From positions 1,095 to 65,094 of the forward strand of contig NZ_KB911823.1 in NCBI RefSeq assembly GCF_000383675.1: a stretch of DNA of 64,000 nucleotides, given 5' to 3'. Of this stretch, positions 1-64,000 are shown piece by piece. The DNA comes from Terracoccus sp. 273MFTsu3.1 (GTDB lineage Bacteria > Actinomycetota > Actinomycetes > Actinomycetales > Dermatophilaceae). Each line of letters opens with the position of its first letter. The first letter of the stretch is position 1. Below the pieces are notes generated by a model. It saw nothing but the letters and a program-made list of their open reading frames with translations, searched no databases and had not been told where the DNA came from. The position numbers and the translations under genes are program-made.

Positions 1-1
1 C

Positions 2-103
2 CGTGGCGGCTACCGCTCCGATGACCGTCGTTCCAGTGGCAGCAGCAGCGACCGTGGCGGCTACCGGTCGGACGACCGTCGTTCCGGCGGCAGCAGCAGC
101 GAC
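2..103 (+). repeat. Two tandem 51-bp coding repeats
   Basis: Bases 2-52 and 53-103 are near-identical in-frame copies encoding an Arg/Gly/Ser/Asp-rich 17-residue unit; differences are mostly synonymous. A shorter diverged copy follows to about 130. More copies may lie to the left of the window. Confidence 0.85.
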
Positions 104-991
104 CGCGGTCCTCGACGTTTCGACGACCGCCCTCGTGGCGGGTCGGGTCGTCCCCAGGACGACGACCGTCGTGGTGGTGCTCGACTGACCCCGAAGTCCC
201 CGAGGAAGCCCGAGCCCGCCATCCGCGAGGGTGTCACCGGCCACGAGGTCGACCGGGGCGTCAAGAACCAGCTCCGCACGCTCTCCAAGGAGAACGCCGA
301 GGGCGTCGCGCAGCACCTCGTCATGGTCGCCGAGCTGCTGGACGTCGAGCCCGAGGCAGCCCTGGCCCACGCCGAGACCGCTGTGCGCCGCGCGGGGCGC
401 GTCCCGGCGGCCCGTGAGTCCCTCGGTCTCGTCGCGTACCGCCTGGGCGACTGGGCGCGGGCCCTGGGGGAGTTCCGCACGGTTCGCCGGCTCTCGGGTT
501 CGAGTCACCTCCTCCCGCTCATGGTCGACTGCGAACGTGCCCTCGGACGCCACGACAAGGCCCTCGAGCTCGCCCAGTCCGACGAGGCCGCCAACCTGGC
601 GATCGACGACCGCGTCGAGCTGGCGATCGTGGTCTCCGGGATTCGCCGCGACCTCGGTCAGCTCGACGCCGCGGTCGCCGGTCTCAGCGACCTGGTCAAG
701 CGGATCAACCCGAATCGCCCGTCTGCGGCGCGACTCTTCTATGCCTACGCGGACGCGAAGCTTGCCGCCGGTGACCTCGAGGTCGCACGTGACTGGTTCG
801 CCCGGGCGGCGGATGCCGACCACGAGCTGACCACCGATGCGGCGGAGCGGCTCGAGGAGCTCGACGGTGTCGACGTCACCGACCTGCTCGGCGACGAGGA
901 CGATGACAGTCCCGAGTTCGTCGACACGGACGCCGAAGCGGACGACGACGAGAACGACGACGAGAACGACGACGAGAACGACGAGCGCTGA
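2..991 (+). CDS. TPR-containing protein (5' end outside window)
   Basis: The reading frame is open from base 2 to the TGA at 989-991, giving at least 329 residues; the start lies to the left. The visible N-terminus is low-complexity: two tandem 17-residue units of the type RGGYRSDDRRSSGSSSD, then a degenerate third. A helical region of about 230 residues follows, with alternating Ala/Leu/Gly spacing typical of tetratricopeptide repeats. The last ~40 residues are very acidic and end in three DDEN units. It lies directly before the HAD phosphatase and tlyA, the position of M. tuberculosis Rv1691, a conserved TPR-like protein. TPRs normally mediate protein contacts; the partner is unknown. The basic/serine N-terminal repeats and acidic tail are probably disordered. 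Confidence 0.85.
   Translation, partial: RGGYRSDDRRSSGSSSDRGGYRSDDRRSGGSSSDRGPRRFDDRPRGGSGRPQDDDRRGGARLTPKSPRKPEPAIREGVTGHEVDRGVKNQLRTLSKENAEGVAQHLVMVAELLDVEPEAALAHAETAVRRAGRVPAARESLGLVAYRLGDWARALGEFRTVRRLSGSSHLLPLMVDCERALGRHDKALELAQSDEAANLAIDDRVELAIVVSGIRRDLGQLDAAVAGLSDLVKRINPNRPSAARLFYAYADAKLAAGDLEVARDWFARAADADHELTTDAAERLEELDGVDVTDLLGDEDDDSPEFVDTDAEADDDENDDENDDENDER
944..979 (+). repeat. Three tandem 12-bp repeats encoding DDEN
   Basis: GACGACGAGAAC is repeated three times without change just before the stop codon of the TPR protein, giving its acidic tail. Exact repetition suggests slippage-driven length variation. Confidence 0.85.
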
Positions 992-1003
992 GCGCCTCAC
1001 CCG

Positions 1004-1036
1004 GAACGGGCCTGACCTCCACGGTCGGGCCCGTTC
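1004..1036 (+). terminator. Intrinsic terminator after TPR gene
   Basis: Inverted repeat GAACGGGCC (1004-1012) / GGCCCGTTC (1028-1036), with a T-G pair and an inner GACC/GGTC stem. No U-tract follows, as is usual for high-GC actinobacteria. It lies 13 bases after the stop codon and separates the TPR gene from the next unit. Confidence 0.75.
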
Positions 1037-1076
1037 TGCGTTCCGGACGGACAGGTCTCGCGGACGACACCCGCCG

Positions 1077-1095
1077 TAGGGTCGGGCCCAGGAGG
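1077..1095 (+). promoter_or_regulatory. -10 hexamer and RBS before HAD gene
   Basis: TAGGGT at 1077-1082 fits the actinobacterial TAnnnT -10 consensus and follows the terminator. AGGAGG at 1090-1095 is a strong ribosome binding site four bases before the ATG at 1100. I see no clear -35. Confidence 0.5.
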
Positions 1096-1099
1096 ACGC

Positions 1100-2161
1100 A
1101 TGGACACGGAGACATCGACGCAACCGCTCATCGCCGGCTACGACGGGGTGGTGTGTGACCTCGACGGTGTCGTCTACCGCGGACCGGATGCCGTCCCGGG
1201 TGCCCCGAAAGCGCTGCAGGACATCGTGGCTCGGGGCGTGCGGGTCGTCTACGCGACGAACAACGCGTCCCGCGTCCCGACCGAGGTGGCCACCCAGATC
1301 GCCGACCTCGGTGCGCCCGCGACGGCATCCGACGTCGTGTCGAGCGCGCAGGCAGGGGCCGCCCGGCTCGCCGCCGACCTCCCACCCGGAGCTGCCGTCC
1401 TCGCACTGGGTGGCGAGGGCGTCGTCGAGGCGCTGCGGGACGCAGGCCTCGTGCCCGTGGCCGCCGCCCGTCACCAGCCCGGTCCCGGAGCCGACGAGGT
1501 GGCGGCCGTGCTCCAGGGCTTCGGCAAGGAGCTGCGCGTGCGCGACTTCGAGAGGGCGGCCCGTCTCCTCTCCTCCGGTCTTCCGTGGGTCGCCACGAAC
1601 GACGACGCGACGCTGCCGCTGCCGTGGGGGCAGTCCCCGGGGAACGGCGCCTACATCGAGCTGCTCGTCGCCGTGGTCGGGCGACGCCCGGACGTCGTCG
1701 GGAAGCCGCACCCGCCGCTCTACCGGCTCGCCCTCGACCGCCTCGGCACCGTCGCTGCCAGGACGCTCGCGGTCGGCGACCGGATCGGCACCGACATCGT
1801 CGGCGCCGAGGCCACCGGCCTCGACTCGGCCTGGGTCCTCACCGGCGTCGACCGGCCCTCCGACCTCGTGGCGAGCGAGTCGTCGCCCACCTACGTCGTC
1901 GTCTCCCTCGCCGACCTCCTGACGCCGTATGCCGCCCCGGTGGCCGACGCCGGTGGCTGGCGCTGCGGCGCCGCCCGGGTGGAGCTCGACGCCGACCATC
2001 TCGTCGTCGAGCACGGGAGCGCAGACCCCGTCGAGGTCGTGCGAGCGGGCCTGGCGGCCCTGCTGGCGTCGCGCGACGAGGGAGCGCCTTCCGAGCACCT
2101 GCGTCGGGCGGCGGCGACGCTCGACCGCCTGTTCGACGACTCACCGACCCCGACCCGGTAG
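1100..2161 (+). CDS. HAD-IIA family phosphatase (glycerol-3-phosphate phosphatase type)
   Basis: 353 residues. The HAD nucleophile motif DLDGVVYRG has its two Asp at residues 20 and 22; motif II ATNNAS is near 52, and the acidic motif IV is in VGDRIGTDIVGA near 225. A C-terminal extension of about 80 residues follows the core. Length and position match M. tuberculosis Rv1692, shown to be a D,L-glycerol-3-phosphate phosphatase that recycles polar heads from lipid catabolism. Product by homology: soluble Mg2+-dependent phosphatase; substrate is inferred. The stop codon is TAG, rare in this window, and forms the first half of a putative -10 hexamer for the next gene. Confidence 0.85.
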   Translation: MDTETSTQPLIAGYDGVVCDLDGVVYRGPDAVPGAPKALQDIVARGVRVVYATNNASRVPTEVATQIADLGAPATASDVVSSAQAGAARLAADLPPGAAVLALGGEGVVEALRDAGLVPVAAARHQPGPGADEVAAVLQGFGKELRVRDFERAARLLSSGLPWVATNDDATLPLPWGQSPGNGAYIELLVAVVGRRPDVVGKPHPPLYRLALDRLGTVAARTLAVGDRIGTDIVGAEATGLDSAWVLTGVDRPSDLVASESSPTYVVVSLADLLTPYAAPVADAGGWRCGAARVELDADHLVVEHGSADPVEVVRAGLAALLASRDEGAPSEHLRRAAATLDRLFDDSPTPTR

Positions 2162-2196
2162 CGTGACCGCAGCGGACCAACCACTCGGCACGGAGG
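2159..2196 (+). promoter_or_regulatory. -10 hexamer overlapping HAD stop codon, plus RBS
   Basis: TAGCGT at 2159-2164 begins with the TAG stop codon of the HAD gene. A transcript from here would have a ~32-base leader carrying GGAGG (2192-2196) six bases before the ATG at 2203. Confidence 0.45.
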
Positions 2197-2202
2197 CAGC
2201 AC

Positions 2203-2682
2203 ATGTTCGGCGACAGCGACCCCCGACGCGACGATCTCGGGTCCGGCGAACCGCTCGAGGTCGCCGAGGAGCTCGACCCGATGGACTCGGACACCGGCGC
2301 GAGCGACGACGCCGTCGACGAGTGGGACGACTCCGACGACCAGTCCGACGACGTCAGCGATGCGGACGTCTCGGGCGACGACCTCGAGGACGTCGCCGAC
2401 GAGGACGTCGCCTACGAGGACGATGACGTCAGCAACGACGCGGACGACGCGGACGACGACCACCGGACCGACGACGACCCCGCGACGGCCGAGGTGCCCT
2501 ACGCTCCGCTGGACGCGACGCCGGACGTGCCCACCCCACCCCTGACGGGTGACCAGGCGGTCGACGAGGCGATGATGCGTCTCGCCGAGTCACAGGCCGG
2601 GTCGTTCGCCGAGCGCATCGAGTCGGGCGAGCACGCCCACCGCAGCCTGCAGAGCCGCCTCGGCGGTCTGGGTGGCGCGTGA
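2203..2682 (+). CDS. Acidic hypothetical protein
   Basis: 159 residues. Residues 1-100 are strongly acidic, with dense Asp/Glu clusters, probably disordered. The last ~45 residues are different and look folded: a helix with DEAMMRLAESQAG and SGEHAHRSLQSRLG. Position matches the tiny M. tuberculosis Rv1693, between the phosphatase and tlyA; the short conserved C-terminus is likely the functional part. No enzymatic motif is present. The stop overlaps the GTG of tlyA by four bases, so the two are translationally coupled. Function unknown; a partner or regulator of TlyA is one possibility, purely from context. Confidence 0.75.
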   Translation: MFGDSDPRRDDLGSGEPLEVAEELDPMDSDTGASDDAVDEWDDSDDQSDDVSDADVSGDDLEDVADEDVAYEDDDVSNDADDADDDHRTDDDPATAEVPYAPLDATPDVPTPPLTGDQAVDEAMMRLAESQAGSFAERIESGEHAHRSLQSRLGGLGGA

Positions 2683-3479
2683 CGCGTCGTCTCGACGTCG
2701 AGCTCGTCGCCCGAGGCCTGGCCCGATCGCGCACCCAGGCCCGTGAGCTCGTCACCGCCGGCGTGGTGCTCGTCGACGGTCGCCCGGCCGGCAAGCCCGC
2801 CCTGCCCGTCGACGACTCGTCGGCCATCGAGCTGACCCGCGAGCCCGACCGCTGGGTGGGGCGCGCGGCCGTCAAGCTGCTCCACGCCCTCGACACGTGG
2901 CCGGTCCCCGTCGACGGCAGGCGGTGCCTGGACGTCGGGGCGAGCACGGGTGGCTTCACCCAGGTGCTCCTCGAGCGCGGTGCCACCCACGTGACGGCCC
3001 TCGACGTCGGCCACGGCCAGCTCGTCGCGTCGATCGGTGCCGACCCGCGCGTCCGGGACCTTCCGGGCACCAACATCCGTGACGTCGACGCCGACGCGCT
3101 CGGCGGCCCCTTCGACCTCGTCGTGTCCGACCTCAGCTTCATCTCGCTCGCCATCGCCCTGCCCGCGATGCGACCTCTCGTCACCGACGACGGCGACGTC
3201 GTCGTCCTGGTCAAGCCGCAGTTCGAGGTGGGGCGCGAGCGGCTCAGCCGTACAGGAGTCGTCACCTCGCCGCACGAGCGCCGCCGGGTGCTGCGCGACG
3301 TGGCCCAGGTCGCGGCCGACCTCCACCTGCACCTCCACGGTGCGACGGCCAGCCCCATCGCAGGGGGCGACGGCAACCGGGAGTTCCTCTTCTGGCTCGC
3401 CCCGAGACCCGTCCCGGGCGCCTCGGTGACGGCGGTGGATGACATGCTGGAGGCCGTCGACCTCGAAGGAGTCCCGTGA
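2679..3479 (+). CDS. tlyA: TlyA family rRNA 2'-O-methyltransferase
   Basis: 266 residues. An S4 RNA-binding domain occupies about residues 1-60 (RLDVELVARGLARSRTQARE). An FtsJ/RrmJ-type methyltransferase domain follows, with the SAM-binding motif LDVGASTGGFTQVLLERGA near 87. In mycobacteria TlyA methylates cytidine 2'-O in 16S and 23S rRNA and is needed for capreomycin sensitivity; the older name haemolysin is misleading. The GTG start overlaps the upstream stop (GTGA), and its own stop overlaps the nadK start the same way. The gene order tlyA-nadK-recN is conserved across actinobacteria. Confidence 0.93.
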   Translation: MTRRLDVELVARGLARSRTQARELVTAGVVLVDGRPAGKPALPVDDSSAIELTREPDRWVGRAAVKLLHALDTWPVPVDGRRCLDVGASTGGFTQVLLERGATHVTALDVGHGQLVASIGADPRVRDLPGTNIRDVDADALGGPFDLVVSDLSFISLAIALPAMRPLVTDDGDVVVLVKPQFEVGRERLSRTGVVTSPHERRRVLRDVAQVAADLHLHLHGATASPIAGGDGNREFLFWLAPRPVPGASVTAVDDMLEAVDLEGVP

Positions 3480-4423
3480 CGCGTCGCATCCTGCTCGTGG
3501 CCCACCCGAGGCGCCCCGAAGCGCTGACGGTCGCCAAGGGCGTCGTGCAACGCCTGACCCACCTCGGCATCGACGTGTCCCTCCAGGCCGACGAGGCCGA
3601 GGCCCTCGACCTCAAGGACAGCTCGCGCGTGCACATCGCGTCCGCCGAGGAGCAGGTCGCGGAGGGGTGCGACCTCGTCGTGGTGCTCGGCGGCGACGGG
3701 ACCATCCTGCGCGGAGCCGAGTTCGCCCGCAGCGTCGACGTGCCGCTCCTCGGGGTCAACCTCGGCCACGTGGGCTTCCTCGCGGAGGCCGAGCGCGACG
3801 ACCTCGACGCCACGGTCGAGCACATCGCGAGCAACGACTACGCCGTCGAGGAGCGCATGACGCTCCACGTCGACGCGAAGCTGCACGGCGACCTCATCGC
3901 GAGCAGCTGGGCCCTCAACGAGGTCAGCGTCGAGAAGGCCGCCCGCGAGCGGATGCTCGAGGTCACCGTCGAGGTCGACGGTCGCCCGCTGTCGAGCTGG
4001 GGCTGCGACGGCGTCATCGTCTCCACGCCGACGGGCTCGACGGCATACGCCTTCTCTGCTGGTGGTCCGGTCGTCTGGCCGCAGGTCGAGGCCATGCTCC
4101 TCGTGCCCAGCGCGGCCCACGCGCTCTTCGCCCGGCCGCTCGTGCTGGGCCCCGACACCCACCTGGCCGTCGAGATCAAGGCGGCCACCGAGGGCGCGGG
4201 AGTCATGTGGTGCGACGGCCGGCGCCACGTCGACCTCCCCCCGGGCGCCCGCATCGAGGTCCGCCGGGGGCTGCGCCCGCTCCGCCTCGCCCGGCTGACG
4301 AGCGCACCGTTCACGGACCGCCTCGTCGCGAAGTTCGACCTCTCGGTCGCCGGGTGGCGCGGCAACGGCGACACCGCCTCGCCCGTGGACGACGTCGACG
4401 GCGGTGAGGGTGGCCGGCCCTAA
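3476..4423 (+). CDS. nadK: NAD kinase
   Basis: 315 residues. Phosphorylates NAD to NADP with ATP or polyphosphate. Family motifs are clear: GGDGTILRGAEFA near residue 72 (catalytic Asp), LNEVSVEK with the NE dyad near 145, and the nucleotide-binding STPTGSTAYAFSAGGP near 182. Start GTG overlaps tlyA by four bases. The stop is TAA, one of only two in the window, and TAAGGT forms a candidate -10 for recN. The C-terminal ~20 residues are Asp/Gly-rich and probably disordered. Confidence 0.95.
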   Translation: MTRRILLVAHPRRPEALTVAKGVVQRLTHLGIDVSLQADEAEALDLKDSSRVHIASAEEQVAEGCDLVVVLGGDGTILRGAEFARSVDVPLLGVNLGHVGFLAEAERDDLDATVEHIASNDYAVEERMTLHVDAKLHGDLIASSWALNEVSVEKAARERMLEVTVEVDGRPLSSWGCDGVIVSTPTGSTAYAFSAGGPVVWPQVEAMLLVPSAAHALFARPLVLGPDTHLAVEIKAATEGAGVMWCDGRRHVDLPPGARIEVRRGLRPLRLARLTSAPFTDRLVAKFDLSVAGWRGNGDTASPVDDVDGGEGGRP

Positions 4424-4432
4424 GGTGGACCC
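4421..4432 (+). promoter_or_regulatory. Candidate leaderless promoter for recN
   Basis: TAAGGT at 4421-4426, starting with the nadK stop codon, then six bases to the GTG at 4433. This fits a -10 with transcription starting at the start codon. AAGGTGG could instead act as a weak ribosome binding site, so coupled translation is an alternative. Confidence 0.45.
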
Positions 4433-6226
4433 GTGTTCAGCCAGATGAGGATCCGGGGTGTCGGTGTCATCGACGACGCCGTCCTCGACCTGAGCCCCGG
4501 GCTCAACGTGCTCACCGGTGAGACCGGCGCCGGCAAGACCATGGTCGTGTCGGGGCTCGGCCTGCTGCTCGGCGAGCGCGCCGACTCCGGCCTCGTGCGC
4601 ACCGGCTCGGCCTCGGCGCTCGTCGAGGGCGTCGTCCAGCTGCCCCTCGACCACCCGGCCCTCGTCCGGGCCGACGAGGCGGGTGCCGACCACGAGGACG
4701 GCGAGCTCGTCATCGCCCGCACCATCGCCGCGGCCGGCCGGTCGCGCGCCCACGTCGGCGGTCGCACGGCGCCCGTGTCCGTGCTCGCCGAGCTCGGACA
4801 GATGCTTGTGGCCGTGCACGGTCAGGCCGACCAGTGGCGGCTCAAACAGGGCGATGCCCACCGGGTCGTCCTCGACGACTTCGGGGGTGCCGACCTCACG
4901 GCGCTCCGCGACCGCGTCGGCGAGCTCTACGACCGCTGGCGTGCGTCGGCCCGCGAGCACGCGCGCCTCGTCTCGGAGGCGCGCGAGCGCGCCCGCGAGA
5001 TCGACTCGCTGACCGCCTCGCTCGAGGAGATCGAGGCCGTCGACCCCCAGCCGGGCGAGGATGCGGCCCTGCGTGCCGAGGACGAGCGCCTCGCGCACGC
5101 CGACACGCTCCGCCTCGCCGCAGCCCAGGCGCTCGCCGATCTCAGCGGCGACGAGTATGCCGCCGAGCCGGCTCCGAACGTCCGTGACCTCATCGGGTCG
5201 GCGCGGGCTGCGCTCGGCCCGGCCACGGCGCACGACCAGGCCCTCGCCGGCCTCGACGAGCGCCTGCACGAGGTCGGCACACTGGTGACGGACCTGTCGG
5301 CCGACCTCACGGCATACCTCCAGGACGTCGACCTCGACCCGGAGCGGCTCGGCTACGTGCAGGAGCGGCGGGCCGCGCTCGGAGTCCTCACGCGCAAGTA
5401 CGGCGAGACCGTCGACGAGGTGCTCGAGTGGTCGGGCCGCGGTGCGGCACGCCTCGACGAGCTCGTCACCGCCGACGACCGCGTCGAGCGACTCGGCGCC
5501 GAGGTGGCCGAGCTCGAGGCGTCCGTCGTCGCGGCCGCGCTGTCGCTGTCCGAGGCTCGCCGCGCCGCCGGTGACGACTTCGGCACCCGCGTCTCGGAGG
5601 AGCTCTCACACCTGGCGATGGGCAAGGCCGTCGTCCACGTCGAGCTGCGCCGACGCACCGACCCCGAGGGTGTGGCCCTGCCCGACGGCGACCGGGTGCG
5701 GCTGGCCCGACACGGCATCGACGAGGTCGAGATCCTGCTCGCGGCCAACCCGGGAGCCACGCCGCGCAGCGTCGCCCGCGCCGCCTCGGGCGGTGAGCTC
5801 TCCCGCGTCATGCTCGCCCTCGAGGTGGTCGGCTCGCGGAGCGCCTCGGGCGAGGCGGCGAGCGGACCACCGACGTTCGTCTTCGACGAGGTCGACGCCG
5901 GCGTCGGCGGTCGGGCGGCCCTCGACGTCGGTGCCCGACTGGCTGCCCTCGCCGAGCACGCCCAGGTCATCGTCGTCACCCACCTCGCCCAGGTGGCCGC
6001 GTTCGCCGACCGCCACCTCGTCGTGCACAAGGCCGACGACGGCCGCATCACCTCGAGCAGCGTCACCGTCGTCGACGGTGACGCCCGGCTGCGGGAGCTG
6101 TCGCGGATGATGGGCGGCGATCCCGACTCCGAGGCTGGACTGGCCCATGCCGGAGACCTCCTCGAGCAGACGAGCGGTGCCAGGGTGGGCACGCGTCCGA
6201 CCGCCCGCAGCGGCACACGCGCCTGA
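4433..6226 (+). CDS. recN: DNA repair protein RecN
   Basis: 597 residues, an SMC-like ATPase for double-strand break repair. Walker A GETGAGKT at 29-36; long central coiled coil, roughly 150-350, rich in Arg/Glu/Ala; ABC signature ASGGELSRVMLALEV near 445; Walker B FVFDEVDAGVGGRAA near 480. The GTG at 4433 gives the family-typical N-terminus (five residues before RIRG). In this gene order recN directly follows nadK. The C-terminus has a short Thr/Arg-rich tail. Confidence 0.95.
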   Translation: MFSQMRIRGVGVIDDAVLDLSPGLNVLTGETGAGKTMVVSGLGLLLGERADSGLVRTGSASALVEGVVQLPLDHPALVRADEAGADHEDGELVIARTIAAAGRSRAHVGGRTAPVSVLAELGQMLVAVHGQADQWRLKQGDAHRVVLDDFGGADLTALRDRVGELYDRWRASAREHARLVSEARERAREIDSLTASLEEIEAVDPQPGEDAALRAEDERLAHADTLRLAAAQALADLSGDEYAAEPAPNVRDLIGSARAALGPATAHDQALAGLDERLHEVGTLVTDLSADLTAYLQDVDLDPERLGYVQERRAALGVLTRKYGETVDEVLEWSGRGAARLDELVTADDRVERLGAEVAELEASVVAAALSLSEARRAAGDDFGTRVSEELSHLAMGKAVVHVELRRRTDPEGVALPDGDRVRLARHGIDEVEILLAANPGATPRSVARAASGGELSRVMLALEVVGSRSASGEAASGPPTFVFDEVDAGVGGRAALDVGARLAALAEHAQVIVVTHLAQVAAFADRHLVVHKADDGRITSSSVTVVDGDARLRELSRMMGGDPDSEAGLAHAGDLLEQTSGARVGTRPTARSGTRA

Positions 6227-6369
6227 GTCCCGACCGCGGCACGGTCCTCCGGTGCGCCCAGCCGTCGGACCTGCGTCCCGAAGGACGTCGAGGGTGTCGT
6301 CCGAGCCGCGCGCCACGGCCCGGACCGATGGGGTCGCCGACCCACCGACGTGGCACGATTGAGGCCATC

Positions 6370-7551
6370 ATGGCCCTCTCCATCCGACGACGCTCGCACG
6401 CCCGGGACACCGGTCCCGGCGTCGTCGGCACCGCGCGCGTCGACCGGCGCACCAAGGCGCTGACGAAGCGGCTGCAGCCGGGCGACATCGCCGTCATCGA
6501 CCACGCGGACCTCGACAAGGTGAGCGCGGACGCCCTCGTCACCGTGCGCCCGGCAGCCGTCGTCAACGCGAGCGCCTCGATCAGCGGTCGCTACCCGAAC
6601 CTCGGACCCCAGATCCTCGTCGAGGCGGGCATCCCCGTGCTCGACGCCGCCGGTCCGGAGGTCATGGCGCTCACGGACGGGCAGACGGTCCGCCTCGACG
6701 GCGCCGACCTGTGGTCGGGGGAGACCCGTGTCGCGACGGGCACGCTGCTCGACGTCGAGGCCGTGCAGGCGCAGATGCACGAGGCGCGGGCCGGCCTCGC
6801 CGTGCAGATCGAGGCCTTCGCGACGAACACGATGGAGTACATCCGCAAGGAGCGTGACCTGCTCCTCGACGGCATCGGCGTGCCCCCCATCACCACCCAG
6901 CTCGACGGCCGGCACTGCCTCATCGTCGTGCGCGGCTACCACTACCGCGAGGACCTCGAGACCCTGCGGCCGTACATCCGCGAGTACCGCCCGATCCTCA
7001 TCGGGGTCGACGGCGGCGCCGACGCCATCCTCGAGTCCGGCCACCAGCCCGACCTCATCGTCGGCGACATGGACTCCGTCTCCGACAAGGCGCTGCGGTG
7101 TGGCGCGGAGATCGTCGTGCACGCCTACCGCGACGGGCGCGCCCCCGGTCTCGCCCGGGTCGAGGCTCTCGGGATCACGCCGGTCGTCTTCCCCGCCGCA
7201 GGCACGAGCGAGGACGTCGCGATGCTCCTCGCCGACGACTCCGGAGCCGAGCTCATCGTCGCCGTCGGGACCCACGTCACCCTCGTCGAGTTCCTCGACA
7301 AGGGCCGCGACGGGCAGGCGTCGACGTTCCTCACGCGCCTGCGCGTCGGCAGCAAGCTCGTCGACGCCAAAGGTGTGAGCCAGCTCTATCGCGCCCGCAT
7401 CCCGGGCCGACTGCTCGTGACGATGCTGCTCGCCGGAGTGCTCGCCTTCTTCGCAGCCCTCGCGTCGACACCGGCGGGACAGGCGTGGCTGCAGGTCCTC
7501 GCCGCCCGCTGGGACGACCTCTGGACCGCCATCGTTGGGATCTTCACGTGA
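6370..7551 (+). CDS. steA: SteA-like cell division/envelope protein (TPK-fold)
   Basis: 393 residues from the ATG at 6370, preceded by GAGG at 6361-6364; an upstream ATG at 6328 lacks an RBS. The middle carries a thiamine-pyrophosphokinase-like motif, GVDGGAD with DLIVGDMDSVSDKAL, near residues 215-240. A single membrane segment is near residue 355 (LLVTMLLAGVLAFFAAL). It matches M. tuberculosis Rv1697 and corynebacterial SteA, which with SteB localises to the division septum and affects cell wall integrity. Real thiamine phosphorylation is doubtful. Stop overlaps steB by four bases. Confidence 0.85.
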   Translation: MALSIRRRSHARDTGPGVVGTARVDRRTKALTKRLQPGDIAVIDHADLDKVSADALVTVRPAAVVNASASISGRYPNLGPQILVEAGIPVLDAAGPEVMALTDGQTVRLDGADLWSGETRVATGTLLDVEAVQAQMHEARAGLAVQIEAFATNTMEYIRKERDLLLDGIGVPPITTQLDGRHCLIVVRGYHYREDLETLRPYIREYRPILIGVDGGADAILESGHQPDLIVGDMDSVSDKALRCGAEIVVHAYRDGRAPGLARVEALGITPVVFPAAGTSEDVAMLLADDSGAELIVAVGTHVTLVEFLDKGRDGQASTFLTRLRVGSKLVDAKGVSQLYRARIPGRLLVTMLLAGVLAFFAALASTPAGQAWLQVLAARWDDLWTAIVGIFT

Positions 7552-8492
7552 TCGACTTCCGCTACCACCTCGTCTCGATCATCTCGGTGTTCCTCGCCCT
7601 CGCGGTGGGCATCGTGCTCGGAGCCGGCCCCCTGCAGGCCAACCTCGGCAACCAGCTGAGCGACCAGGTCTCCGCGCTGCGCACCGAGAAGCAGGCCCTC
7701 AACGACAAGCTGACGACGAGCGAGAAGCTCGTCGACGCGTCCGACGAGTACGCGACCGCCGTGCAGCAGCGGGTCGTCAAGGGCCGGCTGTCCGGTCACC
7801 GCGCCGTCGTCGTCGTGCTGCCCTCCGCCGACGGCACGATGACGACGAACCTCGAGGGGGTCCTGGCCCAGAGCGGAGCCGGTCTCACCGGCACGGTGAC
7901 GCTGAGCCCCGACTGGTTCGACCCCACCCAGGCCGCCGACCGGGCGCAGGCGGCGAAGGAGGCCGCCTCGGCCCTCGGGGTCGGGTCCACCGCGACCGGC
8001 GACCAGCTGCTCGTGCAGGTGCTCACCGACCTCGTCGTCTCGACGAGCGACACCGGCGCCTCGGCCCAGCGCACCGCCGCCCTCAAGGTGCTCGTCGACG
8101 CCAACCTCGTCGACAGCTCGGCGGCCGACCTCGCACCGGCCGACCTCGCGGTCGTCGTGTCCGCGGACTACGCCGGCACCGAGTCCGTCGTCGAGTCCCG
8201 CTCCGACGCCATCCGTGCGCTCGTCACGTCCTTCGCGGGCTCGACCCGGTCGACCGTCGTCGCCGGTGGCGAGACGGTTGCGGCGGCGGGCCAGCCCGTG
8301 ACCTCGAACGCGGTCCAGGCCGTGCGTGAGAAGTCCGAGACGGCCGGGATCGTCTCCACCGTCGACCACGCCCGGGCCGGTGACGGCCCCGCCACCGTGG
8401 TCCTCGCGGTCGAGGACGCCCTCGACGAGCGGGTCGGACACTACGGCGTCGCGGCCGGAGCCACCGCCACCGTCCCGCGGGTGCTTCCGTGA
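7548..8492 (+). CDS. steB: SteB/MctB-like envelope protein
   Basis: 314 residues from GTG 7548, coupled to steA by a GTGA overlap. N-terminus VIDFRYHLVSIISVFLALAVGIVLGAG is one membrane anchor, followed by a predicted coiled coil (residues 33-70). The rest is an Ala/Val/Ser-rich extracytoplasmic domain with no enzymatic motif. The homologue M. tuberculosis Rv1698 was named MctB (copper resistance, proposed channel); in Corynebacterium SteB partners SteA at the septum. The in-frame sequence upstream of 7548 is a shadow of steA. Confidence 0.85.
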   Translation: MIDFRYHLVSIISVFLALAVGIVLGAGPLQANLGNQLSDQVSALRTEKQALNDKLTTSEKLVDASDEYATAVQQRVVKGRLSGHRAVVVVLPSADGTMTTNLEGVLAQSGAGLTGTVTLSPDWFDPTQAADRAQAAKEAASALGVGSTATGDQLLVQVLTDLVVSTSDTGASAQRTAALKVLVDANLVDSSAADLAPADLAVVVSADYAGTESVVESRSDAIRALVTSFAGSTRSTVVAGGETVAAAGQPVTSNAVQAVREKSETAGIVSTVDHARAGDGPATVVLAVEDALDERVGHYGVAAGATATVPRVLP

Positions 8493-9364
8493 GGTCGAGC
8501 CGCCGCGCGGACTCGACCGCCGCCGGGTCGCTGGCTGCCCTGCTCGGTTCGGCGGTGGCCTCGTGGGCGGTCCTGCGTCTCGGTCGAGCAGCGCCCCCAG
8601 CCCTCCGCACGCCGTGGGAACGCACCAACCACGCAGGCGACCCCGTCACCCTGCTCGAGGGCCCGGCATGGGTCGGCGGTGCCGTGGCCGGCGCCGCTGC
8701 CGGTGCCGCCGCAGCAGCGGCCGCCTCGCGCCTGACCGACGGACGGGTCCGCGGGTCGATGCGTTCCGCCGTCGTCGTCGTCGCCGCAGGGGCCCTCGGT
8801 GCGCTCGACGACCTCGCCGGGGGCGCGTCGGACAAGGGCCTCAAGGGCCACCTCGGCGCGCTGGCACGAGGCGAGGTCACGACGGGTGCGGTCAAGATCG
8901 TGGGTCTCGGCATCACGGGGCTGGTCGGTGCGGCGCTGGCCGACGCGAGCCGCCCCACCCGTCCCGGCCTGCTGACCACGCTCGTCGGCGGGGCCGTCGT
9001 CGCCGGGGCCGCCAACGCCGTCAACCTCTTCGACCTGCGCCCCGGGCGGGCGCTCAAGGTCACCGTGACCGCGGGTCTTCCGCTCGTGGGAGGGCTGCCC
9101 GCGGCCGCCGCCGTCGGGTCCTCGCTCGGTGTCGTCCGGGACGACCTCCGCGCCACCGCCATGCTCGGCGACACCGGCGCCAACGCCGCCGGGGCGCTCC
9201 TCGGTCTCGCGCTCGTCGAGCGCACCGGGCTCGTGGGCCGGGTCGTCGCCCTCACTGGCCTCGCGGCCCTGACGCTCGCCTCGGAGCGCGTCAGCTTCAC
9301 CCGCGTCATCGAAGCCCACCCCGTTCTGCGGCGCCTCGACGAGTGGGGCCGGGCCGCCCGATGA
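8489..9364 (+). CDS. MraY/WecA-like polyprenyl-phosphate glycosyl-1-phosphate transferase homologue
   Basis: 291 residues, about eight membrane segments. Family marks: an RTNHAGDPVTL stretch near 45 (cytoplasmic loop 1), DD in GALDDLAGGASDKGLKGH near 110, NAVNLFDLRPGRALK near 175, and MLGDTGANAAGALLG near 225. The normal NaxNLxDGxDGL motif is altered: the second DG pair is missing, replaced by LRPGRA, and the MraY HHH loop is not visible. It therefore belongs to an atypical branch. It sits between steB and a MurJ-like flippase, with four-base overlaps on both sides. Likely attaches a sugar-phosphate to a lipid carrier, but sugar and product are unknown, and loss of activity is possible. Confidence 0.7.
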   Translation: MRSSRRADSTAAGSLAALLGSAVASWAVLRLGRAAPPALRTPWERTNHAGDPVTLLEGPAWVGGAVAGAAAGAAAAAAASRLTDGRVRGSMRSAVVVVAAGALGALDDLAGGASDKGLKGHLGALARGEVTTGAVKIVGLGITGLVGAALADASRPTRPGLLTTLVGGAVVAGAANAVNLFDLRPGRALKVTVTAGLPLVGGLPAAAAVGSSLGVVRDDLRATAMLGDTGANAAGALLGLALVERTGLVGRVVALTGLAALTLASERVSFTRVIEAHPVLRRLDEWGRAAR

Positions 9365-11205
9365 CCGACCGGACCGCAGGCGGCGGACCCGCACGGCGTG
9401 GGCTGTTCGCCGCCGCAGGCACCATCGCGGTGATCACTCTCGTCGCCCGGGTGGTCGGCTTCGGACGATGGTTCGTCTTCTCCCACTCCGTCGGGGCGAC
9501 CTGCGTCGGGAGCGTCTACCAGTCGGTCAACGCGGTCCCCAACGTGCTCTTCGAGATCGCGGCAGGGGGAGTGCTCGCGGCGGTCGCCGTGCCTCTCGTG
9601 GCAGGTGCTCTGGCCCGCGGCGACCGGGTCGAGGCCGACCACACGGCCTCCGCGCTGCTGACGTGGGTGGTCGTCGTGCTCGTGCCGCTGGGCGTGGTCG
9701 TGGCCCTCGCCGCGGAGCCGATCGCGCGGGGCCTGCTCGGAGCCGGTGACACCTGTCCCGGCGCGGTGGGTCTCGGGGCCGACCTGCTGCGGGTCTTCGC
9801 GATCCAGATCCCGCTCTACGGCGTCGGCATCGTGCTCGGCGGCGTGCTCCAGTCGCACCACCGCTTCGTCGCTGCGGCGATCGCCCCGCTCATGTCCAGC
9901 CTCGTCGTCATCGCAACCTACGTGACCTACGCGGCCGTCGCCGGCGACCCGGCCGCCCCGATCGCACAGGTCCCGGCGGGGGCGACCACGGTGCTCGCCG
10001 TCGGCACGACCCTCGGGGTCGTCGCGCTGTCGCTGCCGCTCCTCGTCCCGGTTCGTCGCGCCGGGGTCCATCTCACGCTGACGACGCGCTTCCCGCACGG
10101 CGTCGCCGCCCGCGTCCGACGGCTCGCCGTGGCCGGCCTCCTCGCCGTCGCCGGCCAGCAGCTGGCGACGCTCGTCTTCATCCGCCTCGCCAACGACCGC
10201 GGCGGACCCGGGACGCTCAACGTGTACACCTACGTGCAGGCCGTCTCCCTGCTCCCGTATGCCGTCCTCGCCGTCCCGCTCGCCACCGCCGCCTTCCCGA
10301 CGTTGGCGGGGAGCGCGCAAGCGGGCAGGCCGGAGCCTGAGGCGGGCGCAGCGGCGCCGACCTTGGCGCCGGGGTCCGCGGCTGTGGACGTGCTGCGGCG
10401 GACGTGGTTGGCCACCCTCCTGGCCGGTCTGCTGGCCGGCGGCCTGCTCGTGGCCGTCGCCCGACCGGTCGGCGCCTTCTTCGCCCTGCTCGACGCCGGG
10501 CGCGCGGACGGCAACGGGGCCGTGGCCCTGTCCGCCATCCCCGACGCCCTCGTGCTCGTGGCCCCGGGCATCGTCGGCCTGTGCGCGATCGGGCTGCTGA
10601 CGAGAGCGTCGTACGTGCGAGGTCGTGCCCGGGTCGCAGGCGCCGTGGTCGCCGTCGCGTGGCTCGCCACGACCATCGTCCCGCTCGTGGCGCTCGAGGG
10701 CTCGTCCGGACCCGCGACGACCGTACGGGCTCTCGCCCTCGGCACCAGCATCGGGCTCGTGGCCGGGGCCGTCGCGCTTGCGGTCCTCGTCGCGCGGAGC
10801 TGGGGACGCCCGGCCCTGGCGGTCCCCGCACGCCCCGTCGCAGCCGGGCTGCTGGGCGCCGCGGCCGCCGCGCTCCTCGGCTGGTGGCTCGGCGGCCTCT
10901 GGACCGCGGACGGACTCCTCGTCGCCGCTGCGCAGGGCGTCGCCGTGGCGCTCGCGGCCACCGTGACCCTCGTCGTCGTAGTGCTCGTCGTCGACCGCTC
11001 GGTCGTCGCCCGGCTGCGGCGCCGGCCACCGACCGCGGCGAACGCGCCCGCTGGTGCGCCGTCCTCCACGACTGCTCCGACGTCCACCGCAGCTTCGACG
11101 TCCACCACCGCTTCGACGTCCACGACTGCTCGGTCGTCAGCGCCGATGTCCGCCCCTGCGGGCGAGCAGGATCCGCACCCTGCCGGGCCCCCGGAGACGC
11201 GATGA
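9361..11205 (+). CDS. murJ: MurJ/MviN family lipid flippase
   Basis: 614 residues from the ATG at 9361, which overlaps the MraY-like gene (ATGA). About 14 membrane segments; the N-terminus has the MOP-superfamily pattern ITLVARVVGFGRWFVF and PNVLFEIAAGGVLAAV. Family members move lipid II or other polyprenyl-linked precursors across the membrane. The last ~60 residues after the final helix are Ala/Ser/Thr-rich with repeated TSTTAS units, a disordered cytoplasmic tail. Actinobacteria often have a second MurJ near the chromosome end (with a kinase-like tail); this one lacks that domain and may be dedicated to this cluster. Assignment to peptidoglycan is unproven. Confidence 0.8.
   Translation: MTDRTAGGGPARRGLFAAAGTIAVITLVARVVGFGRWFVFSHSVGATCVGSVYQSVNAVPNVLFEIAAGGVLAAVAVPLVAGALARGDRVEADHTASALLTWVVVVLVPLGVVVALAAEPIARGLLGAGDTCPGAVGLGADLLRVFAIQIPLYGVGIVLGGVLQSHHRFVAAAIAPLMSSLVVIATYVTYAAVAGDPAAPIAQVPAGATTVLAVGTTLGVVALSLPLLVPVRRAGVHLTLTTRFPHGVAARVRRLAVAGLLAVAGQQLATLVFIRLANDRGGPGTLNVYTYVQAVSLLPYAVLAVPLATAAFPTLAGSAQAGRPEPEAGAAAPTLAPGSAAVDVLRRTWLATLLAGLLAGGLLVAVARPVGAFFALLDAGRADGNGAVALSAIPDALVLVAPGIVGLCAIGLLTRASYVRGRARVAGAVVAVAWLATTIVPLVALEGSSGPATTVRALALGTSIGLVAGAVALAVLVARSWGRPALAVPARPVAAGLLGAAAAALLGWWLGGLWTADGLLVAAAQGVAVALAATVTLVVVVLVVDRSVVARLRRRPPTAANAPAGAPSSTTAPTSTAASTSTTASTSTTARSSAPMSAPAGEQDPHPAGPPETR
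11072..11125 (+). repeat. Tandem ~18-bp repeats in murJ tail
   Basis: Three imperfect units with the core TTCGACGTCCACCACCGC encode the Thr/Ser/Ala-rich C-terminal tail of the MurJ-like protein. Confidence 0.6.
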
Positions 11206-12344
11206 GGGTCCTCATGGTGCTCGGACACGCGGCCGGTGGGGTGGGTGCGCACGTCGACGCCCTCGTGAGGGGAGTGCGCGAGCAGGGGCACGACGTCCAG
11301 GTCGTGACGGCGGAGTCGACGGCGCGAGCCTTCGACTGGGCCGACGCGCACCGGCTCTGGCCGGTCCACGGCGGGCTGCGCGCGCCGCGAGGTCTCGTGG
11401 ACTGGCACCGCATCATGCGCCTCGCTGGCACGGTCGACGTCGTCCACGCGCACGGCCACCAGGCCGCCGTCGTCTGTGCGGTGGCCGTCGCCCGGGCGCG
11501 GCCACGCCCGCGCCTCGTGGTCTCGCTCCACAACGACCTCCCGCCGGTCCCTGGCTCGGCCCCTGCCCGGGCCGTGGCGTCCGCCGCCCGGCGGCTGGTC
11601 GCGTGGTCCCTGCACCGGGCCGACCTCGTGACGGGTGCGAGCGGCGACCTCGTGGAGCTCGCCGACGCGTTGGGTGCCCGACGCACCGAGCTCGCCCTCG
11701 TGCCCTCCGCCGCGGTCGCCGACCTCCTGCGGCGTCCCGGCCTCGAGCCGGCCGACCGCTCCGCCCTGCTGGCCGGAGCCGGCCTGCCGACCGGCGGCCC
11801 CGTCGTGCTCACGGTCTCGCGCATCGCGCCCCAGAAGGACCTGCCGACCCTTCTCGAAGCCGCGCGACGCTCCCAAGCGACCGCCACGTGGGTCGTCGTC
11901 GGCGACGGCGACGAGCGACTCCGTGCCCGTCTCGTGGAGGAGGCGGACGGCATACGGCTGGGGCAGGAGCCGGGGGCCAAGGTCCGGTTCGTGGGGGCGC
12001 GTACCGATGTGTCCGAGTGGCTCCGAGCGGCGGACGTGTTCGTCCTCACGAGCCGCTGGGAGGCCCGGGCGCTCGTCGTGCAGGAGGCCATGGCGGCCGG
12101 GCTGCCGGTCGTCGTGACCCGTACCGGCGGTCTGCCCGACCTGGTCGGCGACGCGGGTTCTTTTGTCCCCGTGGGTGACCCGGCCGCCGTGGCAGCCGAG
12201 GTGGACCGCCTGCTCGCCGACGCCGAGGCCAGGCTCCGGGAGGGCGCGTCCGGACGGGCCCGGGCCGCCGGTTGGCCCACTCCTGACGACGAGACGCGCC
12301 GGTGGATGGAACGCTACGTCACGCAGACCCGCGGAGTGACGTAG
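11202..12344 (+). CDS. GT4 family glycosyltransferase
   Basis: 380 residues from the ATG at 11202, coupled to murJ (ATGA overlap). GT-B fold: N-domain [17 protein letters not shown] with the glycine-rich acceptor loop; C-domain [19 protein letters not shown] near 205 and the EX7E motif in [17 protein letters not shown] near 290. No signal peptide or membrane helix, so it acts at the inner face of the membrane. With the MraY-like and MurJ-like genes it forms an initiation/elongation/flipping set for a lipid-linked glycan. Donor and acceptor cannot be read from sequence. Its TAG stop is part of a putative -10 for pyrG. Confidence 0.82.
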
Positions 12345-12355
12345 ACTCAAAGCCC
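12342..12355 (+). promoter_or_regulatory. Candidate leaderless promoter for pyrG
   Basis: TAGACT at 12342-12347, beginning with the stop codon of the glycosyltransferase gene, then eight bases to GTG 12356. There is no ribosome binding site in this gap. Confidence 0.55.
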
Positions 12356-14128
<1,773 letters not shown>

Positions 14129-14135
14129 CCCGAGG

Positions 14136-14813
14136 GTGAGCCTGGACGCGCCGCGAGGCACCGCATCCGACCTCGTCGAGGAGTGGACCGCCGAACCGGT
14201 GGTCGAGTCGTCGACGCCCTTCGAGGGGATCATCTTCGACGTCGTGCGCGAGCGCGTCGACCTCGGCGCCGGTGGTGTCGTGACCCGTGACTTCGTCACA
14301 CATCCCGGTGCCGTCGCCGTGCTCGCCCTGCGCGAGCTCGAGGGCGCCCCGCACGTGCTGCTCATCCGGCAGTACCGCCACGCGAGCGGTGGCCACGTGT
14401 GGGAGCTGCCCGCCGGTCTGCTCGACGTCGACGGCGAGCCGCCGTGGGAGGCTGCCGCGAGAGAGCTCGTCGAGGAGGTCGACCTGACGGCCGACGAGTG
14501 GCACGTGCTCGCCGACGACGTCACGTCGCCCGGGGCCTTCCCGGAGACGGTGCGGATCTTCCTCGCGCGCGGCCTCCACGAGGTCGCCGCCGCGGACGCC
14601 CACCAGCGCACCGCGGAGGAGCTCGCGATCCGGCCGCTCTGGGTGTCCCTCGACGACGCCGTCGACGCGGCGCTCGACGGGCGCATCAGCAACTCGGCCA
14701 CCCTCGTCGGTCTGCTCTCCGCCGGGTTGTCGCGCCAGCGCGGCTGGTCGACGCTGCGCCCGCACGACGCGCCGTGGCCCGCCCGCGAGGCCCAGCGGGC
14801 CCAGCGGTCGTGA
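14136..14813 (+). CDS. NUDIX hydrolase (ADP-ribose pyrophosphatase type)
   Basis: 225 residues from GTG 14136, preceded by GAGG. The NUDIX box is visible from about residue 95: a Gly in LPAGLLDVDGEPPWEAA and the REL-EE-x core ARELVEEVDLT. It directly follows pyrG, as M. tuberculosis Rv1700, an ADP-ribose pyrophosphatase, does. Likely cleaves ADP-ribose or a similar nucleoside diphosphate sugar; the substrate is by homology. Overlaps the next gene by four bases. Confidence 0.88.
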   Translation: MSLDAPRGTASDLVEEWTAEPVVESSTPFEGIIFDVVRERVDLGAGGVVTRDFVTHPGAVAVLALRELEGAPHVLLIRQYRHASGGHVWELPAGLLDVDGEPPWEAAARELVEEVDLTADEWHVLADDVTSPGAFPETVRIFLARGLHEVAAADAHQRTAEELAIRPLWVSLDDAVDAALDGRISNSATLVGLLSAGLSRQRGWSTLRPHDAPWPAREAQRAQRS

Positions 14814-15235
14814 GCGCGGCGTTCGGCCCGGGCGTCTCCGGGTCGTGCCCTTGTGGGGGCGGCCCGGACGAGCTGGCGTATGCCGTGTGCTGCGGCCCGC
14901 TCCATGCGGGCGAACGGCCGGCCGGGACCGCCGGCGAGCTGATGCGCTCGCGCTACACGGCGTTCGCCGTGGGGGACGAGGCATACCTCCTGCGCACCTG
15001 GCACCCTCGGACGCGGCCCGAGCGGGTGGGGCTCGACCCGGACACGCGCTGGACGGGCCTGACGGTGGTGCGGACGGAGCGCGGCGGTCCCGGCGACGAC
15101 GACGGTGTCGTCGAGTTCGTGGCGCGGTGGACGGAGCCGTCAGCGGGCGCCGTGCGTCGGGGCGAGCTGCGCGAGGTGAGCCGGTTCGCCCGCCGGGGCG
15201 GCCGCTGGCTCTACGTCGACGGCGAGCACGGGTGA
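14810..15235 (+). CDS. YchJ-like SEC-C motif protein (UPF0225 family)
   Basis: 141 residues from GTG 14810. The N-terminus has the SEC-C-like zinc ligands CPCGGG and AYAVCCGPLH, then LMRSRYTAFAVGDEAYLLRTWHP, typical of the YchJ/UPF0225 family, and an NTF2-like C-terminal half. Function is not established; the metal is probably zinc. The final 96 bases overlap the 3' end of the converging EamA gene, so one of the two stops may be extended beyond the ancestral end. Translation is coupled to the NUDIX gene. Confidence 0.82.
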   Translation: MSAAFGPGVSGSCPCGGGPDELAYAVCCGPLHAGERPAGTAGELMRSRYTAFAVGDEAYLLRTWHPRTRPERVGLDPDTRWTGLTVVRTERGGPGDDDGVVEFVARWTEPSAGAVRRGELREVSRFARRGGRWLYVDGEHG

Positions 15236-16162
15236 CGCGTCGGCAGGGACGGCCGGCGGGGGCGCCGTCACGCCGCCGCGTCGGCGGAGGACCGCCACGC
15301 CGACACCGGCCAGGAGGGCGAGCCCCCCGGCCAGCTCGAGGGCGTTGGGGCGCTCGTGGAACGCGACCGCGGCCGCGACCAAGCCGAAGACCGGGACGAG
15401 CATCGCGAACGGCGTCACCTTCGCCACGGGGTGCCGGCTGAGCAGGGTGTTCCAGATCCCGTAGCCGACGAGCGAGGAGAGGTAGGCGGTGTAGGCGGTC
15501 GAGGCGACGGCCTGCCACTGGAGGTGGCTGAGCGCCGCCCCGATGGCCGTCGGCCCCTCGACGACGAACGAGAGGGCGAGGGCCGGCAGCGGCACGACGA
15601 GCCCCGACCAGACCGTGACCCCGAGCCCGGCGCCCGGACCCGTGAGAGCCCCGGCCCGGCGCGTCAGCACGTTGCCGACCGCCCACGACACGGCGGCCAG
15701 GACGAGCACGACGAGGGGGAGCAGCGGCGCCGACATCCCGCGTCCGACCGCGATCGTCAGCAGCCCCGCCCCGCCCAGGGCGACGCCGAGACGCTGCGCG
15801 GTGGAGGGGCGCTCGCGCAGCCAGAGGGCCGCGATGACGACGGTGAGCAGGACCTGCGCCTGGAGCACGAGCGAGGCGAGGCCGGGCGGCATGCCGAGGT
15901 GCAGCGCGAGGTACATCAGGGCGAACTGGCCGAGGCTCGTGAAGAGCCCGATGAGTGCGAGGTCGCGCCAGGGGAGTGCCGGGCGCCGGACGAGGAAGAC
16001 GGCGGGGACGCAGACGACGAGGAAGCGAACCGCGAGGAAGAGGAAGGGCGGCACCGAGTCGATGCCGGTCCGGATGGCGACGAAGTTCGTGCCCCAGATG
16101 AGGGCGACGAGGACGGCGAGGGCGGTGTCACGGCGGCGCATGTCCTCATCGTTAGGGGCCAT
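15140..16162 (-). CDS. EamA/DMT family transporter
   Basis: 340 residues, ten predicted membrane helices in two EamA repeats; the first starts ALAVLVALIWGTNFVAIRTG and the second near residue 155. Probably an exporter of amino acids or other small metabolites. An internal ATG at 16141 would put the start just before helix 1 and is equally possible. The last ~45 residues are Ala/Pro-rich, hydrophilic, and encoded in the region overlapping the YchJ-like gene. Diverges from a LysR regulator, the usual arrangement for a regulated exporter. Confidence 0.85.
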   Translation of the reverse strand: MAPNDEDMRRRDTALAVLVALIWGTNFVAIRTGIDSVPPFLFLAVRFLVVCVPAVFLVRRPALPWRDLALIGLFTSLGQFALMYLALHLGMPPGLASLVLQAQVLLTVVIAALWLRERPSTAQRLGVALGGAGLLTIAVGRGMSAPLLPLVVLVLAAVSWAVGNVLTRRAGALTGPGAGLGVTVWSGLVVPLPALALSFVVEGPTAIGAALSHLQWQAVASTAYTAYLSSLVGYGIWNTLLSRHPVAKVTPFAMLVPVFGLVAAAVAFHERPNALELAGGLALLAGVGVAVLRRRGGVTAPPPAVPADASPVLAVDVEPAAAPAGEPAHLAQLAPTHGAR

Positions 16163-16202
16163 GACCGTTCACGTCCATCAAACTGTTCTGGGCCTGACTG
16201 TG

Positions 16203-16214
16203 TAGCATCTCTGC
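16203..16214 (+). promoter_or_regulatory. Candidate leaderless promoter for LysR gene
   Basis: TAGCAT at 16203-16208 followed by six bases and the ATG at 16215; no ribosome binding site. The 52-base divergent gap must also hold the EamA promoter and the LysR binding site. Confidence 0.5.
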
Positions 16215-17138
16215 ATGATTGATCCCGTCGCGTTGCGGTCCCTCGTCGCCGTCGAGGCGCACGGGTCCGTCGGCGCCGCAGCAGCCGCCCTCGACTACAC
16301 CCCGAGCGCGGTGTCCCAGCAGATCAAGCGCCTCGAGACCCAGACGGGGGTGCAGCTGCTCGAACGGCAGGGGCGGGGCGTCCTGCTCACCGAGGCCGGT
16401 CGCACGGTCTCCGACGCGGCGCGGTCCCTGCTCGCGGACATGGAGCGACTCGAGTCCAGGCTGCACGGAGACAGCGGGGAGACGGTCGGGACCGTGCGCC
16501 TCGCGACGTTCGCCACGGCGTACCGAGGGGTCGTCGTGGGCGCCATCGCCCGCCTGCGCTCGACCGCGCCGGACGTCGTCCTGCGTCCCGACGAGATCGA
16601 CCCCTGGGATGCCGTGGACGCCGTCGCGGCCGGCACCCACGACCTCGCCCTCGTGCACAACTGGGAGCCGCTGCCGCTCGCCATCCCCGACCACCTCGAG
16701 GTGCGCGACCTCGGCCGGGACCGGGCGGACGTCCTCGTCCACGAGAGCCACCCGCTCGCCAGGCGACGGAGCATCGGCGTGCGGGACGTGCTCGAGGAGC
16801 ACTGGGCCAGCGTCGCGCCCGGCTCCATCTGCCACCAGTGGCTCCAGAAGATGTATGCCGATGTCGGGCGGTCCCCCCGGATCGCGCACGTCGCGCTCGA
16901 GTTCGCCACGCACGTCGCTCTCGTCGCGGCGGGGGAGGCCATCGCCCTCGTGCCCCGCCTCGGCCGGGGGCCGCTGCCCGAGGGCGTCGTCGCGGTCCCG
17001 ATCGTCGACCCGGTCTCCGAGCGCACCGTGAGCGTCGTCTGGCGAAGCACCATGACGGCAAGCCCTGCGCTGGCCGCGGCCGTGGACTGCCTTGCGGCAG
17101 AAGCCTCCCGGGACCTTCGACCCCTTTCGGAGGAGTGA
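16215..17138 (+). CDS. LysR family transcriptional regulator
   Basis: 307 residues. N-terminal winged HTH: ALRSLVAVEAHGSVGAAAAA then YTPSAVSQQIKRLETQTG, with the substrate-binding effector domain from about residue 90. Divergent from the EamA transporter, which it probably controls in response to a small metabolite that the transporter exports. The effector is not predictable from sequence. Confidence 0.88.
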   Translation: MIDPVALRSLVAVEAHGSVGAAAAALDYTPSAVSQQIKRLETQTGVQLLERQGRGVLLTEAGRTVSDAARSLLADMERLESRLHGDSGETVGTVRLATFATAYRGVVVGAIARLRSTAPDVVLRPDEIDPWDAVDAVAAGTHDLALVHNWEPLPLAIPDHLEVRDLGRDRADVLVHESHPLARRRSIGVRDVLEEHWASVAPGSICHQWLQKMYADVGRSPRIAHVALEFATHVALVAAGEAIALVPRLGRGPLPEGVVAVPIVDPVSERTVSVVWRSTMTASPALAAAVDCLAAEASRDLRPLSEE

Positions 17139-17160
17139 CCGGAGGGGCGCTCGCGACGCG

Positions 17161-17901
17161 TCAGCCTGCGGCCTGGAGGCGCAGCCCGGCGAGGATGAGC
17201 TCGAGACCGGCCCGGAACTGCTCGGCGTCGTCGTGGTCCGCGAACTCGTCGACGACGTGGTGGATGAAGGGGAACTCGTCCGCGTCGAGGGCGCGCCACT
17301 GGGCGGCGTAGCGGGCGAGGTACTCGTCCCGGTCGACCTCGCCGGTGAGCACCGCCTGGGGCGGCTGCTGTCCCATGTCGGCCGCCGTGCCGACGACGAA
17401 GCCGACGACCGCCGAGACCGCGTGGAAGCTCTCGCGCGGAGTGAGCTCCAGCCGCAGCACCTGCTGGCCCAGCCGCTCGTAGAGGCGCAGGCCGTTGGGC
17501 TGGACGCCCGTGTCGCGCATGAAGTAGGCACCGAGCCAGGGCCGTTCGACGATCGCGTCGAAGAGGGCCAGCGCGATGGTCCGGAGATCGTCGACGGGGT
17601 CGCCGACCCCGACGTCCTCGACGGCGGCGAGCACGTCGGCCAGGACGTGGTCCGCGGCTCGGTCGAGCAGCTCGTCCTTGCTCGAGACGTACCAGTAGAT
17701 GCTCGCGGCGCCACCACCGAGACGGGCCGCGAGGGCGCGGAAGGTCAGGGCCTGCTCGCCACTCGTGTCGAGCAGGGCGACGGCCTCCGTGAGGACGGCC
17801 TCGAGCGAGTGCGAGGCCCGTCGGCGGCCTCGGTCGGGGCGCTCACGTGCCGCGCGAGCATCGCGGGAGGGCCGAGCGGCGTGCTGTCGCTGGGGGCTCA
17901 T
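17161..17901 (-). CDS. TetR family repressor
   Basis: 246 residues. The first ~30 are Arg-rich; the HTH follows (residues 32-80), with LTFRALAARLGGGAASIYWYVSSKDELLDR as helix-turn-helix and the linker. The C-terminal ligand domain has the TetR_C pattern around FIHHVVDEFADHDDAEQFRAGLELILAG. Divergent from a DHA2 drug exporter with three operator palindromes between them; the repressor most likely controls both genes and is released by an exported compound. The two genes and their operators form one self-contained regulatory module. Confidence 0.9.
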   Translation of the reverse strand: MSPQRQHAARPSRDARAARERPDRGRRRASHSLEAVLTEAVALLDTSGEQALTFRALAARLGGGAASIYWYVSSKDELLDRAADHVLADVLAAVEDVGVGDPVDDLRTIALALFDAIVERPWLGAYFMRDTGVQPNGLRLYERLGQQVLRLELTPRESFHAVSAVVGFVVGTAADMGQQPPQAVLTGEVDRDEYLARYAAQWRALDADEFPFIHHVVDEFADHDDAEQFRAGLELILAGLRLQAAG

Positions 17902-17934
17902 TCGCCCATCCCATCACACGCACACGGGATGGAG

Positions 17935-17964
17935 TTGCGTTCATCGAACACTGTTCTATAACAT
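17935..17964 (+). promoter_or_regulatory. Promoter of DHA2 exporter
   Basis: TTGCGT at 17935-17940, an 18-base spacer, TAACAT at 17959-17964. The spacer contains the first operator and the -10 touches the second, so repressor binding would block polymerase. Confidence 0.55.
17943..17959. promoter_or_regulatory. TetR operator O1
   Basis: ATCGAAC-ACT-GTTCTAT, a 7-3-7 inverted repeat with one mismatch. Confidence 0.8.
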
Positions 17965-17979
17965 CGAACCACGTTCGAT
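17963..17979. promoter_or_regulatory. TetR operator O2
   Basis: ATCGAAC-CAC-GTTCGAT, a perfect 7-3-7 inverted repeat. Its centre is 20 bases from that of O1. Confidence 0.85.
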
Positions 17980-17980
17980 A

Positions 17981-17997
17981 GTCGAACGCTGTTCGAT
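17981..17997. promoter_or_regulatory. TetR operator O3
   Basis: GTCGAAC-GCT-GTTCGAT, a 7-3-7 inverted repeat with one mismatch, centre 18 bases from that of O2. It abuts the ribosome binding site GGAAGGAG (17998-18005) of the exporter. Confidence 0.8.
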
Positions 17998-18012
17998 GGA
18001 AGGAGCCGGCCC

Positions 18013-19545
18013 ATGACGACGACCACGACGCCGACCCGCACCTACCCGTCGCTTCGGGCGGCGTGGATCCCGATGCTCGCGCTCTGTCTCGCCTTCTTCG
18101 TCGAGATGGTCGACAACACCCTCCTGACGATCGCGCTGCCGACGATCGGCCGTGACCTCGGGAGCGGCACCACCGCGCTCCAGTGGGTCACCGGTGCCTA
18201 CTCGCTGACGTTCGGGGGACTGCTGCTCACCGCCGGCTCGGCGGCGGACCGGCTCGGCCGACGACGGGTCCTCCTCTGGGGCCTCGCGGGATTCGGGGTC
18301 ATCAGCCTCGCCGTCGCTGCCGTGACGACGACCGGTGAGCTCATCGCCCTGCGCGCCGCGCTCGGGGTCGCGGCCGCGGCCATGGCCCCGATCACCAACT
18401 CCCTGGTCTTCCGGCTCTTCGACGACCAGGCCCTGCGGATGCGGGCGATGACCGTCATGATCGTCGTCGGCATGTCGGGCTTCGTCCTCGGTCCGCTGCT
18501 CGGTGGCACGGCGCTCGACCACGTCGGCTGGGAGTGGCTCCTCCTCGTCAACGCCCCCATCGCCCTCGTGGCCTGGGTCGGCGTCCGGCTCGGGGTGCCG
18601 GCTGACCGGCGCGAGGACCTCACTGCCGACCGGCTGGACCTGCCCGGTGCCCTGCTGAGCATCGCGGCCATCGGGCTCGGCTGCTACGCCCTGACCAGTG
18701 GCGTCGAGCACGGGTGGACCTCGGCGACCACCCTCGCGGCCGTCGTCGGCTCCGCGCTCGCGCTCGTCGCGTTCGTCCGCCACGAGCGGCGTGCGGCCTC
18801 GCCGATGCTCGACCTGTCGCTCTTCTCGTCGCGGACCGTGCGCGGGGCCGCGCTGGCGCAGGCGGGGACCTCGATCGCGATGGCCGGGGTGATGTTCGGG
18901 CTCATCCTGCACTTCCAGTACGCGTGGGGCTGGAGCCCCGTTCGTGCCGGTCTCGCCAACCTCCCGCTCATCGTGACGATGGTCCTCGCGACACCGCTCT
19001 CGGAGTGGCTCGTCCGCCGCTTCGGCCACCGGGTCGCGTGCCTCGTCGGCGTGGGCCTGCTCGTCGTCGCGCTCCTCGGGATGGCATGGGGTGTCGACCG
19101 CGGCTACCCGGCCATCGCCGTCGCCATGGTCGTCCTGACCGTCGGCCTCCGCACCGTCATGACGATCTGTGCGGTGGCCCTCGTCGAGGCGATGCCCGCC
19201 AACCGCACCTCGATCGGCACCGCGCTCAACGACACGGCCCAGGAAATCGGCACGAGCGTCGGCACCGCCGTCGTGGGCACCCTCGTCGCCGTGCTCGTGA
19301 CGACCACCCTCCCCGCCGGCACGTGGGGTCCCGACCTCGTCTCGTCGTTCTTCCACGGTGAGCGGGTGACGTATGCCGTGCTCGCCGTCCTTGTGGGTGT
19401 CGTGGCCACGTGGGGTGCGCTGACGCTCACCGACTCCCGCAGCGTCGACGAGCACGAGGTCGAACTGGACGGCGAGCCGGACCCCGCGGCCGACCGCGAC
19501 GCTGCCGCCGTGCCGGCGGGCGCGGGGGTTCGCCCCTCCGCGTAG
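18013..19545 (+). CDS. DHA2 family (14-TM) MFS drug exporter
   Basis: 510 residues, 14 predicted helices. MFS motif A in GSAADRLGRRRVLL near residue 75; drug/H+ antiporter motif C-like GFVLGPLLGGTALDH near 157; acidic Glu/Asp in helix 1 (FFVEMVDNTLLTIALPTIG), as in the EmrB/QacA group. Start ATG 18013 has RBS GGAAGGAG seven bases upstream. Exports toxic hydrophobic compounds by proton antiport; the substrate is unknown. Regulated by the divergent TetR through three operators. TAG stop. Confidence 0.9.
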   Translation: MTTTTTPTRTYPSLRAAWIPMLALCLAFFVEMVDNTLLTIALPTIGRDLGSGTTALQWVTGAYSLTFGGLLLTAGSAADRLGRRRVLLWGLAGFGVISLAVAAVTTTGELIALRAALGVAAAAMAPITNSLVFRLFDDQALRMRAMTVMIVVGMSGFVLGPLLGGTALDHVGWEWLLLVNAPIALVAWVGVRLGVPADRREDLTADRLDLPGALLSIAAIGLGCYALTSGVEHGWTSATTLAAVVGSALALVAFVRHERRAASPMLDLSLFSSRTVRGAALAQAGTSIAMAGVMFGLILHFQYAWGWSPVRAGLANLPLIVTMVLATPLSEWLVRRFGHRVACLVGVGLLVVALLGMAWGVDRGYPAIAVAMVVLTVGLRTVMTICAVALVEAMPANRTSIGTALNDTAQEIGTSVGTAVVGTLVAVLVTTTLPAGTWGPDLVSSFFHGERVTYAVLAVLVGVVATWGALTLTDSRSVDEHEVELDGEPDPAADRDAAAVPAGAGVRPSA

Positions 19546-19548
19546 CCC

Positions 19549-19566
19549 GGGGACCTGGGCGTCCCC
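19549..19566. terminator. Short inverted repeat between convergent genes
   Basis: GGGGAC/GTCCCC, six-base stem with a six-base loop, between the exporter and the converging acyltransferase. A plausible two-way terminator but short. Confidence 0.4.
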
Positions 19567-19598
19567 GACCCACGGTCGCCGGGGTGCCCACGCGGGCC

Positions 19599-20684
19599 CT
19601 ATGTCGTGGGGGTGGTGGGAAGGGACTCCTGCGCAGGCCGTTCACGGTCGTGGACGGCATCCAGCTGCCGACGGGACGGCTGGTCCAGGCGCAGGCGTCC
19701 GCGCAGCCGTCCCACGGGCCGCTCGACGAGGATCCACGACAACCACGACACGAGCACCCCCGCGGCGGCGAGCAGCAGGTTGCGCGGCACGGTGTGGTCG
19801 CCGAGGAGCCGGCTGTTGATGAAGGTCTGGTGCCACAGGTAGAGGGCGTAGCTGATCGTGCCGAAGAACACCATGACCCGGGACCCGACCACCCGCGAGT
19901 GCCCGTTGGCCGCCGAGTAGACGAGCCACACGCCGATGACCGCGTAGACGACCGCGAGGGGTCGCAGGAGCCCCTGGTCGGCCTCGGGGGAGTGTCCCGG
20001 GAAGGCCGACACGGCGACGAGGACGAGGAAGGGGACGACCGGGTGCGTCCGGGGCAGCTGCCAACCGCGCCGGGCCGCGCCGGCGAGCGCGAAGGCGAGG
20101 ACGACGCCCAGCATCAGGGCGAAGACGTTGGCGCTGGTCGCGATGTCGGACGCCTCGAGGGTCCACGAACGGTAGAAGGTCGCGACGAACGCGACGGCGA
20201 TGACGACCTGGAGCGCGTGAGCGCGGAACCAGCGCATGAGGGCGATGAAGACGAGCGGCCACACGAGGTAGAACTGCTCCTCGACGGCGAGCGACCACGT
20301 GTGGTTGAGGACCCCCAGATCGGTGCCGGCGATGCGCACCCAGTTGCCGACGTAGGTGAGCGTCGCGAGCGCCGCCACCGGGTACGACGAGAGCCGCGAG
20401 TCACCGGTGGCCCACAGCAGCAGCGGCACGACGGCGAGCAGCACGAGCAGGGCGGGTAGCAGCCGCAGCGCCCGACGACCCCAGAACCGCCACAGGCTGA
20501 TGGAGCCGTAGCGGTCCCACTCGCGCAGCAGCAGGCTGGTGATGAGGTAGCCCGACAGCACGAAGAAGAGGGTGACGCCCGACAGGCCGCCCCACCGCAC
20601 GGGCAGGCCGACGTGGGCGGTGACGACGAGGAGGATCGCCAGGCCTCGGACCCCGTCGAGGTCTCGGTTGCGGGTGTGCTGCAC
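19599..20684 (-). CDS. Membrane acyltransferase family 3 (OafA/YrhL type)
   Basis: 361 residues, about ten membrane helices. Starts with the family signature RNRDLDGVRGLAILLVVTAHV containing the catalytic His, then TLFFVLSGYLITSLLL and WSLAVEEQFYLVWPLVF near residue 145. Transfers acyl groups to cell-surface sugars or lipids. No SGNH domain is attached. It stands alone facing away from aspS, so the acceptor cannot be inferred. Confidence 0.88.
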   Translation of the reverse strand: MQHTRNRDLDGVRGLAILLVVTAHVGLPVRWGGLSGVTLFFVLSGYLITSLLLREWDRYGSISLWRFWGRRALRLLPALLVLLAVVPLLLWATGDSRLSSYPVAALATLTYVGNWVRIAGTDLGVLNHTWSLAVEEQFYLVWPLVFIALMRWFRAHALQVVIAVAFVATFYRSWTLEASDIATSANVFALMLGVVLAFALAGAARRGWQLPRTHPVVPFLVLVAVSAFPGHSPEADQGLLRPLAVVYAVIGVWLVYSAANGHSRVVGSRVMVFFGTISYALYLWHQTFINSRLLGDHTVPRNLLLAAAGVLVSWLSWILVERPVGRLRGRLRLDQPSRRQLDAVHDRERPAQESLPTTPTT

Positions 20685-20712
20685 GCGGTCAAGGCTAGGG
20701 GCGCACCCGGTC

Positions 20713-20718
20713 TAGGAT
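20713..20718 (+). promoter_or_regulatory. -10 hexamer upstream of aspS
   Basis: TAGGAT 110 bases before the aspS start. It implies a ~100-base leader. I looked for T-box features (specifier loop, TGGN antiterminator bulge) and see none. Confidence 0.45.
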
Positions 20719-20827
20719 GAAACCTCGGTGCCGTCCGCCGTCCGGCGACGACGCCACCGGCGTCACAGCGGCCCCAGCCGCCGCTCCCGACGCGTCGAAC
20801 GAGCCCCCGTCCTCGGAAGGATCCTCC

Positions 20828-22657
20828 GTGCTCCGCACTCACGAGGCCGGCACACTCCGTGCCGACCACGCAGGCCAGACCGTCACCCTCACCGGTTGGG
20901 TGGCGCGGCGTCGAGACCACGGCGGGGTCGCCTTCCTCGACCTGCGCGACGCCTCGGGAGTCGCCCAGGTCGTCGCGCGTGACGAGGTGCTCGCCCAGGG
21001 TGGCGCCCACGACGTGCGCAACGAGTTCTGCGTCAAGGTCACCGGTGAGGTGCGCGAGCGTCCGGAGGGCAACGCCAACCCCGACCTGCCCACCGGCGAC
21101 ATCGAGGTCATCGTCAGCGAGCTCGAGGTGCTCAACCCGGCCGCCCCGTTGCCGTTCCAGATCGACGAGCGTGTCACCGTCGGCGAGGAGGCGCGCCTCA
21201 AGCACCGCTACCTCGACCTGCGCCGCCCCGGCGCGAGCTCGGCCGGCGCCGCGATCCGACTGCGCTCCAAGGTCAACGCCGCAGCCCGCGCCGTGCTCGG
21301 CGCCCGCGACTTCGTCGAGATCGAGACGCCGACGCTGACCCGCTCCACGCCCGAGGGTGCCCGTGACTTCCTCGTGCCCGCGCGCCTGGCGCCCGGCTCG
21401 TGGTACGCCCTGCCGCAGAGCCCCCAGCTGTTCAAGCAGCTGCTCATGGTGGCGGGCATGGAGCGCTACTACCAGATCGCTCGCTGCTACCGCGACGAGG
21501 ACTTCCGCGCCGACCGCCAGCCGGAGTTCACCCAGCTCGACATCGAGATGAGCTTCGTCGAGCAGGACGACATCATCGAGCTCGGCGAGTCGATCGTGCA
21601 GGCCCTCTGGCGCCTCATCGGCGTCGAGCTCGAAGCGCCGTTCCAGCGGATGACCTACGCCGACGCGATGGCCCGCTACGGCTCCGACAAGCCCGACCTG
21701 CGCTTCGGCAACGAGCTCGTCGAGTGCACGGGCTACTTCGCCGACACCACCTTCCGCGTCTTCCAGGCCGACTACGTCGGTGCGGTCGTCATGCCCGGTG
21801 GTGCGAGCCAGCCCCGCAAGCAGCTCGACGCCTGGCAGGAGTGGGCCAAGCAGCGCGGCGCCCGTGGCCTCGCCTACGTCCTCGTCCAGGAGGACGGCGA
21901 GCTCGGCGGCCCGGTCGCCAAGAACCTCACCGACACCGAGCGCGCCGGCCTCGCCGCGCACGTCGGCGCCCAGCCGGGGGACTGCATCTTCTTCGCCGCC
22001 GGTGCGGCCAAGCCGTCCCGTGCGCTGCTCGGCGCCGCCCGTCTCGAGATCGGCCGGCGCTGCGAGCTCATCGACGAGGACGCGTGGAGCTTCCTCTGGG
22101 TCGTCGACGCCCCGCTCTTCGAGCCGGCCGCCGACGCCGTCGCCTCGGGCGACGTCGCGGTCGGTGCCGGTGCGTGGACGGCCGTCCACCACGCCTTCAC
22201 CTCGCCCAAGCCCGAGTTCCTCGACACCTTCGACACCGACCCGGGGCCCGCGCTCGCCTACGCCTACGACATCGTCTGCAACGGCAACGAGATCGGCGGC
22301 GGCTCGATCCGTATCCACCGGCGCGACGTGCAGGAGCGCGTCTTCGCCGTCATGGGCCTGTCGGAGGAGGACGCCCAGGAGAAGTTCGGCTTCCTCCTCG
22401 AGGCCTTCGCCTTCGGTGCCCCGCCGCACGGTGGCATCGCCTTCGGCTGGGACCGCATCGTCTCCCTGCTCGCGCACACCGACTCGATCCGCGACGTCAT
22501 CGCGTTCCCGAAGTCCGGTGGTGGCTACGACCCGCTGACCGCGGCGCCGGCCCCGATCACGCCTGCCCAGCGCAAGGAGGCCGGTGTGGACGCGAAGCCC
22601 GCGGCCTCTGCGCCGGCCACGCAGGGTGCCCCCGAGGTCAACCCGAAGCAGAGCTGA
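20828..22657 (+). CDS. aspS: Aspartyl-tRNA synthetase
   Basis: 609 residues from GTG 20828, with the RBS GGAAGGA at 20815-20821; an in-frame ATG at 20717 would add an unconserved N-terminus. OB-fold anticodon domain first ([20 protein letters not shown]), then class II motifs: [18 protein letters not shown] (motif 2) and [15 protein letters not shown] (motif 3), with a GAD insertion domain between. Charges tRNA-Asp. Whether it also charges tRNA-Asn depends on gatCAB, not in this window. The C-terminal ~35 residues are Ala/Pro-rich. Confidence 0.95.
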
Positions 22658-22690
22658 GCCACGAGGCGGGGCCTTCCGCCGCCGACCGTG

Positions 22691-22731
22691 AACGTATGCC
22701 GCCCACCCGAGCCGGGCGGGCGGCATACGTT
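22691..22731 (+). terminator. Long hairpin terminator after aspS
   Basis: Perfect 14-base arms AACGTATGCCGCCC (22691-22704) and GGGCGGCATACGTT (22718-22731), with an inner CCCG/CGGG stem. Each arm contains one copy of the overrepresented octamer GTATGCCG/CGGCATAC, so the terminator is built from the two copies in inverted orientation. Confidence 0.8.
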
Positions 22732-22803
22732 CTCGTCGGCCGGGGTCACCGACGCCGTCGCGCACGACCGACGGCGCGTGAACCGCTCCGTCGGCCGCTC
22801 CGG

Positions 22804-22815
22804 CAGGATGGGGAC
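22804..22815 (+). promoter_or_regulatory. Candidate leaderless promoter for AraC gene
   Basis: CAGGAT at 22804-22809, six bases before GTG 22816. The first base deviates from TAnnnT. No ribosome binding site. Confidence 0.4.
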
Positions 22816-23280
22816 GTGGCGGAGCAGATCACGCGTGCACCGGACGACGTGCTCGTCCACCTCCGTCGCGCCCGCGACCTCGCAGACCGGGAGTACGCCG
22901 CACCGCTCGACCTCGACCGGCTGGCCGCGGCGGCCGGCCTCTCGAAGTACCACTTCCTCCGGCTCTTCCGCGCGACGTACGGCGTGACGCCGGCCGGGTA
23001 CGTCTCGCGCCGCCGCATCGAGCGCGCCCAGGACCTGCTGCGCGCCACGAACCTCACCGTCACCGAGGTGTGCCATTCCGTGGGCTTCTCGAGCCTCGGC
23101 TCGTTCAGCAGCCGGTTCCGCACGGTGGTGGGGGAGAGTCCCAGCGAGTACCAGGCGAGGTACGCCGCGACCGGGGCGCCGCACATCCCCGGCTGCGTCC
23201 TGTTCATGTGGGGGCTGGCGGAGAGCGCGCCCGCAGGCTCCGCAACCCAGGAGAAGCACGAGGCGGTGGACCCGCCCTAG
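22816..23280 (+). CDS. Short AraC family regulator
   Basis: 154 residues from GTG 22816. Essentially only the AraC DNA-binding domain (residues 10-110): LDLDRLAAAAGLSKYHFLRLFRATYGVTPAGYV and TEVCHSVGFSSLGSFSSRFRTVVGESP. No effector-binding domain, so the trigger may be redox, level of protein, or a partner. Followed nine bases later by a VOC gene, its likely target or partner. Its TAG stop is embedded in a putative -10 for that gene. Confidence 0.85.
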   Translation: MAEQITRAPDDVLVHLRRARDLADREYAAPLDLDRLAAAAGLSKYHFLRLFRATYGVTPAGYVSRRRIERAQDLLRATNLTVTEVCHSVGFSSLGSFSSRFRTVVGESPSEYQARYAATGAPHIPGCVLFMWGLAESAPAGSATQEKHEAVDPP

Positions 23281-23289
23281 CGTGGTCAC
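23278..23289 (+). promoter_or_regulatory. Candidate leaderless promoter for VOC gene
   Basis: TAGCGT at 23278-23283 starts with the araC-type gene's stop codon; six bases then ATG 23290. Confidence 0.45.
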
Positions 23290-23724
23290 ATGATCACCAA
23301 CATCTCCATCGTCAGTGTCTTCGTGAAGGACATCGACGAGTCCAAGCGCTTCTACGTCGACGTCCTCGGGTTCGAGGAGAAGGACGACATCACCCTCGGC
23401 GACGGCTACCGCTGGTGCACGGTCGTGCACCCGAGCCAGCCGGAGCTGCAGGTCAGCCTCGCCATCCCCGGTCCGCCCTTCCCGGACGAGCTCGTCACCG
23501 CGATGAAGCGGGCGCAGGACGCCGGCGGGCTCAACGGTCTCGGTCTCACCGTCGACGACTGCGAGCAGACGTATGCCGACCTGTCGGCCAGGGGCGTCGA
23601 GTTCCTCCAGCCCCCGTCGGCCCGTCCGTACGGCACCGAGGCCGTCTGCCGCGACAACTCGGGCAACTGGGTCGTGCTCGTGGAGCTGTCGGACCGGGCC
23701 GTCACCGCGGCCGACTTCGCCTGA
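23290..23724 (+). CDS. VOC superfamily protein (glyoxalase/bleomycin-resistance fold)
   Basis: 144 residues. Two beta-alpha-beta-beta-beta modules: NISIVSVFVKDIDESKRFYVDVLGFEEKDD opens the first and GLGLTVDDCEQTYADLSARGVEF the second; the end DNSGNWVVLVEL is typical. Such proteins are metal-dependent lyases/dioxygenases or antibiotic-binding proteins; the exact role is not clear. Paired with the short AraC regulator. Confidence 0.85.
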   Translation: MITNISIVSVFVKDIDESKRFYVDVLGFEEKDDITLGDGYRWCTVVHPSQPELQVSLAIPGPPFPDELVTAMKRAQDAGGLNGLGLTVDDCEQTYADLSARGVEFLQPPSARPYGTEAVCRDNSGNWVVLVELSDRAVTAADFA

Positions 23725-23749
23725 CGCCGAGGCGCGGGGCGCCGCCCGG

Positions 23750-24514
23750 TCAGCGGTCGATGACGACCGGGCGGCTCGACCAGGCGCACAGCCGGTCGTA
23801 GCCGAGCGACAGGTAGAGCCCTCGCGCGACGGCGTTGTGGGAGTACATCCCGAGGGTGCAGACGCCGGTCTCGGCCACGGCTAGGCGGGTCACGGCGCCG
23901 ACGATGGCGCGGCCGAGCCCCTGTCCCCGCAGGCGCGTGTCGACGGCGACGGACGACAGGTGCGGAGCACCGGCGCGCGTGGTGCCCCAGGCCGCCACCG
24001 CGCTGAGGGAGCCGTCGGCGTCCTCCACGGCGAACCACCGTTCGCCGCATCCGGGTTCGGTGTCGGCGGTCGGGGACTGGGCCCTGAGGAAGGCCCGCAC
24101 CTCGTCGGCGCGCGCGACGTCGTCGATGACGACCACCCTTTCGTGCGAAGGGTGCTCGTCGGGAGCGATGGTCGTGTGGAACCACTCCCAGTCGCCGCCG
24201 TCCATGACGCGGTAGCGCTCCCGGAGGTGCGGCTCGAGGTGCTGCGGCACGCTGACGGAGAAGGCGCGACGGTCGGGCGAGACGGTCGCCGCGATCTCCG
24301 GCAGGTGGTCGAGGAGGGCCGTCACGCCGTCGTCTCCACCGAGGACGTTGACGGTGCGCCGCACGGCCTTGCGGGTGCGCTGGAAGGCGACGGCGTCGGC
24401 CGCACCCCACCACGTCGCGGCGAGCTCGTCCGTGACCTCCCACCGCACGAAGGGATGGCCGCCGGTCGCGTCCAGCAGACCGTCGAGCCCGTGCTCCGCG
24501 ACGACGGCGGTCAC
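23750..24514 (-). CDS. GNAT family N-acetyltransferase
   Basis: 254 residues from GTG 24514. The GNAT core is C-terminal: LSSVAVDTRLRGQGLGRAIV near 190 is the acetyl-CoA-binding motif A, followed by ETGVCTLGMYSHNAVARGLYLSLGY. The N-terminal ~130 residues contain HxxF/GG-type features of the FR47/GCN5 families but no clear second core. Its start overlaps the stop of the MMPL transporter gene by four bases, so they are co-transcribed; it might modify a compound that the transporter exports. Substrate unknown. Confidence 0.85.
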   Translation of the reverse strand: MTAVVAEHGLDGLLDATGGHPFVRWEVTDELAATWWGAADAVAFQRTRKAVRRTVNVLGGDDGVTALLDHLPEIAATVSPDRRAFSVSVPQHLEPHLRERYRVMDGGDWEWFHTTIAPDEHPSHERVVVIDDVARADEVRAFLRAQSPTADTEPGCGERWFAVEDADGSLSAVAAWGTTRAGAPHLSSVAVDTRLRGQGLGRAIVGAVTRLAVAETGVCTLGMYSHNAVARGLYLSLGYDRLCAWSSRPVVIDR

Positions 24515-26706
24515 TCCGTGATCCCGAAGCGGTCGTGGAGGCGACGCATCGGTGCGGGCGCCCACCAGTTCCACCGGCCGAGCACCGTCATCGTCGCGGG
24601 CACGAGCAGCATCCGCACGAGGGTCGCGTCGATGACGACGGCCGCGACGAGAGCCACGCCCATCTGCTTGATGATGAGGATGTCGCCGGCGACGAAGCCA
24701 CCGAAGACGATGACGATGAGCAGGGCTGCCGACGTGATGATGCGGCCGGTGCGCTGGAGGCCCAGGGAGACGGCCCGGTCGTTGCCGGCGCCGTGCCGGT
24801 GGAACTCGACGATCCGCGAGAGCAGGAACACCTCGTAGTCCATGGACAGGCCGAACCCGAACGCGAGGACGAGGAAGGGGACCATCGACTCGAGGGCTCC
24901 CACCGAGCTGAAGCCGAGCAGCCCCTCGAGGTGGCCCTCCTGGAAGATCCACACGACGACGCCGAGCGCCGCACCGAGCGAGATGACGTTGAGCAGCAAC
25001 GCCTTGACCGGCAGCACGACGGACCCCGTCATGAGGAAGAGCAGGACGAACGTGCCGAGCACGACGAGCGCGACGGCGTACGGGGCACGGGACGACATCG
25101 ACTCGAGGAAGTCGATCTGTCCGGCGGCCTGGCCCGTCGTCAGCGTCTCGAAGGGGGCGCTCGTCGCTCGGATCGTCGTCACGAGGTCCTGCGCCTCGTC
25201 GGAGGTGGGCCGTCCGGCGACGCGGATGTCGACGCGCTGGTCGCCGCTGCCGAGCGGACGGACGACGAGACCTTCCACCCCCGGGCGCGAGCGGAACTGC
25301 TGGGACCAGGCCGTGACGGCGGCGGTGTCGGCCGTGCGGGCCACGACCGTGACCTCCGGGGCGGACAGGGCAGGGTAGTCGCGGTCGAGCTGCTCGAAGA
25401 AGACCCGCTGGGGAGCGTCCTTGGGGAGCAGCTCGGTCCCGGACGACGTCAGCTTCATCGACAGGGTGGGCAGGGCCAGTGTCACGAGCACCACGACGAC
25501 GCCGAGGATGACGGCCACCGGGCGTCGCTGCACGCCCACGGCGAGGCGCGAGAAGAGGCCGACGTCGGACGGCCTCTCGACTGCCTTGCGGGACAGTCGT
25601 TTTGCCCCCACCACGCACAGCGCCGGCACGAGCGTGATGGCGACGACCATCGCGACGAGCACGACGCTGACCCCGGCCACACCGATGGCGCGCATGATCG
25701 ACGCCTCGAAGATGAGCAGGCCGGCGAGGGCGATGGCGACGGTCAGCCCGGAGAACAGGACGGTGCGGCCCGCGGTCGCCACCGTCCGCTCGGCCGCGTG
25801 GGCGATCTCCTCGCGCGTCGGCACGTCGTGCTCCCGGTGCGCGAGCTCCTCGCGGAAGCGGCTGACGGTGAGCAGCCCGTAGTCGATCGACAGCCCGAGC
25901 CCGAGCAGCGTCACGATGTTGACGACGGTCGCGTCCAGCTCGACGACGTGCGAGAAGCCGAAGAGCGACAGCAGCGCACCACCGATCGAGACGATGGCCC
26001 CGACGATGGGCATGCCTGCGGCGACGAAGCCGCCGAAGACGAAGAACATGACGATGAAGGTGAGCGGCAACGCGATGCCCTCGCCCCGCAGCAGGTCCCG
26101 CTCGACGGTCGTCGTGATGGCTTCGATGACCTTGCTCGTGCTGCCGACGGAGCCCTGGGCGTGCATGGCGGTGGCGACACCGAGCAGGCGGGCCTCCGCC
26201 TGGGTCTCGGCCGCGTCCTGTGCCGCCTTGTCGAGTCCCGGCGCGAAGTCGACGACCGTGACGAATCCGCCCGCGGTGGGCGTGCCGCCCTTGAGCAGCG
26301 GAGCCACCGACGGGTCGGTGACCCCGCCCGGCGCGAGCAGCGGCGACCGCACGCTCTTGACCCCGGTGACCTGCGCGACCTCGCGCGTCGCCGACCTCCC
26401 GGCCTCGACCGTCGCGGCGTCAGCGAGGTCGGCACCGGTCACCTGCATCGTCAGCGTCTCGAGCGCCGGCTGGCTCTCGGCGATGACGTCCTGGGCGCGC
26501 GACGACTCGGACTCCACGGTCGGCGCGCCGGAGTGGAGGCGCTCGAAGAGGGACTCGCCGGTGACCCCGCCGACCGCGACGGCGAAGCACGCGATCGCGG
26601 CGACGGCCCAGGCGAGGATCCACGTGCGCGGGTGGCGGGCGATGAGTGCACCGAGGCGAGCCAGGCGGGTGCGCGGCGCCGGGCCCGCGGCTGAGGGGTT
26701 CTGCAC
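24511..26706 (-). CDS. MMPL/RND family transporter
   Basis: 731 residues, 12 membrane helices in two halves, each with a large extracytoplasmic loop. The proton-relay Asp-Tyr pairs are in GLSIDYGLLTVSRFREEL (helix 4) and GLSMDYEVFLLSRIVEF (helix 10). Such proteins export lipids, siderophores or drugs using the proton gradient. The start is GTG 26706, sharing an 18-base divergent gap with rarA. Forms a two-gene operon with the GNAT downstream. Confidence 0.9.
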   Translation of the reverse strand: MQNPSAAGPAPRTRLARLGALIARHPRTWILAWAVAAIACFAVAVGGVTGESLFERLHSGAPTVESESSRAQDVIAESQPALETLTMQVTGADLADAATVEAGRSATREVAQVTGVKSVRSPLLAPGGVTDPSVAPLLKGGTPTAGGFVTVVDFAPGLDKAAQDAAETQAEARLLGVATAMHAQGSVGSTSKVIEAITTTVERDLLRGEGIALPLTFIVMFFVFGGFVAAGMPIVGAIVSIGGALLSLFGFSHVVELDATVVNIVTLLGLGLSIDYGLLTVSRFREELAHREHDVPTREEIAHAAERTVATAGRTVLFSGLTVAIALAGLLIFEASIMRAIGVAGVSVVLVAMVVAITLVPALCVVGAKRLSRKAVERPSDVGLFSRLAVGVQRRPVAVILGVVVVLVTLALPTLSMKLTSSGTELLPKDAPQRVFFEQLDRDYPALSAPEVTVVARTADTAAVTAWSQQFRSRPGVEGLVVRPLGSGDQRVDIRVAGRPTSDEAQDLVTTIRATSAPFETLTTGQAAGQIDFLESMSSRAPYAVALVVLGTFVLLFLMTGSVVLPVKALLLNVISLGAALGVVVWIFQEGHLEGLLGFSSVGALESMVPFLVLAFGFGLSMDYEVFLLSRIVEFHRHGAGNDRAVSLGLQRTGRIITSAALLIVIVFGGFVAGDILIIKQMGVALVAAVVIDATLVRMLLVPATMTVLGRWNWWAPAPMRRLHDRFGITE

Positions 26707-26711
26707 GCGGA

Positions 26712-26723
26712 TAGCCTTCCACA
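26712..26723 (+). promoter_or_regulatory. Candidate leaderless promoter for rarA
   Basis: TAGCCT at 26712-26717 then six bases to GTG 26724 (followed by ATG 26727). No ribosome binding site in the 17-base divergent gap. Confidence 0.5.
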
Positions 26724-28127
26724 GTGATGTCGAACAGCACGGAGGACCTCTTCGGTGCGGCCTCCGCCGCCGAGCGCGGCGAGCAGCCGGCGTCGGCAGG
26801 CGTCGCCCCGCTCGCCGTCCGGATGCGGCCCCGCACCCTCGACGAGGTCCGCGGCCAGGGCAAGGTGCTGCGCCCCGGCAGCCCGCTCCGCCGGCTCATC
26901 GAAGGATCAGGCGGTGCCGCCGGCCCGCTCTCCGCGATCCTCTGGGGGCCGCCCGGGACGGGCAAGACGACACTCGCCCACCTCGTGGCCACCGCGGCCG
27001 AACGCCGCTTCGTCGAGCTCTCCGCCGTCACGGCCGGGGTCAAGGACGTCCGGTCGGTCATGGAGTCGGCCGTGCGCGAGCGGGACCTCTACAGCCGCCA
27101 GACCGTGCTCTTCCTCGACGAGATCCACCGCTTCACCAAGGCCCAGCAGGACGCCCTGCTCCCGGGCGTGGAGAACCGCACCGTCATCCTCGTGGCAGCG
27201 ACGACGGAGAACCCGTCGTTCAGCATCATCGCGCCCCTGCTGTCGCGCTCGGTGCTCGTCACGCTCGAGTCCCTGTCCGACGGGGAGATCGCCGAGCTGC
27301 TCGCCGCCGCGCTCGCGGACGAGCGCGGGTTCGGTGGCGCACACACGATGGCCGGCGACGCCACTGACCACCTCGTCCGGATCGCGGGCGGCGACGCGCG
27401 GCGGGCACTGACCTCGCTCGAGGCAGCCGCCGGTGTCGCGCTCGACGCGCAGCCTGCGGGCCGGATGTCCGACGACCCCGTCGAGATCACCCTCGCGCAC
27501 GTCGAGCAGGCCGTCGCCCAGGCGGCCGTCCGCTACGACCGTGCGGGCGACCAGCACTACGACGTGGCGAGTGCGCTCATCAAGTCGATGCGCGGCAGCG
27601 ACGTCGACGCCGCCCTGCACTACCTCGCGCGGATGCTCGAGGCGGGGGAGGACCCCCGCTTCATCGCTCGCCGCATCGTCATCTCCGCCAGCGAGGACGT
27701 CGGGATGGGCGACCCGACAGCCCTCCAGACGGCCGTGGCCGCGATGCACGCGGTGGCGCAGATCGGCATGCCGGAGGCGCGGATCATCCTCGCTCAGGCA
27801 GTCGTGCACAACGCCATGGCACCCAAGTCCAACGCGGCATACCTCGGCATCAACGAGGCCATCGCCGACGTACGCGCGGGGCGGGGCGGCGTCGTACCCG
27901 CGCACCTGCGGGGGAGCGGCTACGCCGGGGCCGAGCGCCTCGGCCACGGAAAGGGCTACGTCTACGCCCACGACGAGCCCGACGGGGTCGCCGCGCAGCA
28001 GTACCTCCCGGACGACCTCCACGACGCCGTCAGCTACTACCGCCCCACGGACCGCGGGTTCGAGGAGCGCCTCCGGGCGCGCTGGGAATGGCTCTCGGGA
28101 CGTCTGGGGCGCACGCGCGGAGAGTGA
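26724..28127 (+). CDS. rarA: Replication-associated recombination protein A
   Basis: 467 residues, AAA+ ATPase related to clamp-loader subunits; acts at stalled forks. Walker A GPPGTGKT at 75-82, Walker B FLDEIHRF near 130, sensor 1 AATTENPSF near 155; the C-terminal MgsA tetramerisation domain has [27 protein letters not shown]. In M. tuberculosis rarA (Rv2559c) is close to alaS, as here; here a dpp operon lies between. Confidence 0.93.
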
Positions 28128-28389
28128 CCGGAGGGACGTGTCTGCCGGTGCGTGGTCGGGGATTGTTTCGGCCCTGCCACGCGTGGACGGACATTGTGTC
28201 GCGGGACGTGGTGCTCGGTAACGATTTGTCATCCATGCACGTCTCGATGCTTGGACAGCGCGAAACTGTGTGGCAGGCTCGCGTCGTCCCGGCGGGGGTG
28301 GCATCCGGATCATCTGGTGTGCTCCCGAGGGCGGCTCGGGTGACGAATCCCCGGGTCGGATGTGATCCCACAAGGATGGAGACAACGCG
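28128..28389 (+). promoter_or_regulatory. Promoter region of the dpp-type operon
   Basis: TTGGAC at 28251-28256, a 17-base spacer and CAGGCT at 28274-28279 form the best promoter candidate, giving a ~105-base leader. The 10-base palindrome CCACGCGTGG (28177-28186) could be an operator. RBS GGAGA (28378-28382) is seven bases before TTG 28390 but 16 before ATG 28399, so it supports the TTG start. No terminator for rarA is visible. Confidence 0.45.
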
Positions 28390-29430
28390 TTGAACGCAAT
28401 GCCGGAGCCCTCAGCAGCAACGCTGACCGAGGAATCCGAGGAGACGTCTTCGACGACCGCCCCTGAGCACCAGGAGGTCCGCACCGGACGCTCTCCCGGC
28501 CAGGTGGCCTGGGCCCGGCTCAAGCGGGACAAGGTCGCGATCATCTGCTCCGCCATCATCCTGTTCTTCCTGCTCGTCGCGATCTTCGCCCCGTTCCTCG
28601 TCTCGCTCGAGGCGGTCGACCCCATCACCGGCGCGAAGGCCGACCCGAGCACCGTGCACACCGAGCTCGTCGACTTCAACGGTCTGCCAACGGTCGGGGC
28701 CAGCTCGGCCCACTGGCTCGGCGTCGAGCCGCGCCTCGGTCGCGACCTCTTCGCCCGCTGGGCCTACGGCGCCCGCCCCTCGCTCGTCATCGGCTTCGTC
28801 GCGGCCTTCGCGTCGACGCTCGTCGGCGTGGCCCTCGGCCTCATCGGTGGCTACCTCGGTGGCGCCTCCGACAAGGTCATCTCCTGGGTCATCGACTTCT
28901 TCCTGTCGCTGCCGATCCTGCTGCTCGTCCTGGCGATCATCCCGATCATGCAGAAGCGCATCGCGGCCGGTGGCGACCTGACCCCGGAGGAGACGTCGAC
29001 GATCCGCTTCTGGGTCCTCATCGTCATCCTCGTCGTGTTCGGGTGGATGGGGCTGGCACGACTCGTGCGTGGTGAGGTCAAGAGCCTGCGCGAGCGGGAG
29101 TTCGTCCAGGCCGCCCGAGCCATCGGCGTGCCGACCCGCTCGATCCTCTTCCGCGAGATCCTGCCCAACCTCGTCGGCCCGATCATCGTCTCCGCCTCGA
29201 TCGCCGTCCCGGCCTACATCACCTACGAGGCGACGCTGAGCTACCTCGGCGCCGGTCTCGTCGAGCCCACGGCCTCATGGGGCCGCACCATCGCCGACGC
29301 CCAGAACCTCTTCGCCACGTACCCCCTGTGGCTCTGGCCGTCCGTCATCGGCCTCTCGCTGCTCGTCCTCGCCCTGAGCCTGCTCGGCGACTCGATCCGC
29401 GACGCGTTCGACCCCACCAGCCGCCGCTGA
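28390..29430 (+). CDS. Peptide ABC transporter permease (DppC/OppC type)
   Basis: 346 residues; TTG start chosen from RBS spacing. A disordered N-terminus of 30 residues leads to the OppC_N helix (VAIICSAIILFFLLVAIFAPF). The permease core has six helices in all, and the EAA loop REFVQAARAIGVPTRSILFRE contacts the ATPase. It imports oligopeptides or similar solutes with the genes downstream. Unusually it precedes the binding-protein gene; most dpp operons start with the binding protein or the B permease. Confidence 0.9.
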   Translation: MNAMPEPSAATLTEESEETSSTTAPEHQEVRTGRSPGQVAWARLKRDKVAIICSAIILFFLLVAIFAPFLVSLEAVDPITGAKADPSTVHTELVDFNGLPTVGASSAHWLGVEPRLGRDLFARWAYGARPSLVIGFVAAFASTLVGVALGLIGGYLGGASDKVISWVIDFFLSLPILLLVLAIIPIMQKRIAAGGDLTPEETSTIRFWVLIVILVVFGWMGLARLVRGEVKSLREREFVQAARAIGVPTRSILFREILPNLVGPIIVSASIAVPAYITYEATLSYLGAGLVEPTASWGRTIADAQNLFATYPLWLWPSVIGLSLLVLALSLLGDSIRDAFDPTSRR

Positions 29431-29500
29431 CCCCACCGGGTCACGGTCACCAGATGTTCTCGGCAAAACGCCGGGACAAGCACAAAGGGAGCAAACAACA

Positions 29501-31276
29501 ATGCGCTGGACCAAAGTCCTGACCGTGGGAGCCGCGGCTTCCCTCGGCTTCGTCGCGGCCTGCGGAGCACCTGCCGCCAACAACGGCGGTGCCGGTGGCA
29601 CCAACGGCACGGGTGGCAAGGTCGACACCGCCGGTGCCGCCCTCGACCCCAACGCCAAGGGCCCGGCCCCGGAGATCCCCGGCGCGAAGAAGGGTGGCAT
29701 CCTCACGGTGCCCTACTCCTCGACGCCCGCCAACATGGACCCGAGCGACCAGTTCTTCCAGGACACGGCCGTCATCTTCTCGCTCACGCACCGCGCCCTG
29801 ACGACCTACGTCAGCCGTGACGGCAAGCAGGTCCTCGTTCCGGACCTCGCGACCGACCTCGGCAAGGCGTCCGAGGACGGCCTGACGTGGACGTTCACGC
29901 TCAAGGACGGCATCAAGTACGAGGACGGCACGCCGGTCAAGGCCGCCGACATCGTCTTCGCCGCGAAGCGCTCGTTCGACCCCGACCTCGCGGCCAACGG
30001 CCCGACGTACCAGCGCGAGTTCTTCAAGGGTGGCGCCGACTACCAGGGCCCCTACAAGGGCGACAAGAACTGGAAGGGTGTCGAGGCTCCCGACGACAAG
30101 ACCGTCGTCTTCCACCTCGAGAAGCGCTTCGAGACGCTGCCCTACTTCGTCTCCTTCAACCAGTTCACGCCGATCCCCGAGGCGAAGGACAAGAAGGCCG
30201 ACTACCAGCTGCACCCGCTCGCCACCGGCCCGTACATGTTCGACAAGTACACCCCCGGCACCGAGCTGGTCCTCAAGCGCAACCCCAACTGGGACCCGGC
30301 CACCGACCCGGCGCGTCACAACTACCCCGACGGCTTCCACTTCAAGTGGGGCGTCGACACCATCAAGACGCAGACGGCCATCCTCGCCTCCAACGGTGAC
30401 GACGCCACGAGCCTCAACTGGGACGCCATCGACTCCTCGCTCATCCCGCAGATCGAGGGCGACAAGAAGGCCCAGTTCGAGGAGGGCCCCTCCTCGTGCG
30501 TGCTCATGGTCAACATGGACGCCCGCAAGATCCCGCTCGAGATCCGCAAGGCCATCGCCGTGGCGTGGCCCTTCGACTCGATCCACAAGGCCGGCGGTGA
30601 GACCACGCACTCGTTCTCGCCCGCCAGCACGATCATCCCGCCGCAGATCCCCGGCCACCTCGACTACACGGCCGAGGCCGCCCCGGGCTTCAAGATGAAC
30701 GGCCAGGGCGACGGCAACCCGACGATGGCCAAGGACATGCTTGCCAAGGCCGGCTACGGCCCCGACAAGCCGTTCGAGCTCATCTACTACTACACGAACG
30801 ACGACGACATCGCTCAGAAGGTCAACCAGGTCCGCAAGCAGAAGCTCGAGGCCGCTGGCTTCAAGGTTCAGGACATCGGTGTCCCCGGAGCCGAGCGTCG
30901 CAAGATCGTCGGCGACCCCAAGGGCAAGTACAACATGCTCCAGTCGCCGCGTGGATGGTGCTTCGACTGGCCGTCCGCCGACTCGATCATCCCGCCCACC
31001 TTCGGCACGATCGCCCTCTCGGGTGGTAGCACGACGTTCGGTAACTTCTCCGACGCCAAGATCGACGCCGAGATCAAGCGCATCCAGAACCTCTCCATCA
31101 CGGAGCAGGGCCCGGAGTGGGGCAAGATGGACAAGTGGCTGACGGAGAACTACCTCCTGGCCATCCCGGACAACAACGACAAGGGCAACTCGGTCTTCGG
31201 TACGAAGGTCAAGAACGTCCACAACAACCCGAACAAGGGTATGCCGGACCTCACCGACGTGTGGCTCGACCAGTAA
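29501..31276 (+). CDS. Peptide ABC transporter substrate-binding lipoprotein
   Basis: 591 residues. Lipoprotein signal peptide with lipobox FVAAC, Cys21; a Gly/Asn-rich linker follows to about residue 65. SBP family 5 fold: LTWTFTLKDGIKYEDGTPVKAADIVFA near 130 is the family signature. Captures peptides or other solutes outside the membrane and hands them to the permeases. RBS AAGGGAG precedes the ATG. TAA stop. A strong hairpin between this gene and the next permease probably raises its expression relative to the downstream genes. Confidence 0.92.
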   Translation: MRWTKVLTVGAAASLGFVAACGAPAANNGGAGGTNGTGGKVDTAGAALDPNAKGPAPEIPGAKKGGILTVPYSSTPANMDPSDQFFQDTAVIFSLTHRALTTYVSRDGKQVLVPDLATDLGKASEDGLTWTFTLKDGIKYEDGTPVKAADIVFAAKRSFDPDLAANGPTYQREFFKGGADYQGPYKGDKNWKGVEAPDDKTVVFHLEKRFETLPYFVSFNQFTPIPEAKDKKADYQLHPLATGPYMFDKYTPGTELVLKRNPNWDPATDPARHNYPDGFHFKWGVDTIKTQTAILASNGDDATSLNWDAIDSSLIPQIEGDKKAQFEEGPSSCVLMVNMDARKIPLEIRKAIAVAWPFDSIHKAGGETTHSFSPASTIIPPQIPGHLDYTAEAAPGFKMNGQGDGNPTMAKDMLAKAGYGPDKPFELIYYYTNDDDIAQKVNQVRKQKLEAAGFKVQDIGVPGAERRKIVGDPKGKYNMLQSPRGWCFDWPSADSIIPPTFGTIALSGGSTTFGNFSDAKIDAEIKRIQNLSITEQGPEWGKMDKWLTENYLLAIPDNNDKGNSVFGTKVKNVHNNPNKGMPDLTDVWLDQ

Positions 31277-31326
31277 GTCGTCAGTGACAGCGCCCCTCCG
31301 GGGGAGCAAGATCTGAACTGACAGCC

Positions 31327-31361
31327 GTGGTGGGGGTCCGGGTTTCCCGGGCCCCCACCAC
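31327..31361 (+). terminator. Strong hairpin between binding protein and permease genes
   Basis: 16-base stem GTGGTGGGGGTCCGGG / CCCGGGCCCCCACCAC with one T-G pair and a TTT loop. It lies 50 bases after the binding-protein stop and 30 before dppB-type GTG. In transporter operons such hairpins act as partial terminators or RNA stabilisers, giving excess binding protein. Confidence 0.8.
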
Positions 31362-31390
31362 CGGCGCCCACCTCGTTTGGAAGGCAAAAC

Positions 31391-32377
31391 GTGCTCACGT
31401 ACATCCTCAGGCGGTTGGCTCTCGCCCTGAGCGTCATCATGGCCACCCTGGTCTCGGCGTTCCTGCTGTTCTTCGCCGGACCCGCCGACCCGGCCCAGGC
31501 CATGTGCCCCGAGACCAAGTGCAACCCCGCTCGGCTCGAGGCCATCACCAAGAGCATCGGGCTGGACAAGCCCCTCATCGAGCAGTTCCTCACGTACTTC
31601 AAGGGACTCTTCGTCGGCCGTGACTTCGTGTACGCCGGTGACACCGTCCACTGCGGCGCTCCCTGCCTCGGCTTCTCCTTCGTGACGCGTCGTTCCGTCA
31701 ACGAGGAGCTCTTCACCCGCTTCCCGAACACCGTCGTGCTGGCCCTGATGGCCGCCGTGGTGTTCGTGACGGTGGGCGTGACGCTCGGCATCATCGCGGC
31801 GGTCCGCCGCGGTTCAGGGACCGACCGCGGGCTCGTCGGCGCCTCCCAGGTGCTCGGCTCGATCCCGTACTACGTCCTCGCGCTCCTCGTCGCGCTCTAC
31901 CCGGTCATCCTGTGGAACGTCCTTCCGCAGTACTCCGCGATATCCGCCGGAGTCGGTCCCTACTTCATGGGCATGCTCGCCCCGGCCCTGATCCTCGGGC
32001 TCGTCACGGCGTCGTCCTACGTGCGATACACCCGCAACTCGATGATCGAGACGCTGTCGATGGACTACATCCGGACGGCACGGTCCAAGGGCATCAACGA
32101 GCGCACCGTCCTGTTCAAGCACGGCTTCCGCGCCGCGATGAGCCCGATCGCCACGATCCTGGGCCTCGACATCGCCGCGCTGCTGACCGGAACGCTCATC
32201 ACGGAGCAGATCTTCGGTGTCGACGGCATCGGCCGTCGCGGCCTCGCGGCCCTCCGGTCCTTCGACCTGCCCGTCATCATGGGCACCGTGCTCATCGGAG
32301 CCGTCGTCGTCGTGGTCATGAACCTCGTCGTCGACATCGCGTACTCCTTCATCGACCCGCGAGTGAGGCTTTCGTGA
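31391..32377 (+). CDS. Peptide ABC transporter permease (DppB/OppB type)
   Basis: 328 residues from GTG 31391. N-terminus MLTYILRRLALALSVIMATLVSAFLLFFAG fits the OppB group. Six helices; EAA loop MDYIRTARSKGINERTVLFKHGFR. An extra extracytoplasmic segment near residues 85-105 contains two Cys (HCGAPCLGF), plus two near 38-44 (MCPETKCNP), possibly disulphide bonded. Pairs with the DppC-type permease upstream. Stop overlaps the next gene by four bases. Confidence 0.9.
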   Translation: MLTYILRRLALALSVIMATLVSAFLLFFAGPADPAQAMCPETKCNPARLEAITKSIGLDKPLIEQFLTYFKGLFVGRDFVYAGDTVHCGAPCLGFSFVTRRSVNEELFTRFPNTVVLALMAAVVFVTVGVTLGIIAAVRRGSGTDRGLVGASQVLGSIPYYVLALLVALYPVILWNVLPQYSAISAGVGPYFMGMLAPALILGLVTASSYVRYTRNSMIETLSMDYIRTARSKGINERTVLFKHGFRAAMSPIATILGLDIAALLTGTLITEQIFGVDGIGRRGLAALRSFDLPVIMGTVLIGAVVVVVMNLVVDIAYSFIDPRVRLS

Positions 32378-33440
32378 CCGCGACCGTTCCCACCATCTCG
32401 ACCCAGACCGCTGAAGCCCGCAACGCCGGCGACGTCGTCCTCGACGTCAACGACCTCTCGGTGGCCTTCCCCACCGAGGAGGGTGTGGTCAAGGCCGTCT
32501 CCAACCTCACCTACCAGGCCCGCCTCGGCCGCACGCTCGCCATCGTCGGCGAGTCCGGCTCCGGCAAGTCGGTCAGCAGCATGGCGGTGCTCGGTCTGCA
32601 CAACCCCAAGCGCACCCAGATCACGGGCAGCATCAAGCTCGACGGCATCGAGCTCGTCGGCGCACAGAACTCGACGTTCCAGAAGATCCGCAGCACCAAG
32701 GCCGCGATGGTCTTCCAGGACCCGCAGAGCTCGCTCCACCCCTTCCACAAGGTGGGCCGCCAGATCGCCGAGGCCTACCAGGCCCACAACAAGGTGAGCA
32801 AGCAGGTGGCCCTCAAGCGAGCCGTCGAGATGCTCGACCTCGTCGGGATCCCGAACCCGCAGCGGCGCGCCAACTCCTACCCGCACGAGTTCTCGGGCGG
32901 CATGCGCCAGCGCGCGATGATCGCGCTCGGGCTCGTCAACAACCCCAAGCTGCTCATCGCCGACGAGCCCACGACGGCCCTCGACGTCACGGTGCAGGCG
33001 CAGATCCTCGACCTCGTCAACGACCTCCAGAAGGAGTTCGGCTCGGCGGTCATCCTCATCACGCACGACCTCGCGGTCGTGGCCGAGACGGCTGACGACA
33101 TCCTCGTGATGTATGCCGGTCGCGGCGTCGAGAAGGGCAGCGCCAAGGAGGTGCTGGCCCAGCCGTCGCACCCCTACACCTACGGGCTGCTCCAGTCGCT
33201 GCCGTCGCACTCCGAGGACCTCGAGGAGCTCAAGGCGATCAAGGGCACACCGCCCAGCCTGCTCAACCTGCCGTCGGGCTGCTCGTTCCACCCGCGCTGC
33301 GAGTTCAAGACGCAGGTCGAGGGCGACGCCTGCTGGACCGTGCTGCCCGAGTGGCGCCCGACCCCGGGCCTGTCCAACCGTGAGATCCGCTGTCACCTGG
33401 CCGACCCCGTGGCCACGCTGCAGCACGACGAGGGAGCCCG

Positions 33441-33444
<4 letters not shown>
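32374..33444 (+). CDS. Peptide ABC transporter ATPase (DppD/OppD type)
   Basis: 356 residues from GTG 32374. Walker A GESGSGKS at 59-66, signature FSGGMRQRAMIALGL, Walker B LLIADEPTTALDVT, and the C-terminal oligopeptide-family extension with Cys residues (GCSFHPRCEF) that in relatives bind an Fe-S cluster. Energises import with the DppF-type partner. Coupled to both neighbours by four-base overlaps. Confidence 0.93.
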
Positions 33445-34493
<1,049 letters not shown>

Positions 34494-34539
34494 GGTCGGA
34501 GTGAGCGCCGATGGCGCGACGTGGCACGACGTGTGCCGC

Positions 34540-34569
34540 CGGGCCGGCTCCCGCACGGGGGCCGGCCCG
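34540..34569 (+). terminator. Terminator of the dpp-type operon
   Basis: CGGGCCGGC / GCCGGCCCG with a T-G pair and an inner CCCG/CGGG stem, giving a near-continuous hairpin 46 bases after the stop codon. Confidence 0.8.
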
Positions 34570-34617
34570 AGCGGCATACCCGGGCAAAGGTGGTGGGACG
34601 AGTCTCACGCGGTCCGT

Positions 34618-34623
34618 TAGGGT
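34618..34623 (+). promoter_or_regulatory. -10 hexamer of alaS promoter
   Basis: TAGGGT; the hexamer 17 bases upstream is GGGACG, a poor -35. A start here gives a leader of about 215 bases. Confidence 0.4.
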
Positions 34624-34716
34624 TGAACCACCTCGGCGCGAGCGTGCGCCGACGACCGAAGGACGATGACCGTGGCCCACCAGGGACCCAGGCCGACCCG
34701 GAGCGGTGGCCTGCAG

Positions 34717-34775
34717 CCGGCGAGGCGAGCTCGCCGGGGGTCAGCCGCGCCCGAGTGAGGCGCCTCGCTGACCCC
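34717..34775 (+). promoter_or_regulatory. Two successive hairpins in alaS leader
   Basis: Hairpin 1: CCGGCGA/TCGCCGG (34717-34737), with the alternative palindrome GGCGAGCTCGCC. Hairpin 2: GGGGTCAGC/GCTGACCCC (34737-34775). They share one base. The arrangement would suit an attenuator or translational control element, but nothing ties it to a known class. Confidence 0.4.
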
Positions 34776-34845
34776 GCCCCCGCCCGCCCGTCCGCACGCG
34801 CGACGGGCTCTCGCAGACCACACCCGTCGACCCCAAGGACTCATC

Positions 34846-37518
34846 ATGGAAACCGCTGAGATCAGGCGTCGTTGGCTCTCGTACTTCGGCAGCCGCGGCC
34901 ACACCGTCGTGCCGAGCGCCCCGCTCGTGCACGAGGACCCGAACCTGCTGTTCGTCAACGCCGGCATGGTCCCCTTCAAGCCGTACTTCCTCGGTCAGGA
35001 GACCCCGCAGTTCTCGCGCGCCACGAGCGTGCAGAAGTGCGTGCGGACCCTCGACATCGAGGAGGTCGGCAAGACCACCCGGCACGGCACGTTCTTCCAG
35101 ATGAACGGCAACTTCAGCTTCGGCGACTACTTCAAGGAAGGCGCGATCGAGCTCGCGTGGGAGCTCATCACCCGCAGCCAGGCCGAGGGCGGCCTCGGGT
35201 TCGAGGAGAAGGACCTCTACGCGTCCGTCTACTTCGAGGACGACGAGGCGATCGCGCTCTGGAAGAAGATCGCCGGCCTCTCCGACGACCGCATCGTGCG
35301 CCTCGGGCGCAAGGACAACTACTGGAACATGGGCGTCGCCGGTCCCGGCGGCCCGTGCTCCGAGATCCTCCTCGACCGCGGCCGCGAGTTCGGTGCCGAC
35401 GGTGACTGGGAGGCGGGCGACCGCTACCTCGAGTTCTGGAACCTCGTCTTCATGCAGTACGAGCTCGAGAACGTCCGGTCGAAGGAGGACTTCGACATCG
35501 CGGGCGAGCTGCCCAAGCGCAACATCGACACCGGCATGGGGCTCGAGCGCGTCGCGTTCCTGCTCCAGGGTGTCGACAACATCTACGAGACCGACGAGGT
35601 CTTCCCGGTCATCGCGGCCGCTGAGGACCTCACGGGCCGTCGCTACGGCGCCGACCACGAGGACGACGTGCGCTTCCGCGTCGTCGCCGACCACGTGCGC
35701 AGCTCGCTCATGCTCATCGGCGACGGCGTCACCCCCGGCAACGAGGGCCGCGGCTACGTCCTGCGCCGCCTCTTGCGCCGTGCGGTCCGCTCGATGCGCC
35801 TGCTCGGCGTCGACGCGCCGACCCTCGAGCAGCTGTTGCCGGTCAGCATGGAGCGGATGAAGTCCTCCTACCCCGAGCTCGAGACCGACTTCCACCGGAT
35901 CAGCCAGGTCGCGTACGCCGAGGAGGACGCCTTCCGTCGCACGCTGAGCTCGGGCACGACGATCCTCGACACGGCGGTGGCGCGGGCCAAGTCGTCCGGT
36001 GCGACGACCCTCGGCGGGGCCGAGGCGTTCGCGCTGCACGACACGTACGGCTTCCCGATCGACCTGACGCTCGAGATGGCTGCGGAGCAGGGCCTGCAGG
36101 TCGACGAGCCCGGCTTCCGCCGGCTCATGGGCGAGCAGCGCGACCGGGCCAAGGCCGACGCGCGGGCGAAGAAGTCGGCGCACGGCGACACGAGCGTCTA
36201 CCGGCAGCTGTCCGACACCCTGGGGCGTGACGTCGAGTTCACCGGCTACGACCAGACGCTGACCGACACCCGCGTCCGAGGGCTGATCCGCGACGGCGCC
36301 GTCGTCGACCGCGTCGGTCCCGGCGACGAGATCGAGATCGTGCTCGACCGCACGCCGCTCTACGCGGAGTCCGGTGGTCAACAGGCCGACCACGGGCACA
36401 TCCGCCTCGCGAACGGTGCCCTCATCGAGGTCACCGACGTCCAGCGACCCATCACCGGCCTCGTCGTGCACCGCGCGAGAGTGCTCGAGGGTGAGGCCGG
36501 TCTGGGCGACGACGCCGAGGCGGAGGTGGACGTCGTGCGCCGCCGGTCGATCTCGCGCGCCCACACGGCGACCCACATGGTGCACCAGGCCCTGCGCGAC
36601 GAGCTCGGTGACACGGCGACCCAGGCCGGGTCCGAGAACTCCCCGGGCCGCCTGCGCTTCGACTTCAAGTCGCTGCAGGCCGTCCCGGCCGCCGCGATGG
36701 GCGAGATCGAGGGGCGGATCAACGCCGTGCTCCTCGACGACCTGCCCGTCACGGCGGACGTCATGAACATCGACGCGGCGAAGAAGCTCGGTGCCATGGC
36801 GCTCTTCGGCGAGAAGTACGGCGAACGGGTCCGGGTCGTCTCGATCGGCGAGTGGTCGCGTGAGCTGTGTGTCGGCACGCACACGCCTCGGGTCGGCCAG
36901 ATCGGCGTCGTCAAGCTGCTCGGTGAGAGCTCGATCGGCTCCGGCGTGCGGCGCGTCGAGGCGCTCGTGGGCGCCGACGCGTACTCCCACCTCGCCCGCG
37001 AGGCCACGATCGTCAGCCAGCTGACGGACACGCTCGGGGTCCGCCGGGACGAGCTGCCCGACCGCATCGCGACCATCCTCGGACGGCTGCGCGACGCCGA
37101 GAAGGAGATCGCCGCCGTGCGCCAGAGCCAGGTGCTCGGGGCCGCGGCCGGTCTCGTCCAGTCGGCGCGCGACATCGCCGGCGTGACGTTCGTCAGCCAC
37201 GATGCGGGTGACGGCGTCACCGGCGACGACCTGCGCAAGCTCGTCACCGACGTGCGCGGCCGCCTCGGCAACGACCGTCCGGTGCTCGTGTCGATGGCCT
37301 CGGTGGCCTCCGGTCGCCCGGTCGTCATCGTCGCGACGAACGAGCGCGCCCGCGAGATCGGCCTCAAGGCCGGTGCGTTCGTCAAGCTCGCCGCCCAGGC
37401 TCTCGGCGGGGGCGGTGGCGGCAAGGACGACCTCGCCCAGGGCGGGGGCACCGACCCGACACGCGTCTCGGTGGCTCTGGGCACCGTCGAGGACCAGCTC
37501 CGCAACCGAGGCGCCTGA
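34846..37518 (+). CDS. alaS: Alanyl-tRNA synthetase
   Basis: 890 residues, full length. Class II catalytic core from the N-terminus ([40 protein letters not shown]). Editing domain zinc ligands: HTATHMVH near 568 and [13 protein letters not shown] near 672. C-Ala/DHHA1 domain last, ending in the Gly-rich [22 protein letters not shown]. Charges tRNA-Ala and clears mischarged Ser/Gly. Heads the alaS-ruvX-mltG-aroE run also found in M. tuberculosis (Rv2555c-Rv2552c). Confidence 0.97.
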
Positions 37519-37519
37519 C

Positions 37520-38026
37520 TTGCCCGATCCCCGCGCCCGTCCCGGTGCACGCGTCGGCGTCGACGTGGGCAACGCCCGCGTCGGCGTCGCCGCGTCGGAC
37601 GCCTCGGGCGTGCTCGCCCACCCGGTGCGCACCTTGGCCCGCGACGTCGCGGCCGACAGCGACGTCGAGGCCATCGTTGCCCTGACGCGGGAGCTGGAGG
37701 CGATCGAGGTCGTCGTCGGGCTGCCGCGGCTGCTCTCGGGCGACGAGGGTGAGGCCGCCCGCATCGCGCGCGACTACGCCGGTCGGCTCGCGGCCCGTCT
37801 GGGTACGGTGGGGGTGCGGATGGTCGATGAACGCTTGACCACCGTGGACGCGCACCGCAGACTACGCGACAGCGGCGTCCCGGGCCGGGGACAACGGGCC
37901 GTCGTCGACCAGGCCGCTGCGGTGCTCATCCTGCAGTCGGCCCTCGACACCGAAGCGCTGTCGGGCAGGCCGCCCGGAGAGACCGTCACGCCGGGGGGCA
38001 AACGGAAGAAGGAACGTCGCCGATGA
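37520..38026 (+). CDS. ruvX: RuvX/YqgF family nuclease
   Basis: 168 residues from TTG 37520, the only reasonable start; it lies two bases after the alaS stop. RNase H-like fold with catalytic Asp in GVDVGNARVGVAAS, Glu/Asp in MVDERLTTVDAHRRL and DQAAAVLILQSALDT. The family is called a putative Holliday junction resolvase and also takes part in rRNA processing. The basic C-terminal tail (KRKKERRR) may bind nucleic acid. ATGA overlap with mltG. Confidence 0.88.
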   Translation: MPDPRARPGARVGVDVGNARVGVAASDASGVLAHPVRTLARDVAADSDVEAIVALTRELEAIEVVVGLPRLLSGDEGEAARIARDYAGRLAARLGTVGVRMVDERLTTVDAHRRLRDSGVPGRGQRAVVDQAAAVLILQSALDTEALSGRPPGETVTPGGKRKKERRR

Positions 38027-39246
38027 AGGACCATCTCGAGACATCCATCTTCGGCGACCACGAGGAGACCGTCGAGCACGTCGAGGAGACGCACGCCCCG
38101 CCCCCGCTGAGCCGACGCGAGATGCGCGAGCAGGAGCTCGCCGCACGCAAGCGCAGCAGCCGTCGCGGTGGCAAGGGCGGATCCTCCGGGGCTCCGAAGG
38201 GCAGGCCGTCGGTCTTCCGGCGGCTCGTCGTCATCGTCCTCGCGCTCGCCGTCATCGGGGGTGGCGTGGCCGTGGCCTACAAGGCGCTCAAGCCCGTCGT
38301 CGAGGGCTTCCTCGAGTCCAACGACTACCCGGGACCGGGCACGGGCCAGGTCCGTGTCACCGTCGACCAGGGCGCGGGCGGCAGCGCGATCGCCAAGACC
38401 CTTGCCGAGCAGGACGTCGTCAAGTCGAGCAAGGCCTTCATCGAGGCTGCCAACAACGACCCGAAGAGCGCAGGCATCCAGCCGGGCGTGTACGAGATGA
38501 AGAAGCAGATGAAGGCGTCCGACGCCCTCGCGATCCTCGTCGACCCGAAGAACCGGCTCGTCACCCGCGTCACCATCCCCGAGGGGCTCTGGGCGACCGA
38601 GATCTACGCCAAGCTCTCCAAGTCGTCGGGCATCCCGGTGGCGCAGTACACCGAGGCGGCCAAGAAGGTCGACGAGCTCGGCCTGCCGCCGTCGGCCAAC
38701 GGCAACCTCGAGGGCTACCTCTTCCCGGCGAGCTACGAGTTCGGCCCGACGGCCACGGCGCTCGACCAGCTCAAGCAGATGGTCGCAGAGTCGACGAAGC
38801 GTCTGGACGCACTGGGCATCACGCCCGACCGCATGGAGCGTGTCGTCACGGTCGCGAGCCTCGTCGAGGGTGAGGCACAGCTCGACTCCGACCGCCCCAA
38901 GGTCGCCCGAGTCGTCGAGAACCGTCTCGCGGCCAAGATGTCCCTCGGCTTCGACTCGACGGTCAACTACATCTTCAAGAAGCGCGGCGTGCCGACGCAG
39001 GAGATGCTCGACAGCGACAACCCGTACAACACGCGTCGCTTCACCGGCCTGCCTCCGGGCCCGATCTCCAACCCGGGCGAGAGCGCCCTCGAGGCGGCCG
39101 CCAGCCCGGTGGCCGGCCCGTGGCTCTACTTCGTGACGGTCAACCTCGAGACCGGCGAGACGAAGTTCGCCGCGACGTACGAGGAGCACCAGCGCAACGT
39201 GGCCCAGTTCCAGAAGTGGTGCACCGACAACAAGGGCAAGTGCTGA
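38023..39246 (+). CDS. mltG: Endolytic murein transglycosylase MltG
   Basis: 407 residues. Cytoplasmic N-terminus of ~65 residues rich in Glu/His then Arg/Lys/Gly, one membrane helix (RRLVVIVLALAVIGGGVAVAY), a LysM-like domain, and the YceG catalytic domain with Glu in VASLVEGEA near 285 and LPPGPISNPGESALEAAA near 345. Cleaves nascent glycan strands and sets their length at the membrane. The cytoplasmic N-terminal extension is typical of actinobacterial forms. Confidence 0.93.
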   Translation: MKDHLETSIFGDHEETVEHVEETHAPPPLSRREMREQELAARKRSSRRGGKGGSSGAPKGRPSVFRRLVVIVLALAVIGGGVAVAYKALKPVVEGFLESNDYPGPGTGQVRVTVDQGAGGSAIAKTLAEQDVVKSSKAFIEAANNDPKSAGIQPGVYEMKKQMKASDALAILVDPKNRLVTRVTIPEGLWATEIYAKLSKSSGIPVAQYTEAAKKVDELGLPPSANGNLEGYLFPASYEFGPTATALDQLKQMVAESTKRLDALGITPDRMERVVTVASLVEGEAQLDSDRPKVARVVENRLAAKMSLGFDSTVNYIFKKRGVPTQEMLDSDNPYNTRRFTGLPPGPISNPGESALEAAASPVAGPWLYFVTVNLETGETKFAATYEEHQRNVAQFQKWCTDNKGKC

Positions 39247-40100
39247 GCGAGGGGCGCCGCATCGCCCGGCACTGTGCGGTGTGGGGCAGCCCGATCGGGC
39301 ACTCGCTCTCGCCCGCGCTGCACCGGGCGGCCTATGCGGCCATGGCCCTGCACGACTGGTCCTACGAGCGGCGCGAGGTCGACGAGGCCGACTTCGCGGA
39401 CGCCTTCGCGGGGCTCGACGAGACGTGGGTCGGCCTGTCGCTGACGATGCCGCTCAAGGAGGTCGCCCTCCGCGCTGCGACCACGGTGACGCCGGTCGCG
39501 GCGGCCACCGGCGCCGCCAACACGCTCGTGCGCGGCCCAGACGACCCGTCCGCGTGGACGGCCCACAACACCGACGTCCACGGCCTCACGACAGCACTGC
39601 GCCTCGCCGGCTGCACCGACCCCACCAGCCTGCTCGTCGTCGGGTCGGGGGCCACCGCCCGCTCGGCGATCGCGGCACTGGCACCAGGCGGCCGGGTCGT
39701 CCTCATGGTCCGCGACCGGGTCCGTCCCCAGACGTTGGGACAGGCCGAGGCGGCCGGACTGGCGGTCGAGACCGTCGGCCTGGGGGAGTGGGCCGCAGGG
39801 GCCGAGGTCGACGCCGTCGTCAGCACCGTGCCACCCGCGTCGGTGCCCGACCTCGACGACTTCCCGGTCGTGACCCACCGCGACCACCGCCCCGTCGTCC
39901 TCGACGTCGTCTACGGCTCGGGGGAGACGCCCCTCCAGCGCGCAGCCCGTGAGCGTGGCTGGGGCGTCGCCGAGGGCACCGACATGCTCCTGCACCAGGC
40001 CACCGAGCAGGTACGCCTCATGACGGGTCACGAGGCACCGCTCGGTGCCATGGCGGACGCCCTCCGGGCCGCGCTGCTCGATCGGCGTGCGGAGCCGTGA
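39240..40100 (+). CDS. aroE: Shikimate dehydrogenase
   Basis: 286 residues from GTG 39240, overlapping mltG by seven bases. N-domain SPIGHSLSPALHRAAY binds shikimate, catalytic Lys in LSLTMPLKEVALRA near 82, NTDVHGL near 114, NADP-binding GSGATARSAIAAL near 135. Reduces 3-dehydroshikimate to shikimate. First of five aro genes here; aroG/aroA functions are elsewhere. Confidence 0.92.
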   Translation: MLSEGRRIARHCAVWGSPIGHSLSPALHRAAYAAMALHDWSYERREVDEADFADAFAGLDETWVGLSLTMPLKEVALRAATTVTPVAAATGAANTLVRGPDDPSAWTAHNTDVHGLTTALRLAGCTDPTSLLVVGSGATARSAIAALAPGGRVVLMVRDRVRPQTLGQAEAAGLAVETVGLGEWAAGAEVDAVVSTVPPASVPDLDDFPVVTHRDHRPVVLDVVYGSGETPLQRAARERGWGVAEGTDMLLHQATEQVRLMTGHEAPLGAMADALRAALLDRRAEP

Positions 40101-40810
40101 TCCCGCCGATGACGTGGGCGCAGGCCCCCGGTGCGCCGTGGTGGTTCGTCCTGGCGCTCGCCGTCGCCGGGGCGATCGTAGGAGAGGTGCTCCGTCGCCG
40201 CCTCGCGACGGGCGGCTACCGGCTCGACGACGAGGCGGGGCCGCTGCCGCGAGTGCCCTCGGTGGTCGTGCCCGTCGCCCTCGCCCTGCTCTGGGGGCTG
40301 CTCGGCTGGCGTTTCGGTCCACTGTCGGAGTGGGCGCTGACGCCCGCGTACCTCGCGTTCGCGTTCGTCGCGGTCGCCCTGGCCTGGATCGACGCGGACG
40401 TGCACCGCCTCCCGCGCGGACTGACGCGCCCGGCATACCCCCTTCTCGTCGGACAGCTCGCGCTCGCGTCCCTCGCGTCGGGCGACTGGGAGGCGCTGCG
40501 CCGGGCGGCGATCGCCGGCGCCGTCCTGTGGACGATCTACTTCGTCCTCGCGCTCGTGGCGGCGCTGCTCGGCAGCGGCTTCGGCTACGGCGACGTGACG
40601 CTCGCCGGGCTCGTCGGTCTCGCGACGGGCTACGTGAGCGTGTCGACGACCCTCGTCGCGTCGTACGCCGCGTTCATCCTCGCAGGGGTCTACGGGCTCG
40701 TGCGGCTCGTCCTCCGGCGCGGCACCCGCAAGGACGACATCGCCTTCGGCCCGTGGATGCTGCTCGGCCTGCTCATCTCGCTCGTCGTCCAGGTGCGCCC
40801 ACTCGTCTGA
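40097..40810 (+). CDS. Type IV prepilin peptidase-like (A24) protein
   Basis: 237 residues from GTG 40097, overlapping aroE by four bases. Seven or eight membrane helices. The two catalytic Asp are in [10 protein letters not shown] (near 98) and the GxGD motif [11 protein letters not shown] (near 160); [13 protein letters not shown] follows. The N-methyltransferase zinc domain of the full PilD is missing, as in the M. tuberculosis homologue Rv2551c. It cleaves leader peptides of pilin-like proteins; no pilin genes are in this window. Confidence 0.85.
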
Positions 40811-40858
40811 CCGACCCGGACCCGACGGAGCCGTTCGCGGCCCGACGGCGGCCCTAGC

Positions 40859-40883
40859 GCCGCCCGGGCGCGGACCGGGCGGC
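40859..40883 (+). terminator. Terminator after prepilin peptidase gene
   Basis: GCCGCCCGG (40859-40867) / CCGGGCGGC (40875-40883), nine-base stem with a seven-base loop. Separates the alaS-ruvX-mltG-aroE unit from aroCKB. Confidence 0.65.
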
Positions 40884-40940
40884 GGTCCCGCGGAGCGGGC
40901 GGGTCGGGGGCAGCGACGGACCGCGTGGGAGGATCGGGTC

Positions 40941-42161
40941 ATGTTGCGTTGGTTGACGGCCGGTGAGTCGCACGGTCCCGCACTCGTCGCCATGATCGAG
41001 GGGCTCCCCGCCGGCGTCGAGGTCGGCGCGAAGGACCTGCAGGCCGCCCTGTCCCGCCGCCGCCTCGGCTACGGCCGCGGCGCGCGGATGAAGTTCGAGC
41101 AGGACGAGGTCGAGTTCCTCGGCGGCCTGCGCCACGGCCTGACCCTGGGCTCGCCGATCGCCGTTCGCATCGGCAACAGCGAGTGGCCCAAGTGGACGAC
41201 CGTGATGAGCCCCGAGGCCGTCAGTGACGAGGCGTTCGCCGCCTCCGACGACGTCAACGCCGAGAAGGAGGTCGCGCGCAACAAGCCGCTGACCCGTCCG
41301 CGGCCCGGCCACGCCGACCTCGTCGGCATGCAGAAGTACGGCCACGAGGACGCCCGCCCGGTGCTCGAGCGCGCCTCGGCCCGCGAGACCGCGGCCCGCG
41401 TCGCCCTCGGTGAGATCGCCGCACGGTTCCTCGAGCAGTCCTACGGCATCCGTCTCGTCTCGCACACCGTGTCGATCGGGACCGCCCGCGTGCCCAACGG
41501 AGCGGCCCTGCCGACCCCCGGCGACGTCGAGCGTCTCGACGCCGACCCGGTGCGCGCCTTCGACCCGTCGGGGTCGGCGGCCATGGTCGCCGAGGTCGAC
41601 GCGGCGAAGAAGGACGGCGACACCCTCGGGGGCGTCGTCGAGGTGCTCGCCTACGGCGTGCCTCCTGGCCTCGGCTCCCACGTCCACTGGGACCGCAAGC
41701 TCGACGGGAAGCTCGCCCAGGCCCTCATGAGCATCCAGGCGATCAAGGGCGTCGAGGTCGGCGACGGTTTCGAGACGGCCCGCCGTCGTGGGTCCGAGGC
41801 GCACGACGAGATGGAGATGGTCGACGGCGTCATCACCCGTCGCACCGGTCGCGCCGGCGGCACGGAGGGTGGCATGTCGACCGGTCAGGTGCTCCGCGTC
41901 CGCGCGGCTATGAAGCCGATCAGCACCGTGCCCCGTGCCCTGTCGACCGTCGACGTCGCGACGGGAGAGGCCGCCACGGCCATCCACCAGCGCTCCGACG
42001 TGTGCGCCGTGCCGGCTGCCGGCGTCGTCGCCGAGGCGATGGTCGCTCTCGTGCTCGCCCAGTCGTGCCTCGAGAAGTTCGGGGGCGACTCGGTGGCCGA
42101 GACGTCACGCAACCACACGGCATACCTCGACGGCATCCGTGAGGGGCTGCGCACATGGTGA
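40941..42161 (+). CDS. aroC: Chorismate synthase
   Basis: 406 residues. Converts 5-enolpyruvylshikimate-3-phosphate to chorismate with FMNH2. Motifs: [17 protein letters not shown] at the N-terminus, [33 protein letters not shown] near 115, and the C-terminal [26 protein letters not shown] lies upstream; the same stretch reads GAGGAT six bases before the ATG, so a leaderless start is possible. Overlaps aroK by seven bases. Confidence 0.96.
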
Positions 42162-42685
42162 ACGACCACGTGACCCGCCCGGTCGCCGTCGTCGTCGGGC
42201 CGCCCGGCGCCGGCAAGACCACGGTCGGCCAGGCCCTCGCGGCGCGCCTCGGTGTGGCCTTCCACGACGTCGACGCGGCCATCGAGGCCGCGCAGGGGCG
42301 CTCGATCTCCGACATCTTCGTCGACGACGGCGAGTCCGTCTTCCGCGACCTCGAGCGCGCCGAAGTGGTGCGCGCCCTGGCGGAGGAAGCGGGCGTCGTC
42401 TCGCTCGGTGGGGGAGCCGTCATGGACCCGCTCACCGAGGTCGCGCTCGCCGGCCACGCCGTCGTCTTCCTCGACGTCGCCATCGCCGACGCGAGCAGGC
42501 GGATCGGCTTCGACCGCTCGCGCCCGCTCCTGTCGGTCAACCCCCGCGCGACGTGGGTGCGGATGATGAACGACCGTCGCCCCACGTACGAGCGCGTCGC
42601 GACCGTGCGCGTCGACACCGCGGGACGCACGCCCGAGGAGGTCGTCGACGTCGTCGTCGCCGAGCTCGAGGCGGCCCGCGCGTGA
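42155..42685 (+). CDS. aroK: Shikimate kinase
   Basis: 176 residues. P-loop GPPGAGKT at 15-22, shikimate-binding Asp in [13 protein letters not shown] near 86, lid Arg near 130 ([14 protein letters not shown]). Uses ATP to phosphorylate shikimate. Coupled to aroC and aroB by short overlaps. Confidence 0.94.
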
Positions 42686-43809
42686 GCGCTGCGGCCGAGC
42701 CGACGACGATCCCCGTCGGCGACGACTACGACGTCGTCATCGGGTCCGGCGTGCTCGACCGCGTCGGTGACCTGCTCGGCGACGACGTCGAGCGCGTCCT
42801 CGTCGTCCACCCCCCGACGCTGACGGAGCTGGCCTCGAAGGTCACCGCTGCCCTCGAGCGGCAGGGGTATGCCGTCCACGTCGCCGAGGTGCCCGACGCA
42901 GAGGCCGCCAAGACGGCCGAGGTCGCGGCGGGGCTCTGGGCCCAGCTGGGCCGGGCAGGCTTCACCCGCACCGACGCCGTCGTGGGAGTCGGGGGCGGCA
43001 CGGTCACCGACCTCGCCGGCTTCGTCGCCGCGTCCTGGCTGCGCGGGGTGCGCGTCGTCCAGGTGCCGACGACCCTGCTCGGGATGGTCGACGCGGCCGT
43101 CGGGGGCAAGACCGGCATCAACACCGCCGAGGGCAAGAACCTCGTCGGTGCCTTCCACCCTCCGGCCGGGGTGCTCTGCGACGTCGACGTCCTCTCGACC
43201 CTGCCCGAGGCCGACCTCGTCGCCGGGCTGGCCGAGGTCGTCAAGTGCGGCTTCATCGCCGACCCCGTCATCCTCGACCTCGTCGAGGCGTCCGTGCGGG
43301 ACGACGCCGGCCGGGCCCGCACCGCCGCCAACCCGCACCTGCGCGAGCTCATCGAGCGCGCCGTCCGGGTCAAGGCCGAGGTCGTCGCCGCGGACCTGCG
43401 CGAGAGCTCGCTGCGCGAGATCCTCAACTACGGCCACACGTTCGGCCACGCCATCGAGCAGGTCGAGCACTACTCGTGGCGGCACGGAGAGGCGGTCGGC
43501 GTCGGGATGGTCTACGTCGCCGAGCTCGCCCGGCTCACCGGTCACCTGACCGGTCCCGACGGCGACGCGCTCGTCGCTCGGCACCGCTCGGTCCTCGAGT
43601 CGCTCGGGCTCCCGACGACGTACGCCGGCGGGCGCTGGGACGAGCTGCTCACCGCGATGCGGCGGGACAAGAAGTCCCGCGGCTCGACGCTGCGCTTCGT
43701 CGTGCTCGACGGCCTGGCCGAACCCACCCGGCTCGCCGGCCCGGACGACACGCTGCTCCAGGCGGCGTACGGCCTCGTGTCGCGGCGCCCCGACGCGAGG
43801 GCTCACTAG
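42682..43809 (+). CDS. aroB: 3-dehydroquinate synthase
   Basis: 375 residues from GTG 42682. NAD and zinc-dependent. [21 protein letters not shown] near 95 binds [23 protein letters not shown] near 130; zinc ligands in [13 protein letters not shown] (His) near 250 and HGEAVGVGM near 266. Its TAG stop starts the -10 candidate of aroQ. Confidence 0.95.
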
Positions 43810-43819
43810 ACTCGCGGCC
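43807..43819 (+). promoter_or_regulatory. Candidate leaderless promoter for aroQ
   Basis: TAGACT at 43807-43812, beginning with the aroB stop codon; seven bases to ATG 43820. No ribosome binding site is present. Confidence 0.5.
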
Positions 43820-44257
43820 ATGACGGCACCCACGGTCTTCGTCCTGTCGGGCCCCAACCTGGGCAGACTCGGCACCCGCGAGCCCGAGGTCTACGGCTCC
43901 GACACGCTCGACGACGTGCACGCCGCGGTGCAGCGCGAGGCGCGCGAGCTCGGCCTCGTCGCCGACTGCCGCCAGACCAACCACGAGGGCGAGCTCATCG
44001 ACTGGCTCCACGAGGCCGTCGACGTCGGCGCCGACGTCGTGCTCAACCCGGGGGCCTTCACCCACTACTCGTATGCCGTCCGCGACGCCTGCGCCATCGT
44101 GACGACGAGTGGTCGGAGCCTCGTCGAGGTGCACCTCAGCAACCCGGCGGCGCGCGAGGAGTTCCGGCACACGTCCGTCGTGGCGGGGGTCGCGACCGGC
44201 ACCGTCGCCGGCTTCGGGCTGCAGTCCTACCTGCTCGCCCTGCGCGCCCTCGTCTGA
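43820..44257 (+). CDS. aroQ: Type II 3-dehydroquinate dehydratase
   Basis: 145 residues, normal family length. The active-site loop LGTREPEVYG carries the Arg and the catalytic Tyr; QTNHEGELIDWL, NPGAFTHYSYAVRD (His base) and EVHLSNPAAREEFRHTS are all present. Dehydrates dehydroquinate to dehydroshikimate. Last gene of the aroC-K-B-Q run. Confidence 0.95.
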   Translation: MTAPTVFVLSGPNLGRLGTREPEVYGSDTLDDVHAAVQREARELGLVADCRQTNHEGELIDWLHEAVDVGADVVLNPGAFTHYSYAVRDACAIVTTSGRSLVEVHLSNPAAREEFRHTSVVAGVATGTVAGFGLQSYLLALRALV

Positions 44258-44338
44258 GCAGGAGCCGTCTCGCCGCATCAGGCGTCACGATGTGGTGACG
44301 AGCCGCGCGGTGGTCGTCCGGCTCGCGCACCGAGGTCC

Positions 44339-44350
44339 TACCGTGCTGTC
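44339..44350 (+). promoter_or_regulatory. Candidate leaderless promoter for lipoprotein gene
   Basis: TACCGT at 44339-44344, six bases, then GTG 44351. No ribosome binding site. Confidence 0.45.
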
Positions 44351-44881
44351 GTGACCCACGTGGGGCGGCGTCGTGCAGCCGGCGGGCTGGCGCTCGTCGC
44401 CACGGCCGCACTGGCGGGGTGCGTGCCGTCGGCTCCCCGTCCGTCCGCGGCACCCGCGTCGACGACCGTCACGGTCCCCGGATGCCCGACCGTGGTGGTC
44501 GACCCGGTGCGCCGCGCGCTCGTCGACTTCACCGACTTCGTCGTGCACCGCGGGGTCACCTACAGCTCACGTCCCGATGCACCACAGCGTCTGACCCAGG
44601 CCCAGCTCGGGCCGGAGGTGTTCAGGGTCTCGTGCACGTACTCGAGCCTCAACCAGCTCACGCAGTCGGAGCTCCCGGAGGCCACCGAGCACTCCGCCGG
44701 GTTCATCCCGGCCCGGTCACCGGTCTTCGAGGTCAAGGGCTGGCCGACATCCTGCCGGCTCGCCGCACAGCACGACGGCAGCTGGTTCGTCTACCTCGCC
44801 GACGCCGACACCGCCGACGCGTCGAGGGCCGCGGAGTGTGCCCTCGACCCCGGCCGGTCGACACAGGACGCCCGGTCGTGA
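44351..44881 (+). CDS. Putative secreted lipoprotein, unknown function
   Basis: 176 residues from GTG 44351. Signal peptide with Arg-rich n-region and lipobox LAGC (Cys24), then a Ser/Pro/Thr linker. Three further Cys occur in the mature part (near 44, 95 and 135) and one near 163, suggesting two disulphides. No enzymatic motif recognised. It resembles small DUF-type actinobacterial surface lipoproteins. Stands alone between aroQ and the dioxygenase-like gene. Confidence 0.75.
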   Translation: MTHVGRRRAAGGLALVATAALAGCVPSAPRPSAAPASTTVTVPGCPTVVVDPVRRALVDFTDFVVHRGVTYSSRPDAPQRLTQAQLGPEVFRVSCTYSSLNQLTQSELPEATEHSAGFIPARSPVFEVKGWPTSCRLAAQHDGSWFVYLADADTADASRAAECALDPGRSTQDARS

Positions 44882-44988
44882 CGTCACCGCTGCGCACGCA
44901 CCGACGCTCGCACTGACCGGCTCTCACAGCGACCACACAGACGGCACAACGGCGCACCACGGATGCGACTCCCAGAGTCATCTCAGGA

Positions 44989-45003
44989 GGGGCCACCGGC
45001 CCC
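44989..45003 (+). repeat. Short hairpin in leader of dioxygenase-like gene
   Basis: GGGGCC/GGCCCC with an ACC loop, just upstream of the RBS GAAAGGG. It overlaps GGAGG at 44987-44991, but that copy is too far from the start to matter. Confidence 0.35.
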
Positions 45004-45022
45004 GCGACGAAAGGGTCGGCCC

Positions 45023-45958
45023 ATGGCACCGCGCACCCCCTCGGCTCCGGACCACGAGTGGCTCGACGAGCACGGCACCGAGATCGAGGACCACGACCGG
45101 GGTCTCGTCCACGACCTCCAGACGCTCGTCGACCGGCGCCGGGCGCTGGCCCTCTTCGGTGGTCTCGGGGTCGCCGGAGCGCTCGCGGCGTGCAGCACCG
45201 GGACGCCGTCCGTCACGTCGACCGGCTCGGCGACGAGCAGCTCGACGAGCGCGACCACGTCCTCGGCCTCCGCGACGAGCGCCGCCGGCGCCGGCGCGTC
45301 CGGGAGCACCTCGAACGACGCGGTCGATGCCGACCTCGTCGAGGCGCCGGACGAGACGGCCGGCCCCTACCCGGGCGACGGCTCCAACGGCCAGAACGTC
45401 CTCGACGACTCGGGCATCGTGCGCAGCGACATCCGCAGCAGCTTCGGGTCGTCGACGACGACGGCCGAGGGCGTGCCCCTGACCGTCAAGCTGACGGTGA
45501 AGGAGCTGGCGACGAGCACGGCCCTCGTCGGCGCCGCCGTCTACGTCTGGCACTGCGACCGCGACGGCAACTACTCGATGTACAGCCAGGCCGCGGCCGA
45601 CGAGAACTACCTGCGTGGCGTGCAGGCCACCGACGAGTCGGGCACGGCGACCTTCACGTCGATCTTCCCGGGCTGCTACTCGGGCCGCTGGCCGCACATT
45701 CACTTCGAGGTCTACTCGAGGGTGAGCGACGCGACGTCGAGCGGCCCCATCGTCAAGACCTCACAGATCGCCCTGCCCCAGTCCACCTGCGAGGCGGTCT
45801 ATGACAGCACCGGCTACGAGCAGAGCGTCGGCAACCTCGCGCAGGTCAGTCTCCAGCGCGACAACGTCTTCGGTGACGACGGTGGCATCCACCAGCTCGC
45901 GACGATGTCGGGCAGCACGTCGTCCGGGTACACCGCGGCGCTGACGATCGGCGTCTGA
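45023..45958 (+). CDS. Intradiol dioxygenase-like exported lipoprotein
   Basis: 311 residues from ATG 45023, with RBS GAAAGGG 7 bases upstream (an ATG at 44963 lacks one). A cytoplasmic N-terminus of ~35 residues precedes DRRRALALFGGLGVAGALAAC, a twin-Arg-like signal ending in a lipobox, then a ~50-residue Ser/Thr linker. The C-terminal domain has the intradiol dioxygenase pattern: TAGPY, VWHCDRDGNYS (Tyr), CYSGRWPHIHFEVY (Tyr, two His iron ligands). Would cleave catechol-type rings outside the membrane, but substrate is unknown. Confidence 0.82.
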   Translation: MAPRTPSAPDHEWLDEHGTEIEDHDRGLVHDLQTLVDRRRALALFGGLGVAGALAACSTGTPSVTSTGSATSSSTSATTSSASATSAAGAGASGSTSNDAVDADLVEAPDETAGPYPGDGSNGQNVLDDSGIVRSDIRSSFGSSTTTAEGVPLTVKLTVKELATSTALVGAAVYVWHCDRDGNYSMYSQAAADENYLRGVQATDESGTATFTSIFPGCYSGRWPHIHFEVYSRVSDATSSGPIVKTSQIALPQSTCEAVYDSTGYEQSVGNLAQVSLQRDNVFGDDGGIHQLATMSGSTSSGYTAALTIGV

Positions 45959-45997
45959 ACCGCCACCCGGAGGCCGGGCTCGTGGGAACCTGCTCCC

Positions 45998-46291
45998 ATG
46001 AGTGGGGACGAGGACCTCGTGGTCAGTGCGATGGCGATCAACGTGACGATCCCGGAGCCGCTGCGCTGGAACGACACCCGCCGGGGGCAGGAGTTCCGGC
46101 TCGACACCCTCAACGTCCGGATGCTGCCGGACGGCCACCTCGCGGCCAAGGCGTACGGCCGACCTGTCGAGGGCGGCCGCGGGGCGTACGTGTCGTTCAC
46201 CGTGCCGCCGCGTCCTGAGCTCGCGGCACTCGTCGCGGCCGCCGCGGACCGGGCCGCTGAGAGGTGGGCAGCCCACCGGGGGCTCGGGTGA
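45998..46291 (+). CDS. Small hypothetical protein
   Basis: 97 residues from ATG 45998. Mostly beta/alpha: INVTIPEPLRWNDTRRGQEFRLDTLNVRMLPDGHLAAKAYGRP, then a short helix-rich tail. Codon use and GC third positions match neighbours, so it is probably real. No motif or membrane segment recognised. No clear RBS. It lies between the dioxygenase-like gene and the converging helicase gene. Confidence 0.6.
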   Translation: MSGDEDLVVSAMAINVTIPEPLRWNDTRRGQEFRLDTLNVRMLPDGHLAAKAYGRPVEGGRGAYVSFTVPPRPELAALVAAAADRAAERWAAHRGLG

Positions 46292-46298
46292 CCCGGTG

Positions 46299-48347
46299 TC
46301 AGGCGGCCCCGAGGGCCTCGGGCAGCGGCTGGGCGTGCACGATCGTCAGCTCGGACACCGCTCGGGTCAGCACGACGTAGAGGCGCCGCAGGCCGGTGCG
46401 CTCGTCGGGCTCGGCCGCGGCGATCGCGGCCGGCTCGACGACGACGGTCCGGTCGAACTCCAGACCCTTGGCGACACTGGCGGGCACGACCTCGACCTGG
46501 TGGTCCTCGTCGTCGCCGTGGTCCCGGTCGAGCCGGCCGTGGGAGACGCCGGCTCTCGCGAGGGCCGCCGAGACCCGCTGGACGTCCGCGTCCGGCACGA
46601 TGACGCCGACCGAGCCGGGCGCGCCCGCAGCGCGCTCGACCGCCCGCACGACCTCGACGTCGAGCTCGCCCAGCGCCGCAGGCCGGATCTCGAGCCGTCC
46701 CGGGTTGTCGCGCACCGACACGGGTGCGCCGAGACCCGGGGCCATGACGGGCAGCAGGCGAGCGGCGTACTCGATGACGACGGCCGGGACCCGGAAGCCG
46801 CGGTCGAGCACGACGAGGTCGTGCTGCTCCTTGCCGAGGTGGCGCATCGCGTCGTCCCAGGACGCGGTCGCCCACGGCGTCGTGCCCTGGGCGATGTCGC
46901 CGAGCACGGTGACCGAGCCCGTCGAGCACCGCCGGCCCACGGCCCGCAGCTGCATGGGGGAGAGGTCCTGCGCCTCGTCGAGCACGACGTGGCCGAGGCT
47001 CGGCACGCGGCGCAGCAGGTCGTCGAGCTCGTCGAGCAGCGCCATGTCGGCACGTGACCAGCGGGCGGCGCCCTTGGTCCGGACCGGCTTGTCCCACAGC
47101 AGCATCGACTGCTCCTCGTCGGTCAGGTCGTCGCCGGCGGCGGCTCTCAGCGCGTCGGCGTCGGACCACAGCCGGTGCAGCACCCCCTGCGGGTCGAGCG
47201 CGGGCCAGACGGACGAGACGTACGCCTTGACGGCGGAGGACCTGGCGACGGCGTCCTGCACCCGGTCGTCCGGCGCCTCGCCGGCGCGCTCCATCTCGAG
47301 CAGGACGTGGTGGGAGAGCCGCTGGGGGAGCAGGTCCCGTGCGGCGGAGTAGCGCACGCCGCGGGCGGCGAGCTCGTCGAGGATGTCGGCCACCTCGTAG
47401 GCCGGCACGCGCCACTTCCGCACCCCGCGCGGGACCACGACCGCCTCCGTGGGGCGCACGATGCTCGACCAGACCGCCCGGCGCAGCACCGACGCGAGAC
47501 GTGGGTCGCCCTTGAGGGCGGCGACGTCGGCCGTGTCCTCGGCGCGCACGCGGCCGTGGTCGAGCAGGCTCTCGATGGTCGCGTGGCCGACGCGCACCTC
47601 GCCGAGCGACGGCAGGACGGCGCCGATGTGGTCGAGGAAGGCTCGGTTGGGGCCGACGACGAGCACACCGGAGCGGTCGAGGCGGTCGCGGAAGGAGTAG
47701 AGCAGCCACGCAGCACGGTGCAGCCCGACGGCCGTCTTGCCCGTGCCCGGCGCGCCCTGCACGCAGACGCTGACGGCCACGTCGCTGCGGACGATCTCGT
47801 CCTGCTCCGGCTGGATCGTCGAGACGATGTCGCGCATCGGACCGGTGCGGGGACGCTCGATCTCGGCCGCGAGGAGCGCGCCTGCCGGAGAGCCGGACGG
47901 CTCGGGCTCGCGCAGGTGCTCGTCCTCGAGGGCGGTCAGACGTCCCCGGTCGACGCCGAACCGACGCCGCAGGACGACGTCCATCGGCTCGAGCGGCGAG
48001 GCCCGGTAGAACGCGGTCGAGATCGGGGCGCGCCAGTCGACGACGACGGGGTCGCCCGCCTCGTCGGAGACGTGTCGTCGGCCGATGTGGAACTGCTCCG
48101 CCGGGCCGTCCGCGGGGTCGACGTCGATGCGGCCGAAGAAGAGGGTCGTGCGCGGGTCGTCCTGCAGCGACGCGATGCGTCGAGCCAGCACCCAGCCGAG
48201 GACCTCGCCCGAGACGGCATCGCTCGCCTTGGACGCGTCGAGCGACTCCGCGAGTCGGCGCATCCGGGCCAGTTGCTCCCGCGCGTCGTCGAGGAAGGCC
48301 TGCTCCCGGGCGAGCTCGGTGGCGAGCGCAGGGTCGGGCGATGGCAC
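46299..48347 (-). CDS. HelD/HelR-type UvrD-like helicase
   Basis: 682 residues from GTG 48347, with RBS AAGGAAGG eight bases upstream. N-terminal helical arm (1-45), Walker A GAPGTGKT at 198-205, Walker B HVVLDEAQDLSP near 480, motif IV/V region at DRGFRVPAVVIEYA, last motif GLRRLYVVLTRAVSELTIVH. HelD family proteins bind RNA polymerase and remove stalled complexes; in Streptomyces a relative, HelR, gives rifamycin tolerance. Domain order and N-terminal arm argue for HelD over UvrD. Divergent from efp. Confidence 0.85.
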   Translation of the reverse strand: MPSPDPALATELAREQAFLDDAREQLARMRRLAESLDASKASDAVSGEVLGWVLARRIASLQDDPRTTLFFGRIDVDPADGPAEQFHIGRRHVSDEAGDPVVVDWRAPISTAFYRASPLEPMDVVLRRRFGVDRGRLTALEDEHLREPEPSGSPAGALLAAEIERPRTGPMRDIVSTIQPEQDEIVRSDVAVSVCVQGAPGTGKTAVGLHRAAWLLYSFRDRLDRSGVLVVGPNRAFLDHIGAVLPSLGEVRVGHATIESLLDHGRVRAEDTADVAALKGDPRLASVLRRAVWSSIVRPTEAVVVPRGVRKWRVPAYEVADILDELAARGVRYSAARDLLPQRLSHHVLLEMERAGEAPDDRVQDAVARSSAVKAYVSSVWPALDPQGVLHRLWSDADALRAAAGDDLTDEEQSMLLWDKPVRTKGAARWSRADMALLDELDDLLRRVPSLGHVVLDEAQDLSPMQLRAVGRRCSTGSVTVLGDIAQGTTPWATASWDDAMRHLGKEQHDLVVLDRGFRVPAVVIEYAARLLPVMAPGLGAPVSVRDNPGRLEIRPAALGELDVEVVRAVERAAGAPGSVGVIVPDADVQRVSAALARAGVSHGRLDRDHGDDEDHQVEVVPASVAKGLEFDRTVVVEPAAIAAAEPDERTGLRRLYVVLTRAVSELTIVHAQPLPEALGAA

Positions 48348-48620
48348 GCCGGTACCTTCCTTCAGCGAAAACACACCGAGGAGGTGTCGACGCACCGGGA
48401 TCGGATGCCGGTGGGTCGTGACCTGCTCGGTGCGTTGCGGGCGGGGGGAACGGGTCAGCGTACACCGGCGAGGACGGCGACGGGTGTGCGCGATTCCGCG
48501 ATCCGGCGGCGGCCCGGCTAGACTCGTGCGGCAACTCCCCAAGACAGTGAACGCCCGGCTATCCGGCGTGCCCATGGGCGCGCGCCCCGACCGGCCGGCA
48601 TACGAAAGTGGTTTGTGACG
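48348..48620. promoter_or_regulatory. Divergent control region of helicase gene and efp
   Basis: 273 bases. Minus-strand -10 candidate TACGCT (48462-48457) for the helicase and plus-strand TAGACT (48519-48524) for efp, each with a ~90-100-base leader. An inverted repeat CGCACCG/CGGTGCG lies in the helicase leader. One octamer copy (CGGCATAC) lies at 48596-48603 in the efp leader. I do not see a long palindrome of the rifamycin-associated type. Confidence 0.5.
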
Positions 48621-49184
48621 ATGGCTTCGACCAACGACCTGAAGAACGGCATGGTGCTCAACATCGAGGGACAGCTCTGGTCCGTCGTCGAGTTCCAGCA
48701 CGTGAAGCCCGGCAAGGGCCCTGCGTTCGTGCGCACCAAGCTCAAGGCCGTCCTCTCCGGCAAGGTCGTGGACAAGACGTTCAACGCCGGCACCAAGGTC
48801 GAGACGAGCAACGTCGACAAGCGGACGATGCAGTACCTCTACAAGGACGGCACCGACTTCGTCTTCATGGACACCGACACCTACGACCAGCTCAACGTGT
48901 CGGAGACCGTCGTCGGTGACGCCGCCAACTACCTCCTCGAGAACCAGAACGCGCTCGTCGCCACCAACGAGGGCCTGCCGCTCTACGTCGAGCTGCCCGC
49001 GTCGGTCGTCCTCGAGATCACGCACACCGAGCCGGGCCTGCAGGGCGACCGCTCGACCGGCGGCACCAAGCCGGCCACCCTCGAGACCGGCGCCCAGATC
49101 AACGTGCCGCTCTTCCTCGAGTCCGGCACCCGTGTCAAGGTCGACACCCGTGACGGGTCGTACCTCGGCCGAGTCAACGACTGA
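48621..49184 (+). CDS. efp: Elongation factor P
   Basis: 187 residues from ATG 48621; the GTG six bases earlier is less likely. Three OB/KOW-like domains. The loop that reaches the peptidyl-transferase centre is [10 protein letters not shown], with Lys32. PGKGP is the actinobacterial subfamily whose EF-P works with an unmodified lysine. Relieves stalling at polyproline. Followed by nusB 16 bases later, a common pairing. Confidence 0.95.
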
Positions 49185-49200
49185 GCGGACGCGAATTCCC

Positions 49201-49614
49201 TTGGCAGCACGCAGCAAGGCCCGTACCCGGGCGCTCGACATCCTCTTCGAGGCGGACCAGCGCGGCCTCAACGCCGAGACGCTCCTCGACGAGCGCCTCG
49301 GCGACCGTGAGTCGCGGGCGGCGAACAACCCGTACACCGCGGAGCTCGTGCGCGGCGTCGTCGGGCGCTGGAACGACATCAACGCGGCGCTGACCGACTA
49401 CAGCCAGGGCTGGACCCTCGACCGGATGCCTGCCGTCGACCGCGCGATCCTGCGCCTGGGCGCGTGGGAGGTCCTCTGGAACGACGAGATCCCCGACGGC
49501 GTTGCGATCTCCGAGGCCGTGGCGCTCGCCACCGACCTCTCGACGGACGAGTCGCCGGCCTTCGTCAACGGGCTGCTCGCGCGCATCGCCGAGGTCAAGG
49601 CGACCATCGTCTGA
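49201..49614 (+). CDS. nusB: Transcription antitermination factor NusB
   Basis: 137 residues from TTG 49201, the start that gives the family N-terminus AARSKARTRALDILFEADQRG. All-helical; conserved AVDRAILRLGAWEVLW and DESPAFVNGLLARIA. Forms the NusB-NusE complex on boxA during rRNA transcription. A strong terminator follows. Confidence 0.93.
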   Translation: MAARSKARTRALDILFEADQRGLNAETLLDERLGDRESRAANNPYTAELVRGVVGRWNDINAALTDYSQGWTLDRMPAVDRAILRLGAWEVLWNDEIPDGVAISEAVALATDLSTDESPAFVNGLLARIAEVKATIV

Positions 49615-49638
49615 CGCAGACGCCGTGCGCGCTGCGAC

Positions 49639-49674
49639 CGAAGGGCACCCACCACTGCCGGTGGGTGCCCTTCG
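49639..49674. terminator. Bidirectional terminator between nusB and HTH_42 gene
   Basis: 15-base perfect stem CGAAGGGCACCCACC / GGTGGGTGCCCTTCG with a six-base loop, centred between two convergent genes. The strongest terminator in the window. Confidence 0.85.
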
Positions 49675-49732
49675 TCGTCGGTGCCCGGCGGGTCCGCGGC
49701 GGTCTCGGGCGGTCCGGGGCGGTCAGGGGCGG

Positions 49733-50836
49733 TCACCCGGTCGTGACGACCGGCTCGAGCGGTTTCCCGAGGACCCCGGCCAGCCGAGCGGCCTCGTCGT
49801 CGAGCGCGGTCCGGGGCGGCGAGCCGTGGTCGGGGCCCCATGCGACGCGCAGCTCGTCGCGGACGACCGACCACGTGCCGCACACGACCCCGCCGCGCAC
49901 GACGAGGTCCGCGCCACGTGTCACCGCCGTGCGCAGGTCCGGGGGCACGACGTGCTCGTCGTTGGTGCCCGGCCCCATGACCCACGGGTCGTGACCGGGG
50001 AGCAGCCGCAGGGCGTCCGTCGGCTCGGCGGCCCGCAGGCTGTCGGCGTCCTCGGCGAGCACGTACGCCGTCTCGCCCCCGACCGCGACGGGCTCCAGAC
50101 GATCGCGCAGCTCGGCCAGCCAGCCGTCGATCCGGCGGCGTCCGGCGCTGAGGCCACCGCCGAGCCAGTAGTGGACGTGCTCGGGCGTCGCGGGACCGTA
50201 CGCGTGCAGGTAGGCCCGCACGACGTGCGGGCCCGCCTCGGCGAGCTCCCACGTGCCCACCCACCGCGGGTCGGCGTCGAGCCGCTGGAAGGTCGCGCGC
50301 CCCTCGCGCGGCGGCCCGAAGCCCATGTCGCCCTGCCACGTCAGCGCCTTGCTCAGGGTGACGGCCCCCTCGTCGAAGACGGGGCGCAGGTGGCGGTACG
50401 CCGAGCGCCGGGTCACGGCCGAGCCGAGCTCGGCGACGGTGAGCGGGCCGTCGGCGAGCGCCTCGCGCACGGCAGCGCGGAACGCCGGCCAGTCCATCGG
50501 CCCGAGCCGGTAGTACTCCTGCCAGCTCCTGCGCTCCCACTGGCGGCCGGCTGCGCGCACCGTGAGGTAGGCGCCGCCGTCCTCCGGGGTGAGGTAGTGG
50601 GTGCCGCCACGGAACGCGTACGCCTTGACGAGACTGCCCTCGACGAGGGCCGCGGCGACCTCCCCGGGACGTGAGTGCGTGCGCCGGAGCCGCACGGTGA
50701 GCTCGGCGAGACGCTCCTCCTTGGCCGGGACGGCTCCGAGCCGCCGCACGACCTCGGCGACCGACACGTCGCCGACGGGATCGAGGAGCTGCTGCTGCAG
50801 CCGCCAGGACAGGGCCCGGGCCCAGGTGATCGACAC
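49733..50836 (-). CDS. Winged-helix DNA-binding protein (HTH_42 / AlkZ-like family)
   Basis: 367 residues from GTG 50836. The N-terminus SITWARALSWRLQQQLLDP with repeated winged-helix modules and RGGTHYLTPEDGG near 75 are typical of the HTH_42 family. The QxQ signature needed by the glycosylases YcaQ/AlkZ is not obvious; R-Q-Q-Q here lies in the N-terminal helix. Family members unhook interstrand crosslinks or alkylated bases. Glycosylase activity is possible but not shown. Confidence 0.7.
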   Translation of the reverse strand: MSITWARALSWRLQQQLLDPVGDVSVAEVVRRLGAVPAKEERLAELTVRLRRTHSRPGEVAAALVEGSLVKAYAFRGGTHYLTPEDGGAYLTVRAAGRQWERRSWQEYYRLGPMDWPAFRAAVREALADGPLTVAELGSAVTRRSAYRHLRPVFDEGAVTLSKALTWQGDMGFGPPREGRATFQRLDADPRWVGTWELAEAGPHVVRAYLHAYGPATPEHVHYWLGGGLSAGRRRIDGWLAELRDRLEPVAVGGETAYVLAEDADSLRAAEPTDALRLLPGHDPWVMGPGTNDEHVVPPDLRTAVTRGADLVVRGGVVCGTWSVVRDELRVAWGPDHGSPPRTALDDEAARLAGVLGKPLEPVVTTG

Positions 50837-50957
50837 CCCCGGAGGCTAACCGCGATGGCGGACGATCGGGGTCCGGGTCGCGGCGGGACTCGTGGTCGCA
50901 GCCGCTCGGGCCGTTCTCACGGAGTGGCGCGGTGTCGGGGCGGCCGGAGCCGGACGT

Positions 50958-50963
50958 TACACT
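50958..50963 (+). promoter_or_regulatory. -10 hexamer of the pyr operon
   Basis: TACACT. Transcription would start near 50970, giving a ~54-base leader that begins just before the PyrR-binding hairpin. Confidence 0.5.
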
Positions 50964-50978
50964 CGGCGCCGTAGACAT

Positions 50979-52617
<1,639 letters not shown>

Positions 52618-52621
<4 letters not shown>

Positions 52622-53955
52622 CCCGCCTCGTGATCCGCGGCGCCCGCCTGCTCGGCGCCGACGCGGCCGACCTGCTCGTCGAGGACGGCGTCATCACCGA
52701 GGTCGGCTCGGTCTCGGCACCCTCGGACGCCGAGGTGCTCGACGCCGACGGACTCGTCGCGCTGCCCGGCCTCGTCGACCTGCACGTGCACCTGCGCGAG
52801 CCAGGACGCGAGGACGCGGAGACGATCGCCACCGGCTCGGCCGCGGCTGCCGCCGGCGGCTTCACCGCGGTCTTCGCCATGGCCAACACGAGTCCCGTCA
52901 CCGACACCGCCGAGGCGGCTGAACGCGTGCTCGACCTCGGGCGCGCGTGCGGGCTCACCGAGGTGGTCCCCGTCGGCGCCGTGACCAAGGGCCTCGAGGG
53001 CGCCGAGCTCGCCGAGCTCGGTCTCATGGCCCGGTCGCGGGCGAAGGTGCGCGTCTTCAGCGACGACGGCCACTGCGTGCACGACGCGCGGATCATGCGC
53101 CGGGCGCTCGAGTACATCAAGCCCTTCGGCGGCGTCGTCAGCCAGCACGCGCAGGACCCACGTCTCGCGGGTCGCGAGGCCTGCTGCCACGAGGGCGAGG
53201 TCTCCGGTCGGCTCGGCCTGCCCGGCTGGCCCGGCATCGCCGAGGAGTCGATCGTCGCGCGCGACGTCATGCTGGCGCGCCACACCGGCTCCCGCGTCCA
53301 CGTCGCGCACGTCTCGACCGCCGGGACCGTCGAGGTCCTCCGCTGGGCCAAGGCGCAGGGCATCGACGTCACGGCCGAGGTCACGCCCCACCACCTCGTC
53401 CTGACCACCGACCTCCTGCTCGGCTACGACCCCGTCTACAAGGTCAACCCGCCGCTGCGTCCGGCCGAGGACGTCGAGGCCCTGCGCGCGGCCCTGGCCG
53501 ACGGCACCATCGACGCGGTCGCCACTGACCACGCCCCCCACGCCCGTCACGACAAGGAGCACGCCTTCGTCGACGCGGCCTTCGGGATGCTCGGCCTCGA
53601 GACGGCCCTGTCGGTCGTCAGCGACGTCATGGTGCGGCCCGGCCTGCTCGACTGGTCCGACGTGGCACGGGTCATGTCGACCGCCCCCGCCCGGATCGGC
53701 GGGCTCGCCCACCAGGGAAGGGAGCTCGCCGTCGGCAGCCCCGCCCACATCACCCTCGTCGACCCCGACCGCGAGGTCACGGTCGACGCCGCCGCGAGCC
53801 GCAGCCGCTCGCGCAACAACCCGTGGCACGGGCGCACCCTGCACGGAGCCGTCCTCGCGACGGTCCACGCGGGACGCGTCACCCACGACGCTCGCAACGG
53901 CGCGGGCACCCGACGAGAACTGACGAACGCGACGACCACGGGAGCAGACCTGTGA
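52618..53955 (+). CDS. pyrC: Dihydroorotase (class I)
   Basis: 445 residues from ATG 52618. Amidohydrolase fold: zinc ligands in [12 protein letters not shown] near 53 and the catalytic Asp in [13 protein letters not shown] near 306. Class I length with small beta-domains at both ends. The C-terminal [13 protein letters not shown] is typical. ATGA overlap with pyrB and GTGA overlap with carA. Confidence 0.95.
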
Positions 53956-55162
53956 CCACCCAGACCCCCCTGACCGTGCCCACCCGAGACGGGTGGCCGA
54001 CCCGCACCCGCGTGGCGGCGACCCTCGTTCTCGAGGACGGCCGCACCTTCCACGGGTCGTCCTACGGTGCTCTGGGCGAGACCGTCGGCGAGGCGGTCTT
54101 CTCGACCGGCATGACGGGCTACCAGGAGACGCTCACCGACCCGAGCTACCACCGGCAGGTCATCGTCATGACCTCGCCGCACGTCGGCAACACGGGCGTC
54201 AACACCGAGGACGACGAGAGCAGCCGCATCTGGGTCGCCGGCTACGTCGTGCGCGATCCCGCCATCCGGTCGTCGAGCTGGCGCGCCACGCGCGACCTCG
54301 AGGACGAGCTCGTCGACCAGGGCGTCGTCGGCATCTGCGACATCGACACGCGGGCCCTGACCCGCCACCTGCGCGAGCGCGGGGCGATGCGCGTCGGCAT
54401 CTTCAGCGGTGACGGCGCCGAGCGCTCCGAGGCCGAGCTGCTCGAGGCGGTCCGCACGAGCCCGCAGATGGCCGGCGCCGCGCTCGCCGCCGAGGTCACC
54501 ACCGCCGAGCCGTATGCCGTCCCGGCCGTCGGCGACAGGCGCTTCACCGTCGCGGCCGTCGACCTCGGCATCAAGGCGATGACCCCGGCGCTGATGGCGC
54601 AGCGCGGCATCGAGGTGCACGTCCTGCCGGCCACCGCGACGATCGACGACGTCCTGGCCGTGGGGGAGTCCGGACCCGACGGCGTCTTCTTCTCCAACGG
54701 TCCCGGTGACCCGGCCACCGCCGAGCGCGAGGTGGCGCTCCTGCGCGAGGTGCTCGACCGCGGCATCCCGTTCTTCGGCATCTGCTTCGGCAACCAGCTG
54801 CTCGGCCGCGCGCTGGGCTTCGGCACGTACAAGCTGAAGTACGGTCACCGCGGCATCAACCAGCCGGTGATGGACCGCACGACCGGCAAGGTCGAGGTGA
54901 CGGCCCACAACCACGGGTTCGCCGTGGACGCGCCCCTCGACGAGGACAGCGACACGGCATACGGCCGCGTCCGTGTCTCGCACGTGTGCCTCAACGACGA
55001 CGTCGTGGAGGGGCTCGAGTGCCTCGACCGTCCTGCCTACTCCGTCCAGTACCACCCCGAGGCTGCGGCGGGCCCGCACGACGCCGCCTACCTCTTCGAC
55101 CGCTTCCTCGAGCTCATGACCGACCGACAGACCACCCACCAGACCACGGAGGTCAACGCCTG

Positions 55163-55163
<1 letters not shown>
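53952..55163 (+). CDS. carA: Carbamoyl-phosphate synthase small subunit
   Basis: 403 residues from GTG 53952. N-domain [30 protein letters not shown]; class I amidotransferase with nucleophile Cys in [18 protein letters not shown] near 282, and His/Glu in [12 protein letters not shown] near 368. Supplies ammonia from glutamine to CarB. One-base overlap (TGATG) with carB. Confidence 0.96.
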
Positions 55164-58509
<3,346 letters not shown>

Positions 58510-58513
<4 letters not shown>

Positions 58514-59400
58514 GCGAGCGCCAGCTGCGCGCCCGGGTGACGCAGGAGGTCGCCGAGGTCATCGCGACCCGACGGGTCGGCGCGTACCAGCACCTCACCC
58601 TCGTCGCCCCCGGCGTCGCCGAGCTGGCCCGCCCGGGTCAGTTCGTCGCGCTCGCCGTCGGCGGCGAGACGTCCGGCACCCTGTTGCGTCGGTCCTTCTC
58701 GATCCACAAGGTCAGCCCGAGCGGCACCTACGGCGGCACCGTCGAGATCGTCGTCTCTGCCGTCGGCACCGGCACCCGATGGATCGTCGACCGCGCGCCG
58801 CACGACACGATCGACGTCGTCGGTCCGCTCGGCAAGGCGTTCCCGCTGCCGACCGACCCCGTCGCCTGCGTCCTCGTCGGCGGCGGCTACGGCAGCGCAC
58901 CGCTCTTCTGGCTCGCCGCCGAGCTGCGCGAGCGCGGCTGCCACGTCGAGATGGTCCTGGGCGCCGCGAGCGAGGACCGCCTCTTCGGGGTCGTCGAGGC
59001 CCGCCGCAGCTGCGACGGCGTCACGGTGACGACCGACGACGGCTCAGCCGGTCAGCAGGGCTGGGTCAGCGACCCGCTGCCCGAGATCATCGAGCGCACG
59101 AAGGCCGGTGTCGTCTACGGCTGCGGCCCCATGGGGATGCTCGAGTCGATCACCCGGGTCGCCCAGGCGCACGGCGCCGTCGCACAGGTCGCCGTCGAGG
59201 AGTCCATGGCCTGCGGTGTCGGCGTCTGCATGACGTGCGTCATGCCGGTCGTCGGCTCCGACGGCCGCACCCGGATGGTGCGCTCGTGCGTCGAGGGACC
59301 GGTCTTCCGCGGCGACCGTGTCCGGTGGGACGCCTTCGACGGGGGTCACGCCCGTGTCCCCGACGATGCCGTCGGCGCCCCGAAGGTGGGTGGTCACTGA
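58510..59400 (+). CDS. pyrK: Dihydroorotate dehydrogenase electron transfer subunit
   Basis: 296 residues. FAD domain (RRSFSIHKV near 62), NAD domain ([16 protein letters not shown] near 120) and a C-terminal [2Fe-2S] site with Cys in [13 protein letters not shown] and RSCVEG. Carries electrons from the class 1B PyrD next door to NAD+. Coupled to both neighbours. M. tuberculosis lacks this subunit and uses a quinone-linked class 2 enzyme. Confidence 0.93.
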
Positions 59401-60350
59401 TGGTGGACCTCTCCGTCGACCTCGGGGGCGGCCACCGGCTGCCCAACCCCCTCATGACCGCCTCCGGCTGCGCGGCCAACGGCAGGGAGCTGCACCGCTT
59501 CTTCGACGTCGCCGACCTCGGGGCGTTCGTCACCAAGTCCGTCATGGCCGACCCGCGCTCCGGTCGTGGCACCCCCCGCATGGCCGAGACTCCGTCGGGG
59601 ATGCTCAACTCGATCGGCCTGCAGGGCCCGGGCATCGAGGCGTTCGTCGACGAGGACCTGCCCTGGCTCCAGTCCGTCGGCGCGCGGGTGCTGCCCTCGA
59701 TCGCCGGCAGCTCGAGCACCGAGTACGCCCACGTCGCGGCCACGCTCCGCGCGAGCCGGGCCTTCGACGCCGTCATCGGCGTCGAGGTCAACATCTCGTG
59801 TCCCAACGTCGCCAACCGGGGCCTCGTCTTCGCCTGCGACCCACTCGCCTCGGCCAAGGTCGTCGCGCTCGTGCGCGAGCAGCTGCCGCGCGACATCCCC
59901 GTGTTCGCCAAGCTGAGCCCGGACGTCACCGACATCACCGCCATCGCGGCCGCCTGCGTCAAGGCCGGTGCGGACGGCCTGACGATGATCAACACCCTGC
60001 TCGGCATGGTCATCGACACCGATCGGATGCGTCCGCAGCTCGGCGGCGTCACCGGCGGCCTGTCGGGACCCGGCATCCGCCCGGTCGCGGTGCGGGCCGT
60101 CTGGCAGGTGCGTCAGGCGATGTTCGAGGGCCGCATCCCCACGGTGCCGATCATCGGCGTCGGGGGCGTGCGCACGGGCCGTGACGCCCTCGAGCTCGTC
60201 GCCGCCGGCGCGAGCGCGATCCAGGTCGGCACCGCCGTCTTCAACGACCCGTCGGCGCCGGTCCGTGTCCTGCGCGAGCTCTGCGAGCTGCTCGACGCCA
60301 AGGGCTTCGAGCACTTCACCGACGCCGTCGCCGTGGCCCACGGTCGCTGA
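59400..60350 (+). CDS. pyrD: Dihydroorotate dehydrogenase, class 1B
   Basis: 316 residues from ATG 59400. FMN TIM-barrel; NPLMTASGCAANGREL near 17; catalytic Cys in GVEVNISCPNVANRG near 130 marks class 1 (class 2 has Ser); GPGIRPVAVRAVW and IIGVGGVRTGRDALE bind FMN phosphate. No N-terminal membrane helix, so cytosolic. Together with pyrK it forms the NAD-linked heterotetramer. Confidence 0.94.
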   Translation: MVDLSVDLGGGHRLPNPLMTASGCAANGRELHRFFDVADLGAFVTKSVMADPRSGRGTPRMAETPSGMLNSIGLQGPGIEAFVDEDLPWLQSVGARVLPSIAGSSSTEYAHVAATLRASRAFDAVIGVEVNISCPNVANRGLVFACDPLASAKVVALVREQLPRDIPVFAKLSPDVTDITAIAAACVKAGADGLTMINTLLGMVIDTDRMRPQLGGVTGGLSGPGIRPVAVRAVWQVRQAMFEGRIPTVPIIGVGGVRTGRDALELVAAGASAIQVGTAVFNDPSAPVRVLRELCELLDAKGFEHFTDAVAVAHGR

Positions 60351-60379
60351 GCCACCCGAACCGTGAAGGAGACCGAACG

Positions 60380-61222
60380 ATGACCCAGGCCTTCGGTGCC
60401 CGCCTCCAGGACGCCATGGCGTCCCACGGCCCGCTGTGCGCCGGCATCGACCCCCACCGGGGCCTCGTCGAGTCGTGGGGTCTGTCCTACGACGTCGCCG
60501 GCCTCGAGCGCTTCGCCCTGACCTGCGTCGAGGCGTTCGCCGGCCGGGTCGCCGCGGTCAAGCCGCAGTCCGCCTTCTTCGAGGTCTTCGGCAGCCGTGG
60601 CCTGGCCGTGCTCGAGCGCGTGCTGACCGACCTGCACGAGGCCGGGACGCTGACGATCCTCGACGCGAAGCGCGGCGACATCGGCTCGACCATGGGCGCC
60701 TACGCCGAGGCCTACCTCGGCCCGGACGCCGTCGCCCCTCCGGACGCGCTCACCGTCAGCCCGTACCTCGGCTACGAGTCGCTCCGCCCCGCGATCGACC
60801 TCGCCGAGCAGACGGGGCGCGGGCTCTTCGTCCTCGCCCTGACCTCGAATCCCGAGGGCGCGACCGTCCAGCACGCCGTGCGCGACGGCCGGACCGTCGC
60901 TGCGTCCGTCGTCGAGGGCGCGGCGGGTGACAACGCCGCGGCGCGAGGTCGCGGTGAGCTGGGCAGCATCGGGCTCGTCATCGGTGCCACGGTCGGCAGT
61001 GCCGTCCACGACCTCGGGCTCGACCTCGTGGGTGCCGCGACGCCGGTGCTCGCCCCGGGCTTCGGTGCCCAGGGCGGCACCGTCGACTCGCTCGCCTCGA
61101 CCTTCGGCGCGGCCCGCGGCCAGGTGCTCGCGGCATCGAGCCGCGAGATCCTCGCCGCCGGTCCCGACCCGAGCCGGCTCGTCGCCAAGACGAACGAGGT
61201 CCGCGACACCCTGCGGGGCTGA
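60380..61222 (+). CDS. pyrF: Orotidine 5'-phosphate decarboxylase (type 2)
   Basis: 280 residues. Active-site TILDAKRGDIGSTMGAYAEAY near 90 marks the longer type 2 family. RBS AAGGAGA precedes the ATG. Makes UMP, the last step of the operon. No orotate phosphoribosyltransferase (pyrE) is in the window. Confidence 0.94.
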   Translation: MTQAFGARLQDAMASHGPLCAGIDPHRGLVESWGLSYDVAGLERFALTCVEAFAGRVAAVKPQSAFFEVFGSRGLAVLERVLTDLHEAGTLTILDAKRGDIGSTMGAYAEAYLGPDAVAPPDALTVSPYLGYESLRPAIDLAEQTGRGLFVLALTSNPEGATVQHAVRDGRTVAASVVEGAAGDNAAARGRGELGSIGLVIGATVGSAVHDLGLDLVGAATPVLAPGFGAQGGTVDSLASTFGAARGQVLAASSREILAAGPDPSRLVAKTNEVRDTLRG

Positions 61223-61278
61223 CCCCGCGTGCACCCCGTCGCATCGTGCAGTCGCGGGACGTCGCCGACGACACGGCA

Positions 61279-61290
61279 TACGGTGTGGTG
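61279..61290 (+). promoter_or_regulatory. Candidate leaderless promoter for lipoprotein gene
   Basis: TACGGT at 61279-61284, six bases before ATG 61291. It shares bases with the octamer copy at 61274-61281. Confidence 0.45.
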
Positions 61291-61677
61291 ATGCGAACGA
61301 CCGCCTTGCGCACGGGCCCTTCGGTGGCCCTCGCGCTGCTCCTCACGGCGACCTCGGTCGCGGCCTGCTCGTCGGGGTCGACCGGCTCCTACTGCGACGC
61401 CCTGACGGCCGCCGAGGCGGACTGGAAGGACGCGGGTGCGACGCTCAAGGACCCCGCCGCCGCGTCCCGTTTCGTCGCGACGATCACCCGGATCGAGGCG
61501 AGCGCCCCCGAGGAGGTCAAGGCGGACTGGGCCTCGCTGCAGGTCCTCGTCACGAAGTTCACGGTGGCCAAGCCCGACCTCACCGCCCTGACGAAGCAGA
61601 TGCAGGGCTTCGAGAGCTCCGCCAAGCGGATCGAGACCCATGCCAAGGAGACGTGCGGGATCGACCTCGGCAGCTGA
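61291..61677 (+). CDS. Small secreted lipoprotein, unknown function
   Basis: 128 residues from ATG 61291; in-frame upstream codons are less likely. Signal peptide ALRTGPSVALALLLTATSVAAC with lipobox VAAC (Cys26). Mature part is helical and charged with two more Cys (YCDAL and ETCGID) that could pair. No known domain recognised. It lies between pyrF and mihF with its own promoter, so not necessarily part of the pyrimidine operon. Confidence 0.75.
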   Translation: MRTTALRTGPSVALALLLTATSVAACSSGSTGSYCDALTAAEADWKDAGATLKDPAAASRFVATITRIEASAPEEVKADWASLQVLVTKFTVAKPDLTALTKQMQGFESSAKRIETHAKETCGIDLGS

Positions 61678-61754
61678 GCGGTCGGTGAACGGCGTCCGTG
61701 CACGTCCTGACCTCGGCGGGGAGCGTCCGGACAGGCGCGCCGGCGGGGCCCGCG

Positions 61755-61784
61755 TTGCGGCGCGCACGGCCGGATCGCTAGGTT
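61755..61784 (+). promoter_or_regulatory. Promoter of mihF
   Basis: TTGCGG (61755-61760), an 18-base spacer, TAGGTT (61779-61784). Leader of ~75 bases carries the RBS AGGAGA. Confidence 0.55.
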
Positions 61785-61865
61785 CGGCGGAGACAGACAC
61801 GCGAGACGTGAAGAACGGCAGGGGGCGCAGGGCGCTCCCCGCAGGCAGCGAGGAGACCGAAGACC

Positions 61866-62183
61866 GTGGCGCTTCCACCGCTCACCCCTGAGCAACGGGC
61901 CGCAGCACTCGAGAAGGCTGCAGCCGCACGTCGGGAGCGAGCAGCGGTCAAGAACCGGCTCAAGTACTCCAGCGGCTCCCTCTCCGAGGTCCTCGAGGAC
62001 GGCAAGGCCGACCCGGTCATCGGCAAGATGAAGGTCACCGAGCTGCTCGAGTCGATGCCCGGCGTCGGACGCGTCCGCGCCAAGGCGATCATGGCCGAGG
62101 TCGGCATCGCCGAGTCGCGACGCGTGCGCGGGCTCGGGGCCAACCAGGTCGCAGCCCTGCTCCACCGCTTCGAGAAGCCGTGA
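61866..62183 (+). CDS. mihF: Integration host factor, actinobacterial type
   Basis: 105 residues from GTG 61866. Helical, basic N-terminus (AAARRERAAVKNRLKYSS) and a helix-hairpin-helix-like DNA-binding core with PGVGRVRAKAIMAEVGIAESRRVRGLG. Shapes the nucleoid; unrelated to E. coli IHF. The pair mihF-gmk is the standard actinobacterial arrangement. Stop overlaps gmk by four bases. Confidence 0.93.
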   Translation: MALPPLTPEQRAAALEKAAAARRERAAVKNRLKYSSGSLSEVLEDGKADPVIGKMKVTELLESMPGVGRVRAKAIMAEVGIAESRRVRGLGANQVAALLHRFEKP

Positions 62184-62803
62184 TGTCGGCTGACCCGACA
62201 CCGCCCGCGGAGCCCGAGCACGACGCAGCAGCCCCCCGGCGTGGTCGGCTCACGGTGCTCGCCGGCCCCACCGCGGTCGGCAAGGGCACCATCGCGGCCT
62301 ACGTGCGCACGCACTTCCCGGGCGTCTGGTTCTCCGTCTCGATGACGACCCGCCGCCCGCGCCCGGGCGAGGTCGACGGCGTGCACTACCACTTCGTCGA
62401 CGACCACGAGTTCGACCGTCTCGTCGAGGCGGGGGAGTTCCTCGAGTACGCCGTGGTCCACGGAGCCGCCAAGTACGGCACGCCGCGGGGCCCCGTCGAG
62501 CGCGTCATCCGAGAGGGCCGCGACGCCCTGCTCGAGATCGACCTGCAGGGCGCTCGGCAGGTGCGCGAGACGTGGCCCGAGGCGCTCTTCGTCTTCCTCG
62601 CACCGCCGAGCTGGGACGAGCTGGTGCGCCGGCTCGTCGGCCGCGGCACCGAGGACGAGGCCGAGCGCGAGCGTCGCCTCTCCACCGCACGGGGGGAGAT
62701 GGCGGCCCAGAGCGAGTTCGACGAGGTCATCGTCAACGACGATGTTCGTCGGGCCAGCGAAGAACTCGTATCATTGATGAGATCGGGACGCACCGACCGG
62801 TGA
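62180..62803 (+). CDS. gmk: Guanylate kinase
   Basis: 207 residues from GTG 62180, or 206 from ATG 62183. P-loop GPTAVGKG at 29-36; GMP-binding SVSMTTRRPRPGEVDGVHYHFV near 52 and EYAVVHGAAKYGTP near 88. Phosphorylates GMP to GDP. Confidence 0.95.
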   Translation: MMSADPTPPAEPEHDAAAPRRGRLTVLAGPTAVGKGTIAAYVRTHFPGVWFSVSMTTRRPRPGEVDGVHYHFVDDHEFDRLVEAGEFLEYAVVHGAAKYGTPRGPVERVIREGRDALLEIDLQGARQVRETWPEALFVFLAPPSWDELVRRLVGRGTEDEAERERRLSTARGEMAAQSEFDEVIVNDDVRRASEELVSLMRSGRTDR

Positions 62804-62904
62804 GTCCCGACGTGATGTGTGCCAGCCGACGGCATACGACCGCATCGCCGTCGACGTCGCGGCGCGCACCTCAAGCCCGCTGAAACCAACGAAACGAGAT
62901 CACT

Positions 62905-63168
62905 GTGTCCGGTACCCAGGCTGCTCCCATCGGCATCACCAACCCGCCGATCGACGACCTCCTGACCGCCGCTGACTCGAAGTACGCGCTCGTCATCTAC
63001 TCCGCCAAGCGCGCCCGTCAGATCAACGCCTACTACTCCCAGCTGCAGGAGGGCCTGCTCGACTACGTCGGCCCGCTCGTCGAGACCGAGGTCCACGAGA
63101 AGCCGCTGTCGATCGCGCTGCGCGAGATCAACGAGGGCCTGCTGACCTCGACGCCCACCGAGGCCTGA
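62905..63168 (+). CDS. rpoZ: RNA polymerase omega subunit
   Basis: 87 residues from GTG 62905. [28 protein letters not shown] is the conserved core that holds beta-prime. A 101-base gap separates it from gmk, containing one octamer copy (62830-62837). Confidence 0.94.
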
Positions 63169-63194
63169 GCACCCCGACGGGTCCGGAGCAGCCG

Positions 63195-64000
63195 ATGCGC
63201 GTCGTCCTCGGGGTGAGTGGCGGCATCGCCGCCTACAAGGCGTGCTCGCTGCTCCGGCTCTTCACCGAGCACGGGCACGACGTCACGGTCGTGCCCACCG
63301 CGGCGGCGCTCCAGTTCGTCGGTGCGCCGACGTGGTCGGCTCTCTCGGGCAAGCCCGTCAGCACCGAGGTGTGGACGGCGGTGCACGAGGTCCCGCACGT
63401 TCGCATCGGCCAGTCGGCCGACCTCGTCGTCGTGGCGCCGGCGACCGCCGACCTGCTCGCCAAGGCCGCACACGGCCTGGCCGACGACCTGCTCACCAAC
63501 ACCCTGCTCACCGCCCGGTGCCCGGTCGCCTTCGCGCCGGCCATGCACACGGAGATGTGGGAGCACCCGGCCACGCAGGCCAACGTCGCGACGCTGCGCT
63601 CGCGCGGAGCGCACGTCATCGAGCCCGCGGTGGGTCGCCTGACGGGCAAGGATTCCGGCGCCGGCCGGCTCCCCGAGCCCGAGGCGTTGTATGCCGCCTG
63701 CCTCGCGATCGTCTCGGGTGACGGTGCCGCGGTGGCGGGGGCGCCGCTGCGCGACCTCGAGGGCCGCCGCGTCGTCGTGTCCGCCGGTGGCACGCGCGAG
63801 CCGCTCGACCCGGTGCGCTATCTCGGCAACCGCTCGTCCGGCAAGCAGGGCGTGGCCATCGCGCGCGCCGCCGCCGACCGCGGGGCGAAGGTCACCCTCG
63901 TGGCCGCCAACGTCTCGCTCCCGGTGCCCGACGGCATCGACGTCGTGCCGGTCGAGACGACGCTCGAGCTGCAGCGGGCGGTCGAGGAGGCGGCGTCGGA
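63195..64000 (+). CDS. coaBC: Phosphopantothenoylcysteine decarboxylase/synthetase (3' end outside window)
   Basis: ATG 63195; 268 codons are visible with no stop to the right edge. CoaC flavoprotein half: LGVSGGIAAYKACSLLRLF at the N-terminus, active-site PAMHTEMWEHPA near 116. CoaB half: VVSAGGTREPLDPVRYLGNRSSGKQG near 197. The usual PAMN is PAMH here, as in other actinobacterial enzymes. Makes 4'-phosphopantetheine for CoA. 26 bases after rpoZ. Confidence 0.93.
   Translation, partial: MRVVLGVSGGIAAYKACSLLRLFTEHGHDVTVVPTAAALQFVGAPTWSALSGKPVSTEVWTAVHEVPHVRIGQSADLVVVAPATADLLAKAAHGLADDLLTNTLLTARCPVAFAPAMHTEMWEHPATQANVATLRSRGAHVIEPAVGRLTGKDSGAGRLPEPEALYAACLAIVSGDGAAVAGAPLRDLEGRRVVVSAGGTREPLDPVRYLGNRSSGKQGVAIARAAADRGAKVTLVAANVSLPVPDGIDVVPVETTLELQRAVEEAAS

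Follow-up and report, generated by a model that had tools for sequence, protein, structure and literature searches.

A putative DNA-uptake signal of eight bases in the family of Terrabacter

Octamer sites in the window and across the genome

The window, the whole 64-kb stretch of DNA analyzed here, contains 27 exact copies of the octamer GTATGCCG/CGGCATAC between positions 1927 and 63696, 15 on the + strand and 12 on the − strand. This recount agrees with the 27 full octamers of the original prediction, whereas the TATGCC core was found 29 times and not 28; the cores outside GTATGCCG are at 740 and 14980. Genes were called with a simple GC-periodicity caller written for the present analysis. 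The copy at 1927..1934 (+) lies in sense in gene 1100-2161, in the Tyr-Ala frame, and that at 4041..4048 (−) is antisense in gene 3476-4423. Two copies, 5155..5162 (+) and 5310..5317 (−), are in gene 4433-6226, which we take to resemble recN, and another two, 54512..54519 (+) and 54955..54962 (−), are in gene 53952-55163. The remaining genic copies on the + strand are located at 10257..10264 (gene 9430-11205), 16853..16860 (16215-17138), 19371..19378 (18013-19545), 23571..23578 (23290-23724), 31239..31246 (29708-31276), 33111..33118 (32374-33444), 42867..42874 (42682-43809), 44071..44078 (43820-44257), 56670..56677 (55163-58513, presumably carB-like), and 63689..63696 (63195-63998). Those on the − strand are at 11948..11955 (gene 11202-12344), 27835..27842 (26727-28127), 40431..40438 (40109-40810), 42118..42125 (40992-42161), and 61274..61281 (61246-61677).

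Six of the 27 octamers fall between genes, the number claimed before this caller was applied: 14878..14885 (+), 22694..22701 (+), 22721..22728 (−), 34572..34579 (−), 48596..48603 (−), which is 17 bases ahead of gene 48621-49184, and 62830..62837 (−). The copies at 22694 and 22721 are the left and right halves of an inverted pair, which is predicted to fold into a terminator-like hairpin (22690..22732; −38.9 and −42.7 kcal/mol, one value per strand). The hairpin begins 33 positions past the end of gene 20900-22657, presumably an aspS-like gene. An Rfam scan of the window gave no match.

At the measured GC content of 72.1%, independent bases would yield ∼2.1 octamers on the two strands together, as had been estimated (about two, from a GC content near 72%), and dinucleotide shuffling of the window gave a mean of 0.77 and a maximum of 3 copies in 100 shuffles. 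A maximal-order Markov model of the window alone did not single out GTATGCCG, because the sub-words of the octamer are themselves enriched. The proposed overrepresentation is real and genome-wide: the source genome (a Terrabacter, 4.94 Mb) holds 2244 copies, compared with 257 of the reversed control word (1133 + 1111 and 116 + 141 per strand, respectively). In 464 kb of this genome, 243 copies were observed against 11.8 expected under an order-3 Markov model, which placed GTATGCCG first among all 8-mers, so the excess withstood the Markov count. Its rank by z score was 17 with the order-2 model and 7 with the order-4 model, where the words above it in the lists as shown were mostly AT-rich and present in 1 to 3 copies. 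It also withstood synonymous shuffling of the genes. Codon bias is rejected as the cause because the shuffles yield a mean of 14 copies (maximum 21 in 30 shuffles) against the 167 coding copies observed. The Tyr codon TAT, described earlier as rare and imposed by the motif, is used for 166 of 2537 Tyr residues; of these TAT codons, 94 sit inside GTATGCCG.

Form, placement, and conservation of the word

GTATGCCG is asymmetric, not a palindrome, with a sharp 8-base core and preferred flanks. Position −1 is mostly C and almost never A, G is preferred at −3, and A is almost absent at +8; 35 sense-frame GTACGCCG sites coding for the identical Tyr-Ala served as the flank control. A preference for G at −6 was inconsistent between frames. 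Beyond the 8 bases and these weak flank preferences, no longer sequence was common to the sites. One-off variants showed hardly any excess under order 2, and GTACGCCG and GTAGGCCG showed a two- to three-fold excess under order 1.

Copies are 2.2-fold denser between genes, with 76 of 243 in 17% of the sequence (binomial P 4e-8). Opposite-strand pairs at most 40 bases apart numbered 7 against 2.8 expected (P 0.021), and pairs in the order + then − within 40 bases numbered 5 against 1.4 (P 0.009), all modest numbers; each of the seven close opposite pairs is intergenic. The spacing of copies is slightly evener than random (CV 0.86). Of the gaps between copies in 400 kb, the longest is low in GC and the next-longest are not.

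Orthologous positions were compared pairwise, so that the comparisons are non-independent, and only sites with eight aligned bases were counted. In the comparison of the window with two loci of Terrabacter, every site (8, 11, and 11) had its eight bases aligned in the others, and the filter thus dropped 0 sites from this set; the sites that it dropped from the tad-1 set were uncounted. Among Terrabacter genomes, sites of the window were retained in 44 of 60 comparisons, which is above background. Retention around tad-1 was lower (8 of 20, a figure without a background of its own), and the comEC loci contributed no comparisons. Of 28 pooled orthologous non-carriers, 24 are one base away from GTATGCCG. 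The gene tadA-1 is interrupted by elements carrying serine recombinases, and GTATGCCG is scarce in four inserts of this gene, which together have 4 copies over 37 kb (P 2e-4 if 0.45 copies per kb are expected; P 0.014 relative to the density of their own flanks). The splitting of tadA-1 is analogous to that of competence genes elsewhere, which are likewise interrupted by inserted elements according to passages of one report (PMC4774983).

Dialects of the family and its tad genes

Among 163 genomes of Terrabacter's family, 94 are GTATGCCG-rich (at least 300 copies and at least 2.3 times the reversed control), 58 are poor (<125 copies), and 8 are intermediate, by a cut chosen post hoc; the other 3, with GTATGCCG counts of 235, 272, and 40, were separated by hand as a GGATGCCG dialect. 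The per-genome survey rows are complete for word counts, TadA-1, and T2SSE. The highest load is 4724 copies per 4.2 Mb, and among the genomes searched the signal is confined to this family. Lineage dialects differing by one base are present within it. GGATGCCG is the preferred word in three genera (2099-4480 copies in six genomes), one of which, g53, is rich in both GTATGCCG and GGATGCCG, and another lineage (G012) accepts GTATGNCG. GGATGCCG is also raised in G009 (1336) and G172 (1210), which were left out as dialects because the rankings for G009 disagree: the word was third in one (32 versus 12.9) but not so placed in another.

A word unrelated to GTATGCCG, CGAAGGGG, was found in samples of three GTATGCCG-poor genomes, where its coding copies exceed those left by synonymous shuffles (G123, 14 versus 1.0; Marihabitans asiaticum, 18 versus 2.3; G091, 13 versus 2.4). 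No alternative word was prominent in samples of the poor genomes G009 (100 kb), G014 (80 kb), G018 (120 kb), G137 (91 kb), G118 (80 kb), G010 (40 kb), and G120 (20 kb), or in 20-23 kb each of the poor loci L005 (where no word rose above the count floor), L007, L008, L014, L035, L049, L072, and L074. Flexivirga caeni has 8 copies each of GTATGCCG and GTATGACG, and in G137 GTATGCCG is nearly absent although its genus, g65, is rich.

The source genome carries comEA, comEC, and two tad clusters, the genes required for transformation of another actinobacterium, Micrococcus luteus, according to the parts of that study drawn on here (PMC4322843). 'Uptake sequence' as a term is absent from the main text of that paper. 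Five T2SSE matches are present in the source genome, and the two tad clusters were those studied. The six genera without a TadA-1 match (E 1e-60) are all GTATGCCG-poor (P 6.5e-4, kinship ignored), as are 11 of the 13 genomes without one (Fisher P 4e-4, kinship ignored); with the rich cut moved from 200 to 600 copies, the Fisher P for TadA-1 lay between 0.0005 and 0.002. The exceptions are G141 and G146, which are rich and have no TadA-1 match. G058 and G022, both poor and without TadA-1, retain a TadA-2 match. The tad genes are insufficient for richness, because several poor genomes keep both clusters (G009, G091, G018, and G010); the poor G137 has tad-1 and part of tad-2. Among these poor genomes that keep tad clusters, G091 carries CGAAGGGG and the others showed no alternative word in their samples.

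Other candidates fared less well. ComEC was discarded as a discriminator, since 57 of 58 relatives, rich and poor alike, have it, and PilM, representing a type IVa pilus as the common machine, was discarded with matches in 13 of 58 genomes; within the family it occurs in 2 of 36, G028 (a partial match) and G033. The number of T2SSE matches did not clearly separate rich from poor, G014 having no more than a weak match, and none of the tad and com genes compared separated the two classes.

A putative uptake signal and its alternatives

Dialects, intergenic pairs, and abundance on both strands are marks of the known uptake words (DUS/USS), and GTATGCCG is therefore read as a putative signal for DNA uptake in natural transformation, which it probably is, in Terrabacter's family. 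Among the options of the original prediction an uptake-like signal is the best supported, by the dialects, the density, the intergenic inverted pairs, the scarcity in inserts, and the association with competence-pilus genes. The available part of the work on the DUS of Neisseriaceae describes a minor pilin, ComP, as reader and eight dialects (PMC3630211). Analogous to GTATGCCG, the DUS as described there is a short asymmetric word in thousands of copies with intergenic inverted pairs, lineage dialects, two dialects in one genome, and family members without an obvious word (PMC3630211). GTATGCCG differs in being actinobacterial, in its 8-base core, and in the lack of a common type IVa pilus. 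The USS of Pasteurellaceae is likewise a genome-wide word with two dialects, Hin and Apl, whose receptor is so far a prediction, and a recent one, as far as the sections consulted go (PMC12616744), and it depends on Gram-negative type IV pilus machinery.

In the proposed mechanism, a protein exposed on the cell surface as part of the competence apparatus, an extracellular reader that is probably a minor pilin of the Tad/Flp pilus, would prefer DNA bearing GTATGCCG. If DNA of kin were taken up preferentially and then recombined, near-matches would be converted to GTATGCCG, so that transformation itself would drive the word, and conversion would continue until copies were dense on both strands wherever codons allow. 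A shift in the specificity of the reader would change the dialect, from GTATGCCG to GGATGCCG, by relaxation to GTATGNCG, or to a different word such as CGAAGGGG, and loss of the system would leave GTATGCCG to decay.

To our knowledge, self-recognition uptake words have so far been described in two unrelated bacterial families only. The chances seem evenly balanced that the present word marks a third independent origin and the first in Gram-positives, with dialect uptake words read by a Tad/Flp pilus, g53 in the midst of a change from GTATGCCG to GGATGCCG, other genera using CGAAGGGG, and elements in tadA shutting the system off. If so, a third case, in high-GC Gram-positives and with a different pilus, would mean that self-recognition evolves repeatedly, and competence would be predicted in many Actinobacteria. 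Dialect pairs inside one genus would offer a route to the reader by co-variation. A literature search of titles and abstract starts, which took in few subscription journals, found, among the papers listed, no description of GTATGCCG as a signal and no such word reported for Actinobacteria.

An iterated word similar to cyanobacterial HIP1, which a DNA methyltransferase or some form of repair, and not uptake, would maintain, is an unlikely explanation. It would agree with a word that is genome-wide, on both strands, and family-wide with variants and absences, and the excerpts on HIP1 indeed describe an overrepresented octamer with alternates and absences across a genome group and a link to methyltransferases (PMC4390886). 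However, HIPs are palindromic according to the same excerpts, whereas the octamer GTATGCCG is asymmetric and has preferred flanks. The binding site of a nucleoid-associated or chromosome-organizing protein is quite unlikely. The slightly even spacing, the intergenic excess, and the absence of strand bias would suit such a site, but it does not readily explain exact copies numbering up to 4724, also in genes, where they cost rare codons, the scarcity in mobile inserts, or the near-absence from G137 in a rich genus.

Chi sites are polar and skewed to the leading strand, and KOPS show strong polarity from ori to ter. The strand split of GTATGCCG is 110/106 in 400 kb of the source genome, with no trend in orientation seen along this length, and 59/59 and 42/46 in stretches from both arms of a complete relative. 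In 300 kb sampled in one complete relative, which starts at a dnaA-like gene, the copies divide 105 to 101 between the two senses relative to replication. The original argument against a polar signal of either type is thus borne out, and KOPS were rejected on these grounds. A Chi-like recombination hotspot of AdnAB/RecBCD-type nucleases would account for an asymmetric, overrepresented octamer and, through changes in specificity, for the dialects, and is nevertheless very improbable in view of the missing replication bias, the intergenic excess, and the inverted pairs. The short inverted pairs are element-like, but a mobile-repeat remnant, an option listed originally, is unsupported by sites that align in orthologues, by non-carriers mostly one base away, and by a shared sequence of 8 bases, and it is scarcely credible, as is a by-product of codon or dipeptide bias, with 14 coding copies after synonymous shuffling against 167.

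As for the uptake-signal reading, the USS word differs from GTATGCCG, and the overlap ATGCCGT, which we take to be common to GTATGCCG and the Neisseria word ATGCCGTCTGAA, is regarded as coincidence.

Abundance and polarity of the octamer

In the window, GTATGCCG was found 27 times, against 0.77 in dinucleotide shuffles. All 27 octamers of the original prediction were recovered at their positions; its count of 28 TATGCC cores did not hold, as the core also occurs outside the full octamer at 740 and 14980. Across the 4.94-Mb genome, whose contig C4 carries the window and whose alanyl-tRNA synthetase groups with Terrabacter (97% to Terrabacter sp. Root181), the octamer is present 1133 + 1111 times and the reversed word, used as control, 116 + 141 times. 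The predicted overrepresentation persisted against Markov models and codon shuffling. A 464-kb sample, made up of the window and 400 kb of contig C1, held 243 copies versus 11.8 expected under order 3, the first rank of all 8-mers (by z, it came 17th with order 2 and 7th with order 4), and synonymous codon shuffling within genes reduced the coding copies from 167 to 14 (maximum 21 in 30 shuffles). The octamer contains 94 of the 166 TAT codons found. Its excess is due to neither codons nor chance. Because 243 of the 266 TATGCC in the sample are GTATGCCG, the ends of the octamer matter as much as its core. Among one-mismatch words with at least 10 copies in the sample, only GGATGCCG exceeded 1.5 times its order-2 expectation (92 versus 45); relative to order 1, GTACGCCG and GTAGGCCG were also raised, about two- to three-fold.

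The sequence-level features of DNA-uptake signals (DUS/USS) that were checked were all found in GTATGCCG; the octamer is a fairly probable candidate for such a signal. As originally claimed, it lacks strand bias: orientations were 110/106 in the 400 kb and, in the two arms of the complete genome of a relative (G114), whose first gene we take from its appearance to be dnaA, 59/59 (eight 20-kb stretches) and 42/46 (seven 20-kb stretches). Chi and KOPS readings fail on this lack of polarity, and a HIP1 reading fails on palindromy.

Flanks, placement and turnover of sites

Flanking bases of the 94 sense GTATGCCG sites were compared with those of 35 GTACGCCG sites in the same frame, which encode identical residues. 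G was favoured at -3 (66% of sense sites versus 37% of the control), and A was avoided at -1 (4% versus 46%) and less common at +8 (6% versus 23%). T was favoured at +8, with a share of 62% both among antisense (frame opp1) sites and among intergenic ones; G at -6 was raised in sense and intergenic sites and not in antisense sites.

The octamer is denser between genes (76 of the 243 sites; 0.97 per kb) than within them (0.43 per kb; 464 kb). Seven opposite pairs at most 40 bases apart were observed versus 2.8 in simulations, all of them intergenic and five in hairpin order (1.4 in simulations). The pair at 22694/22721 gives a long hairpin (22690-22732) shortly past the stop codon at 22657. Intergenic sites fold slightly more stably than random intergenic DNA (-26.6 versus -24.3 kcal/mol, P 0.007). 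The longest octamer-free stretch in the 400 kb, C1:84608-96482 (11.9 kb; GC 0.619 versus 0.714), is likely an acquired island.

Sites were retained in 44 of 60 ordered comparisons of the window with two Terrabacter loci, where any 8-mer was kept in 44-53%, and in 8 of 20 comparisons near tad-1, one of two tad (Flp/Tad pilus) clusters of the genome. In the pooled set, 52 of 80 were kept; the corresponding figures are 33% for an arbitrary 8-mer and 84 of 251 for six control words one or two bases off. A single base separates 24 of the 28 pooled non-carriers from the octamer, and 14 of them read GTACGCCG or GTAGGCCG; these sites thus arise and vanish by point change.

Dialects and a second word in the family

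Among 58 relatives, GTATGCCG is abundant only within the family of the window; 22 genomes of other families held 2 to 167 copies. With cuts set after the counts were known (rich, at least 300 copies and at least 2.3 times the reversed control; poor, fewer than 125), 163 family genomes in 48 genera comprised 94 rich, 58 poor and 8 intermediate genomes, with 3 set apart as a GGATGCCG dialect. Copies of GGATGCCG numbered 3816 and 3838 in genus g17, 3949 in g27, and 4480, 2195 and 2099 in g53, and at most 1336 in every other genome of this family survey. Two g53 genomes combine about 2100 GGATGCCG with about 1200 GTATGCCG, and the third has 4480 and 361; we infer that this genus is part-way through a dialect change. 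At the sixth position, all four bases are in excess in genome G012, C first (93, 40, 33 and 13 versus 2.1, 1.4, 2.1 and 1.4), and 16 kb of Flexivirga caeni hold eight copies each of GTATGCCG and GTATGACG. Outside the family, G055 (family f19) has 1548 GGATGCCG versus 184 of the reversed word, possibly a signal there.

Named loci of 16-23 kb were dense in GTATGCCG in Terrabacter, Intrasporangium oryzae, Knoellia koreensis, Ornithinimicrobium tianjinense, Serinicoccus, Pedococcus and Flexivirga, and sparse in Ornithinimicrobium laminariae, Phycicoccus, Piscicoccus, Luteipulveratus, Arsenicicoccus, Janibacter massiliensis and Marihabitans. In a tree of alanyl-tRNA synthetases (37 rows), the family clade comprises 27 rows, which by the density of GTATGCCG in their loci are 18 rich and 9 poor; the label requires 7 changes, at least 5 forced by well-supported branches. 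Genus g65 has 27 rich genomes and one, G137, with 50 copies.

A word unrelated to GTATGCCG, CGAAGGGG, stood furthest above its count in synonymous shuffles both in G123 (g64; L204; 20 kb; coding 14 versus 1.0, 5 intergenic) and in Marihabitans asiaticum (L075; 23 kb; 18 versus 2.3, 2 intergenic), and together with the overlapping CCCCCTTC it leads in 40 kb of G091 (g60; L249, L250; 13 versus 2.4, 6 intergenic). Its orientations were 11/8 in G123 and 11/9 in M. asiaticum. Loci of these three genomes are the four densest of 197 loci above 9 kb (0.40-0.95 per kb; next 0.20). This word is probably a further signal of that type, and among the 58 poor genomes some have probably swapped their word, not lost it. 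All three hosts are GTATGCCG-poor, and therefore counts of GTATGCCG loss are upper bounds.

Competence genes and insertions in tadA-1

The genome of the window encodes ComEA (HHH_3 and SLBB), ComEC (Competence and metallo-beta-lactamase domains) and two tad clusters with TadA ATPases of the T2SSE family; NCBIfam cut-offs were passed only by TadA-2 (TIGR03819) and the ComEC N-terminal domain (TIGR00360). One tad-1 neighbour is TadE/G-like (PF13400). Two other small tad-1 proteins gave no match in the family search and are read, by position, as putative pilins. A protein of 502 residues (L168:14862-16370) adjoins the tad-1 pilins; its start is rich in alanine and lysine and coiled-coil-like, and none of the other tad loci compared has a match to it. 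Transformation of Micrococcus luteus needs two tad clusters and comEA/EC, according to PMC4322843.

A TadA-1 match (E 1e-60) was found in 150 of the 163 family genomes; the 13 without one are 11 poor and 2 rich genomes (both g65). All six genera without a match are poor (P 6.5e-4, ignoring kinship), and a TadA-2 match is kept in G058 and G022 of such genera. The signal-rich G141 and G146 (g65), in which the TadA-1 match is absent, have perhaps lost TadA-1 recently, with the word still to decay. Several poor genomes retain both tad clusters, as expected if only the putative receptor had changed or been lost, and equally compatible with a different receptor altogether.

Integration of elements into competence genes is known (comYC, comFA, comK and comM, as described in PMC4774983). 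The gene tadA-1 is interrupted by large-serine-recombinase elements in G005 (L220) and G001 (L223); in G006 (L222) the element next to its first part, the part covered, encodes a large serine recombinase, and in G115 (L221) about 14 kb with putative transposase-like genes separates its two parts. Among those listed, TadA-1 matches break near residue 196 in G115, G159, G167 and G097 (g18, g67, g60) and at 265-271 in G006, G001 and G029 (g1, g22), which suggests recurrent integration sites, with some partial matches perhaps being contig ends. The four inserts (37 kb) carry 4 GTATGCCG; a density of 0.45 per kb would give 17 (P 2e-4), and that of their own flanks 11 (P 0.014). Their GC lies below that of the flanks by 3 to 6 points in three and by 2 points in G006. 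Directly after tadC of tad-1, at the position of the relatives' pilin genes, G118 (L244) and G034 (L253) carry unrelated genes, as if elements also entered there.
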